A stretch of DNA of 42,357 bases from a virus, in the IMG/VR virus record IMGVR_UViG_3300045282_000023, positions 1-42,357 of that record, one strand, 5' to 3'. Under the pieces are notes generated by a model. It was not told the DNA's origin. It searched no databases and saw only the letters and a program-made list of their open reading frames with translations. Position 1 is the stretch's first letter. Each line of letters starts with the position of its first letter. A program made the translations under genes and the position numbers. Shown here one piece after another: positions 1 to 42,357 of the stretch.

Positions 1-87
1 ATGCATGGGGGGGTACGACTTGCGAGACCCCCTCCCCCCTCTCAAAAATAATAATCCCAATCTCTTTTTAAATTAAAATTATTTCAT

Positions 88-336
88 TTAAACTTTTGAT
101 TCTTCTTCTGTAACTTTTTTATAAATTCCTAAAACATTTTCTAAAACAATTTCATTTATTGCTTGCTCTATCGCTAACTCTAAATCAGATTCTGAAAGTT
201 GATCTGAATCAATCAGTATGCGACCAAGAAACTCAACAGTGTGGTAGCCAGATGAAATGTCATACGCATACCAAGCAGCGAAGTCAGTGAATGGTGAATG
301 AGGATTGTCAATAGTAGTTAGCATTGTCTTCATCAT
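88..336 (-). CDS. Small conserved phage protein of unknown function (82 aa)
   Basis: An 82-residue acidic protein without a recognisable catalytic motif, signal peptide or membrane segment. It has a central SPFTDFAAWYAYD block and a helical C-terminal half (AIEQAINEIVLENVLGIYKK). Its start overlaps the stop of the RNA polymerase-like gene (ATGA-type junction near 333-336), so it is probably translationally coupled to it. There are two adjacent ATG codons; the second (333) has better spacing from the AAAGG upstream. I recall similar short proteins in other phages of Gram-positive hosts but cannot name a function. It is the last gene before the left edge; the remaining 87 bases are AT-rich, then G-rich, with no gene. 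Confidence 0.75.
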   Translation of the reverse strand: MMKTMLTTIDNPHSPFTDFAAWYAYDISSGYHTVEFLGRILIDSDQLSESDLELAIEQAINEIVLENVLGIYKKVTEEESKV

Positions 337-2987
337 TCACCTTTCGTACTCTTGTCCAATGTACTAAGTGATACACCAAGTTGCCTTGCTATGTCAGCTC
401 TCTCATAGCCAGCTGCTAGCATAGCCTTAGCACTTGCCTTCTTTGCTGGTGTCATGAGTATGTCACCCTTAGGTGTAGCATGCTCATACACATTCTCCAT
501 GTTAGCATGGTCAAGGATCTGATTAAGTTTGTGTGCACTGATAGCCCCTGCTTGAACAGCATCCCATTCATGATCAGTGAATGTAACCTGGTGTTTCTTA
601 GCACCGGTGCGGGTACGGGCTTCTTCTAGTGCTTGGAATTTAATCTTCTTTAACGTATCCTTATCCATTGTTGGATTAGCATTGTACCTTGCACTGATGT
701 TGGCATTGGCTATAGATTGGGCCTGTCTTTCGAGGGGGGCGTTTCTTTGGGCGAGGTCCAGTTTAACATTGAGGGAGGCTACTTCTTTCTTGTATACCTC
801 CTTGGCAGAGGCCGATTGTTTTGGGGTGGGGGTATTAACATAAGCAAGACGGGCCTTGGTAGCTAACGCTTTTAGTTTATTAGCATGGGTAGCATAGAGA
901 AGTTCCATAGGGTGGCCTTGTGTTACCAAGGTGAAGGCATCGGTTGTCTCTGCCATCCTGGTGGACTTCTTCATTAAAGGCTTGCCGGTCTTATAGTTAG
1001 GCTTACCTGTGGGTACGAACTCGAGTTGTCCCGTCTCTATGTTTATAGGACCACCTTCACCAGCAGGCCTAGGCTTCCTATGAGGAACCCGTTGTTCTGA
1101 CCCTGCCCTTGAAATGATAGTCGATGCGCCACCTGTCTGGTACTTCTGTTTAAGGTCCTTAATACCATTGTCGTTGTACGATGCCCTGTAATTAAGCCTA
1201 TGCTTTTCGGCATCAATAACAACCATGGAATGCTTAACAGCTCGTACCATATGGGAGGTAGGTGCGCCTGCTAACGCCATGTCAGTGATAAGATTAGAAA
1301 TCTTACCCATTTCTGTTTGTGTATTATTCATTACCTTCATACCAGGGTGTTCTGGGTATGAGGCTTGCGGATCAAAGTCTTTAAGACCTTCCAATGCAGG
1401 AGAGGTTGTTATATGACCTCGATCGTTAGGTATTACAAGAACGGTATCCCCGTCAAAGTCAGCGCCTGACAATCTCTGAGCAACAACATGATTAATACCT
1501 ACTGCATCACGAGAATCTCCAAGAAGACGCCTTGCTTCTGCGTGTTTGTTGTTAACAATTAGCTCAGGGATTTCAAATGGTCCGCCATGTGGGTGACGAA
1601 TAAGTACGACACGTTCCCCATTACTATAGTTCTTAGCATAAATTTCATTAGGCTTCATACTGGGAATAGGGAGAATCACATGGTTACCAATGCGTGGTAA
1701 TGCCGCTGCCTTAAGATGTACTGTCGCAGCATCCGTTGCTTCAGAAAAATTCTTAAGCAATCTCTTACGAACCACGGCATTACTAAGTTTCATTATGTCT
1801 TGAAATTGAAATTCACGCCTCTCATAAGTCATATCAAGTTGTGTCTTGGCAAGCTGACGACTTTGCTTTGACAACATTTGAGATGACAGATTCTTGGACC
1901 ACTTTTCCCATTCACCCGGTTCATTAACCAAGTTCATAGCAGAGACAACATGTTCGTCCGGCGTACCGGTGTTATCAGTAATTTGACGCTTCGTGGATCT
2001 CAGAAGAGGATGCTCTCCATTAGGACCATACCCTTCTTGTTCATTCTTCTTCATAGCGTCAAGTTTATTACCGCTGTTCTCTTTCTTAGTATAGAACTGG
2101 AGATCTACGCCCGGAGGAAGACCGTCTTTATAAACAGCCATTCCCTTTAAAAAGTGATCATCTCCAACAGCAACACGCACTTGGGCGTATTTGTTTCCAC
2201 CAAGCGATACATCTTTAACGTCTGGACGAACATAAATCATGCCATCCGCTTGACTACCACCATCTGGACCATAGACAACACCCACACGCTTCGGACTAAT
2301 TTTGAGCGGGGGATGAAGTGAAGCGAAAGACCTCCCGCCTGTTTCTGAATAGGATTGTATTAGTTGAATCTTATCACTATTAGCCCACGCTTCTTTCTGT
2401 GTGATACCAGGGGCACATAGAACTTTCCTTTGTGTGGTTTCACCAGTGCCTACCTGACGAATGGGTACGTTATGTACTTCATACCCATGCATCTTGGCCA
2501 TTTCAATGGCTACATCAAATCTTGATCGCTTAACACCGGCATAATTCTCAACGCCTCTACCAACATCTATCATCTTCTTTTGATCTACTTCACTCATGAG
2601 CATTTTAGATGTGGTTTCAAGAACATCCGCTTTATCTTTAGCTCCTGGCGCAAGATAAGTACGAACGGTTGATTCAGGGATGTTCATACGTTGACCAATA
2701 GCAGTTGGTCCCCAACCCTTATCTTTTAGACGCTGAGCCATGATAATTTGAGACTGTCTGGTTTGACTTCTAACAATAGACTTCTCAGCACGGAGCTCTT
2801 TGACAGTCATATCCAGTCCCACGGCAATTTGTTTCTCCGAGAGACCTTTTGATTGTAGTTCTTCAATATAATCTGTCAAAAGTTTATTATGCGTGTTTTC
2901 ATTCTCACCAGAGCCCCAAGGATAACGCCCTGATCTACGTATAATCCCATAGTGGCGTAATTCACTTTCCTCTAGTAGCACGGACAT
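333..2987 (-). CDS. Single-chain DFDGD-type (double-psi beta-barrel) RNA polymerase-like protein with N-terminal tag and three HTH segments
   Basis: The 884-residue protein contains RLSGADFDGDTVLVIP, with Asp510, Asp512 and Asp514 matching the metal-binding DxDGD motif of two-barrel RNA polymerases (bacterial beta-prime, eukaryotic QDE-1-type, phage YonO). Upstream lies an R-H-P block (VVLIRHPHG) and downstream HSMVVIDAEKHR; both sit where QDE-1-like enzymes carry conserved segments. Residues 12-28 form an HYGIIRRSGRYPWGSG tag, followed by HTH-like segments near 49-66 and 88-112; a third lies in the last 29 residues. The ATG at 2987 is preferred over the in-frame GTG at 2990 because AAAGGGG is better spaced. 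It probably transcribes phage genes. Activity, promoter choice and virion packaging are inferred. The surrounding protein is far shorter than beta plus beta-prime together. Confidence 0.75.
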   Translation of the reverse strand: MSVLLEESELRHYGIIRRSGRYPWGSGENENTHNKLLTDYIEELQSKGLSEKQIAVGLDMTVKELRAEKSIVRSQTRQSQIIMAQRLKDKGWGPTAIGQRMNIPESTVRTYLAPGAKDKADVLETTSKMLMSEVDQKKMIDVGRGVENYAGVKRSRFDVAIEMAKMHGYEVHNVPIRQVGTGETTQRKVLCAPGITQKEAWANSDKIQLIQSYSETGGRSFASLHPPLKISPKRVGVVYGPDGGSQADGMIYVRPDVKDVSLGGNKYAQVRVAVGDDHFLKGMAVYKDGLPPGVDLQFYTKKENSGNKLDAMKKNEQEGYGPNGEHPLLRSTKRQITDNTGTPDEHVVSAMNLVNEPGEWEKWSKNLSSQMLSKQSRQLAKTQLDMTYERREFQFQDIMKLSNAVVRKRLLKNFSEATDAATVHLKAAALPRIGNHVILPIPSMKPNEIYAKNYSNGERVVLIRHPHGGPFEIPELIVNNKHAEARRLLGDSRDAVGINHVVAQRLSGADFDGDTVLVIPNDRGHITTSPALEGLKDFDPQASYPEHPGMKVMNNTQTEMGKISNLITDMALAGAPTSHMVRAVKHSMVVIDAEKHRLNYRASYNDNGIKDLKQKYQTGGASTIISRAGSEQRVPHRKPRPAGEGGPINIETGQLEFVPTGKPNYKTGKPLMKKSTRMAETTDAFTLVTQGHPMELLYATHANKLKALATKARLAYVNTPTPKQSASAKEVYKKEVASLNVKLDLAQRNAPLERQAQSIANANISARYNANPTMDKDTLKKIKFQALEEARTRTGAKKHQVTFTDHEWDAVQAGAISAHKLNQILDHANMENVYEHATPKGDILMTPAKKASAKAMLAAGYERADIARQLGVSLSTLDKSTKGE

Positions 2988-2996
2988 CACCCCTTT

Positions 2997-3107
2997 CTAT
3001 GGAACCATAAAACGAAAAGCAAACATGCCTATGCAAAATATTCCAAACCATATAATTGTAGATACGCCTAGTAAAAAGATTAACATAGCGATAGTTCGCC
3101 ATCGCAT
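2997..3107 (-). CDS. 36-residue single-helix membrane protein
   Basis: A short gene that starts MRWRTIAMLIFLLGV and is almost entirely hydrophobic from residue 5 to 34, so it should span the membrane once with its basic N terminus inside. A GGTGG sequence precedes the ATG. It fits tightly between the stop of the PD-(D/E)XK nuclease gene (3121) and the start of the RNA polymerase-like gene, which suggests co-transcription. Its closeness to the endolysin (850 bases upstream in the same direction) makes a lysis accessory or holin role conceivable, but nothing in the sequence shows that. Confidence 0.6.
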   Translation of the reverse strand: MRWRTIAMLIFLLGVSTIIWFGIFCIGMFAFRFMVP

Positions 3108-3120
3108 CTCCACCCACCCT

Positions 3121-3681
3121 CTAAAACCTTTCCGAGGATTTCATCTGCTCAATTTGTTTGTCAAAGAAAACAATTTTATCCATAATCTGAAGAATTGTTT
3201 CTGGAAATGGTAAGAAAGATCTAATTTCATCTCTTTGATAAATACGAAGTTCAATCGAAATTTCGAAAGGATCTATACCATACTCCAAACAAAACAAAGC
3301 AGCATAAACCTCAAGTTGGTGTTCAGAGGTGTGGGTAATCCCTGTCTTCAAATCATGTATTCGTAATTTACCTCGCCGATACGAAATGGTATCGGCAGTT
3401 CCAAAACAATTCTCAGAATAAAAGAGGGGTTGTTCACAATTCATTTTGAAACCAATTGCGTCATTCACATAAGTCGATAATGATTTGTTACTTCTAGATA
3501 GTTTGACCCCAAGACGAATGGCTTCATGAGCAAGATTATGTAAATCACTACCTCTTTGAGCCGCCATAGAAGCAAAGAAACGAGCCTCTAATTTCTCATC
3601 ATTATAGTTAACCCAATGATAGTTACTAGGGCTCAGAAATGCGTGGCGATCTCGTAAGTCCGAATGCGTGTTGAAGATCAT
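3121..3681 (-). CDS. PD-(D/E)XK (Cas4/RecB-like) nuclease
   Basis: The 186-residue protein carries the sequential signature of the PD-(D/E)XK superfamily: FGTADTISYRRGKLRIHDLKTG (GxAD, then D-L-K as the D-(x)-K core) and QLEVYAALFCLEYG (the Q/Y motif of Cas4- and RecB-like exonucleases). It lacks the cysteine cluster of true Cas4 proteins, so an iron-sulfur site is unlikely. The start overlaps the VRR-NUC gene by 56 bases and has a GGAGG upstream. Likely role: DNA end processing during replication or recombination, or degradation of host DNA. The start could lie a few codons downstream, because the conserved region begins at about residue 11. Confidence 0.75.
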   Translation of the reverse strand: MIFNTHSDLRDRHAFLSPSNYHWVNYNDEKLEARFFASMAAQRGSDLHNLAHEAIRLGVKLSRSNKSLSTYVNDAIGFKMNCEQPLFYSENCFGTADTISYRRGKLRIHDLKTGITHTSEHQLEVYAALFCLEYGIDPFEISIELRIYQRDEIRSFLPFPETILQIMDKIVFFDKQIEQMKSSERF

Positions 3682-3949
3682 TTAACACATCCTCCTCATT
3701 TTCTGGATTAATAAATGAGGCAAACGACATGTCATCAAGAAGATTAACATAGAACTCTTGGTTAGGTTGAATGTTTGCACTACTAGAAAGTTTAACTTCA
3801 AGCGCTGCCCAAGTAGTACTATACAAAATCAAAATATCAGGCATGCCTTGGATGTGCCGGGGGTCGTTTTTTAAAATTACACACCCGGGAAGTAAGTTTT
3901 CAATTTTTCTGATTAACGCCAATTGATAATGACGCTCGTTCAAACCCAT
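3626..3949 (-). CDS. VRR-NUC domain nuclease
   Basis: A 107-residue protein with the compact VRR-NUC arrangement: an N-terminal helix, GMPDILILY (the catalytic G-x-P-D strand), AALEVKLS (E-x-K) and a following Gln-containing helix (QPNQEFY). This domain is found in stand-alone phage nucleases and in Holliday-junction or flap nucleases. The start codon overlaps the stop of the endolysin gene in TAATG, so it is coupled to it. The C-terminal third overlaps the next nuclease gene in another frame. The two adjacent nucleases may act on the same DNA intermediate. Substrate is unknown. Confidence 0.8.
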   Translation of the reverse strand: MGLNERHYQLALIRKIENLLPGCVILKNDPRHIQGMPDILILYSTTWAALEVKLSSSANIQPNQEFYVNLLDDMSFASFINPENEEDVLNDLQHAFGLTRSPRISEP

Positions 3950-4743
3950 TATACTTTACCAGTGGGTGCCCCATAGAAGGCGGTCTCGCCGAACGTGAAA
4001 ATTCCACCGTCTTCAGCCAACATCCAGTAACCGTCGCCCTCGGCGTCGAACTCGATGTCCACGATAGGCTTGTTCAGCTTCTTGCCACCCATGCTTCCAT
4101 GGAACGGGGCCTTGCCAAATGCGAAGATTCCACCATCTGCACCTACGAGAAGATAACCATCATCCTGTGGTCGCAACGCCATTCCAACAATAGGCGCATT
4201 GAGATGTTGACCGCCCATCGAGCCATGGAATTTAGCATCGCCATAACAGAAAATCCCGCCATCGGCGCCAACAACGTAGTAACCACGTCCACTCTTGGTA
4301 CGTTGAATTTCCATCGCTCCGCCTTTCTTGGTTGGGGGTGCCGGTGTTGCTCCACCAGCCATGCAGGCGGCAACAATCTCGTTCCACCTCTCTCTTGCCT
4401 TATTGCCTGAGCATGCTGTCGCACTCCCGGGCGATTTGGAATGATCACACACAGTTGGGGCGTCGATGACTTCACCACGAGCACGAGCATCAGCAACAGC
4501 GCCGCCAATTAGCTCAATATCCTTGTCTGTAACTGGGTAACCGGTATGACGATCCCCGGACAAACACACGTCCACCGAGTCGCCGTTATAGTTATACGTT
4601 CCAAAGGAATCGGCCACAGAACGGAACCGCTCCCATTTTGTGACTCCGATGCCATACGTGTAACCGCCGTATGAGTAACCACTCGAATTATCGGTCGGTG
4701 CGCCGCCGCCCTGATGATGGATTGTGACACGAGAAACCGTCAT
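3949..4743 (-). CDS. Endolysin: putative N-acetylmuramoyl-L-alanine amidase with C-terminal DGGIF repeats
   Basis: Residues 1-130 start with VTIHHQGGGAPTD, where the His-His pair matches the first zinc ligand region of amidase_2/PGRP-type amidases; VCDHSKSPGSATACSG could supply the later His. A proline and glycine-rich hinge follows (about 131-142). Residues 145-264 contain three copies of an approximately 40-residue repeat with the core GADGGIFxxGxAxFHGS, ending AEDGGIFTFGETAFYG. Such repeats occur on secreted actinobacterial proteins and probably bind the cell wall. No signal peptide is visible, so export through a holin or another route is expected. The gene is coupled to a 40-residue gene upstream (ATGA) and a VRR-NUC gene downstream. 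Confidence 0.85.
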   Translation of the reverse strand: MTVSRVTIHHQGGGAPTDNSSGYSYGGYTYGIGVTKWERFRSVADSFGTYNYNGDSVDVCLSGDRHTGYPVTDKDIELIGGAVADARARGEVIDAPTVCDHSKSPGSATACSGNKARERWNEIVAACMAGGATPAPPTKKGGAMEIQRTKSGRGYYVVGADGGIFCYGDAKFHGSMGGQHLNAPIVGMALRPQDDGYLLVGADGGIFAFGKAPFHGSMGGKKLNKPIVDIEFDAEGDGYWMLAEDGGIFTFGETAFYGAPTGKV

Positions 4744-4862
4744 CGCTCATCCAGGTGACGATCGTGGTCACGGTTTTCCCTCTCGGGTTGACGTGACTCG
4801 GCCTCTTCCTCCGGTGTTGGAAGTGGCTGCGGACCGTCGGTTTCTTCTTCGTTTGGTCCCAT
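4740..4862 (-). CDS. 40-residue acidic/polar protein upstream of the endolysin
   Basis: A short gene with a strong GGAGGAATCTAT-ATG start; its TGA overlaps the endolysin ATG. The product (starts MGPNEEETDGPQPLPT) is rich in Glu, Pro, Arg and Asp, has no hydrophobic segment, and looks disordered. It lies directly downstream of promoter-like element 1. A likely use is translational coupling of the endolysin to an upstream reading frame. No function is recognisable. Confidence 0.6.
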   Translation of the reverse strand: MGPNEEETDGPQPLPTPEEEAESRQPERENRDHDRHLDER

Positions 4863-4916
4863 ATAGATTCCTCCGGTTAGACAAAAACGAAATGAAATGT
4901 ACGAGTTCGTTCTCCC

Positions 4917-4943
4917 CTCATTACAATATATGTTTTTCTTGCA
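4917..4943 (-). promoter_or_regulatory. 27-nt promoter-like element 1 (divergent copy)
   Basis: The minus strand reads TGCA at positions 1-4, CA at 12-13, TGTAAT at 19-24 and GAG at 25-27. It is the weakest of nine copies, differing from the consensus in the first base and in the second base of the TATAAT box. It sits 54 bases upstream of the 40-residue gene and would drive that gene and the endolysin. Confidence 0.55.
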
Positions 4944-4956
4944 GGTTTATATATTT

Positions 4957-5469
4957 CTAGTTTCTAGTGTAAACATAAATCTCTCCTGTTGGAAAAACTC
5001 TGGTTCCCGCAGTAACAGAATGACGAATGTCCTCGCATAGATTTCCGTTTGTGGTAGCGGCCTCAAAGATCGTCTTATACTTGACTTCGCTTGCAGTATC
5101 CAACACAGGACCAGAGAATGCCCAACCAGGAACACTAATGAATTGTCTTGAGTAAGCCCAAGCAAACCATCTAGGACGCCACACGATGTTCGACTCATGT
5201 AGATTGGCTCGATCTCCATCTAGTTGGATGGGGGTGTTGAACACGTCTGTCTCTCCGGGGACAAACGCTCGAGCCACCAACACCTTAACCGAACGTCGGT
5301 ATTGACGACCTTCATACATAAGACCTACGGTAAGGATGTCATAGTGAGTTGGAGAAAGAATCATCTCCCTTCCGGTACGAACATTAAACACTCTCCCGAA
5401 ATTGGTGATCTCATAAGTTGGAAAACCAATAATAGGACGTCTTATCTCAATATCGGTAAAAGTACTCAT
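4957..5469 (-). CDS. NUMOD4/HNH-derived DNA-binding protein lacking the catalytic HNH histidine
   Basis: The 170-residue protein opens with the NUMOD4-like pattern GFPTYEITNFGRVFNVRTG and continues with SVKVLVARAFVPGETD and IQLDGDRANLHESNIVWRPR. In homing endonucleases of this class the second part reads roughly N-H-I-D-G-x-x-x-N-N plus N-L-x-W. Here the NH is replaced (PIQLDGD), so the metal-binding His is missing while the fold pattern remains. I infer a domesticated homing-endonuclease relative that binds DNA, perhaps as a regulator, rather than an active nuclease. It has its own upstream intergenic region of 220 bases and is followed by promoter-like element 1. Confidence 0.65.
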   Translation of the reverse strand: MSTFTDIEIRRPIIGFPTYEITNFGRVFNVRTGREMILSPTHYDILTVGLMYEGRQYRRSVKVLVARAFVPGETDVFNTPIQLDGDRANLHESNIVWRPRWFAWAYSRQFISVPGWAFSGPVLDTASEVKYKTIFEAATTNGNLCEDIRHSVTAGTRVFPTGEIYVYTRN

Positions 5470-5550
5470 TTTAGCTCCCGTTTTTCATTCCACCCGGCAA
5501 ATGTACAAATAATGGGCCCTTCAAAGACTCTATAATAAAAGAGGGTCTGT

Positions 5551-5581
5551 ATATAGTATGCATTTATATACAATACTATAT
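5551..5581. repeat. AT-rich inverted repeat (9-bp perfect arms)
   Basis: The arms 5551-5559 (ATATAGTAT) and 5573-5581 (ATACTATAT) are exact reverse complements with a 13-base spacer. It lies in the 220-base gap (5470-5689) upstream of the NUMOD4 gene, which holds no gene I can support. The position fits an operator or AT-rich promoter region for that gene, but the 27-nt element is absent here. Confidence 0.45.
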
Positions 5582-5658
5582 CCCCCTATAGACATAGAGA
5601 AAGAAATGCCTAGTGTACATAAAACCCCGTTTCCCCACGTCAGACCACCTGCAAATCA

Positions 5659-5704
5659 CCGGCATCTCCCCGGCAAAGTGCCGAAAAGTCTAAATAAATG
5701 CCGG
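5659..5704 (-). terminator. Nested hairpin at the 3' end of the SF2 helicase gene
   Basis: Outer arms CCGGCAT (5659-5665) and ATGCCGG (5698-5704) are perfect complements, enclosing an inner CGGCA/TGCCG hairpin (5671-5675 with 5679-5683, three-base loop). It overlaps the last codons of the helicase gene. No long U-tract follows on the minus strand, so it may be a weak terminator or an RNA-stabilising 3' structure. Confidence 0.4.
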
Positions 5705-6901
5705 GTAATCCAACGTTTTTAATAGACTATTTTCGTTAAACGACTGCTTATTCTCTAAACTCGTCTTTACCGCAATATCCACATATGCGGACGAAGTAAG
5801 TATGTAGTAGTACAAATCAGTAAATTCGGTGTTTAGTCGGTCAATACGTCCTTGGCATTGTATATAGTTCTTATAAGAATAGGTTAACGAGTACAAAACT
5901 GCCGTGTTAGTTGCCGTGCAATTCCAACCCTCCGACCCCGACGAATACTGTACTAAATACACCCATTCTTCACAATCTGGGACAGGTTGCTTACGATGTC
6001 CGTTCCACTCCGCTACAGTGGTCTTATCCCCTAACCAACGGAGTATATCTAATTCATAGTCGAAATTATAGAAGACTATGAGCCTAGGATGGAATCTCAA
6101 CAGGAATTGAATAGCCTCAAAACGGCTAGGATCGCTGTTGACAATCCGTCGCATCACTCGCCAAAGTTCGGCAACATCCTTAATCGGACGATCCTCAAAC
6201 ACGTTCCAGCGGTTCTTCTGGACAGCCTTGATGAGCTCTTTGTCATAGCCCACCTGAAGGAAATTCAGTATTCGTTCTGTGTGTTTGATGTACGGCATCT
6301 CCACGAGAATCTCGTTACGTAGCCTCTCTAACTTGCCTTCTCCAAGATAGCCAACAACCTGTGGATAGCGTACATACGGAGCATACAAGACGTGCTGACG
6401 TTTGTAGTCCGTGATATTCTTGTACCACCCGTTCGCAATGAAGACCGGGCCATAATCCAACCATGTATCCCCAGGTGTCGCACTCAAGAGAATCCAGCGA
6501 TTCTTCTTCACTATCTTCAGAAAGTTCTTGACCCATGCCCCGTGTCCCACCAGTCTCTGCTCATCGAAGATGAAGAATGCGTCCTCCACCTCTAGGTAGT
6601 TACCGATGTTGTTCCATGAATCGATAGTCAATAATCCCGCAACGGTAGCTTCTTCCTCAGCCCCTATACCAAACTTAGCCGCCTCACCAAGCCAATCAAG
6701 ACTGTCACGTTTCTTAGCCGTCGTGATTACTATGATTTCTTTAGGGGCCTCGTGTTGCATGTAGTAAGCCAAAGCCACAGCAGATTTTCCACTACCAACG
6801 CCTCCATATAAGATCTTTCCGTTAGACAGGAATTGAAGCGCCTCCTTTTGATGATCCATTAACTCTATGTACTGAGGCCTTTCCTCAAGACACGCTTCCA
6901 T
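5690..6901 (-). CDS. Superfamily 2 DNA helicase (SNF2/DEAD-like)
   Basis: About 403 residues with the SF2 motif series: an HQKEAL Q-motif-like segment, Walker A GGVGSGKS, Walker B FIFDEQR, motif III LLSATPG, and motif VI QCQGRIDR. The C-terminal RecA-like domain includes LVQYSSGSEGWNC, typical of phage SNF2-like helicases. Likely role: ATP-driven DNA unwinding or remodelling at forks or during recombination. I choose the ATG at 6901 because GGAGAGAG directly precedes it; an in-frame ATG at 6919 has a weaker site. It overlaps the end of the small upstream gene by 17 bases, so the two are probably coupled. Confidence 0.85.
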   Translation of the reverse strand: MEACLEERPQYIELMDHQKEALQFLSNGKILYGGVGSGKSAVALAYYMQHEAPKEIIVITTAKKRDSLDWLGEAAKFGIGAEEEATVAGLLTIDSWNNIGNYLEVEDAFFIFDEQRLVGHGAWVKNFLKIVKKNRWILLSATPGDTWLDYGPVFIANGWYKNITDYKRQHVLYAPYVRYPQVVGYLGEGKLERLRNEILVEMPYIKHTERILNFLQVGYDKELIKAVQKNRWNVFEDRPIKDVAELWRVMRRIVNSDPSRFEAIQFLLRFHPRLIVFYNFDYELDILRWLGDKTTVAEWNGHRKQPVPDCEEWVYLVQYSSGSEGWNCTATNTAVLYSLTYSYKNYIQCQGRIDRLNTEFTDLYYYILTSSAYVDIAVKTSLENKQSFNENSLLKTLDYPAFI

Positions 6902-7073
6902 CTCTCTCCGTCCATCCATTAAATTTTAACATCTCACGAAGATCCGGAGTATCCGGGTAATGCGTTTGGAGAATTCCATTCGTGTACAGAAAAATACGCC
7001 CGCTTGTAACCTCGAATTGCTTAACTGCAGAAGGTTTACTGTCTCCTCGTGCGACTCTCACTACTCGTTTCAT
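6885..7073 (-). CDS. Small hypothetical protein (62 aa)
   Basis: A basic N-terminal half (MKRVVRVARGDSKPSAVKQF) is followed by a hydrophilic C terminus with no known motif. The ATG at 7073 is chosen over a TTG at 7082. It overlaps the zinc-ribbon gene by 38 bases and the helicase start by 17. The compact overlapping arrangement and codon pattern suggest a real gene; the ribosome site is weak, so translation may depend on coupling to the gene upstream. Confidence 0.5.
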   Translation of the reverse strand: MKRVVRVARGDSKPSAVKQFEVTSGRIFLYTNGILQTHYPDTPDLREMLKFNGWTERDGSVS

Positions 7074-7227
7074 AATTATCAACCATCCGTGTGTATCTCA
7101 TGATTCTCGTATGTCTTTGTGTGATAGGCATCCCACAAAGCTTTCTGCATCGATAACAACGTTGAATTATTTTATCGAACAACCACCCTCGATGACATCT
7201 CGGACACACAAGGGTGTATATAATCAT
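7036..7227 (-). CDS. Small zinc-ribbon protein (63 aa)
   Basis: The N-terminal half contains CPRCHRGWLFDKIIQRCYRC, two CxxC knuckles separated by 14 residues, as expected for a zinc ribbon. The C terminus is basic (ITQRHTRIMRYTR). The ATG overlaps the TAA of the upstream gene by one base (TAATG) and has a GGGGA nearby. Small zinc ribbons of this size in phages are often nucleic-acid or protein adaptors; no specific partner can be read from the sequence. Confidence 0.6.
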   Translation of the reverse strand: MIIYTLVCPRCHRGWLFDKIIQRCYRCRKLCGMPITQRHTRIMRYTRMVDNYETSSESRTRRQ

Positions 7228-7547
7228 TAGTTCCCCATTCGTTTGGCAACGTCCATCCATGTCAGAGTATGGCCAAGAACTTCCATGAGCCCACGTACGT
7301 CCTCAGGATCGATCAACAGTTGAACCATCTGCTCAATGTCGGTACCATTCACCCGAGTAGGCCATTGCAAAGCGATAAGATACCGCCCTCTTTTACCACT
7401 CTGTACCAATGTATATACGACGAAGCTGTTGTAATCTCCACCGGAGGTAAGAAGCCATGGCTCACCAGCATGCAAGTCAATTGCTTCTTGCACTTTGATA
7501 CGGGTGGGGTCAAATTCCGCAGGCCTAGGACGCCACTGTTCAGCCAT
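7227..7547 (-). CDS. Conserved phage protein of unknown function (106 aa)
   Basis: Starts at MAEQWRPRPAEF, with AGGAGAATTA directly upstream; an upstream extension from 7577 lacks this support. The protein has mixed beta and helical character (GDYNSFVVYTLVQSGKRGRYLIALQW) without known catalytic motifs. Its start overlaps the stop of the previous gene by eight bases, and its stop overlaps the zinc-ribbon start. It belongs to a tightly packed run of at least six small genes (7889 to 6885) in the same direction. Confidence 0.65.
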   Translation of the reverse strand: MAEQWRPRPAEFDPTRIKVQEAIDLHAGEPWLLTSGGDYNSFVVYTLVQSGKRGRYLIALQWPTRVNGTDIEQMVQLLIDPEDVRGLMEVLGHTLTWMDVAKRMGN

Positions 7548-7743
7548 TAATTCTCCTATTCTCGGACTCTTCAACAACTTCCCGCTCTATCTCAGTCAAC
7601 TCAGCACCCCATCCGCTGAAAATAAACCGAGGCTCTTTGCCTGTTAGTTTGCGATATGCGTATGAAATCGCCTCACGCATCGGTGCATCAGCACCCTCTG
7701 GAACGTCCTCAACTTCTCCGATTGTGCAAGACCAAATTTGCAT
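7540..7743 (-). CDS. Small hypothetical protein (67 aa)
   Basis: The product starts MQIWSCTIGEVEDVPEGAD and has an amphipathic C-terminal helix rich in Glu (LTEIEREVVEESENRR). Translation starts within the TAATG overlap with the upstream gene, preceded by GAGGGGGG. The pattern APMREAISYAYRKLTG with FIFSGWG looks like a compact alpha/beta fold. I cannot assign a function. Confidence 0.6.
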   Translation of the reverse strand: MQIWSCTIGEVEDVPEGADAPMREAISYAYRKLTGKEPRFIFSGWGAELTEIEREVVEESENRRING

Positions 7744-7889
7744 TAGCTAACCCCCCTCGTATTCAAAGCCTCAGCGTAGAAATCAGCGCTGGACCTTGTA
7801 GAAAACGTTTCTTCGACTTTGTTTTCGATTCGTACTTCGTAGAGCGGACCGTGATACTCACGCTTGACCATACGTACGACAGCTTTCAT
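7743..7889 (-). CDS. Small hypothetical protein (48 aa)
   Basis: Starts MKAVVRMVKREYHGPLYEV with an excellent GGAGGAAGC-ATG site. An upstream in-frame extension would run through a terminator hairpin (7928-7960) and is rejected. Short beta-rich protein with no motif. It is the first gene after that terminator, and begins the run of small overlapping genes that ends in the SF2 helicase. Confidence 0.55.
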   Translation of the reverse strand: MKAVVRMVKREYHGPLYEVRIENKVEETFSTRSSADFYAEALNTRGVS

Positions 7890-7927
7890 GCTTCCTCCAT
7901 TAAAATATATGAAGTATAAAAACAAGG

Positions 7928-7960
7928 CAAAAAGGAAATACCCTGTTACAGATATCTCCT
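7928..7960 (-). terminator. Intrinsic terminator of the 84-residue membrane-protein cassette
   Basis: Minus-strand arms AGGAGATATC (7960-7951) and GGTATTTCCT (7942-7933) pair over 10 bp including two G-U pairs, closing an 8-base loop containing GUAACA. Five Us follow. It lies eight bases past the stop of the gene at 7969. Confidence 0.75.
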
Positions 7961-7968
7961 CTTTGAGT

Positions 7969-8223
7969 TCAACTTGCCTTCTGGTTTCCAATGACCCAGA
8001 AATATCCATCGGGACCGGGAAGGATCGAGGAACCCTGACTTGCCGCCTTGCCCAGCTCGTACATCAGTTCTTTCTCGTTTGCACGCTGCGTCTTGTCCGC
8101 CTTTACGGCGAGCGCGATCACAGCTGCATAACAAGCAATTCCTGCTGCAACGAAGCCAGTAACGGCGACGGTGTCTTGGTTTTCCTTGACCCAAACCTTG
8201 GTCTTCTGAATGAAATTCTTCAT
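7969..8223 (-). CDS. Small single-helix membrane protein (84 aa) in a promoter-gene-terminator cassette
   Basis: A basic N terminus (MKNFIQKTKVWVKENQ) is followed by one hydrophobic helix (VTGFVAAGIACYAAVIALAV, about residues 20-39), then a polar tail ending GYFWVIGNQKAS. Start: two adjacent ATG codons at 8226 and 8223; AAGGAGAC favours the second. Promoter-like element 2 lies 23 bases upstream and a hairpin terminator eight bases downstream, so this appears to be a one-gene transcription unit. No lysis or exclusion function can be shown. Confidence 0.7.
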   Translation of the reverse strand: MKNFIQKTKVWVKENQDTVAVTGFVAAGIACYAAVIALAVKADKTQRANEKELMYELGKAASQGSSILPGPDGYFWVIGNQKAS

Positions 8224-8245
8224 CATGTCTCCTTAGTCGAGTTTT

Positions 8246-8272
8246 CTCATTATAATGTATGTAATTCGTGCG
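8246..8272 (-). promoter_or_regulatory. 27-nt promoter-like element 2
   Basis: Minus strand: CGCA at 1-4, CA at 12-13, TATAAT at 19-24, GAG at 25-27, with no gaps relative to the other copies. It drives the 84-residue membrane protein gene. Confidence 0.75.
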
Positions 8273-8283
8273 ACCTCCTAGAA

Positions 8284-8318
8284 AAGAAAAAGGAAGTACC
8301 ATGTTACTGATACTTCCT
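8284..8318 (-). terminator. Intrinsic terminator of the 69-residue membrane-protein cassette
   Basis: Minus-strand arms AGGAAGTATCA (8318-8308) and TGGTACTTCCT (8301-8291) pair over 11 bp with one G-U pair and a six-base GUAACA loop, followed by UUUUCUUUUC. The loop matches those of the terminators at 7928 and (in part) 17541. Confidence 0.75.
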
Positions 8319-8325
8319 CATTGAG

Positions 8326-8535
8326 TTACTTTCCCATTTCTGCGAGCTTCTGGTTAAGTTCCATCTCCTTAACAGCCTTCTTGGCGCCACGCTTCTCAGC
8401 GCGAGCCACGAACACACGGTTGACCTTGCTGACTGCGGTGAATGCGCCGTAAGCGGCGAATCCAACGAGTGCAATGGCAACAATGCTCGTGCTCTTGCTG
8501 GTGGTGTCGTCATCAGTTGTAGTGATGTCTTCCAT
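8326..8535 (-). CDS. Small single-helix membrane protein (69 aa) in a promoter-gene-terminator cassette
   Basis: The N terminus is acidic and Thr-rich (MEDITTTDDDTTSKST), then SIVAIALVGFAAYGAFTAV forms one membrane helix, followed by a strongly basic, helical tail (ARAEKRGAKKAVKEMELNQK). This predicts N-out, C-in topology. An AAGGAGAG site precedes the ATG. Promoter-like element 3 lies 26 bases upstream and a terminator eight bases downstream. Function unknown. Confidence 0.7.
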   Translation of the reverse strand: MEDITTTDDDTTSKSTSIVAIALVGFAAYGAFTAVSKVNRVFVARAEKRGAKKAVKEMELNQKLAEMGK

Positions 8536-8561
8536 CGATCTCTCCTTAATAGGGGTTTTAT

Positions 8562-8588
8562 CTCACTATATTGTATGTAATTTTTGCG
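8562..8588 (-). promoter_or_regulatory. 27-nt promoter-like element 3
   Basis: Minus strand: CGCA at 1-4, CA at 12-13, TATAGT at 19-24, GAG at 25-27. It stands in front of the 69-residue membrane-protein gene and just past the stop of the 79-residue gene at 8595. Confidence 0.75.
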
Positions 8589-8594
8589 CCTATT

Positions 8595-8834
8595 TTAGCC
8601 ATAAACGAAGTAAACTCGCTCGCCATACTGATTAGTCGCACTACATACCCTTGTGAGAGGGCCAAAGGAGTCACGTTCGCCATCACTCCAATGAATGTTG
8701 ACGTATCCAACCGCCCTGAGACGGGGTTCAAGTAAATTGATCTCCTGTTCACGATAGGTTTCAGGAGTGTAGTGAAGACCGGTTAGCACTATCACTTCCT
8801 CGAGAGCTCTGTAAATGAATGCGTGCTTTTCCAT
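8595..8834 (-). CDS. Small hypothetical protein (79 aa)
   Basis: Starts MEKHAFIYRALEEVIVLTGL after GGGGGCAGG. It is a soluble alpha/beta protein by composition, ending in a hydrophobic strand (VYFVYG). The gene follows the 3' end of the structured noncoding region and could be expressed by readthrough from element 4. No motif recognised. An alternative overlapping frame (8558-8752) lacks a ribosome site and is rejected. Confidence 0.55.
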   Translation of the reverse strand: MEKHAFIYRALEEVIVLTGLHYTPETYREQEINLLEPRLRAVGYVNIHWSDGERDSFGPLTRVCSATNQYGERVYFVYG

Positions 8835-8844
8835 CCTGCCCCCT

Positions 8845-9215
8845 AAAAAATTAAAGGAGAGGAGGGCCAGCGGTTCCCTTCTGAGGAACTTAACCCTCCC
8901 CTATCCGCTCCGCTATGAATGGGCTTGCTTGGCCGTAATAAGCCACCCACAAATACATCGGCGTACACAGCAAGAGTGTACCCTTACCCAGGCCCCTTAC
9001 GGGATAAAGGGCACGGAACGTGGTTTTTTGTTTACCTAAACGTCGGGAGATCAATCCCATCGACGCGCTCTGTGTTATCCTTCACAGTCCACCCGTCTCA
9101 CGACGGCGCTCTGAGCCTAAGGTTGTTTAACGTCGCTCAGACGACAATATAGAACCTCATCCCCTAGTTCTAACGGTAGCCCACCACCTTCTCCAAGTGC
9201 TGCTACTTCAACAAA
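8845..9215 (-). ncRNA. Densely structured noncoding region, candidate large RNA
   Basis: No intact gene is visible across about 370 bases, but at least nine short perfect or nearly perfect hairpins follow one another: 9176-9180/9202-9206, 9150-9155/9167-9172, 9110-9116/9135-9141 (7 bp), 9093-9106 (5 bp with a GUGA GNRA-type loop on the minus strand), 9070-9074/9083-9087, 9041-9048/9055-9065 (8 bp with a 3-base bulge) and 8963-8968/8976-8981. The minus-strand 3' end has a GGAGGG/CCCTCC stem and a U-rich tract. Size and density recall ornate phage RNAs such as GOLLD or ROOL; I cannot confirm homology. Interrupted protein-like frames in the same stretch leave a decayed gene as the alternative. 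Confidence 0.45.
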
Positions 9216-9347
9216 AAGAAAAAATACGAGGAGATTAGGAAGCTTGTATCACCAATCAACCTCCGTAAGCTTGTATTATGACACTCCCTTTCGGGAATCA
9301 TAATTTCTTATACTTTGGAATTGGTAATTTCTTATCCTTTTCTCCTC
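9212..9347 (-). ncRNA. Structured small RNA A (about 120 nt plus U-tract)
   Basis: Read on the minus strand from the G following TATAAT in element 4 (9347). The 5' GAGGAGA pairs perfectly with TCTCCTC (9234-9228); a symmetric AA/AA internal loop and a second helix AGGA/TCCT follow. Inside are ACCAAT/ATTGGT (9325-9320 with 9256-9251) and a hairpin of TTATGA/TCATAA plus TCCC-GAAA-GGGA with a GNRA tetraloop. GUAUUUUUUCUUUUU follows immediately after the closing stem, as in an intrinsic terminator. The direct repeat ATACAAGCTT occurs twice. A free small RNA, or an attenuator for the structured region downstream, fits equally well. Confidence 0.6.
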
Positions 9348-9371
9348 ATTATAGTATGTGTATTTTTTGCG
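9345..9371 (-). promoter_or_regulatory. 27-nt promoter-like element 4
   Basis: Minus strand: CGCA at 1-4, CA at 12-13, TATAAT at 19-24, GAG at 25-27. No gene follows; structured RNA A begins exactly at the GAG. Confidence 0.75.
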
Positions 9372-9387
9372 TCTTATGCGAACAAAG

Positions 9388-9489
9388 GGCGGCCTGACAA
9401 TACGGCTCGACTGGATGGAACAAGCAGGACCGTATCTGCAGACTGTAAGGCTCGAATCAGCTAGGTCGATGAGCCCCCACTGACCCGCC
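9388..9489 (-). other. Three-way-junction-like structured element
   Basis: In the gap after the 99-residue gene, arms GGCGG (9489-9485) and CCGCC (9392-9388) enclose two hairpins: GGCTC/GAGCC (9475-9471 with 9453-9449) and ATACGG/CCGTAT (9435-9430 with 9405-9400, perfect 6 bp). The layout resembles a small cloverleaf, but there is no T-loop consensus or CCA-compatible acceptor, so it is not called a tRNA. It lies upstream of element 4 and may be a 3' UTR structure. Confidence 0.35.
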
Positions 9490-9513
9490 TTAGCACCCTA
9501 TCCCCCGGCAAAC

Positions 9514-9813
9514 TTACTGATGCTTCTCCATGAATTCAATCCATGGACGTATGTTCTCGTCTTCCTCGACGAACTGCTCTCTGAAGATCTTCCGTGAATA
9601 ACAACGAACGTTCTCACCCATCTTCGTCATGTAGAAGCCTGGGTACACACGGAATACATTCGGCACCAAACGACGGTCGACAAGGATGTACAAAGTACCG
9701 TCCTCACGCTCCCGAACATCTCCGACGTACTTAGCAACCTCATTAATGTTCTCAACCGTAACCTCAACGGCCTGAACCACAAAGGGTTTCCGAACGAAAC
9801 TCTTAAATTCCAT
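9514..9813 (-). CDS. Small conserved phage protein (99 aa), PGDYG-like
   Basis: Starts MEFKSFVRKPFVVQAVEVT with GAGGATACAAT upstream; an extension to 9858 is less supported. The pattern VQAVEVT, then YPGFYMTKMGENVRCYSRKIFREQF resembles small phage proteins in which a short beta fold with a P-G-x-Y segment is followed by a K-x-F-x-x-x-F end. Function is unknown. It lies between the SSB-like gene and the structured noncoding region. Confidence 0.65.
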   Translation of the reverse strand: MEFKSFVRKPFVVQAVEVTVENINEVAKYVGDVREREDGTLYILVDRRLVPNVFRVYPGFYMTKMGENVRCYSRKIFREQFVEEDENIRPWIEFMEKHQ

Positions 9814-9850
9814 ATTGTATCCTCGGTAAGATTTGGACCTGGACAGAAGT

Positions 9851-10324
9851 TTAAGCATTTGTCGGAGGATTCTCGTTAATCGAATATTTTTGTTCTAGCG
9901 CATCCTCTTCAATGGTAACAAAGAGGGACTGGAGATAAGCCTTAGTACCAGTTTTCCCATTAACACTCCAGTCGTATCCTCGTGCAATTAGATCGGCCGT
10001 TTTGATGTCAGCCCAATCCAACACATCTACTGAATTCTCGTCGAGCTGCGTACGTGTTGTAGAAGTGAGAAGAACTACTCGAGGTGGTCGATTGTTGAAG
10101 TTAACGGCCACGGAGATATACGGTGTGTCCGAATCCCCCTCCTCCCGAGCCTCAAGGTAACGGACGTTCCACCCATCCTCGAGCATTTGTTTGGCGACGT
10201 CCTCCGGAAGAATAACTGCGAAGTTACGATCACCTTCTCGGTTGTATTGCCCTTCCTTGCCAGCAAAATTACGGAATATGATCGGAGCATCTTCCACCAT
10301 GAATGTTTTAGCCGTATCAGACAT
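9851..10324 (-). CDS. Single-stranded DNA-binding protein-like (157 aa)
   Basis: A soluble beta-rich protein: IIFRNFAGKEGQYNREGDRNFAVILP, YISVAVNFNNRPPRVVLLTS and GTKAYLQSLFVTIEE provide alternating strands, aromatic residues and Asn/Arg residues as in phage OB-fold ssDNA-binding proteins. The C terminus (DALEQKYSINENPPTNA) is less clearly an acidic tip than in bacterial SSB. It lies eight bases downstream of the replicative polymerase gene, which supports a replisome role. The assignment rests on context and on my memory of similar phage proteins. Confidence 0.65.
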   Translation of the reverse strand: MSDTAKTFMVEDAPIIFRNFAGKEGQYNREGDRNFAVILPEDVAKQMLEDGWNVRYLEAREEGDSDTPYISVAVNFNNRPPRVVLLTSTTRTQLDENSVDVLDWADIKTADLIARGYDWSVNGKTGTKAYLQSLFVTIEEDALEQKYSINENPPTNA

Positions 10325-10332
10325 TAGTCTCC

Positions 10333-13300
10333 TTATGATACGAGTTCTTTGTATGGCACAAAGCGCTCGATTGCTTCAATAGCATCTCTCTTTAACTTTT
10401 CGAAATATGTCATGTCAGTATCGAGCTCTCCCACAGATTCTCGATAAGCTGCAATCTCACGTTCAACCCAAGAATATCCTTTTGTCCCACTGACATGGAA
10501 ATTCTTACCATCTTTTACTCTCCAAAGTATCCCCCCGCCGTTATTTACCGGCATGAAGGCCCCGGTTGTTCCCACAAGCCTCATGTCGTCGAATTTACCG
10601 TCTCCGACGACGTCAAGGTAGATACGTCCTTGCTTAACGCTCTTGACTTCACAAAGATCATCAAATTCCAACGTATCATGCGTAAAGAGTTTTTTGAAAA
10701 CGTACGGATGCTGGAACTGCGCCCCCACAGCACTCCAGCCATCAGCGCCACTAGCAACGTATACTGCATCGTTGACGAGGCATAGCTTGTCGTAGGTGCA
10801 TTCGTGTTCGAACTCATAACCATACTCCTGACCGAAATCTGTGATAAATTGAATAATTTGTGGATCAGCGTTTGGAATCTTTATGGAATCCGTCTTAATG
10901 TGAGCAACGGTATAGCCCTGTTCTTGGACAGCATGCTTCAGGTCAATCATAAATAGAGCGCCACGTTTGGCGACAATATTATCTCTGTTACGAATATCCC
11001 GAAACATGTTATCAAAGCGAGCACTCGTCAATCCATAAACAATGTTGATAACAATCTTTAGAGCGTATGCCAAATCGTTGGCCGCTGAAATATCATACAC
11101 TTCTTCTCTATCTACCAGGAACTGACGCAATCTCCCGTTGAACATCTCACTAGCTGCGTCATAGTCCTTGCGTTTGATGGCCACTCGAGCATCTATGAGT
11201 TCGTTATAGTTCTTCGTGAATGGCCCAAAGACATTGAGCATCTTAATGCTCGTAGGATGCATCGAGACAATGTCTAGGACTGCAACATCGGTATAATAAC
11301 CCGGTTCAGAATATACGTAGCCACCTTCACCCGTAACCTCTTCGCCGTATGTACTATCTTTTCCATCGAAGACATAGCCAGGGAACTCCTCACTCAAATC
11401 TGTGTATATAAATTGCTTCTGCGGATTCTTTTCCGTGCCAAATATGATCCGAGCAGTATGTTGCTGTGTCGTATGATTGACCGATAGCCCTGATAGCTCA
11501 GCAAGAATCTTCCGTGCAATGAAGTCTTGTTCTCGAGCATTAAACGTGGCTTCAGTGGATATGACATCATTGACGCAATACTCTTCTACCTTAGACCATT
11601 GTCCTTCTGGCACGGGTTGATCCCATGGGAGATCTAGCTCCTGATGGTGTATCCCGAGTTCTATCTGAAACTTCTTAAGGCCTTGCTTCTTTGAACTGAA
11701 GTCATAAATATCCGCATACGAGATGTTGTATGCTTCTCCGAATAGACCTTGATTATTTGACTTCTCATTGTAGATGATTTTCTGACTAAGTAAAAAGAGC
11801 TCCTCGAGAGAGTAACCCAAATATCGTCCATACAAGATGTGGTTATCATATCGACGATTGTTGAATCCGACAAGCTTCTGTAAAAAGAGAGGCTCAATGT
11901 CTTCGGGCGTAGGATTGATCATCCTAACGACGGTGTCCGAATCTTGAATCTTCCAACATACGACAAAGAGATTAGGATATACCTCCACGTCGAAGAAGAT
12001 TAATGGCTTGTCGTCCTGATCATCTTCATCTGGCATGACATTCTTACTGACAAATTGCATTTCACGAACAATCTTGATACACGCTGATGCTTGATGAGTA
12101 CTATTGGCAGCAAACGTCAAAATCTTTGGTCGAAGATCTCGTACGTCGTAAGCCAAGCCACTCTCATAAGCATCCTCGAGAATATGATGAATGAAATCAA
12201 TCGATGGCTTCGTGCCAGGATGAATTTCTTTCCTTAAGTTGCGTTCAATGAGCTCTCGAAGACCTTTTTCGCTTTGAATGTTCTTAGCTTTAAGCATCTT
12301 CTTCTCTTTCCTCGGAAGGCCCCCATTGAGAGTCATAATATCAAGATTATTACACTTGGTAAGTTTCCGCCGGAGCGAACTGTCACCAAGAAGTGTCTTG
12401 ATCTCAATGCCAACATCAAATATAGAATCCAGCTCTTCTACATCACCCTCATAAATGTAATGAAGGTGAACTCCTTTACCACTTTGACTCAATTCCGTAT
12501 AAGTAGGTGGTAGTTTTGAAGCAGCTTCGATGTTCTTTTCGAGACTCTTCTCCCCTGTTTCATCAACAAGATCAAAATCTATTACAATGTGATTTTCAGG
12601 TACTTTTACGTAGTGGAGGGTTGAGGGATCGAGCTCTCCCAAGGTTGTAGATACCCGTTCCCACTTCTTTCCTGGAAGCCCGTTGGCTTTTGCTTCTTGC
12701 GCCGGTTGATCCAAGCACGCATTGTTAAAGGCAGAAGGACGAGTAGCAGGATCGAAATCGTCCAATTCAATAACGTATGTCCTGTCAGGAACCCACGGAA
12801 TCGGCCCTTGCTTTGGGAGTCCTTTGAACCCGATGTAAACACTTCTGTACTCCTTCTCTCCAATAAAGTGACGATCTTTGAAATCAAAAAAGTAGTTCGA
12901 GATCTCATCCCGAACCTCGTGATACTGTAAACGCTTAACAATGTTAGCTTCTTCACAGTAAATTTTATAGAGTTCCCAGATCTTCTTAAGTTGTATCGCA
13001 TCCTCCGACTTGAAAATATCGTAATGAGCCTCTATGAAGTTATAGAAGCTATCTGTTAGCATCATCATCTTCGTCGGAATGTAGTTCTCGTAGTAGAATT
13101 TTCCCATATCACGATAGCGTTCGAGACATTTGTGGGCAATGGCTCCAAGCTCATAGTTAATGTTCTCTACGAGAATATGGTAACGACCGACTTCAATCTT
13201 CACGTTCGTTGGATGTACGTCAATGAGACGTCGAGTATTACCAGCTTTCGCATCCGTGATCTTGACTGGTTTGTTCGTACCCATGATTAGAAACGCATTA

Positions 13301-14100
13301 GGACGCATTGTAAAGACTGACCTGTACTTCACATTGATTGTCATCGTGTCATGACCCACGATAGAATTCAATCTTGAATTGTCTTCAATCCTAGACAAGT
13401 CGCCATCGTGTTGAATAGCTACTAACGGATTACTCTCGAATGCCTCCATGGCAAACGTTCCATTATTACCCGTCAATGCTTTTGCTTCGAAAGTTGTCAA
13501 ATATCCCGTGAAAAGTTTTTCCATTATGTTAATAACAGTCGACTTTCCAGAGGCAGGGGGTCCATAAAAAACGAGAAATTTCTGAATCCACTTCGAGTCA
13601 CCAGAAACAATGGCACCGATAGTCCATTCAATCTTGTCTCGTTCTTCCGGCGCATATAAGACGCTTAATAGCTCATCCCAAGCATCCGTGTTACCTTGAG
13701 TGATAGAATATGGAACCCGTTTACTGACGTAATCTTTCTTCGTGACTTTCGTATTAGCAAAAGTAATGTTCTCATCCAAGGGATGATAGTTACCTTTGTC
13801 AGGAAGATTTCGAATATACTTGTTAAATCGTTCCCAACTACCAGTGCTAAAATTTCTGGTGATCAAAGGTTCAATGATCTGACCTTTTCGTTCAGCCTCG
13901 TTAACGAAGTTATTCAGGTCAATGTCTACAATTCTCTGTACATCCAATTCGTTCGTAGACCACATATTACGTTGTTCATCCCACACCGCATAGAATGAAC
14001 CACCTCTAACCATTAGATCATCAAAGTGATCGACAACCCAGTCTGGGTACGCTTGAGGAAAACCTTTGGTCTCTTTTGTTCTGATCTTATAGAAATCCAC
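10333..14100 (-). CDS. Fused replication protein: SF3 helicase, primase-like region, 3'-5' exonuclease and DNA polymerase (1255 aa)
   Basis: The GTG at 14100 is the start because AAAGGAGGGTAC precedes it. Domains in order: SF3/D5-like helicase (Walker A FYGPPASGKST near 178-188; LIMGTNKPVK near 271-280); primase-polymerase-like region (VIDFDLVD near 506; SGKGVHLHY near 540; GIEIK near 564); exonuclease with D704/E706 (FFDVEVYP), GFNNRRYDNH (745-754) and YCVND (841-845); polymerase motif A LDIVSMHPTSI (D943), motif B KIVINIVYG (1014-1023) and motif C KTDSIKIP (1069-1076). Motifs A-C resemble family B, although the first Asp of DTD is replaced by Lys. One chain could therefore unwind, prime, copy and proofread. 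Activity of the primase part is the least certain. Confidence 0.8.
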   Translation of the reverse strand: MDFYKIRTKETKGFPQAYPDWVVDHFDDLMVRGGSFYAVWDEQRNMWSTNELDVQRIVDIDLNNFVNEAERKGQIIEPLITRNFSTGSWERFNKYIRNLPDKGNYHPLDENITFANTKVTKKDYVSKRVPYSITQGNTDAWDELLSVLYAPEERDKIEWTIGAIVSGDSKWIQKFLVFYGPPASGKSTVINIMEKLFTGYLTTFEAKALTGNNGTFAMEAFESNPLVAIQHDGDLSRIEDNSRLNSIVGHDTMTINVKYRSVFTMRPNAFLIMGTNKPVKITDAKAGNTRRLIDVHPTNVKIEVGRYHILVENINYELGAIAHKCLERYRDMGKFYYENYIPTKMMMLTDSFYNFIEAHYDIFKSEDAIQLKKIWELYKIYCEEANIVKRLQYHEVRDEISNYFFDFKDRHFIGEKEYRSVYIGFKGLPKQGPIPWVPDRTYVIELDDFDPATRPSAFNNACLDQPAQEAKANGLPGKKWERVSTTLGELDPSTLHYVKVPENHIVIDFDLVDETGEKSLEKNIEAASKLPPTYTELSQSGKGVHLHYIYEGDVEELDSIFDVGIEIKTLLGDSSLRRKLTKCNNLDIMTLNGGLPRKEKKMLKAKNIQSEKGLRELIERNLRKEIHPGTKPSIDFIHHILEDAYESGLAYDVRDLRPKILTFAANSTHQASACIKIVREMQFVSKNVMPDEDDQDDKPLIFFDVEVYPNLFVVCWKIQDSDTVVRMINPTPEDIEPLFLQKLVGFNNRRYDNHILYGRYLGYSLEELFLLSQKIIYNEKSNNQGLFGEAYNISYADIYDFSSKKQGLKKFQIELGIHHQELDLPWDQPVPEGQWSKVEEYCVNDVISTEATFNAREQDFIARKILAELSGLSVNHTTQQHTARIIFGTEKNPQKQFIYTDLSEEFPGYVFDGKDSTYGEEVTGEGGYVYSEPGYYTDVAVLDIVSMHPTSIKMLNVFGPFTKNYNELIDARVAIKRKDYDAASEMFNGRLRQFLVDREEVYDISAANDLAYALKIVINIVYGLTSARFDNMFRDIRNRDNIVAKRGALFMIDLKHAVQEQGYTVAHIKTDSIKIPNADPQIIQFITDFGQEYGYEFEHECTYDKLCLVNDAVYVASGADGWSAVGAQFQHPYVFKKLFTHDTLEFDDLCEVKSVKQGRIYLDVVGDGKFDDMRLVGTTGAFMPVNNGGGILWRVKDGKNFHVSGTKGYSWVEREIAAYRESVGELDTDMTYFEKLKRDAIEAIERFVPYKELVS

Positions 14101-14111
14101 GTACCCTCCTT

Positions 14112-14645
14112 TCAATCAAGTCGATCGTGATCTATAAGATACTCACAGAGTTGAAACCAAACCTCTACGTTTCTTTGATCTTCATGGAATGTTCGCATGG
14201 GAAACAGACCACCATTTCCGTCTTCGTCGTACGTTCTCCAGATAAATTCTTCCAAAGAGTCTACAACTTCCTGATAATCTATTCTATCGTCCGTGAACTC
14301 TTTTAAACCGAGATTATGAATGAATTCCCAAAACCAATCATAAGCTTTTCCATCGGTCATGTAAGCCGCTCGTCTAGAAAATGCAATAAACATCTCTAGG
14401 ACAGAGCATCCTATTTCCGTTCTCCAAGCAGGATCATCAGGAAGATCTGCTGCGATGATAAACTCTCTTCGAAGATCCTTACCGTCCTCGGCTCTATTGT
14501 CATCACCAGACAAAAGCCATACAAACTCTGTCGTATGTAGGATTTTGAAAAGCTCCCAGTAAGTCCCGCTAGGACTTGTAAGGGTAGTATCAATGACTTT
14601 TGCACAGAGCCAATTGAAATATAGATTTTCAAGCGGCTCGGGCAT
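14112..14645 (-). CDS. Conserved phage protein of unknown function (177 aa)
   Basis: A soluble, mostly helical acidic protein. Recognisable blocks are YFNWLCAKV at the N terminus, LLSGDDNRAEDGKDLRREF and LEMFIAFSRRAAYM. I recall proteins with the same N-x-W-L-C start and DxNRxxDG block in many siphoviruses, without known function. It ends just before the ribosome site of the replication fusion gene, so the two are co-transcribed. A replication-linked or regulatory role is possible. Confidence 0.65.
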   Translation of the reverse strand: MPEPLENLYFNWLCAKVIDTTLTSPSGTYWELFKILHTTEFVWLLSGDDNRAEDGKDLRREFIIAADLPDDPAWRTEIGCSVLEMFIAFSRRAAYMTDGKAYDWFWEFIHNLGLKEFTDDRIDYQEVVDSLEEFIWRTYDEDGNGGLFPMRTFHEDQRNVEVWFQLCEYLIDHDRLD

Positions 14646-14646
14646 G

Positions 14647-15420
14647 TTAGTCCTGTCTGAACTTTCGAACCGAATGTTTTACATCTCTATTAAGATCATC
14701 CTCGATCGCTTGACCTAATACTTGTACTTGATAATACCCATGATCGAGTGTAACTTCGTACTCAGCTTCTAGTCGTTCGTTACGAATATAAACTACGTTC
14801 GAATCCAGCGAACCATGACCAAACTTTAGCTCACCGACAATTCTCTCGAATCCATAAAGAGGCGTGTCTTCCTCATCACAAAGAATATTGTCTCCCTTGT
14901 AATAGGTAAGACAGGTTTGACTGTACATGTCTGCTTCTTTTTCGAAAAATTCGTCATGATGAATGATGTATGGTTCGTCTGGTCCTCGACATTCCTTTTC
15001 GATTTCCCAGTCCCAAATCTCATCCCCGTTGTCGCTAAATATAGTTTTATGAATCTCTACTGGTTCTTCGACTAATGGAATGATTTCAATTTCACCATCT
15101 TCAGTTTCTCGAAAAGCGGGGTGAGACGCCATAGAACGGTGCATATCGGCGGCTCGTTGTTCTAAAAAACTTTCCGCACCTTCTTTGAGTTGAGTCATAA
15201 TGAAAGATGCTTCTTGCATCGCATGATTAAAGACTCGGGTGCGTTCGTCAAATTCGAATTGAAGTTGAAAGTTTGCGTCTTCTGGATCTTCCTCTTCAAT
15301 AATCTCTTCAATTTCTCTATTAGCTTGATAAATGCGTGCGAAATATCCAGCAGCTACGCCTGCTCCGAATGAGACAACCCCAACAATTGAGGGGATGACC
15401 CATTCTCTTTTTAGCTCCAT
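14647..15420 (-). CDS. Membrane-anchored acidic protein of unknown function (about 257 aa)
   Basis: An N-terminal membrane helix (VIPSIVGVVSFGAGVAAGYF, about residues 8-27) is followed by a highly acidic segment (IEEIIEEEDPEDANF), a helical region and an alpha/beta C-terminal half. Type II topology with the bulk in the cytoplasm is plausible because of the Lys/Arg before the helix. There are two ATG codons after AAAGGAGG. It lies between a DUF6353-like membrane protein and the conserved 177-residue protein. Function unknown. Confidence 0.6.
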   Translation of the reverse strand: MELKREWVIPSIVGVVSFGAGVAAGYFARIYQANREIEEIIEEEDPEDANFQLQFEFDERTRVFNHAMQEASFIMTQLKEGAESFLEQRAADMHRSMASHPAFRETEDGEIEIIPLVEEPVEIHKTIFSDNGDEIWDWEIEKECRGPDEPYIIHHDEFFEKEADMYSQTCLTYYKGDNILCDEEDTPLYGFERIVGELKFGHGSLDSNVVYIRNERLEAEYEVTLDHGYYQVQVLGQAIEDDLNRDVKHSVRKFRQD

Positions 15421-15429
15421 CATCCTCCT

Positions 15430-16293
15430 TTAAATCTTATCGTAGATAACCCCATCAACATTGAAGTCCAGTAGAATGCTTCGTTCCCATCCATTGACAA
15501 ACCTGGAATTGAAGGCCTCATAGATTCCGAAATCGACGAAGTTGTCGCCCTCTTTTCCAATTACCCATCCAACCACAGCTCCTGCTTTGGACCTATCAAT
15601 CCCAAGCATGTCATACACTTCATTTAAGAAGAGATGACCTCGAGCTTGGAGGAGTTGGTTACCATAATTCTGCTGACACTGGATGAAAAGTTTATTCAGT
15701 TCTGGATCTTTTCTCCAGTTCGGTGACACTTCATCAAAGAATCGAGCATACGGTGAGTACTTATTCGGATCGGAAACCTTTACGACTTCCTTCTTGCCTT
15801 CGTCATTCTCAACCGTTTGTAATTCGGTGGCATGATAAATATCGAGTTCCTTCTCTTCTCCCAATTCAGAACGCACACGATCACGGTAATTTGTGTACGC
15901 TTCCTGAACAGCAGAATATGCTGCCATGAGAGCGGTGTTACGCTTTGCCAATGTAACGTGTGAACTGGTAAGCGCAGTGATTGATGCCACACCAACGATT
16001 ACTGACGGAGCATACAGCTTTGTAATATCCAAAGCAGCACGTCCATAGACGACGGCCAGATCTTTCTGATACTGATCATGTGGATAGTTTGTATCTTCTT
16101 TCAATGAATGAAGATTATCCACATCTTGCTTGATCTTATCGAGGCTCTCAGATAGCTTGAGAGTTGCTCGACAAGCGAGAGCCGTGCTAGCAACGGTGCC
16201 TACAATACCACCGATGAAGAAAATATGCGGAGACTGCTTCTTAAAAATTAGAACGTTTCGATTAAAGCTTCTTGTTAATGCATTAAGATTCAT
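15430..16293 (-). CDS. DUF6353-like membrane protein, copy 1 (287 aa)
   Basis: Two hydrophobic segments near residues 23-43 (IFFIGGIVGTVASTALACRA) and 100-120 (SVIVGVASITALTSSHVTLA) separate short cytoplasmic or loop regions from a long soluble C-terminal domain. The latter has YRDRVRSELGEEKELD and a YDMLGI block. A second gene at 17808-18560 shares the same order (two helices, YRDKV-x-EQLG, then YYMIGL), so the two are paralogues. I recall such phage proteins as DUF6353; not checked. They could form a membrane-associated complex in infected cells. Confidence 0.65.
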   Translation of the reverse strand: MNLNALTRSFNRNVLIFKKQSPHIFFIGGIVGTVASTALACRATLKLSESLDKIKQDVDNLHSLKEDTNYPHDQYQKDLAVVYGRAALDITKLYAPSVIVGVASITALTSSHVTLAKRNTALMAAYSAVQEAYTNYRDRVRSELGEEKELDIYHATELQTVENDEGKKEVVKVSDPNKYSPYARFFDEVSPNWRKDPELNKLFIQCQQNYGNQLLQARGHLFLNEVYDMLGIDRSKAGAVVGWVIGKEGDNFVDFGIYEAFNSRFVNGWERSILLDFNVDGVIYDKI

Positions 16294-16457
16294 GTGCTAC
16301 TCCTCCTGCTGCGACTCACCGTGAGGATCATTCGAATTTCCCATCCACTCTCTCGTCTTTCACTTAATTCAATACTAACTTCGTCGACGTCGTTATCAAA
16401 TACTGCAGCAGTGGCTGTTTTAACAGCTTCTAATGGTTCGACGCCAGCGATAGTCAT
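16290..16457 (-). CDS. Small hypothetical protein (55 aa)
   Basis: Starts MTIAGVEPLEAVKTATAAVF with GGAGGAAATCTAG upstream, directly abutting the preceding stop codon. Its TGA overlaps the ATG of the DUF6353-like gene. The C terminus is basic and Ser/Arg-rich. The tight coupling on both sides is the main evidence that it is translated. No motif is visible. Confidence 0.55.
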   Translation of the reverse strand: MTIAGVEPLEAVKTATAAVFDNDVDEVSIELSERRESGWEIRMILTVSRSRRSST

Positions 16458-17072
16458 CTAGATTTCCTCCAATGTCGGCAGATCGATCAAATATCCATTA
16501 CGAATTTGACGAATCTCTACATTATTCAAATATGTCCATCCCCACTTGTTGTCGACATGCTGAGTCGGCAAACCAAGAAGTTCATTCAAATCCGCTAGAG
16601 AAGCAACATCATACTTGTCAATGATGTCGATGAGTCGTTCTACGACAAGCTCGGCTTCTTCTCTAGAAGTTAGAATGATGTCATTAGCATCACGCCTAGT
16701 AGGCCTGTAAGCCCTAGGACCTTGCTCCGGAATATTAGGCATCCTAGGATCACGCCGTATGGCTAAAGGATTGTTGTATTGAACAATCGGACGAGGATCA
16801 TACGGTCGAGGCCTACGATAACTTGACTCTCCATACACCAGACGCTCGGCGCCCTTTGTGACCGAATCAACCATCAAATTACGCAAAGCAGGTAGTAGTA
16901 CTTCGGAGGATACGAATCTCATTGCCAGCTTGAAATCCCCACCGAAGAAAATATCCTTGAACTTGTGGCCGATTGACTTAGGCTTCTGGACAACTTCCCC
17001 AGTCACCACTTTCTCAATGACCTTCTCAGCCTTTGGTTCTTTGTCTTTTCTAGCATTACCCTGATAATCCAA
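16458..17072 (-). CDS. Conserved phage protein of unknown function (204 aa)
   Basis: The N terminus is lysine-rich and probably disordered (KEPKAEKVIEKVVTGEVVQK), then comes a helical block (IGHKFKDIFFGGDFKLAMRF), an Arg/Pro/Tyr-rich linker and a conserved C-terminal domain with SREEAELVVERLIDIIDKYD and DNKWGWTYL. I recall this arrangement from many tailed phages of Gram-positive bacteria, where it is uncharacterised. It is immediately downstream of the tail-chaperone-like gene. A structural or assembly role is possible from neighbourhood alone. Confidence 0.65.
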   Translation of the reverse strand: MDYQGNARKDKEPKAEKVIEKVVTGEVVQKPKSIGHKFKDIFFGGDFKLAMRFVSSEVLLPALRNLMVDSVTKGAERLVYGESSYRRPRPYDPRPIVQYNNPLAIRRDPRMPNIPEQGPRAYRPTRRDANDIILTSREEAELVVERLIDIIDKYDVASLADLNELLGLPTQHVDNKWGWTYLNNVEIRQIRNGYLIDLPTLEEI

Positions 17073-17082
17073 AATATACTCC

Positions 17083-17517
17083 TTAAGTTACGCTCGGCGG
17101 AACCGGCGGGAGAGGTACTTCAATCGTCTTGAGTTGCGGTTTATCCTGGTCGACATTCAGATCCTTAGGAATAATGCCCATAATGAAATTAGCTGCAGAA
17201 TCCTCATTCGTAGCCATGTCCATAAACAACGCATCATACGCAGCGCTCTGAGAAAATTCCTCCCGAAGCTTATCGCTCTTTATGAATCGCCTTCCGTCCT
17301 CAGACTTCACACCATATGCCAAGAGAACGATCTTCTTGAATTCTGCGATTAGAGATTTGTTATCCTGTGCCTTGATAATGGCTTTAATCGTCTCTTCCAA
17401 ACCGACTTTGTATTCAACTTCGAGTTCGATAATCTCGGTTTTGGTGAGATTGAAATAGAATGTTTCGGTGATTGTTTCACCATTAAAGTCTTCGTAGGTG
17501 ATATCACGCTTAAGCAT
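17083..17517 (-). CDS. Tail-assembly-chaperone-like protein (144 aa)
   Basis: FYFNLTKTEIIELEVEY, followed by a helical segment (LEETIKAIIKAQDNKSLIAE) and LLAYGVKSEDGRRFIKS, recalls a siphovirus protein usually encoded next to the tail tube and tape-measure genes. Here it lies more than 10 kb from the major tail proteins, after a terminator. No obvious slippery frameshift sequence is visible at its 3' end. I therefore treat the chaperone assignment as an inference from sequence resemblance only. Confidence 0.5.
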   Translation of the reverse strand: MLKRDITYEDFNGETITETFYFNLTKTEIIELEVEYKVGLEETIKAIIKAQDNKSLIAEFKKIVLLAYGVKSEDGRRFIKSDKLREEFSQSAAYDALFMDMATNEDSAANFIMGIIPKDLNVDQDKPQLKTIEVPLPPVPPSVT

Positions 17518-17540
17518 TCTTGATCCTTCTCTTGTTAGAC

Positions 17541-17573
17541 GAAAAAGGAAGTACCGTGTTAGGGTACCTCCTT
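17541..17573 (-). terminator. Intrinsic terminator of the 54-residue membrane-protein cassette
   Basis: Minus-strand arms AAGGAGGTACC (17573-17563) and GGTACTTCCTT (17555-17545) pair over 11 bp with one G-U pair and a CTAACAC loop, followed by UUUUUC. It lies 13 bases past the stop of the cassette gene and 24 bases before the chaperone-like gene. Confidence 0.8.
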
Positions 17574-17586
17574 CTCTTAATCAACG

Positions 17587-17751
17587 TCAAGCAGTATGCC
17601 TTAGTCGATAAGCTGTCAGCGCACAATCGTATGCCTTCTCTGCAAAATGCTTGGCAAGCAAAGCAACCAATCCTCCGATTACTAACTTGCCCGCTTGATG
17701 CACAAGAGGCTCATTCTCGTCCACTTCAACTTCAACGACTTCTTCAGTCAT
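17587..17751 (-). CDS. Small single-helix membrane protein (54 aa) in a promoter-gene-terminator cassette
   Basis: An acidic N terminus (MTEEVVEVEVDENEP) precedes one hydrophobic helix (AGKLVIGGLVALLAKHF) and a short basic tail. The ATG at 17751 follows AAAGGATAGAG; a longer frame would run into the promoter. Promoter-like element 5 and the terminator at 17541-17573 bracket it, as for three other small membrane proteins. Function unknown. Confidence 0.65.
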   Translation of the reverse strand: MTEEVVEVEVDENEPLVHQAGKLVIGGLVALLAKHFAEKAYDCALTAYRLRHTA

Positions 17752-17773
17752 CTCTATCCTTTCGTCGATTTCT

Positions 17774-17800
17774 CTCACTATAAACTATGTTTTACGTGCG
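17774..17800 (-). promoter_or_regulatory. 27-nt promoter-like element 5
   Basis: Minus strand: CGCA at 1-4, CA at 12-13, TATAGT at 19-24, GAG at 25-27. It lies between the DUF6353-like copy 2 and the 54-residue membrane-protein gene. Confidence 0.75.
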
Positions 17801-17807
17801 AATATCG

Positions 17808-18560
17808 TTATAGCGTAGTCGTGTAGTTGTAATCAAACGAAAGGCATGGTCGTCCGTCATCAGTTAGCACTGTAGAGAACTGTAGATCCATCAATTTGTC
17901 TGACTTCCAACCGAGCTGTTCAGAATATGACGTCGCTCCAAGGCCAATCATGTAATAGAAATCGTAGAGCGTGGCGTAGTCTTGTGACAATAACTTCGAA
18001 TTCAGATCGTTCTGAGCCCTTCTTAACGTCTCCATGTCACTAGTGAAATATCGTCCAGTAAAATCTTCACGGCACAGAACGTTCCCAGGACCACTAATCA
18101 AAATATCGCCAGGAGGTGGTGGATCCTTCAATACTCGTTCTTGAGCAACACTATCTCTAATGGATTGATCTTTATGTGCACCGAGCTGTTCCACGACTTT
18201 ATCTCGATAATCAGAATATAGTTGCTGGGATACAGTGAATGCGGTTTGTGCAGCGAGTGTCTTACTGGCTTCCACTCGATTCGCAGCGACGATACAGATG
18301 ATTGTAGAAGTCGCAGAGACCGCCGGAGGAATATAGAGTTTCCAGACAACCTTTGTCCTATCTATTATGCGCTCTTTACGGTCATCGCTGACTCCGTTCT
18401 TCTCTTCCCAATCATCAAGTACCCTAGCTGCTTCGAACGATGCCTTAGCGGTCAAATATGCAGTCACTATCGTTCCCACACCAGCGATAGCAGACAGAAT
18501 TACAGGAGAATTCTCTTTGGCCCCACGCCTGATTAAATTGGTTACATCAGTAAGATTCAT
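17808..18560 (-). CDS. DUF6353-like membrane protein, copy 2 (250 aa)
   Basis: Same plan as the protein at 15430-16293. Two hydrophobic segments (VILSAIAGVGTIVTAYLTA near 20-38; VSATSTIICIVAANRV near 81-96) are followed by YSDYRDKVVEQLGAHK and a soluble C-terminal region with YDFYYMIGLGA. It starts inside the stop codon of the 47-residue Cys-rich gene (ATGA). The N-terminal half is clearly paralogous to copy 1, but the C-terminal halves have diverged, which suggests an old duplication. Confidence 0.65.
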   Translation of the reverse strand: MNLTDVTNLIRRGAKENSPVILSAIAGVGTIVTAYLTAKASFEAARVLDDWEEKNGVSDDRKERIIDRTKVVWKLYIPPAVSATSTIICIVAANRVEASKTLAAQTAFTVSQQLYSDYRDKVVEQLGAHKDQSIRDSVAQERVLKDPPPPGDILISGPGNVLCREDFTGRYFTSDMETLRRAQNDLNSKLLSQDYATLYDFYYMIGLGATSYSEQLGWKSDKLMDLQFSTVLTDDGRPCLSFDYNYTTTL

Positions 18561-18700
18561 CGTTTACGCATCTCCCTGACGAATATCCAGATAAGCCAAA
18601 AACCACATGTGAAGATCGTCATGAAAATGTCGCCACAGAATTTGAAGAATCCATAACGTGGCTGACAATTACATGGCCCGTGACAAGAACAATTACTCAT
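18557..18700 (-). CDS. 47-residue Cys-rich membrane protein
   Basis: AAAGGAGGTGTC precedes ATG. The N terminus reads MSNCSCHGPCNCQPRYG: four Cys and one His within ten residues, a possible metal-binding knot. A hydrophobic helix (about residues 24-41, including FTCGFWLIWIFV) and a basic tail follow. The TGA overlaps the ATG of the DUF6353-like copy 2 gene, so the two proteins are made together. No annotated family is recognised. Confidence 0.6.
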   Translation of the reverse strand: MSNCSCHGPCNCQPRYGFFKFCGDIFMTIFTCGFWLIWIFVREMRKR

Positions 18701-18710
18701 GACACCTCCT

Positions 18711-19124
18711 TTATGCTAGAACTCCAACTCGTTCAAAATTCAAATTCTCAGAAAGTTCTCGTCCATAATTCAAATGTTTTGACATAAATTCTTCTGGAAT
18801 ATTAAACGCTTTAGCCGCATCTCCTTGCGTTGCGAACAATTCACCTGTCTCAATACAACGGGTTACAAAACCAGGATGTCCTTGGTTTCCTTTATGAATT
18901 GTTGTGACCATAGTGTTTGTATTAGAACCAAAAAGAGAACCCATGATTGACTTGTTCAATATCAAGTCTCCATCCGTCCCTGCGTCAAGTCCGGCATGCG
19001 ATTCTCTCAATATAACCCATGTAATTCCTGCGCTTAGCAATCCTGCTCCGGCACAGCAATACCAGGTCTTGTACTTCCTGAAATGAGCCTTCGTCTTCTC
19101 GACAATCGGGAGTTCAATCTCCAT
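18711..19124 (-). CDS. Membrane protein with a C-terminal NUMOD1-like DNA-binding segment (137 aa)
   Basis: One N-terminal membrane helix (TWYCCAGAGLLSAGITWVIL, about 20-39) is joined by a flexible Gly/Asn-rich linker to VTRCIETGELFATQGDAAKA and a short helix-turn-helix-like block (FNIPEEFMSKHLNYGREL). The pattern V-x-C-x-x-T-G-E-x-F plus A-A-x-x-F recalls NUMOD1 modules attached to homing nucleases, but no nuclease domain is present. It could tether DNA to the membrane. SD AGGAGGACTA precedes the ATG. Structured RNA B ends just upstream and may be its leader. Confidence 0.55.
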   Translation of the reverse strand: MEIELPIVEKTKAHFRKYKTWYCCAGAGLLSAGITWVILRESHAGLDAGTDGDLILNKSIMGSLFGSNTNTMVTTIHKGNQGHPGFVTRCIETGELFATQGDAAKAFNIPEEFMSKHLNYGRELSENLNFERVGVLA

Positions 19125-19137
19125 TAGTCCTCCTAAG

Positions 19138-19211
19138 CCAAAAATGAAATGAGAGGATCTCCAAACAGGTTAGCTTGTGCCTAACTCCATCTGAAGTCTA
19201 AACTTCCTCTC
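19138..19211 (-). ncRNA. Structured small RNA B or attenuator (about 74 nt)
   Basis: It starts at the G directly after TATAAT of element 6 (19211). The first seven bases GAGAGGA pair exactly with TCCTCTC (19157-19151), and ATTTCATTTTTGG follows. Inside are a GTTAG/CTAAC hairpin (seven-base loop), a possible short hairpin around TTAG, and CTGTTTGGA, also found twice in RNA C. The 137-residue gene starts about 13 bases beyond, so it may be a leader attenuator rather than a free RNA. Confidence 0.55.
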
Positions 19212-19235
19212 ATTATAAAGCGTGTTTTTCTTGCG
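19209..19235 (-). promoter_or_regulatory. 27-nt promoter-like element 6
   Basis: Minus strand: CGCA at 1-4, CA at 12-13, TATAAT at 19-24, GAG at 25-27. Its GAG is the 5' strand of the RNA B closing stem. Confidence 0.75.
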
Positions 19236-19241
19236 GAATGG

Positions 19242-19273
19242 CAAAAAAGAGAGCCTGCGTTAGCAGACCCTCT
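19242..19273 (-). terminator. Intrinsic terminator of the 56-residue membrane-protein cassette
   Basis: Minus-strand arms AGAGGGTCTGC (19273-19263) and GCAGGCTCTCT (19258-19248) pair over 11 bp with two G-U pairs and a four-base TAAC loop, followed by six Us. Element 6 begins seven bases further on, so units are packed head to tail. Confidence 0.8.
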
Positions 19274-19280
19274 CCTGATG

Positions 19281-19451
19281 CTACCTCGGTTGATTAACTC
19301 TGTAGTCAACCTGCCGAGCGTAGGCACGACGACCTTGCGCCGCACTCATCGAATCAATGAGCTTCGCAGTTGCTGTAACTGCGAGCACACCAATACCAAT
19401 GACTGCAAGCGGGTTTTCGTCCCATGCCTTCTTCAGCTTGTCTTTCCACAT
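19281..19451 (-). CDS. Small single-helix membrane protein (56 aa) in a promoter-gene-terminator cassette
   Basis: The sequence starts MWKDKLKKAWDENPLA, then has one hydrophobic helix (VIGIGVLAVTATAKLI, about 17-32), followed by a basic tail rich in Arg and Gln. AAAGGAGCAAAACA precedes the ATG. Promoter-like element 7 lies 21 bases upstream; the terminator at 19242-19273 follows. The amphipathic N terminus and single helix resemble those of the 84-residue cassette protein, though sequence identity is low. Confidence 0.7.
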   Translation of the reverse strand: MWKDKLKKAWDENPLAVIGIGVLAVTATAKLIDSMSAAQGRRAYARQVDYRVNQPR

Positions 19452-19472
19452 TGTTTTGCTCCTTTGTAGTCT

Positions 19473-19499
19473 CTCATTATAATATGTGAAATTTATGCG
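19473..19499 (-). promoter_or_regulatory. 27-nt promoter-like element 7
   Basis: Minus strand: CGCA at 1-4, CA at 12-13, TATAAT at 19-24, GAG at 25-27. The first seven bases overlap the last codons and stop of the secreted wall-enzyme gene, showing how tightly the units are packed. Confidence 0.75.
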
Positions 19500-19972
19500 C
19501 AGTAGTTCGGCGGCTGCCAGTTGCAGAGAGCCATCGAACGTGCTTTTGCGTCCTGAACCCACTCAGGAGCATCCTTGGCGTGCAAATATCCGCCATACTT
19601 ACCCCAGGTAGAATCCAAAATCTGCCATTTACCTGAGGCCGATGAATCCGGGTTTTGTGCAGTGATGATCCCACGAGACTCTCGATTCATTATCCAACAC
19701 GGAGGAAGGTCTCCTCCACATTGTCCTGAAGAATATACCGGAGCAATCGTGGTGGTTGTTGTCGTACTTGTGCTTGTAGTAGTGCTGGTGGATGTGGTAC
19801 TTGTACTAGTGGTCGTAGTTGTAGTTGTCGTTGGTATAGTTGTAGTTGTCGTTGAGGAGTTCGATGCAGCTAATTCAACTGCATAGGACGGAGGTACCTC
19901 CTTACTGCTTCCTCCGAATCCCAATGCTCCTAACAAAGACAAAGCTATAACTATTCTACCGACAGCTTGCAT
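19493..19972 (-). CDS. Secreted transglycosylase/Rpf-like wall enzyme with a Thr/Ser linker (159 aa)
   Basis: Residues 1-31 form a signal peptide-like segment (MQAVGRIVIALSLLGALGFG). A 40-residue Thr/Ser tract follows, then a C-terminal domain with CWIMNRESRG and NPDSSASGKWQILDSTWGKY. The Glu in NRESRG and the S-A-S-G-x-W/Y-Q block match the transglycosylase-like fold of actinobacterial Rpf proteins. Cys residues near both domain ends (CGGDLPPC; C in ALCNWQPPNYC) may form disulfides. It should act outside the membrane on peptidoglycan, unlike the endolysin, which lacks a signal. SD AGGAG precedes the ATG. Structured RNA C lies just upstream. Confidence 0.8.
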   Translation of the reverse strand: MQAVGRIVIALSLLGALGFGGSSKEVPPSYAVELAASNSSTTTTTIPTTTTTTTTSTSTTSTSTTTSTSTTTTTTIAPVYSSGQCGGDLPPCWIMNRESRGIITAQNPDSSASGKWQILDSTWGKYGGYLHAKDAPEWVQDAKARSMALCNWQPPNYCA

Positions 19973-20002
19973 CTAAACTCCTAGGTAGGCCAATGTAGCA
20001 AA

Positions 20003-20098
20003 ATTAAAAAATATGAGAGATCTAGTGTACTTCCAAACAGAAATTTTTGCACTGTAGTGTGCTTCCAAACAGAAGCTTTTGCACTACTTAGATCTCTC
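20003..20098 (-). ncRNA. Structured small RNA C with tandem covarying hairpins (about 95 nt)
   Basis: It starts at the G directly after TATAAT of element 8. The closing stem GAGAGATCTA/TAGATCTCTC (20098-20089 with 20024-20015) is a perfect 10 bp. Inside are two copies of one hairpin. Each has an outer stem ending in CACT, a CAAAA internal loop, a five-bp inner stem and a TGTTTG loop. The inner stems differ compensatorily: GCTTC/GAAGC in one, ATTTC/GAAGT in the other. ATATTTTTT follows the closing stem, as in an intrinsic terminator. The wall-enzyme gene starts 30 bases beyond, so a free RNA or attenuator are both possible. Confidence 0.65.
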
Positions 20099-20308
20099 AT
20101 TATAGAACGTGAAAAATTTGCGAATTGTTTTCAGAAACTTCCCCCCGGGAATTTTTTCAGATTTGAACTCAGAAATCGATTCTAAGGCCCCTAGAAGCCG
20201 TTCTAAGCCTCTCAGACCCCGTTCTGGCACTATAGTCCATCTAGCGGCCTCTACAGTACAGGGCAAAAAATATAGTACGTGTTTAGAAAGCGAAAACACA
20301 GGAACCAT
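20084..20308 (-). CDS. Hypothetical basic protein (74 aa), uncertain
   Basis: Starts MVPVFSLSKHVLYFLPC after a well-placed AAAGGAG, with a hydrophobic N-terminal 15 residues and a basic C terminus. The last eight codons overlap promoter-like element 8. The SD and start codon lie in the loop of a 16-bp inverted repeat, so translation could be structure-controlled. The codon pattern is not distinctive, and a noncoding transcript is a fair alternative. Confidence 0.4.
   Translation of the reverse strand: MVPVFSLSKHVLYFLPCTVEAARWTIVPERGLRGLERLLGALESISEFKSEKIPGGKFLKTIRKFFTFYNERSK
20096..20122 (-). promoter_or_regulatory. 27-nt promoter-like element 8
   Basis: Minus strand: CGCA at 1-4, CA at 12-13, TATAAT at 19-24, GAG at 25-27. 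RNA C begins at its GAG. Confidence 0.75.
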
Positions 20309-20351
20309 GTAAGACTCCTTTCGAATCTCACACAATTCCTGTGCTTTCGCT
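20289..20351 (-). repeat. 16-bp inverted repeat enclosing a ribosome site and start codon
   Basis: Arms 20289-20304 and 20336-20351 pair along all 16 positions on the minus strand with a single G-U pair (arm core GCACAGGAA with TTCCTGTG). The 31-base loop holds AAAGGAG and the ATG at 20308. This geometry exposes the ribosome site in a loop or could act as a protein-binding hairpin. Confidence 0.6.
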
Positions 20352-20364
20352 ACTACATCTGGTT

Positions 20365-20649
20365 TTACGTCGAACTTCTCAGAATGAAGTTCAATCCTTT
20401 CGATACCATCACATGTGCTCTTTCGTAGCTCACAATGATCAGGATTCCGGCCAAATTTCCGATTACAATGGCGATCGTATCCGGACTGACTCCACCTCTC
20501 GTCTCTTCTGACTTAAGCTGGATCAATCTTTCAAGTTTCTCCATCGATTCGGCATACTTCACCGAATCCAACTCATTCTCTTGCATCTCCAAGAGAACAC
20601 GTTGAATGGCGTCATCAAGTATTGACCTTCGTTTCCAAAGCTTCAACAC
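20365..20649 (-). CDS. Conserved phage membrane protein (94 aa)
   Basis: A GTG start at 20649 is chosen because AAAGGA lies six bases upstream. The protein has an acidic helical N-terminal half (DDAIQRVLLEMQENELDS, then YAESMEKLERLIQLKSEE) and a membrane segment (SPDTIAIVIGNLAGILIIVSY). The C terminus HVMVSKGLNFILRS is conserved in similar phage proteins I remember, which have no known function. Promoter-like element 9 lies 20 bases upstream. Confidence 0.7.
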   Translation of the reverse strand: MLKLWKRRSILDDAIQRVLLEMQENELDSVKYAESMEKLERLIQLKSEETRGGVSPDTIAIVIGNLAGILIIVSYERAHVMVSKGLNFILRSST

Positions 20650-20669
20650 GTTCCATCCTTTCTGTAGTT

Positions 20670-20696
20670 TCCATTATAATGGATGAATATCGTGCG
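20670..20696 (-). promoter_or_regulatory. 27-nt promoter-like element 9
   Basis: Minus strand: CGCA at 1-4, CA at 12-13, TATAAT at 19-24, then GGA instead of GAG. It follows the 74-residue gene at 20700 and stands in front of the 94-residue gene. Confidence 0.65.
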
Positions 20697-20699
20697 AAA

Positions 20700-20924
20700 C
20701 TACTTCAAGAAGTTGTCCGTGTCTACAACCTTGAACAAAAGACTATCCATGTTGGGAATTTCATCCACATCGATGTCTACTTCAAGAGTAAAAACCGTTT
20801 TGCCCTCGGTCCTACTGACAACGACTTGGCCATCATACGACCTATGAGCTATAGCGTAGAAAAACAAGCCCCATCCTGAGAATGCAACCATTGCTATCAC
20901 AAATATAGCTATTATGTCAGTCAT
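20700..20924 (-). CDS. Small membrane protein with a soluble beta-rich tail (74 aa)
   Basis: The N-terminal 27 residues (MTDIIAIFVIAMVAFSGWGL) form one membrane helix. The rest (DGQVVVSRTEGKTVFTLEV, then FKVVDT) is a short beta-rich segment with acidic residues. It follows the Gp37-like tail gene directly with no gap for a promoter, so it is the last gene of the tail transcript. A role in lysis control or superinfection cannot be deduced. Confidence 0.65.
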   Translation of the reverse strand: MTDIIAIFVIAMVAFSGWGLFFYAIAHRSYDGQVVVSRTEGKTVFTLEVDIDVDEIPNMDSLLFKVVDTDNFLK

Positions 20925-20925
20925 T

Positions 20926-22029
20926 TTACGCTCCTGGAACGGCTAACGTTGGATGGCCGCTTTCTCCGGTTTGATCTTCAATCTCTACGTACTCTACAAC
21001 CCGCATTTTTTGGATTGTGCCGAAATTCCCATCCAAAGAGATTAAATCACCGACATTGAAATCCTTGCGGTATCCATAATTGGTCAATTTTGAAATATCC
21101 GCTCTACTGATGGTAATTTGTTGCTGATTCCTAAGTGCTTGATTACCTCGAACTTTCAACTTGTTTATTAACGCCGTTAATGCGCTACCAGTTGGAGCTG
21201 CACTTAAATTCCCATCAATATCGTCTGCTGGAACGATCATCACTCGTCTGTCATAGTTGGTAGGGCCACTATCCACTATTGTGTAAACATAACGTCCAAT
21301 TACAAAAGCCGAGGTCTTCAGTGGCTTAATACTGAACAAATAATCGGCAGATTCAAGATCCCCGCCTTTCCATGAAAATATAACCTTCGACGAAAGGTCA
21401 GCTCCTTTGTATATAGACATTGCCGTTCCTGTATTATCACCACCATAGCCAATAAAAGTGTTCTTTCGAAGCGTTTTTATCCCAAGATCATCAATAGCAA
21501 GCAAGTCTTGAACAGCCTTGAGGACGTTATCACGATTTATAGTACGTACGTCAGCAACCCCTGATCCAGTAAGTTGGGTTTCTGCCCACATGTTACCAAG
21601 AGTATCACCGGCATTTGTCATGTACCAAATATGCTCATTGATGAGCTGTACTATTTGAGTCCAAGTGACAGCGGCTGGCAAAATATACTCAGCAATAGTT
21701 GAACTAGCCCTTGCTAGATTCATTCCAACTATTCTGTTCTCAAGCCAACTCTCAAGACTTCTGCCTGTGATCGTAAGACTTGGATCATCTTCGGTTTTCT
21801 CACCAATTTGATGATTTTCGACAATCATCACTTCCATAGTATCTGTGTGAGAAATAAAAGTCCCTAACGGTAAAAATTCTCTCAAACCGGTACTAAGTTT
21901 TGCGACGATCTCGAATTCGCCTGTTTCGGCGTATCGTTCCGTCCACATAATGCTGTCCCAGCCATTAATGAACTCACCATGCTCAAGAATAGTGGGATCT
22001 GTTACGGGGTTAAATTTAAACAAATCCAT
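20926..22029 (-). CDS. ReqiPepy6 Gp37-like tail protein (367 aa)
   Basis: Starts MDLFKFNPVTDPTILEHGEF. The N-terminal part (INGWDSIMWTERYAETGEFE) and the block LTITGRSLESWLENR match the siphovirus Gp37-like (tail/baseplate) family named from a Rhodococcus phage. The protein is mostly beta and ends with RADISKLTNYGYRKDFNVGD, like hub proteins that thread the tail tip. It lies immediately after the distal tail protein, in the usual baseplate-hub position. Expected location: tail tip. Confidence 0.8.
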   Translation of the reverse strand: MDLFKFNPVTDPTILEHGEFINGWDSIMWTERYAETGEFEIVAKLSTGLREFLPLGTFISHTDTMEVMIVENHQIGEKTEDDPSLTITGRSLESWLENRIVGMNLARASSTIAEYILPAAVTWTQIVQLINEHIWYMTNAGDTLGNMWAETQLTGSGVADVRTINRDNVLKAVQDLLAIDDLGIKTLRKNTFIGYGGDNTGTAMSIYKGADLSSKVIFSWKGGDLESADYLFSIKPLKTSAFVIGRYVYTIVDSGPTNYDRRVMIVPADDIDGNLSAAPTGSALTALINKLKVRGNQALRNQQQITISRADISKLTNYGYRKDFNVGDLISLDGNFGTIQKMRVVEYVEIEDQTGESGHPTLAVPGA

Positions 22030-22031
22030 AC

Positions 22032-22880
22032 TTACACCCCCCAGTAAGCCGCATAGTACTCCAGGCTATTCCAATCAAAGTGGGCAATGTCTACAAACGT
22101 AAAGAAATTAGCACCTGGAAATATAATCGGCCATATAGACGAAGGTTCAATCTTGTCAATCAGAGGAATGTTTGTAGCACCTCTCATAAGGTATAGATAC
22201 TTGTTCGAGAAGTCGCTCGAGAAATATAGAACATCTCCGATGAGGAATCCACCATCAGGAATGATCTTGAATTTCCACTCAGGAGTATCAGGATCGTCCT
22301 GAATCGTGAAAGAAGGACATGCAGACTTAAACGTCACTTGCAAGAAAAATCCGTGCGGAGCCGTTGAGAGACTGTCCGGAACCATAATAGGATTAACGGT
22401 CTTCATCTCTTGAGGAGTGTAAAGCACAGGATTAATTGCTCGGAACATCGGATCATCGCACTTAACAGTTAGTTGAACCTCAGAAATCTCACTGAAATAT
22501 GGAACTTCGAATTTTGTAATAAAACCCTCGATCTTGGCAACGATTGTAGCACCAGATTTAAAATGAAGAACTATCTTACCAGTTCTTGTGGCGGAGATGG
22601 CCTTGTACAAGGAATCTCGAATATCCGTAAACGATTCATTGATGTGGAAATGTGGGTTCAACACAACACGAATAACAATCTCTCGTGCTTTCAAACCTAA
22701 GTTATAGAATCGATTGTTTCCATTCAAACCAAATCCATAAAACTTAGGAACTATTTCATCTGTATCCAACCCAAGGATTTGTCGAACCATGTACTTATCC
22801 GAGGAATCGACATCTCGTAAGGTGAAGGTGACTGTTTCGGAGAAGTTTGGCGAATATAGATCTACGCTAGTAAGTCTCAT
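22032..22880 (-). CDS. Distal tail (Dit-like) protein (282 aa)
   Basis: The start MRLTSVDLYSPNFSETVTFTL and the block SLYKAISATRTGKIVLHFKS are typical of the siphovirus tail family that forms the hexameric ring at the end of the tube. The middle (ISEVQLTVKCDDPMFRAINP) corresponds to the conserved D-P-x-F segment. Position between tape measure and Gp37-like protein supports the call. Its start overlaps the tape-measure stop by four bases. Confidence 0.8.
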   Translation of the reverse strand: MRLTSVDLYSPNFSETVTFTLRDVDSSDKYMVRQILGLDTDEIVPKFYGFGLNGNNRFYNLGLKAREIVIRVVLNPHFHINESFTDIRDSLYKAISATRTGKIVLHFKSGATIVAKIEGFITKFEVPYFSEISEVQLTVKCDDPMFRAINPVLYTPQEMKTVNPIMVPDSLSTAPHGFFLQVTFKSACPSFTIQDDPDTPEWKFKIIPDGGFLIGDVLYFSSDFSNKYLYLMRGATNIPLIDKIEPSSIWPIIFPGANFFTFVDIAHFDWNSLEYYAAYWGV

Positions 22881-25800
22881 GGGATGCTCAACTCCTCCTT
22901 AGCGATAGTGATCTGATTACGTGTTTGTCTATAAATATCCGCTGTAGAGAGTTGCGCTGGAGCATAGATGTTCTGTTCAAACTTCACATCACCCGTGCCG
23001 CTGGTTGGAGTCGCAGGAGTGTCTGTTACTGCCTTTGTGGTGGCAATGCTCTGTGCTTGAGCGTTTGAGAAAGTAGGAGCCAAATCTGGAATATAACTTG
23101 GAATCTTCTTAGCTTCGTCAACAACTTGGGTCAAATCAAGAACTGGCGTGATGGTTGGCTGGAATTCTTCGATAGCACCGAGTTGATCGACGATACCACT
23201 TACAACCTTAGCCATGTTGTCACTAAGATTCTTGTCCATCTCCTCAGCAGGATTAATTTGACTTAACCATAGACTGACATTGTCCCATTCGTCTTGCATA
23301 CCTTCATGAAGACCTTGGAATATAAGTTGACCATTGTTATACAGAATTACTGCATCCTTTTCAGGCGGACCCTTGATACTTGCGATCTTTCCGCCAATAC
23401 CACCAAGCCATCCTGAAACTTTCTCCCAAGCACCTTTCATGCCTTCCCACAAACCACTGATAATCTTTCCGCCAATATCCTTCAAAACATCCGCAATACC
23501 ACCAATAGCAGAAAGAATCTCTCCACCAAGACCTCCGAGCCATGAGACAAGAGCATTCCAACGATCGCTAATGCCATGCCACATGCCGACTATAAGATCA
23601 AAGCCTTTGCTGAACAGAAGACTAGCAAATCCAGCAATAGAACCAATAATTCTACTACCAAGACCTGCAAACCAGCTCATAACTCCGGCAATTCTGTTAT
23701 TGATTCCATTAAACAACCCAGAGATAAGTTCGTAACCCTTACCCCAAAGAGTAGCGATCATGTTGCCAATCCATCCAAGAACTCTACCAGCCAAACCAGT
23801 AAAGAACTTGAGTGGTCCACCAATTGATCCCATGATTCCACTCATGAATCCTTGAATGAAAGCGATGCCTACACCAAACATCAATGTGGCTGCAACTTTA
23901 CCAACTGCTTCCGCAGCACCCGTGTATGCTTCAACAATGAAGTTAGCAAGAGAATCCGCAACTCGTGGTACTTCAACCGCCATTGCATCGAGGAATCCAG
24001 TGATAATATCCCCAACCGTATGGACAATCTCAGGAAGGTTGTCGGATATACCCTGAAGTATCCCAAGCAGAATTTGAAGTCCAGCATCTGACAACTGAGG
24101 AATGAATTCTACAATAATTCTTATAACTTCGGTCAACAGTGAAGTGATCAGTTTACCAAGTTCTGGAACCAACTTGGTAAGTTCCTGAGCCAAATATACA
24201 AGGAACGTACCGAGAAGCTTTACCAACGGAGGAAGAGCCTTACCGATAATCATGATGAAATCGATAAGCCCTTGGGCAACGCCTTGCAGAAGCTTCGGAA
24301 TTGCCTCTCCAATGGCGTATAGAGCCCCTCCAAGAGCCTCTGCGCCTGCTTTACCGGCCTTAGCAAGAGATTCGAACGCCTTACCGATCATGAAGGCGCC
24401 TGCGCCAATCAAGGCGAAGCCAGCACCGATGACGATCAATGCTGCTCCAAGAGCTATCATCTCTGGAATAACTGGTGTCAGAGCCAATGCGGCAAGTCCT
24501 AGCAAAGCCAATGCTGCGGCTACACCTACTAGCCCGTGCAGCAAATCTCCCCAACTCAGAGCTGCAAACGCACTAAGAGCTCCTGCAAGGAGAAGCAACG
24601 AACCGGCCATGATGCCGATAGCAACCGCTCCTACAATTGAACCGCTCATGGCGTACGCAGCCACTGCTAAAATTGTCAAGGATGCGGCCATAGAGACCAG
24701 ACCTTTGGCAATTTGACCCCACGACATACCACCCATCGTCGTCAAAGCTTTAGCAATGAGATTAAGAGCAATACTGACAAGAACAAGCCCTGCCGCCGTA
24801 ATTGGAAGCGTAAGAGGCATTGCATGCATTGCTATACCAATGATGATAAGTGCTCCACCAATTGCGACAAACCCCCGGAGCATTTCACTATAATTGAGTT
24901 TGCCCATCAATGCCAAAGCACCAGCAAGTATGTTCAAAGATATCGCTACGAGCACAAGTCCTGCGCCTATGAGCGGAAGTGTCGCTGGCATGAAATTCAC
25001 AGCGAGAGCAATAACACCTAGGGCACCGGCAATCCCAAGAATGCCTTTGCCCATTGTTGTCCAGTCCATAGTTCCAAATATAGCTACTGCACCAGAGAGA
25101 ATAACCAATCCAGTCGAAATAGCGATAAGTCCAGCACCAGCTATTATCAAACCAGGTGCGGCTTTCTCAAGACCCTTTGAGGCGGCAATCAAAATACCAA
25201 GAAGAACGCCGATTGCCACAACACCTTTAACCACGTCCCCCAATTTCATACGTCCAATAACAGCAACTGCTCCAGAAAGAATGAGTATCGCTGTAGAAAG
25301 AGCAATCATTCCTCCAGCAATTAGATCAAACTGAGCACCACTCTTAAGACTAGAATCCATCTTATTGAGAATTGCGAAAGCTCCCATAAGTTCGCCAAAA
25401 CCAACGGCCATTGCAGTCAATGCCTTGGTCAAAGCGGCAGAATCAATCATTGACAAGACGAGCATTGATGCAGTCAAAACCGCAATAGCTTCGGCAATCT
25501 TCATGATTGCGCCAGCCTTGATTTGAAGCTGCATACTCTTTAAAGTATTAGTCAATTGATTGAACGTTCCAGTGAGGCTACTCATAACCCCACCAGTAAG
25601 ATCAACATTGATGCCTTTGTGCATCCACTTGGCGATAAGAGCAGCAATTCCACCAAGTAGACCGACGTTTATAGCATCTAGGACGGCGCTAAAGTCGCCT
25701 TTGCCCATAACTGAGGCAATCTTCTGCCCAAGTGTGGCAAACCAATCTCGAATAGCACCCCATACTTTATCAAGAACCGAGAATACTTTCTCAAGAGCAT

Positions 25801-27412
25801 TCTGGAATGGACGCCAAATATCCCCGATCTTCTCGAAGATCCTCTTAACACTCGACATCCTGTCACCAAGACGTCCAAGACTCTTACCAACCTTGTCGGA
25901 GACAGCAGGATCAAACCCAGTGAACAACTGGCCAATGAACTTTGCTGCGTCCTTCAAATATGGAATCGGATCCTTTACCCACTTCGTAAGGTTCTTGAAG
26001 AAATCTTTGATTCCTCCACCTTTGACAAGCACCGCTTGCAACTGCGTGAAGAAGTCGCCGATTTTGGCTGCGAATTCAAGAAATCCTCCGGAGCCAACTC
26101 CCAATAGTGACGCAACAAATTGACCGACAAACTTAGCGCCTTCTTTGAGAATCGTCCAGCCAATAGATAGAATCGAAAAGAATCCATCGAATATCCGTCG
26201 GATCTTACTAAGAGTGTTACCACTCAAAAGTAGTTTCTCAGTTAACTTTTCAAACATAACCGAAAGCTTGACAATAATGTTACCAAAATTCTGTGGGAAA
26301 ATATCCCGAAACGCTTTCTTACCTACAGTAAGGATTCGTCCGAAGGCATCAAATATGTTCAACAAACCTTTTTGAATAAAAGGCATAGCTTTCTTCAAAG
26401 GACTAAGATCCAGTTTATTAATGTTCTTAATTAGACCACCGGTCATCATTCCTGTAATACCTTGAATGGTATTAAACAGAGGCTTCAATACTTTAGTAAC
26501 CTTATCAATGGCCGGACTCATAGCATTGAAAAGATCTCTTTGCTGCGTGAGTCGAGGACCAATAAAAGCTTCACCAAGTCTGGACATTGCAGCATGCAAG
26601 TTCGACAATGCACCTGCGTATGTCTTGTTCGCTTCAGTTGCATGCGAACCAAACGCTTCGTTCATGGCCCCGGCAAACGTCTTGAAATCAAGCGTTCCGG
26701 CAGTAGCCATTTCATGAACTTGCGCTTCTGTCTTACCAAGAACCTTACCAACAGATGCTGCGGCGTTTAGACCTCGTGTAGCAAACTGCATAAGGTCCAT
26801 GTTTGTAACTTTACCGGTACCAGCTGACCCTGCAAATATGTCAGCCATTTCGGTAAAGGACGAACCTGTCATAGCGGCGGCACCGGCGACACCCTTCAGG
26901 GCACCGGTCATTTCGTCGCCTACTTTAATTCCAGAAGCACCAAATTGCGCAGCTGCCTTAGCCGCTTCGTCGAGTCCGAACGCAGTGCCCTTAACCGCAT
27001 CAAGGGCGCTTGCCATTCCTTTTTCGACATCAATCCCAAGACCTTGGAACATGAACTTAGCTTGTTCAATGTTCTTAGCTCTTGCTGTTCCACCACTGAT
27101 GATTGGATCTAAAATATCATGTCCAACCTTCTTGGCGAACCCTAGTGCTCCTCGAGTGAGGGATTGAATAACAGTGAAGGCAACAGCACCCATAGCATGG
27201 AATTTGCTACTAATATTCTCAACCGCAGATGCTATATGCGATAGATCGAGTTTACCAGCAGATTTTCCTATGTCCTCAAATGCTTTACCAGTGTCTTTAA
27301 ATTGCAGTGCCTTATCCAGCTTACCGAGGCTGGCAAGCGTAGTGCTAATTTTCCTTTCAAATGAAGCGTTATCGAACTCCATCCTTACGATTCGATCATC
27401 TACACTAGGCAC
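22877..27412 (-). CDS. Tail tape measure protein (1511 aa)
   Basis: The largest gene of the window. The N-terminal third is alanine and glycine-rich with long helices (RMEFDNASFERKISTTLASL). Residues about 650-1040 contain repeated hydrophobic helices (LLGLAALALTPVIPEMIALG), as in tape measures that help DNA cross the membrane. Near 1200-1350 are Gly/Trp-rich repeats (LFNGINNRIAGVMSWFAGLG), and the C terminus is less ordered. If 0.15 nm per residue holds, the tail is about 225 nm long. Placement after the gp10-like gene and before Dit is canonical. Confidence 0.9.
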   Translation of the reverse strand: MPSVDDRIVRMEFDNASFERKISTTLASLGKLDKALQFKDTGKAFEDIGKSAGKLDLSHIASAVENISSKFHAMGAVAFTVIQSLTRGALGFAKKVGHDILDPIISGGTARAKNIEQAKFMFQGLGIDVEKGMASALDAVKGTAFGLDEAAKAAAQFGASGIKVGDEMTGALKGVAGAAAMTGSSFTEMADIFAGSAGTGKVTNMDLMQFATRGLNAAASVGKVLGKTEAQVHEMATAGTLDFKTFAGAMNEAFGSHATEANKTYAGALSNLHAAMSRLGEAFIGPRLTQQRDLFNAMSPAIDKVTKVLKPLFNTIQGITGMMTGGLIKNINKLDLSPLKKAMPFIQKGLLNIFDAFGRILTVGKKAFRDIFPQNFGNIIVKLSVMFEKLTEKLLLSGNTLSKIRRIFDGFFSILSIGWTILKEGAKFVGQFVASLLGVGSGGFLEFAAKIGDFFTQLQAVLVKGGGIKDFFKNLTKWVKDPIPYLKDAAKFIGQLFTGFDPAVSDKVGKSLGRLGDRMSSVKRIFEKIGDIWRPFQNALEKVFSVLDKVWGAIRDWFATLGQKIASVMGKGDFSAVLDAINVGLLGGIAALIAKWMHKGINVDLTGGVMSSLTGTFNQLTNTLKSMQLQIKAGAIMKIAEAIAVLTASMLVLSMIDSAALTKALTAMAVGFGELMGAFAILNKMDSSLKSGAQFDLIAGGMIALSTAILILSGAVAVIGRMKLGDVVKGVVAIGVLLGILIAASKGLEKAAPGLIIAGAGLIAISTGLVILSGAVAIFGTMDWTTMGKGILGIAGALGVIALAVNFMPATLPLIGAGLVLVAISLNILAGALALMGKLNYSEMLRGFVAIGGALIIIGIAMHAMPLTLPITAAGLVLVSIALNLIAKALTTMGGMSWGQIAKGLVSMAASLTILAVAAYAMSGSIVGAVAIGIMAGSLLLLAGALSAFAALSWGDLLHGLVGVAAALALLGLAALALTPVIPEMIALGAALIVIGAGFALIGAGAFMIGKAFESLAKAGKAGAEALGGALYAIGEAIPKLLQGVAQGLIDFIMIIGKALPPLVKLLGTFLVYLAQELTKLVPELGKLITSLLTEVIRIIVEFIPQLSDAGLQILLGILQGISDNLPEIVHTVGDIITGFLDAMAVEVPRVADSLANFIVEAYTGAAEAVGKVAATLMFGVGIAFIQGFMSGIMGSIGGPLKFFTGLAGRVLGWIGNMIATLWGKGYELISGLFNGINNRIAGVMSWFAGLGSRIIGSIAGFASLLFSKGFDLIVGMWHGISDRWNALVSWLGGLGGEILSAIGGIADVLKDIGGKIISGLWEGMKGAWEKVSGWLGGIGGKIASIKGPPEKDAVILYNNGQLIFQGLHEGMQDEWDNVSLWLSQINPAEEMDKNLSDNMAKVVSGIVDQLGAIEEFQPTITPVLDLTQVVDEAKKIPSYIPDLAPTFSNAQAQSIATTKAVTDTPATPTSGTGDVKFEQNIYAPAQLSTADIYRQTRNQITIAKEELSIP

Positions 27413-27782
27413 TTCTCACCTGCCTCCATACCTCGTCGACAATCTTGTCAAACAATGGTTGCATCGCTGGATTAATGTAATCTCTTCCTTCAACCCAACC
27501 GCCGGTGCCAGTACCGTGACCATACTGAATGATTACGGCAATGTTCACGTTTTCATTAGTATGTGTATTAAACCAATTAATAACGTATCTCCCCGGAGAA
27601 ATATCTACGCTATAGCCCCAATCATGTGCTGTTTCACCGGTGTCTATAGGAGTGGCTCTTGCAAGAGCGTCTACACCCATGCGTCCGTAATGATCAAGAC
27701 CACTAAACATCTCTCCGTCTTCAAGAAATTTCAAATATCGGTAAGTATCTTTGAAATCACCATCAGCATGGGCAGTGATCAT
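27405..27782 (-). CDS. HK97 gp10-like head-tail/tail completion protein (125 aa)
   Basis: Contains ALARATPIDTGETAHDW and VIIQYGHGTGTGGWVEGRD, close to the A-P-x-D-T-G and E-Y-G-T pattern of HK97 gp10 family proteins that complete the tail or join it to the head. It overlaps the tape-measure start by eight bases. In most siphoviruses this gene lies upstream of the major tail protein; here it lies just before the tape measure. Confidence 0.7.
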   Translation of the reverse strand: MITAHADGDFKDTYRYLKFLEDGEMFSGLDHYGRMGVDALARATPIDTGETAHDWGYSVDISPGRYVINWFNTHTNENVNIAVIIQYGHGTGTGGWVEGRDYINPAMQPLFDKIVDEVWRQVRSA

Positions 27783-27792
27783 AGATCACCTT

Positions 27793-28623
27793 CTATCTGA
27801 CTCGCATCAGTTGGTTGACAGTGATGTAAGGAGGCATGTTCTCATGCGCAGTACCGCTACCTGCGTTATTAATTGCGTGAGTATGTGCAGGAGAGTTGTC
27901 TGTCGTTGCCGTAAATGTAAGATCTCCTGCATGACCTCCGGCGGCACCTGTGTTGGCCCAAATAGTTGAAGTTGGCAATTCTCCAACAGCAAACTGATAA
28001 CCAGATGGATTGTGGTTGTGAACTCCTGCCGCAGCCATCGTGTGAGCGTGAGCTGCCAAGTTTGCTACAGACAACGCGACAGTCTTAGCGCCACCCTTTT
28101 TGTTCAAATCTGATCCATCAACTGTCATCAATTGAAAACGATCTCTTACATCAGGAAGAGCGAATGTAGATGATCCGTCCCCAACACCATAGGTCGTCCC
28201 AATCAAGGCAAACAGTTGATCGTAAGTAACTCGATTCAACAATTGACCATTAGGAAACTTCCACATACCTCCGGGAGGCTCTAATGGACCGTAAAAAGAA
28301 ACGCATCCTGCTAACGGAATGCCACCAGGTGGAGCAATCCAAGAATCACCATCCCAAAACCAAACCAAATCGGTATCGGTTTCATAAATGGCTTTTCCTT
28401 CATCCGCCGGAGCTAAAACAGGCCTTGTATCGCTTGTACAAATAACAAAACCCGAACCATTAATTCCAGGAGGTCCTACAGGCCCTCGAACGCTTCCTGC
28501 ATCGATTGAAGTACCATCTCTGGTCTTAAGAACAAGATTATCACCGACAATATCACCGTCAATAACAGTGGCATTCTCCATTTCGATCATTCGTTCAGCA
28601 GTTAGACCAGTTATGGTCCCCAT
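27793..28623 (-). CDS. Phage tail-collar domain protein (276 aa)
   Basis: Residues 1-50 form a linker ending in a short collagen-like stretch (VRGPVGPPGINGSG). The middle matches the tail-collar domain: VSFYGPLEPPGGMWKFPNGQ, then YDQLFALIGTTYGVGDGSST and FALPDVRDRF. The C-terminal part is His-rich (AAHAHTMAAAGVHNHN, then SPAHTHAINN), a pattern of metal-binding trimeric fibres, and ends MPPYITVNQLMR. It may be a receptor-binding or adsorption fibre. Its location inside the tail-tube block is unusual. Confidence 0.75.
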   Translation of the reverse strand: MGTITGLTAERMIEMENATVIDGDIVGDNLVLKTRDGTSIDAGSVRGPVGPPGINGSGFVICTSDTRPVLAPADEGKAIYETDTDLVWFWDGDSWIAPPGGIPLAGCVSFYGPLEPPGGMWKFPNGQLLNRVTYDQLFALIGTTYGVGDGSSTFALPDVRDRFQLMTVDGSDLNKKGGAKTVALSVANLAAHAHTMAAAGVHNHNPSGYQFAVGELPTSTIWANTGAAGGHAGDLTFTATTDNSPAHTHAINNAGSGTAHENMPPYITVNQLMRVR

Positions 28624-29432
28624 ATATCCTCCTCATTCTTATCACTACTACTAATCTGATAAGTGTCTGCGTCCAACCATACGACAGTATCGGACTCAAT
28701 CTGGAAAGTAGTCTCGTCGAGCATGATAATAACGCCTTCAATATCAGATTCTGCCGTCCATGTGCCGTTTCCATGTCCTGTAATGATAAGACGGTCCCAC
28801 TTCCTGATGAAAGAAATGAAACCTTTGAGAGGCGGAAGATGAGCATCATTGTCTTCGCTTCCATACAAAATATCTTCTATGTCAGCAAGTAAATTTGGAT
28901 CAAGTTTGGTGCTATCAAATATAATGTGTGCTGTTGGGCGATAGTTATCGAGCTCTTCTGGAATAGCCGTAATAGTCCATTCAAACTCGAGCGGTGTAAC
29001 GTCTAAACCTAAAGTTTGATATGATCTATTTGATGGAACAGCAGTTAGGTTGTATAAAATATGAATTTTATAGCCTGCCGAAGGTCCATCAACATCATTA
29101 CCAATCTTTGTTTGATAGGACAATCCAAATCGTTGTTGAGGTTGCTGTAAAATGTACAAACCTTCTTGTTCTTCCTGAGTACCTTCATACTTTAAGAATT
29201 CCTCAGGATAAGTAAAAGCTCGCATAACAGCACTGAAATCACCAGGAGTTACAATGTCATTAAATTTAATGCCATCGAAGTAAACAGCGGTGGAACTACT
29301 CGATATGCTTTCTTCGAGAGAAGTAAGACCGTTCCACGAAACACCATGACCATCTGCTTCGTAAAGAACTCCTTTACTCACACCAGTCTCATAGGTTCGA
29401 TCGCCAATCTGATCCCAGACAAGTTCGGCCAT
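28611..29432 (-). CDS. Major tail tube protein, paralogue 2 (273 aa)
   Basis: MAELVWDQIGDRTYETGVSK matches the start of paralogue 1 at 30004-30879, and the similarity continues through AFTYPEEF, RFGLSYQTKIGND and IIFDSTKLDP. The C-terminal 70 residues differ (ITGHGNGTWTAESDIEGVII). They carry no known motif and may decorate the tube. It is separated from paralogue 1 by one chaperone-like gene. The two proteins may build different tube segments, or one may be a terminal cap. Confidence 0.75.
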   Translation of the reverse strand: MAELVWDQIGDRTYETGVSKGVLYEADGHGVSWNGLTSLEESISSSSTAVYFDGIKFNDIVTPGDFSAVMRAFTYPEEFLKYEGTQEEQEGLYILQQPQQRFGLSYQTKIGNDVDGPSAGYKIHILYNLTAVPSNRSYQTLGLDVTPLEFEWTITAIPEELDNYRPTAHIIFDSTKLDPNLLADIEDILYGSEDNDAHLPPLKGFISFIRKWDRLIITGHGNGTWTAESDIEGVIIMLDETTFQIESDTVVWLDADTYQISSSDKNEEDIWGP

Positions 29433-29443
29433 TTAACCTCCTC

Positions 29444-29986
29444 TCAACCGCTAGTATTGTATTGAGCTCTTCTTATGGCATTAAGTTCACGATTTCTACT
29501 TGCAATCTCATGATTAGACATCTTCTTAGCCGGAGCATTCTTGATGTTACAAATACGAATCAAAGCAAACAACCTGTTTAAATGCCAATACTCACATTCA
29601 AATGGGATACTAAAAGCTACCATCCAATAATAAATTAACTCAGAAGTAATTATTTCACCTCTTCCATTACGTTCCGGCATCGAACCAAAAGTAGTTGCTG
29701 ACTCTGGAGATTCAATGTAATCATTAATTCGACTAAAATTTTCTTGAGAAAACCTAGAGAAAACTTCCGAAGAGTAAATTGGAGAAATAATCATCGCCTC
29801 AATGTATGCTATGATCTCTTCCGGAGTTTTCTTAGTCTCAGTCAAAAAGGGTTTCTGGTACTTCGACTCCCATTTTGACAGTGAGATTAAAGAATGCTCT
29901 AATTCAATTTCAATGTCACCGACAGTTTCGAACATCTCTGTCACTTCATTGAAATGTTCCGATCCAAGAACAATAAGTTTAAGCAT
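29444..29986 (-). CDS. Probable tail assembly chaperone (180 aa)
   Basis: Helical protein with IELEHSLISLSKWESKYQKP and IITSELIYYWMVAFSIPFE blocks. I recall the same blocks in siphovirus proteins encoded between the tail tube and tape measure genes. Position fits a tail assembly chaperone. No slippery sequence leading into a second frame was found by eye near the 3' end, and the downstream gene starts on its own. Function is therefore inferred from order. Confidence 0.6.
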   Translation of the reverse strand: MLKLIVLGSEHFNEVTEMFETVGDIEIELEHSLISLSKWESKYQKPFLTETKKTPEEIIAYIEAMIISPIYSSEVFSRFSQENFSRINDYIESPESATTFGSMPERNGRGEIITSELIYYWMVAFSIPFECEYWHLNRLFALIRICNIKNAPAKKMSNHEIASRNRELNAIRRAQYNTSG

Positions 29987-30003
29987 CCTTCAATCTCCTA
30001 TCA

Positions 30004-30879
30004 TTACGGAGCCATTCCAGCAACCCAAGCAGCTCCATCCCAGTGAGCTTCTCCTGGAGTGCCGGCAGTTCCAGTCTGAACGTATTGTCCAGTAGTCCAT
30101 GCTGATGCAGGTGACGCAAGAATTCCGGATGCTTGCAGGGCACTAACGTCGGCGGGAGCTGCCGAACCACCTGGCGTCCATGTACCCGGAATCCCTGCGG
30201 TTGCTCCGGTAGCCAAGTTTACGGCACTACTAAAAAGCGCGATTACATCATCCGGTGTAGGAAGCATTGCAACCCCGCTTGTGGGATCACCATACAACAT
30301 TGCTTCCAATGCCGTAAGTGCAGCTGCATCCACTGCCGTTGAATCAACGACGATAAGTGACGTAGGATTGTATCCGGTCACAGGAGCAGGTGTTGTGGTG
30401 ATTGCCCAGCTAAATGTAATAGCTGCCGGAGAATCATTAATGGTGTTGTATGCTTTTTCCGACGGACTTGCTGTACAACCGTAAACAAGATGCAACTTGT
30501 AACCATGCTGCTCGTGTTCAAGATCGTTACCAAGACGAGTACGGTAAGACAAACCAAAGCTCTTTCGTGGCTGTTGTCCGACCACAATACCATCAGCAGG
30601 AACAACAAGACCATCAAACTGAGCGAATTCATCAGGATAAGTAAAGGCCTCGATAGTGCCGCCAAACTCCTCGGCAGAGATGAGGTTCAGGTACTTGATG
30701 TTGTCTGCGTACTGAGCAGTTGAATCAGCTCCACTAGGCGATTCAGTAACCGCAGTGAGACCATTCCAAGCAACTCCTTCGGCATAAACTCCGGCAGCAT
30801 CTGGAATGTAAAGAACGCCGTGATCTACGCCTGTTTCATAGAAACGTTCGCCGATCTGATCCCAAACGAGTTCAGGCAT
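30004..30879 (-). CDS. Major tail tube protein, paralogue 1 (291 aa)
   Basis: MPELVWDQIGERFYETGVDH, EAFTYPDEF and KSFGLSYRTRLGND mark the conserved core, about residues 1-210. The C-terminal 70 residues form a separate Gly/Ala/Trp-rich module (ALQASGILASPASAWTTGQY) ending in DGAAWVAGMAP, likely displayed on the tube surface. It directly follows the connector genes, the normal position for the major tail protein. No frameshift is evident. Confidence 0.8.
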   Translation of the reverse strand: MPELVWDQIGERFYETGVDHGVLYIPDAAGVYAEGVAWNGLTAVTESPSGADSTAQYADNIKYLNLISAEEFGGTIEAFTYPDEFAQFDGLVVPADGIVVGQQPRKSFGLSYRTRLGNDLEHEQHGYKLHLVYGCTASPSEKAYNTINDSPAAITFSWAITTTPAPVTGYNPTSLIVVDSTAVDAAALTALEAMLYGDPTSGVAMLPTPDDVIALFSSAVNLATGATAGIPGTWTPGGSAAPADVSALQASGILASPASAWTTGQYVQTGTAGTPGEAHWDGAAWVAGMAP

Positions 30880-30890
30880 TGCGTTTCCTC

Positions 30891-31196
30891 CTAAAAGAAA
30901 AGTTTGAAAACATCATGATTGAGGTTTTCGGCTGTATAAAACCGTTCGTAGACACACAGTGGCAACTCCCCAATTTTGTCAGGGATGTTGCTATCTGGGT
31001 CTCGATCAATGACCGTCACCTGATACCGCTTTTTGCGAGAATATGGTTTATCGTCCGCAAACCTCGTCAACTCATAATCTCTTCTATAAACAATACATGG
31101 GTATGTCATGATTACAGAAGGCGGTGGTTGAAAATATACATGATCAGATTCAAGGATCTCGGTTAGGATAGTTTGAAGTTCAAGGCGTTGGGCCAT
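30891..31196 (-). CDS. Tail terminator/connector protein (101 aa)
   Basis: The ATG at 31196 is chosen because GGGAG lies eight bases upstream; a TTG at 31211 is possible. The protein starts MAQRLELQTILTEILE, then VYFQPPPSVIMTYPCIVYRR and KKRYQVTVIDRDPDSNIP, the typical pattern of small siphovirus tail-terminator proteins with a Y-P-C-I strand and a V-x-V-I-D strand. It lies between a connector gene and the major tail gene. Confidence 0.7.
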   Translation of the reverse strand: MAQRLELQTILTEILESDHVYFQPPPSVIMTYPCIVYRRDYELTRFADDKPYSRKKRYQVTVIDRDPDSNIPDKIGELPLCVYERFYTAENLNHDVFKLFF

Positions 31197-31509
31197 TGTA
31201 AACACTCCCAAGGCTCAGGATGAGACGGGGTGCTTTGACCTCAACATTTGTGACGGTCCAAAGAACCCCTTCCCATCTCACATACTTAATTTTGAAGAAG
31301 TGTTTTGTGGCATAATCATCAGCGACAATACTGATTGAATTACCAACCGTAATGTCTTCATTAAGACCATCTGCTGATTCCAACTTTCGTGTGTTACGAA
31401 TTACATCTCCAAAATATTCGGTTTCAGTAATAACATCAATCCACACGCCTGAGTCAGATGGAGTTTCTACGGAATCAGCATAACCGACTTCTCCAAAGAA
31501 TCTCGCCAT
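31180..31509 (-). CDS. Head closure/connector protein (109 aa)
   Basis: A beta-rich protein starting MARFFGEVGYADSVETPSDS, with YFGDVIRNTRKLESADGLN and ISIVADDYATKHFFKIKYV. I recall this arrangement from siphovirus proteins encoded after the capsid gene. It overlaps the tail-terminator gene by 17 bases. It probably caps the portal and joins head to tail. Confidence 0.7.
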   Translation of the reverse strand: MARFFGEVGYADSVETPSDSGVWIDVITETEYFGDVIRNTRKLESADGLNEDITVGNSISIVADDYATKHFFKIKYVRWEGVLWTVTNVEVKAPRLILSLGSVYNGPTP

Positions 31510-31525
31510 CTTAACCCCTTAAATA

Positions 31526-33379
31526 TTATTCAGAAGGAGGAGTGGGACCCGGCTTTGATTCTGCTTCTCTTGTTGTTGTTCCGCCAGCATCAGGGAGTGA
31601 TCCGTGAACCGGAGGAGTACTCTGGCGCTTGTTAGGCGGCTCGGGACTAATAATGTGAACCGTACCAGCAGGCGGAGGAACAAACGTACCCTGCTTGACA
31701 CAGATTGCCGACTTCAACTTAACCAATGCACCAGAGCAACGCGTTTCGATAAGGTACTTGTACTGGTTGTAGTCGATGTCGAAGTCGTCGAAGAGTGAAA
31801 CTTGCCCACCCTTGTCTGCACCGATGACGTAGTCACTCATGTTAACGATAAGGGCCAACGGGTTACCAGCAGACGGATCGAAAATGTCAACCGGAATGAT
31901 TGCTGAAACACGAAGCTCTGAAGCAACTTGATCCAAAGACGTGTAAATACGACGACCCAACGTGTCTTTCAGAAGCATGAACTGAGCAATCAATGCTTCA
32001 CTCGTGTACATTGCCGGAGTTCCACTACCACGATACTGTGCCCTGTATGAAACAACAGCGTCAACAAAGTCTGAAATACCATTGGCAGTAACGTCAGCAA
32101 GAACTTGAATAGTAAAGATGGGATCGTCGTGTGCAATAGGACGAATACGAGTAGGAAGAATCTGATCTGGGTCTGGAGCTGTACGACCATCGCCAACGAG
32201 GATCGCACGTGCGAGTTCCTCATCAAGCATTACTCGCATTTCACCCTTCATCCACGCCACCACATCGAAATCTGTGATGTCGAGAATATCGTCCCGATCA
32301 AGCTTCTGCTTCTTGTAAATGGTTTGTGGATTTGTCTCACGACGAGCAGTACCGTAGAACTCTTCGGTCTTGACGTCCTGAGTAATGTATCCCTTTGCAC
32401 GAGCGTCATCGTACGTAAGGTCTGCCCAATGAGTCTTTACCCGACTGAAAGGAGTCTTGCTAGCTCCGTTAAGAACTGTGTTGACCCATTCCTGACGACG
32501 AGTCCAGAATTCCGGAGCGGTTGTAAGAGCCGTAGCGTCCGGGAAAAGTGTATCAATTTGATTAATCCCATGAGCAAGGGCATAACTCTCGACAGCCTGC
32601 TTTAGCGAACCCAGCTTCGTTGCGTCGGCGACAATTCCTTGCATATCTGAATGAGAAAGAACAGACACCTCGTCCTTATCGTCCTTCTCGAAGACATTTC
32701 GGGTCATCTCACTACCTTCCTCATTGGAATCATTGGAATCGTCATCAAGATTGCTTTGTGCTGCAGTACCACCGGAAGACTCAAGAGCTTGACCAACCAT
32801 GTAGTGAAGAACGTCCTGCTGTTCAGGAGTCATAGAATCATAAACGTCTTGAATGGTCGGTCCATCTGCATTATCTTGTGAATTTGAAGTATCGGTAGTG
32901 GAAGTGTTATCGGCGTGTTGAAGTTCAAGCTCTATACCTGTGTAAATAATCGCTTCATCATCGAGGATTTCATCACCATCGTCCGAATGATGAATAGAAA
33001 TGTTTTCAATAAGTGCGCCGGGGTTAGCACCAGAAAGAACAAGACTTACTTCACGAATTGCGCCATGAAGAACTCTGCCTGCCCTTTCAACCAATTCGTT
33101 GGCCCAAATAGACAACATAGTGATGTCTTTGTGGTCAACCAAACCCTTGGTATGTACTGCTTTAGCCGAAGTATTGAAGAAGCCGTAGGCGTAGACTCCA
33201 TCCTCTCGGTTTTCGAGAATGGCGTGACCGAGAACGTTCTCAGGGTCAGTATGACCATGCTGCCAAACGAGAGGAACACGCATTTGATCCTGATGCTTGA
33301 ATGCACCAGGCATGATAGTTCGACCATCAGTGCACTTAAGCCCTGCCTTGGTCGCGTATCCGCTGAAATCTGCTTCCAT
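31526..33379 (-). CDS. HK97-type prohead protease fused to the major capsid protein (617 aa)
   Basis: Residues 1-130 form the protease: VWQHGHTDPENV (His41) and IREVSLVLSGANP (Ser112) match the His/Ser of HK97 proteases. A polar linker (about 131-224) includes an acidic Asp/Asn/Ser stretch. From Met225 (TRNVFEKDDKDE) the capsid domain follows: a delta-like helical segment, then TDTLFPDATALTTAPEFWTR and DIDYNQYKYLIETRCSGALV. An in-frame ATG at 32707 has GGAAGG six to seven bases upstream, so a 393-residue capsid product may also start there. The C-terminal Pro/Ser tail (GSLPDAGGTTTREAESKPGP) looks disordered. Confidence 0.9.
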   Translation of the reverse strand: MEADFSGYATKAGLKCTDGRTIMPGAFKHQDQMRVPLVWQHGHTDPENVLGHAILENREDGVYAYGFFNTSAKAVHTKGLVDHKDITMLSIWANELVERAGRVLHGAIREVSLVLSGANPGALIENISIHHSDDGDEILDDEAIIYTGIELELQHADNTSTTDTSNSQDNADGPTIQDVYDSMTPEQQDVLHYMVGQALESSGGTAAQSNLDDDSNDSNEEGSEMTRNVFEKDDKDEVSVLSHSDMQGIVADATKLGSLKQAVESYALAHGINQIDTLFPDATALTTAPEFWTRRQEWVNTVLNGASKTPFSRVKTHWADLTYDDARAKGYITQDVKTEEFYGTARRETNPQTIYKKQKLDRDDILDITDFDVVAWMKGEMRVMLDEELARAILVGDGRTAPDPDQILPTRIRPIAHDDPIFTIQVLADVTANGISDFVDAVVSYRAQYRGSGTPAMYTSEALIAQFMLLKDTLGRRIYTSLDQVASELRVSAIIPVDIFDPSAGNPLALIVNMSDYVIGADKGGQVSLFDDFDIDYNQYKYLIETRCSGALVKLKSAICVKQGTFVPPPAGTVHIISPEPPNKRQSTPPVHGSLPDAGGTTTREAESKPGPTPPSE

Positions 33380-33401
33380 TTTGACAGTTCCTTTCGAAGA
33401 G

Positions 33402-34679
33402 TTAGGCCCCTGAATTTACTCCCGGCTGTGGAGCATGACCATTTGTGCTTGGAGCATTACCGTTCTGTTGTGGAACGTTACCATTCGTTACTGGAGCTTG
33501 CGGCATGTTACTATTAACAAGTTTGTCTGCCTTAGGATCACTCGATGGAGGAAGTCCAATGAAACTTCTAATTTCATTCGACGATACAATTTCATTACGA
33601 GTGAACTTGTCCGCAATCTCAGCAATCTGACTAACAGGAACAAGCTTAAATGGATCTCGGAAGTATTTGATACGTTCGTCGTTTTGCGTACCCTGGGGCC
33701 CAAGGAACGCTCTCTGCATAGCTTCTACAATAGCGTCAATAAGAGGCTCGATAGTACGATTAAAGTAATTAAGCATAGCTTCTTCTTTAGCACTACCGTT
33801 CATTATTTCTTCAGTAAGACCAAGTTGGTTATACAATAAATTTGAAAGATACTCAACTTGCTTCAAAAGGTTGTTCTCAGCTGGCCTATTAAGCTGAGTG
33901 ATCTTTTCGGTACCGTCAATGTAGGCAATGCCGTATTGACTTCCCCTCAATTGGAATTCAATGTCTTCACGACGAGTTTCTGCTTGCTGGCGACGAGCTT
34001 CAGATTTGATAACATAAGGAAGTTGAATAATAACATCAAGTCTTCCAGAACTCGACTGTTCATCAACAGCATCAAGAAGACCTAACTTCCTGATAAGTCT
34101 TTGAAGAGTTGAGTTAGGTTCGTTCATAACAGCAAACAAAGGATTTTCAACAATAGCTACGTATCTCTTTTCCAAAGTAATTTCTTCTCGCTTACCATGA
34201 TTTTCGTTATAAACGCTAAGCTTTACATGCTTTGGGTACCAAGTAATTACTTCACCGACACGCAACGTATAGATGTCAAAAAGCTCGTTTGTTTGTGGAT
34301 TCCTCGATGTATCAACAGGAACGAGAACAGCCACGCCCTTATCGAAAAGCGTCATTGCAATGTCTTGCCTAAAAGCTCTTGGACCTTGATCCAAATTAGG
34401 CTCTAAAGTAAGACAATCATTCAAAGAACTTGGAAGGTCTTCTTTGTATCGTCCTTCTTTATCCACTTTTATATGTTTAATAACAAGACCGGCTACATCA
34501 ACGCTAATTTTTGTATAAATAGCTGAAATAATCGAACGTTCATTATAGATTTGTAGCCTGGATCTTGACGGAGAGATTCCATAGGAAGAACTAGTAGTAT
34601 ATTCAAGATCTTGACTCGCAACTGTGTTGGGATTACGGAAGGCGTTCCAAGCTTTTCTAACTCTATCCAGAATCGGCAA
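33402..34679 (-). CDS. Portal protein (425 aa)
   Basis: Starts MPILDRVRKAWNAFRNP, with IISAIYTKISVDVAGLVIKH as the early conserved helix, a beta wing (VITWYPKHVKLSVYNENHGK), GIAYIDGTEKITQLNRPAEN and the clip/stem region (YNQLGLTEEIMNGSAKEEAM). The last 60 residues are Pro, Asn and Gln-rich. It forms the dodecameric DNA gate of the head. It lies between the tagged protein and the protease-capsid gene, as is usual. Confidence 0.9.
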   Translation of the reverse strand: MPILDRVRKAWNAFRNPNTVASQDLEYTTSSSYGISPSRSRLQIYNERSIISAIYTKISVDVAGLVIKHIKVDKEGRYKEDLPSSLNDCLTLEPNLDQGPRAFRQDIAMTLFDKGVAVLVPVDTSRNPQTNELFDIYTLRVGEVITWYPKHVKLSVYNENHGKREEITLEKRYVAIVENPLFAVMNEPNSTLQRLIRKLGLLDAVDEQSSSGRLDVIIQLPYVIKSEARRQQAETRREDIEFQLRGSQYGIAYIDGTEKITQLNRPAENNLLKQVEYLSNLLYNQLGLTEEIMNGSAKEEAMLNYFNRTIEPLIDAIVEAMQRAFLGPQGTQNDERIKYFRDPFKLVPVSQIAEIADKFTRNEIVSSNEIRSFIGLPPSSDPKADKLVNSNMPQAPVTNGNVPQQNGNAPSTNGHAPQPGVNSGA

Positions 34680-34692
34680 GCTGAATCACCTC

Positions 34693-35175
34693 CTATCCCG
34701 CTTTTGATACTTGTCTGACAATCTTCGGAAGAACATAAAGAGCAACTGCCGGAAGAGCAATGGCAAAAGCTTTACCACTCTTCATTTTTCTCAATTTACT
34801 CTTTTGATCTGCAGAATATGTCTTTTGTCGTACGCTCGGTAAAATGTCAGTAAGTCGTGCGGTCCCAGCTTCCGCTAGATAATCTCTAACTTTTGCTTCG
34901 CCTTTTGTGGCAAGTCTTTCGTTTCTGCGACTCATTCTTCTAGCTTTTCGAGCCGCAGATTTTCTAAGACTTCCTGTTCTAATAAAATCGATGGGGTTAG
35001 TATGCGAATATACCCGAGTTTTCTTTATAAAACCTTTTTGGCCACGTCCAACACCAGCGGTTCGTTCGATTCGAAGTCTTTTACGAATACCCCAATGCAT
35101 TCCTTTGACGCCGTGATGATCGAGAAAATGATCTACGAGCTCCTCGTCGTATGGGTCCGCCTCTTGGACCGTCAT
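34693..35175 (-). CDS. HHGVKGMHWG-tagged protein, copy 2 (160 aa)
   Basis: The N-terminal part carries FLDHHGVKGMHWGIRKR (about 17-33), a tag found in proteins of many Gram-positive phages near head genes. A very basic middle (ARKARRMSRRNERLATKGEA) and a C-terminal hydrophobic segment (AFAIALPAVALYVLPKIV) follow. The product might bind DNA or a capsid partner and a membrane. It overlaps the terminase start by four bases and precedes the portal gene. Confidence 0.65.
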   Translation of the reverse strand: MTVQEADPYDEELVDHFLDHHGVKGMHWGIRKRLRIERTAGVGRGQKGFIKKTRVYSHTNPIDFIRTGSLRKSAARKARRMSRRNERLATKGEAKVRDYLAEAGTARLTDILPSVRQKTYSADQKSKLRKMKSGKAFAIALPAVALYVLPKIVRQVSKAG

Positions 35176-36917
35176 TCAAAGGCCTCCTTGTTAGCTTTAT
35201 AGGCAACGTATGCGTCCATCATAGCCGAAACATTGTCAATCTTTTCTTCAGCACGCTTCTTTAGGAGTTTTCGGTTCCCATTAGTATCTTCTAGAGTAAC
35301 AGCGTTGCCCATAGCAAAGGACATTAGGTCCTGATCGAAAATTAGCTTTCGTTCCTCGGCTAATATCTTTAATTCGCCAAGAGGAACTGATTCAGTCCTG
35401 GCTCCTTGAATAACTTTCTCAATTCCAAAGGCGCCATTCTCAGCTTCCCACCTAGTTACAAACTCTTTTGCATTGTATGGGTCAAACCCAAAACAACGAA
35501 CGTCGTATTGATTTAGTTGGATGAATGCATCTAAATCATCATAAACTTCCATCATGTCTAAGACGGTTCCGTCTAGAACATGTAAACTTCCTTCACGAAC
35601 AAACTCTTCATACTTAGCTCGCATAGCTCCAGGAAGTTTCATCAACGTCAAAGACGTAATGTAACTCCTTGTCTTTACTCCAAACGAATAATTCTGGAAA
35701 GGAAAGAGAAGAGTAAACGCACAGAAGTCATCGCCTTGTGACAAGTCTGCACCAAGAGCACAAGGCATTCCCCAGAACTCTCTTAACGGATGAGGAAGCG
35801 TATCTTCGTACGTAAAGAAGTAAGTGTAACCCTCCATGGGAATTCCAAACCTCTTTGCGAGGATGTCGTTCCTTGCTGCTGGAGCTTTTTCAGCTCTTTC
35901 TACGTCCAAATGGTAAACGTCATACGTGACCGTCTTACCGAGGTTTGGATTAGCCTTCAACCAAGTGGAAGGATCAGCAACTTCTTCGATTTCATCAAGT
36001 TTGTAGTGCCAGATGGAAATGTGAGGAGCTTGGTATTCACCTCTAAGAATGGTATGAAGTTCCATTTTGACGGTGTCACCAGAACCATTCCGAACTGTTC
36101 CTTCAGAACTGATGGCAACAATCAAAAAGTCTTCCATCTTCGAGGCACCTTGCTCTATTGCTCCGACAACATCTTCTCTTATGTCTCCAGACAACCATTC
36201 GTCAATCGTAGAGACCTTAGGCCTTAGCCCTTGAAGCTTGTTGATCGTCATAGGACGAATCTCGAGCAACGAGCCGGTCAAGAAATTTTCAATTCCCTTC
36301 TTAGTAGATGCCAACTTCACACGTTGAGCTCTTGAGCCCGTCGTGTTTTGTAAAGACCCTTCGGTGAGGAACTTAAAGAGAGGACCTCTTGCTCTTGTGA
36401 TAGCGGTTCTAAAAGGAGACATTACTTCTTCGGCCTGTTTCATGGTTGGGGCCGTTGTGATTTGATGAGTGGTTGCGGTATCTACATTTAAGAAGTAGGC
36501 TTGAATACATTGTGCATACATCGATTTGGCAGATCCTCTGGCAACGATGAGATACTGCTTGGTGGTCAAGCGCTTCTTGATCAGCTTCTTGATGTAATGT
36601 CCACCAGGTCCATTTTCATTCGGTTCGTACACGCTTCGTTCTACGTAGAAGTACCAACCGAAAATTTGCTCAGCCCAAAGTTTGAATGTATCCAACAAAT
36701 GTAGATCGCTGCCGTCAGTAAGAGTAAGTTCAAACTCGCAGTATTGAATGAATCCAAGAACAGCTCTATCATCATAATAAATATTAGGATTAGCAATAAG
36801 CTCATCAATACGATTCATCTCCATTGAAATTTCTCTATTAACGGGAATCTCTCCGGAAAGAACTAACGCACGAAAAAGACCGTAATAATAAGGAGTAGCA
36901 GTATTTGATAAAGTCAA
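35172..36917 (-). CDS. terL: Terminase large subunit (581 aa)
   Basis: HK97-type packaging ATPase/nuclease. Walker A-like ARGSAKSMYA (126-135), Walker B VSTIDEW, coupling-like IVAISSEGT, then the RNase H-like nuclease with GADLSQGDDFCAF (first Asp), FGFDPYN and DNVSAMMDAY (last Asp). The length is normal for this family. It packages DNA into the head through the portal. Start MTLSNTATPY follows AGGAGG. It lies between the two tagged genes, an unusual but not unknown arrangement. Confidence 0.92.
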   Translation of the reverse strand: MTLSNTATPYYYGLFRALVLSGEIPVNREISMEMNRIDELIANPNIYYDDRAVLGFIQYCEFELTLTDGSDLHLLDTFKLWAEQIFGWYFYVERSVYEPNENGPGGHYIKKLIKKRLTTKQYLIVARGSAKSMYAQCIQAYFLNVDTATTHQITTAPTMKQAEEVMSPFRTAITRARGPLFKFLTEGSLQNTTGSRAQRVKLASTKKGIENFLTGSLLEIRPMTINKLQGLRPKVSTIDEWLSGDIREDVVGAIEQGASKMEDFLIVAISSEGTVRNGSGDTVKMELHTILRGEYQAPHISIWHYKLDEIEEVADPSTWLKANPNLGKTVTYDVYHLDVERAEKAPAARNDILAKRFGIPMEGYTYFFTYEDTLPHPLREFWGMPCALGADLSQGDDFCAFTLLFPFQNYSFGVKTRSYITSLTLMKLPGAMRAKYEEFVREGSLHVLDGTVLDMMEVYDDLDAFIQLNQYDVRCFGFDPYNAKEFVTRWEAENGAFGIEKVIQGARTESVPLGELKILAEERKLIFDQDLMSFAMGNAVTLEDTNGNRKLLKKRAEEKIDNVSAMMDAYVAYKANKEAFE

Positions 36918-36929
36918 ACCTCCTCCTTA

Positions 36930-37331
36930 TTATCTCCCAGTAATCGCTTTCGCAAGGTTGGCTCCGGCTTTCTTTTGAATAGCTAACTTTATACCATAAA
37001 GAGCGGCACCAGTAAGAAGTGTTGAAGCGACAGTCTTTCCAGTATTTCCTAAAATACCAGTAACAACTTTTTTGCCGTTTTTAACTTTATCAGGATTCAT
37101 ACGATTGTAATTTTGTTCAAGATTCAAACGTTCGTTAACATCTTTAAGTTGTTTGTTAGTAAGTGTGTGTACCGGCTTACCTCGATGAGGCGCCGTTCTT
37201 TTAAAATCACTACTTGCCGGATGCTTTTCACGTCTGGCTATAGTGACTCGACTTTCTGGATTACGAATTCCCCAGTGCATTCCCTTAACACCGTGATGCT
37301 CGAGGAGAGCTTCTGTTTGTTCTTTACTCAT
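36930..37331 (-). CDS. HHGVKGMHWG-tagged protein, copy 1 (133 aa)
   Basis: LLEHHGVKGMHWGIRN lies at residues 9-24, followed by ASSDFKRTAPHRGKPVHTLT, a charged helix (LKDVNERLNLEQNYNRMNPD) and a C-terminal hydrophobic helix (TVASTLLTGAALYGIKLAI). It shares the tag and layout, but little else, with the protein at 34693-35175. It may be a scaffold, an ejection protein or an assembly factor. It overlaps the connector gene upstream by four bases. Confidence 0.65.
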   Translation of the reverse strand: MSKEQTEALLEHHGVKGMHWGIRNPESRVTIARREKHPASSDFKRTAPHRGKPVHTLTNKQLKDVNERLNLEQNYNRMNPDKVKNGKKVVTGILGNTGKTVASTLLTGAALYGIKLAIQKKAGANLAKAITGR

Positions 37332-37702
37332 GACGCCTCCTCGAATGGGGTCGGTTTCGGTGGAAGTGCGACTTCACGGAAGACATTCAGTCTCCATTCA
37401 TACTCTTTAATTTGATCGTTTGCCGCATTGATCAAGAAAGATGTCGCAGGAGGATCAAACAAAATTCGAACCTTCAAGAAAACATAGGTTTTAACTAGAC
37501 TCTCCTGATTTAGTGGAACAGGAAAATCAGACCACACCGCAGCTTCGTCCTCAATGTAGAATCCTTCTTCTGGACCGACACCAAGTTGGTTAAGAATGGA
37601 GAAAGCAGCGTTAATGTGTGTGATAATGTCCAAATCAAAGATTGTGTAATCTTGAGTAAGACCCAAAATCTTTTTAGTACTTGTTAGAATACTTTCTTCC
37701 AT
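37328..37702 (-). CDS. Head-tail connector/adaptor protein (124 aa)
   Basis: Helical adaptor pattern: DLDIITHINAAFSILNQLGV, EDEAAVWSDFPVPL, VKTYVFLKVRILFDPPATSF and IKEYEWRLNVFRE. This resembles the gp6-like adaptor family. In most siphoviruses it follows the portal; here it precedes the terminase in transcription order, a rearrangement of the head module. The assignment is by pattern and context. Confidence 0.7.
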   Translation of the reverse strand: MEESILTSTKKILGLTQDYTIFDLDIITHINAAFSILNQLGVGPEEGFYIEDEAAVWSDFPVPLNQESLVKTYVFLKVRILFDPPATSFLINAANDQIKEYEWRLNVFREVALPPKPTPFEEAS

Positions 37703-37718
37703 ACCAAATCCTTTCTAA

Positions 37719-38132
37719 TCACCAAAGTCTTGTATCATTCGGTGTACGAGCAATGACGACACGTGGAAGAAGCTTTTCATCGCCAAAATGTATCGCATTA
37801 TGAGTGTTTGGAGTAGTTGTTATCAAGTATTCTGGGTCTAAAATCCACTCTTCCCCATGAATAATGTCATCGAGAACCATTGGATTTATGTGATGAATCA
37901 ACAAAGATCCGGTTATTTCATACCCAAAAACACCTAAATCGCAGCCATTATCCCTAAGAATAACCTGCTGTCGAACCCTTTTCCACTCATAAGATGTATA
38001 GAATTTCTGATTAATATAGCGATCAAAACCGAATGTGGCACGCCCTACTTCTCCATTCAGCTTCAAATATTCGTATCTTTCCTCGAAATAGACCAATTTA
38101 TTAAGTTCAGAATATGATCTACTCATCGTCAT
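37719..38132 (-). CDS. HNH endonuclease (137 aa), packaging-associated
   Basis: The C-terminal half contains LLIHHINPMVLDD (H-H-x-N-P) and TTPNTHNAIHFG (N-x-x-H), the HNH core. The N-terminal half is helical and basic (YTSYEWKRVRQQVILRDNG). Stand-alone HNH enzymes next to terminase genes often assist packaging cleavage at cos sites. It overlaps the small-terminase-like gene by 14 bases. The ordering suggests a joint packaging role. Confidence 0.85.
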   Translation of the reverse strand: MTMSRSYSELNKLVYFEERYEYLKLNGEVGRATFGFDRYINQKFYTSYEWKRVRQQVILRDNGCDLGVFGYEITGSLLIHHINPMVLDDIIHGEEWILDPEYLITTTPNTHNAIHFGDEKLLPRVVIARTPNDTRLW

Positions 38133-38445
38133 CTAACTCACCCGTATCACGACCAGCATAAGTACGCATCGCATTGAGTGCTTGTTCATACAACTCTTCG
38201 ATACGCTTAGCTGAAGCCATCATCTCAACTTTGGAGTTAAGAAGTTGATTTTCCCTATGAAGTCGTTCCTGCTCGAGCTTTTCTCTTGTAGAACCGAGCT
38301 TCAAGTAATGTGTTATGACTTGTGAGGACGCAATGCCCTCTGCTAACTGCTTTTCTGCAAGATCAATGGCAAGGGAGACTAATTGATTCTCACGACTTTC
38401 TTCCGTCATTGCTGGTCGTCCACGTCGCTTAGGTTTACCAGCCAT
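38119..38445 (-). CDS. Terminase small subunit-like protein (108 aa)
   Basis: Basic N terminus (KPKRRGRPAMTEESRE) followed by long helices (LVSLAIDLAEKQLAEGIASS, then LEQERLHRENQLLNSKVEMM) and an acidic tail. I recall this family from phages where it is encoded next to HNH and terminase genes. It probably recognises packaging DNA. No classical HTH is evident by eye, so the small-subunit role rests on neighbourhood and size. Confidence 0.6.
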   Translation of the reverse strand: MAGKPKRRGRPAMTEESRENQLVSLAIDLAEKQLAEGIASSQVITHYLKLGSTREKLEQERLHRENQLLNSKVEMMASAKRIEELYEQALNAMRTYAGRDTGELDDDE

Positions 38446-38476
38446 TACACCTCCCTTCCACTAATCTCCACTAGGA

Positions 38477-38596
38477 CTATTCCGTGTCCTCGTCTTCGTC
38501 TTCCGTGTCTTCGTCTTCTACAACCGTCTCTTCGACAACGTCTTCACGACGCTCAACAACTTCTTCACTACCTACTTCTTCTGACGGACGTTCCAT
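38477..38596 (-). CDS. 39-residue highly acidic protein
   Basis: The ATG at 38596 follows AAAGGA; the product MERPSEEVGSEEVVERREDV ends in a Glu/Asp/Thr repeat. It is probably unstructured and negatively charged, with more than half of its residues acidic. An in-frame extension to 38722 overlaps the fibre gene and is rejected. It might mimic DNA or serve as an assembly factor; no evidence decides. Confidence 0.55.
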   Translation of the reverse strand: MERPSEEVGSEEVVERREDVVEETVVEDEDTEDEDEDTE

Positions 38597-38606
38597 GTTA
38601 TTCCTT

Positions 38607-40376
38607 TCATTGTGGACCAATATCAGTTGCTCGAATCCATGCTCCATCATCACCACCATGTATGGTAAGGGTTCCTGTTGCGCTTGCATTCTGATATGTG
38701 AGACGAAACCCTTTGCTAACATTAGTAGTTGGCTTTAACCACCATCCAGAACGGTGATATGGAGCTAGATTAACAGAATCAAAAACTCCGTCATGAATTA
38801 CTCTACGTATACCATCGGTATAATTATAAATTCTTGCTAATGCACGTGTGGTAGCAAGAGTAGAAGTCAATAATACTTCGGCTTCTATAACATACTTTCT
38901 TCCTGCCAAATATGTTTGTATACCCAAATCAACAACAGACGTCTCATTATTGGTAGTCATTGTCATATCAGCAGCAAGCGATGCAAAACCAAACTCTCCC
39001 CAAGGAGTGTTCCAAGGAGGCCACCATCCAACCGGAGCAACAGTTCTATAAACTTGTAGTCCTGCGCCTGGAGCAGGAGACAACAAAACACAGGTTTGTC
39101 CATTAGCAGGACTTGGAAACGCTGCGTCTCGAGCGGCCATGTCTGCAAAGACTGGTATAACACCAGAAACACCAGACGGACCTTGTGGACCCGGGGCACC
39201 TTTTGCAGCTATCTTAGTTATTGAAACATTTGATCTTCCATCAACTGACATTCCAGCAACTTGGCCTTGAACCCAAATTTGAATAAGGTCTCCGGCTTTA
39301 CCTTGAATAATCTTAGTAAGAGAAAGTTCATCAAATTGAGTAGCATCAATAAAACCAACTACCGAAATATCAGCGTTTGCACCCGACGAAGCAAGAATAG
39401 TACGACAAGTAAGAATTTCCCAACCTGCTGTAGATCCGGCTTTACCGGTAACATCAACATGAACCATGTATGGTCCATCAGTATTAAGTATAATCGAATC
39501 TCCAACAAAATCGATGTCAGTTCCTCCGCCTTTATTAGGCACAAGAGGAATTTGTGTTCCAATAGCTGTTGTAGCTAATGGTCCAGTACCCGTCAAGCCA
39601 AACATAAAATACGAAGGTGTTTCTCCATTTGTACCATCGGCTCCAGCAGGACCTTCTGGACCTTCAGGACCTATTGGACCTTGAGGACCGGTGGCACCAG
39701 GAGTACCTTGGTCTCCTTTGGGTCCTTGAGGACCCGTTGGACCTGGTACGGTTGAAGCAGGACCTGTCGCACCAGTAGAGCCTTGTGGACCTTGAGCTCC
39801 GGTAGGACCAGGAGGACCTGGAACGGTCGAGTCAGCACCTGGAGGTCCCGTTGGACCCGCTGAACCAGTAGCACCCGTTGTCCCGGGATCTCCTTGATCT
39901 CCCTTAGGTCCTTGTGGACCTTCTGGGCCTGTAGGACCTGTAAGACCAGTGTCTCCTGTTGGACCGGCAGGACCTGGTACGGTCGAATCAGCACCTGGCG
40001 GACCTGTGGGACCTGGAGAACCGGCGGGACCTGTGGTTCCAGGATCACCTTTGTCTCCTTTCGGCCCGGGCACGGTTGAATCTGCGCCTGCAGGACCTAT
40101 TGGACCGGCTGGACCTGTGGGACCGGCTGGACCTTGTGGACCTTCTGGACCGCCCGCTGGCCCTGCAGGACCTTCTGGACCTGTCGGCCCGGGGGAGCCC
40201 GGCGGACCTTCGGGACCTGCAGGACCTATTGGGCCAATTGGACCTTCCGGACCTGGAGGACCCCCCGCAGGTCCTGGCGGGCCCGGAGGACCAACTGAAA
40301 TTACCGCAACTGAGGAGGACGCTGGGTCGACTACGATCAATTGCTCTCGAGATATGACATTGATCTCGCCGCTCAT
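38607..40376 (-). CDS. Collagen-like fibre protein with globular C-terminal domains (589 aa)
   Basis: Residues 1-30 ([20 protein letters not shown]) form a leader shared with the next fibre gene, followed by a Gly-X-Y region of about 215 residues ([19 protein letters not shown]). A C1q/TNF-like jelly-roll segment follows ([20 protein letters not shown], then [20 protein letters not shown]-type strands; see also [20 protein letters not shown]), and a second domain rich in Trp/Pro ([16 protein letters not shown]) ends the protein. It should form trimers on the virion, probably as a host-binding fibre or decoration. It is encoded upstream of the packaging genes, away from other tail genes. Confidence 0.8.
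39640..40290 (-). repeat. Gly-X-Y (collagen-like) coding repeat
   Basis: A continuous stretch of nine-base units encoding Gly-Pro-X with interspersed GADSTVPGP blocks. It gives open frames on both strands, which explains the large antisense reading frames here. The same unit recurs in shorter form near 40840-40890 and 41650-41950, so these blocks are candidates for recombination and length change. Confidence 0.8.
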
Positions 40377-40385
40377 TCACCCTCC

Positions 40386-40973
40386 TTATGCGAGACTAAG
40401 ACCGAGTCGAACGATCGAAAATCTTTGAACGATGATGTACCCAGGTGATTGCATTGCGTTTCCACGAGTACGTACTTGGAAGGTATCTCCGGCAACGCAT
40501 TGGCGGACCCAAGATGATTGAATTCGACAATCCCACGATGATATTGTATGTGAAATTCCTGTAATAAACGCAGGCGTGTATCCAACACCAGCCGAATTAC
40601 AAACTTCCCATTTGATACCAACAACATTGTCACTTCGATACTGTGCATCAATGTTGACAAGATACAATCCATCACCACCTGGAGGTAATGTGATTGTATT
40701 CGCAGCTAACCAACTTGCCGGGCCTCGAATAACCGTTGACAAATTGAGAATTGAATTTACCGCAGGTTGATTGTTTTGATTACCTTGACAAATAATCCCC
40801 ATTGGATGATCTGTGCCTGCACCAGGAGGACCCTGAGGTCCCGGCACAGTAGAAGCAGCACCAGGAGGACCTGACGGCCCTTGCGGACCCGCCGCTATGA
40901 CTGAGATAGCTCCAGAGGCTGGTTCTACGAATATGGTTTGATCTCGATGAAGAACATTAATCTCGTCGGTCAT
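40386..40973 (-). CDS. Short collagen-like fibre protein (195 aa)
   Basis: The N terminus [20 protein letters not shown] matches the leader of the 589-residue fibre, followed by only about eight Gly-X-Y triplets. A single C-terminal beta domain (residues 55-195) contains [20 protein letters not shown] and [19 protein letters not shown]. It is probably a C1q-like head. It overlaps the preceding beta-sandwich gene by four bases. The shared leader suggests the same virion anchor point. Confidence 0.75.
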
Positions 40974-41290
40974 TCGGTCACCGTCCCTCGGAAGGTAACC
41001 TCCAATGGCCTATCAAATACTGGAACCGGCTCCCCATCCTTTACTCGTTTGATGTCCATGTAGCCACTATTGGCTTTGATAGATGCCGTTTCCATGTCAT
41101 CCAGAGTCAAAAGCAACTGTCCATCGACTCCACCGTTGACAAAAGAGACTTCCCAAGTGGCGATGAGCGGCGATTCTACCTCTGGCTCAGAACGAATTTC
41201 GCTAGTAATTTCATCGGCAGAAACGTCAATGCCCAGGTTTACTCGGATAGTGTTAGTTCTGCCCTTGTGGACGATGACTTGGTTGCTCAT
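40970..41290 (-). CDS. LtfC-like beta-sandwich protein (106 aa)
   Basis: Starts MSNQVIVHKGRTNTIRVNLG, followed by EIRSEPEVESPLIATWEVSF and SGYMDIKRVKDGEPVPVFDR. The order (H-K/R-G-x-T, E-I-R, D-I-K, R-P-x-x-V-T) matches small beta-sandwich phage tail-fibre-associated proteins such as LtfC-like domains. It may anchor the collagen-like fibres encoded next to it. Coupled by ATGA to the HTH gene upstream. Confidence 0.6.
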   Translation of the reverse strand: MSNQVIVHKGRTNTIRVNLGIDVSADEITSEIRSEPEVESPLIATWEVSFVNGGVDGQLLLTLDDMETASIKANSGYMDIKRVKDGEPVPVFDRPLEVTFRGTVTE

Positions 41291-41463
41291 GGATACTCCA
41301 TCACTGATGCTAAAATCGCCTTTAGATCGCTTTCTTTCACTCTTCTGGAATATGGCTCGCCTATAGCCGGAAGTTTACCGGTCCTGACCCAACGTCGAAC
41401 TGTACAGACATTGACTCCAAGAAGCTCAGAAACTCTTCGCAACGTATAGGTTCGCTCTATCAT
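41287..41463 (-). CDS. Small HTH (MerR/excisionase-type) DNA-binding protein (58 aa)
   Basis: The product starts MIERTYTLRRVSELLGVNVC and continues TVRRWVRTGKLPAIGE, a textbook HTH_17-type helix-turn-helix with wing (S-E-L-L-G-V, R-R-W-x-x-x-G-K-L). It starts in a TAATG overlap with the 29-residue gene and ends in ATGA with the next, so it is translated within the fibre operon. It is the only stand-alone DNA-binding regulator near the right edge. It might control the late operon or bind packaging DNA. Confidence 0.75.
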   Translation of the reverse strand: MIERTYTLRRVSELLGVNVCTVRRWVRTGKLPAIGEPYSRRVKESDLKAILASVMEYP

Positions 41464-41552
41464 TACCGTTTAATTCCTAGCCAAGTCAAAAATTGCACTC
41501 CTGCTATGACTCCAACTTCGACTAACAACCAAACGGTTTGAGTATGGGTCAT
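41463..41552 (-). CDS. 29-residue single-helix membrane peptide
   Basis: GGAGGTAGAAC precedes the ATG. The peptide MTHTQTVWLLVEVGVIAGVQ continues into FLTWLGIKR: one hydrophobic helix with a basic C terminus. Its stop overlaps the HTH start (TAATG), and it starts 10 bases after the membrane-collagen gene. It could be a holin-like or coupling peptide. Confidence 0.5.
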   Translation of the reverse strand: MTHTQTVWLLVEVGVIAGVQFLTWLGIKR

Positions 41553-41562
41553 GTTCTACCTC

Positions 41563-42255
41563 CTAAGGTATACATGCCAGAATTCTTTCACTTCCTCCAC
41601 GATCTAATTTAACCGTAAGAGTCTCTTGTTTAGTTCCTACGGGACATACTGGTCCAGGAGGCCCTTCGGGACCTCGTCTACCCTGTGGACCGATTCTTCC
41701 TTGAGCACCCGTTGGTCCAGGAGGCCCTGGAGGACCTGCGGAACCATTAAGTCCTGATGAACCGGATGGACCAGGAACGTTTGACGAGGCGCCTTTAGGA
41801 CCTGAAGATCCTTGTGGACCAACACTTCCAGAGGGGCCTGGAATATTGGACGCCGATCCAGAAGGTCCGGTTTTACCAACGCTTCCTTGTGGACCAGGCG
41901 GGCCAGATGAACCCGGGGGTCCGGACGATCCAGGCGGGCCAACCGGGCCTGGTATACCTTGACTCGGCGCACTGGCATTACCTGTTGCAAACGCAGCAAG
42001 AGAAAGACATATAATTATTAATATGGTTGAAGAAGCCATAAGCCAGATACTTACTTCTCCCTGTTCAGATAGTTTCATTCGTGCCTCGTGTAATTGAGAC
42101 GAAAGTCGTTCGGCTTCTTCACGAGCTTCCAAAAGACTTTCTTCACATTGTTTATTCCCACGTTTTCGAGCCCGAATAACAGCAGCCCATGCGGTGATGA
42201 TGGCGGCAATTCCGGTAATAACAGCAGCTAAACCGGCGGCAAATTCACCACTCAT
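41563..42255 (-). CDS. Membrane-anchored collagen-like protein (230 aa)
   Basis: Order: an N-terminal membrane helix ([20 protein letters not shown]), a charged coiled-coil-like helix ([20 protein letters not shown]), a second helix ([20 protein letters not shown]), about 100 residues of Gly-X-Y repeats and a short C-terminal tail ([20 protein letters not shown]). Two membrane segments plus a collagen shaft are odd for a virion fibre. It may be displayed on the host cell surface or inserted during assembly. AAGGAGTAGCAC precedes the ATG. It is the first complete gene from the right edge. Confidence 0.75.
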
Positions 42256-42357
42256 GTGCTACTCCTTACCTAAAAACCTCCATGTGTTCCAAAAGGTATA
42301 AACCCGCACAAAAAGGACATTGTTTTTTCCGACTTTTCCCCCGGGGAAATATCGGGG
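42256..42357 (-). other. Right edge: partial open frames, GC-rich end
   Basis: At least two frames are open from the right edge on the minus strand. One ends at 42259 (…FVRVYTFWNTWRFLGKE), the other at 42266 and encodes CPFC. Neither has a start inside the window, so a truncated gene is possible. The last 20 bases contain a CCCCGGGG palindrome. Confidence 0.25.

Follow-up and report, generated by a model that had tools for sequence, protein, structure and literature searches.

A rigid 27-nt element, probably the promoter of a phage two-barrel RNA polymerase

Ten near-identical 27-letter start signals precede the small genes and small RNAs of the virus in IMG/VR record IMGVR_UViG_3300045282_000023. 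The window, the whole stretch of DNA analysed here (42,357 bp), is the entire virus record, and because both of its ends match conserved cos regions of cultured relatives, the genome is complete from cos to cos apart from the overhang. A megablast search of the window segment against phages gave no match. Its genes are those of Streptomyces phage HotFries and of a broader group comprising Rhodococcus Poco6, Gordonia Secretariat, Arthrobacter Mudcat and Lactococcus 1706, and the genome belongs to the Lactococcus 1706/Rhodococcus Pepy6/Streptomyces HotFries group. Its last large gene encodes a predicted phage two-barrel (QDE-1/YonO-type) RNA polymerase (Table 1), and the element probably supplies the promoter so far missing for that polymerase family. 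A literature search found no earlier description of the element.

Copies of the element in the window

A preliminary description of this DNA had listed nine minus-strand copies aligned without gaps over 27 nt. On recheck their left ends, strand and alignment were exact, as were CGCA at the start (TGCA in one copy), CA at positions 12–13 in all nine, the TATAAT-like stretch at 19–24, GAG in eight of nine, and the absence of TTGACA at a -35 distance. One measurement needs correction: CGCA was said to begin 14 bases before the TATA box, but 14 nt separates the end of CGCA from TATAAT, and CGCA starts 18 before it. A position weight matrix was built from the nine sites and judged against a null of 20 copies of the coding strand simulated with a third-order Markov model. 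The nine copies scored 28.6–37.6 bits with the full matrix and 21.4–35.4 bits in leave-one-out scans, and the matrix found a tenth copy, CGCAGGAATTACATGGGTTATATTGAG (Table 1). The next match in the window reached 14.6 bits (34835, in the head/packaging operon), near the null maximum, and no match on the plus strand exceeded 9.4 bits. The head and tail operon is free of the element, as first claimed, and scans of both strands of the window and of relatives returned no equal-scoring matches in coding regions or on the opposite strand.

Five copies (20670, 19473, 17774, 8562 and 8246) are followed 19–26 nt downstream by a start codon led by a Shine–Dalgarno (SD) sequence; copies 20096, 19209 and 9345 stand ahead of structured non-coding stretches, and copy 4917 ahead of a 5'UTR-like stretch. 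The statement that every copy is intergenic, in front of a gene or structured RNA, therefore holds for the original nine and fails for the tenth, which lies inside an ORF. A dedicated phage promoter class remains the best reading of the element, with the amendment that the class is family-wide and not private to this genome.

Table 1. Copies of the element and related features of the window
Feature	Position	Strand	Remark
Element copy 1	20670..20696	-	20 nt ahead of GTG of ORF 20365-20649
Element copy 2	20096..20122	-	Ahead of structured RNA and gene 19493-19972
Element copy 3	19473..19499	-	21 nt ahead of ATG of 56-aa ORF 19281-19451
Element copy 4	19209..19235	-	Directly after terminator-like hairpin with T run; ahead of structured RNA and ORF 18711-19124
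Tenth element copy (new)	19006..19032	-	Within ORF 18711-19124; 24.6 bits against null maximum of 13.7
Element copy	17774..17800	-	22 nt ahead of ATG of 54-aa ORF 17587-17751
Element copy	9345..9371	-	Ahead of structured RNA, with Pistol ribozyme further down
Element copy	8562..8588	-	26 nt ahead of ATG of 69-aa ORF 8326-8535
Element copy	8246..8272	-	19 nt ahead of ATG of 85-aa ORF 7969-8226
Element copy, TGCA...TGTAATGAG	4917..4943	-	Upstream of amidase/nuclease/exonuclease/polymerase cassette
Predicted 885-aa single-chain two-barrel RNA polymerase, phrog_4291	333..2990	-	Proposed reader of the element
Catalytic DFDGD loop, polymerase residues 511-515	1446..1460	-	Invariant in all aligned homologues
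Polymerase N-terminal HTH, about residues 88-114	2649..2729	-	Best Pfam match sigma-70 region 4
Polymerase C-terminal HTH, residues 850-879	354..443	-	
82-aa protein adjoining polymerase, phrog_4303	88..336	-	Present in 9 of 9 relatives compared
Predicted non-coding RNA, closing stem GAGAGAUCUA/UAGAUCUCUC from element position 25	20013..20098	-	-29.3 kcal/mol from position 25, -16.3 from 31
Predicted non-coding RNA, closing stem GAGAGGA/UCCUCUC from element position 25	19148..19211	-	-24.6 kcal/mol from position 25, -16.1 from 31
Predicted non-coding RNA, closing stem GAGGAGA/UCUCCUC from element position 25	9228..9347	-	-42.0 kcal/mol from position 25, -28.9 from 31
Pistol self-cleaving ribozyme	9087..9146	-	45.9 bits (gathering 34.5); about 200 nt downstream of copy 9345

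Distribution and anatomy of the element in related phages

The element recurs in polymerase-bearing phages of Streptomyces, Arthrobacter, Gordonia, Rhodococcus, Curtobacterium and Lactococcus, and nearly every related virus examined with this unusual RNA polymerase has it. It is present in HotFries, Namo, Secretariat, Poco6, Mudcat and one saliva siphovirus contig, as well as in CricKo, Paella (33 pattern matches), Makai, Conley, Tanis, Salk, OhMyWard and SscP1EGY, and cultured phages with the polymerase hold 7–33 copies per genome. Its sequence varies between phages: the Lactococcus phages P118 (TTTANSTTTTACAYACCCTATAATGAR) and 1706 (CACANSTTTTACATAYRCTATAGTAGA) have a common host species and different consensus sequences, and Curtobacterium phage Pippin15 has a phage-specific variant with TTTAATAGA or TATAGTAGA ends. 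Searches of phiC31, ReqiPine5, c2 and SPbeta, the last also around the YonO operon, returned no element, and four two-mismatch matches in phage G (498 kb) are at chance level. FP_oengus has a polymerase 40% identical, yet only weak copies of the element; its 9–10-mer repeats were considered as an equivalent element and rejected on examination.

Metagenomic records point the same way. At least 120 IMG/VR stretches contain an exact match to the element. Among 50 records picked by the motif, phrog_4291 was found in 33, and in the subset of at least 40 kb (n = 24) it was found in all 22 that have two or more copies; the motif-picked records gave 316 matches, on one strand per record, against 0 for the reversed control. 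When records of at least 37 kb were picked by the polymerase only, all 13 contained the element (4–12 copies each), with 93 matches against 1 for the reversed pattern. At polymerase loci, 51 of 51 copies lie on the polymerase strand. The element thus occurs in multiple copies along the transcribed strand of phages that have the polymerase and is missing from those compared that lack it; FP_oengus, with its weak copies, is the exception. Genes for DNA polymerase, helicase and exonuclease co-occur with the element equally well, so this co-occurrence marks the lineage and not the reader.

Across 532 copies the conserved core consists of T0-C-G-C-R, A/T at 7–10, A11-C-A, T19-A-T-A-A-T-G-A-G-A28 and a C-rich tail at 29–32 (consensus T-CGCR-N2-AWWW-ACA-N5-TATAATGAGA). 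Conservation is no lower in the block upstream of TATAAT than elsewhere in the element, GAGA is conserved directly 3' of the box, and the element is not palindromic; in actinophages conservation runs on into a C-rich leader (GAGACCCCTA). Spacing is rigid, with 331 unique copies of CGCR-7-CA-5-TATARTGA against 24 copies with any of the other spacings tried, an excess that is partly selection because the metagenomic loci were picked with the 7/5 spacing. T runs precede 159 of 542 copies (14 at random positions) and terminator-like hairpins precede 31 (1 at random), as they would at re-initiation points, where transcription must restart. An SD sequence and a start codon follow within 48 nt at 436 of 556 copies.

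The TATAAT-like box and the start of the RNA

In a promoter read by sigma-A, the -10 box has a near-invariant A-11 and T-7, A-11 being the base that sigma needs most, a -35 hexamer lies 16–18 nt upstream across a variable spacer, and RNA starts about 7 nt past the box. TATAAT matches the sigma-A consensus exactly, and about 79% of the copies found with the box masked have TATAAT or TATAGT. In the same masked search, A-11 was among the least conserved box positions; conservation is 89% at A-11, 98–99% at T-10, 95% at A-9 and 98% at T-7. Three loci lack A-11 in 8 of 10, 7 of 11 and 5 of 7 copies, TCTAAT or TGTAAT stands in most copies of loci L118, L064 and L051, T[GCT]TAAT is the prevailing form in several genomes, and Pippin15 has TTTAAT or TTTAGT in 4 of its 8 listed copies. 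The element departs from a sigma-A promoter in that A-11 is missing from most copies of several loci, TTGACA is lacking, and one spacing dominates. A search for canonical sigma-70 promoters (up to two mismatches) found none on either strand of the HotFries and Namo stretches and few elsewhere, which counts for little because actinobacterial promoters are loose.

Folding bears on where the RNA starts. A closing helix between the RNA start and downstream sequence is predicted at 30 of 120 non-gene copies, against 5–8 in swapped controls and 3 of 436 gene copies, and 23 of the 30 helices begin at element positions 20–25. In the window, three predicted non-coding RNA stems begin exactly at G25, and a start at 31 would cost 8.5–13 kcal/mol. 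Because the closing stems of the non-coding RNAs start at GAG or inside TATAAT, the first nucleotide of the RNA most likely lies at GAG or shortly before it, beside the box and not 7 nt downstream; the short 5' leaders of 1706 are suggestive of an early start but not decisive. As A-11 is dispensable, the spacing rigid and the predicted RNA start beside TATAAT, the TATAAT-like box probably does not serve as a -10 box for sigma-A.

A candidate polymerase and the alternatives

The family phrog_4291, to which the proposed reader belongs, is named 'RNA-dependent RNA polymerase'. The protein contains LSGADFDGDTVLVI, a DxDGD motif that takes the form DNDGD in YonO, and a sequence comparison of the two proteins gave no significant similarity. 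The best PDB matches of its AlphaFold model, which is of moderate quality (pLDDT 76.6, pTM 0.49), were QDE-1 (2.3e-7) and phage P74-26 gp62 (7.8e-6) in Foldseek, and on this model the product has a predicted single-chain fold with two double-psi beta-barrels. Helix-turn-helix (HTH) domains lie near both ends, and among the shared core proteins they were found in the polymerase only. Homologues, most of them annotated as nothing more than 'helix-turn-helix protein', occur in at least 250 records of sequenced phages, and plasmids yielded none; in a scan of viral contigs a single-sequence query found nothing, while an alignment query retrieved homologues. The 1706 homologue, ORF75, was deposited with the GenBank product name 'structural protein', and from this one product name we propose that the polymerase is probably carried in the virion.

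We hypothesize, with fair confidence, that the element is the promoter of this polymerase, which would probably be injected. Carried in the particle and entering with the DNA, the polymerase would bind the whole rigid element as a unit, perhaps by means of the HTH domains at its two ends, melt the TATA part and start RNA at or just before the adjoining GAG. Each copy would then drive one small early gene, one small non-coding RNA, or the nuclease/polymerase cassette. Since that cassette itself lies behind a copy (4917), its initial expression needs virion carriage or host read-through. No copy stands ahead of the structural operon, and the strongly conserved cos regions, searched for a candidate late promoter, contain no copy; late genes could be transcribed either by read-through that comes from the polymerase cassette and crosses the joined cos ends, or from host promoters. 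A bolder version is offered tentatively: the injected, HTH-bearing, virion-borne polymerase may start early transcription alone, inside the TATAAT-like box, and do so in Streptomyces, Arthrobacter and Lactococcus without a host sigma factor. If true, this would be the first case of a promoter being assigned to single-chain two-barrel RNA polymerases of the 1706/Pepy6 type, sigma-independent in diverse hosts. A rigid element recognisable from sequence makes the promoter question for such enzymes testable, would offer start sites for hundreds of genomes, and may lead to a tool for expressing genes independently of the host in actinobacteria and lactococci.

The main rival, which we judge unlikely, holds that host sigma-A reads TATAAT as a -10 box while a phage-encoded activator sits on CGCA...CA and stands in for the -35 contact, in the manner of MotA on T4 middle promoters, leaving the phage polymerase to late genes. 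This would suit the predominance of TATAAT among the box forms, the confinement of the copies to the replication and small-gene part of the genome with none in the structural operon, and the transcription of late genes by YonO (PMC5467207). It fits poorly with the replacement of A-11 in most copies of some loci, with the GAGA conserved directly after the box, and with RNA stems that require a start near position 25 or earlier, not at 30–33; moreover, no conserved HTH protein besides the polymerase was seen among the core proteins to serve as the activator. An improbable variant has the polymerase read the element only with a partner, such as the 82-aa phrog_4303 protein or another conserved sigma-like small protein. 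The 82-aa gene lies after the polymerase gene and was found in every relative compared, but its product has no recognisable DNA-binding domain, whereas the polymerase has an HTH at both ends.

That the element is no promoter but an RNA-level signal for processing or stability, or an operator present in repeated copies, seems very improbable. Conservation into the actinophage leader and the pairing with downstream RNA at non-coding copies would accord with an RNA signal; the frequent position of copies just past T runs and terminator-like hairpins, the equal conservation of the upstream block and the absence of a palindrome speak against this reading. Chance or compositional artefact can practically be dismissed: reversed and opposite-strand controls gave 0–1 matches against hundreds, and we found nothing in its favour.

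The promoter reading also places the element among known systems. T7-type promoters are rigid, high-information elements that extend into the transcribed strand, with a TATA adjoining a purine start; their layout is like that of the element, but the polymerase fold is unrelated and the sequence resemblance short. T4 middle promoters combine a MotA box with a -10 box and need host sigma-70. The element shares with them an upstream box at a near-fixed distance from TATAAT and the lack of a -35 hexamer, but the start-site and A-11 evidence does not fit. Thermus phage P23-45 has a virion RNA polymerase fused to the tail tape measure (gp96) and a non-virion polymerase (gp64), each with its own promoters, and its virion two-barrel polymerase has been assigned a conserved promoter (PMC10770324). 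There, as here, a dedicated conserved motif precedes early genes in a phage with a two-barrel polymerase, and P23-45 relatives without the polymerase are without the motif; unlike gp96, whose starts are mapped, the window polymerase is a separate 885-aa protein with HTH domains and another motif, and its starts are predicted. SPbeta YonO is likewise a single-chain two-barrel phage polymerase with DxDGD, for which the promoter recognised and the need for factors were left undetermined (PMC5467207). It differs in driving a late operon, in a genome that lacks the element, and in having no significant sequence similarity. Finally, gp66 of the crAss-like phage phi14:2 (PDB 6vr4), virion-packaged according to its PDB title, shares the two-barrel fold with a weak Foldseek match (E 9e-3) and, at 2166 residues, is unlike the 885-aa window polymerase.

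Structured RNAs and a tRNA downstream of the element

Both tandem hairpins of the non-coding stretch that follows one element copy (20013-20098; see table) share the pattern GUGCAAAA..UUCUGUUUGGAAG.ACAC, and the stretch had no match in Rfam. A second structured RNA (9228-9347) lies between the element copy at 9345 and a Pistol ribozyme. Similar putative non-coding RNAs stand directly 3' of the element in Rhodococcus phage Poco6 (L013, left end 15035) and Gordonia phage Secretariat (L014, left end 23782), where the pattern reads AAAGGCGAGA..AUGCGUAGGU..ACCUACCCGC. Because a Poco6 tRNA gene begins 6 nt after an element copy (L013 14605-14710), a tRNA seems to be among the genes that the element drives in this phage.

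Features of the window discussed in this section
Feature	Position	Strand	Remarks
phrog_4303 protein, 82 aa	88-336	-	adjoins polymerase gene
Pistol ribozyme	9087-9146	-	downstream of element copy at 9345
Non-coding stretch	20013-20098	-	two tandem hairpins within a 10-bp closing stem, then a T run
DUF6353 (phrog_2152) paralogues	15430-16293; 17808-18560		two, kept across the phage group
Cos-like ends	1-60; 42270-42357		strong conservation in phages of Streptomyces, Gordonia, Rhodococcus and Arthrobacter

The polymerase in related phages, and the yonK to yonN interval of SPbeta

The phrog_4303 protein, whose gene adjoins that of the two-barrel RNA polymerase in all nine relatives compared, is a candidate polymerase partner. 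In Arthrobacter phage Paella (MT771347.1, 113.7 kb), which encodes the polymerase, the element pattern matches at 33 sites; many of these form a regular array between 37.6 and 44.7 kb, with a spacing of about 300 nt. In SPbeta, 1.7 kb of the yonK to yonN interval (59153-60833; L136 4154-5834) is without annotation; this area is the reported site of a YonO-dependent start and a non-coding RNA.

Genome ends

The conserved sequence at the cos-like ends is GAGGGGGTCTCGCAA...CCCCC..TGCAT / CCCCGGGGGAA.
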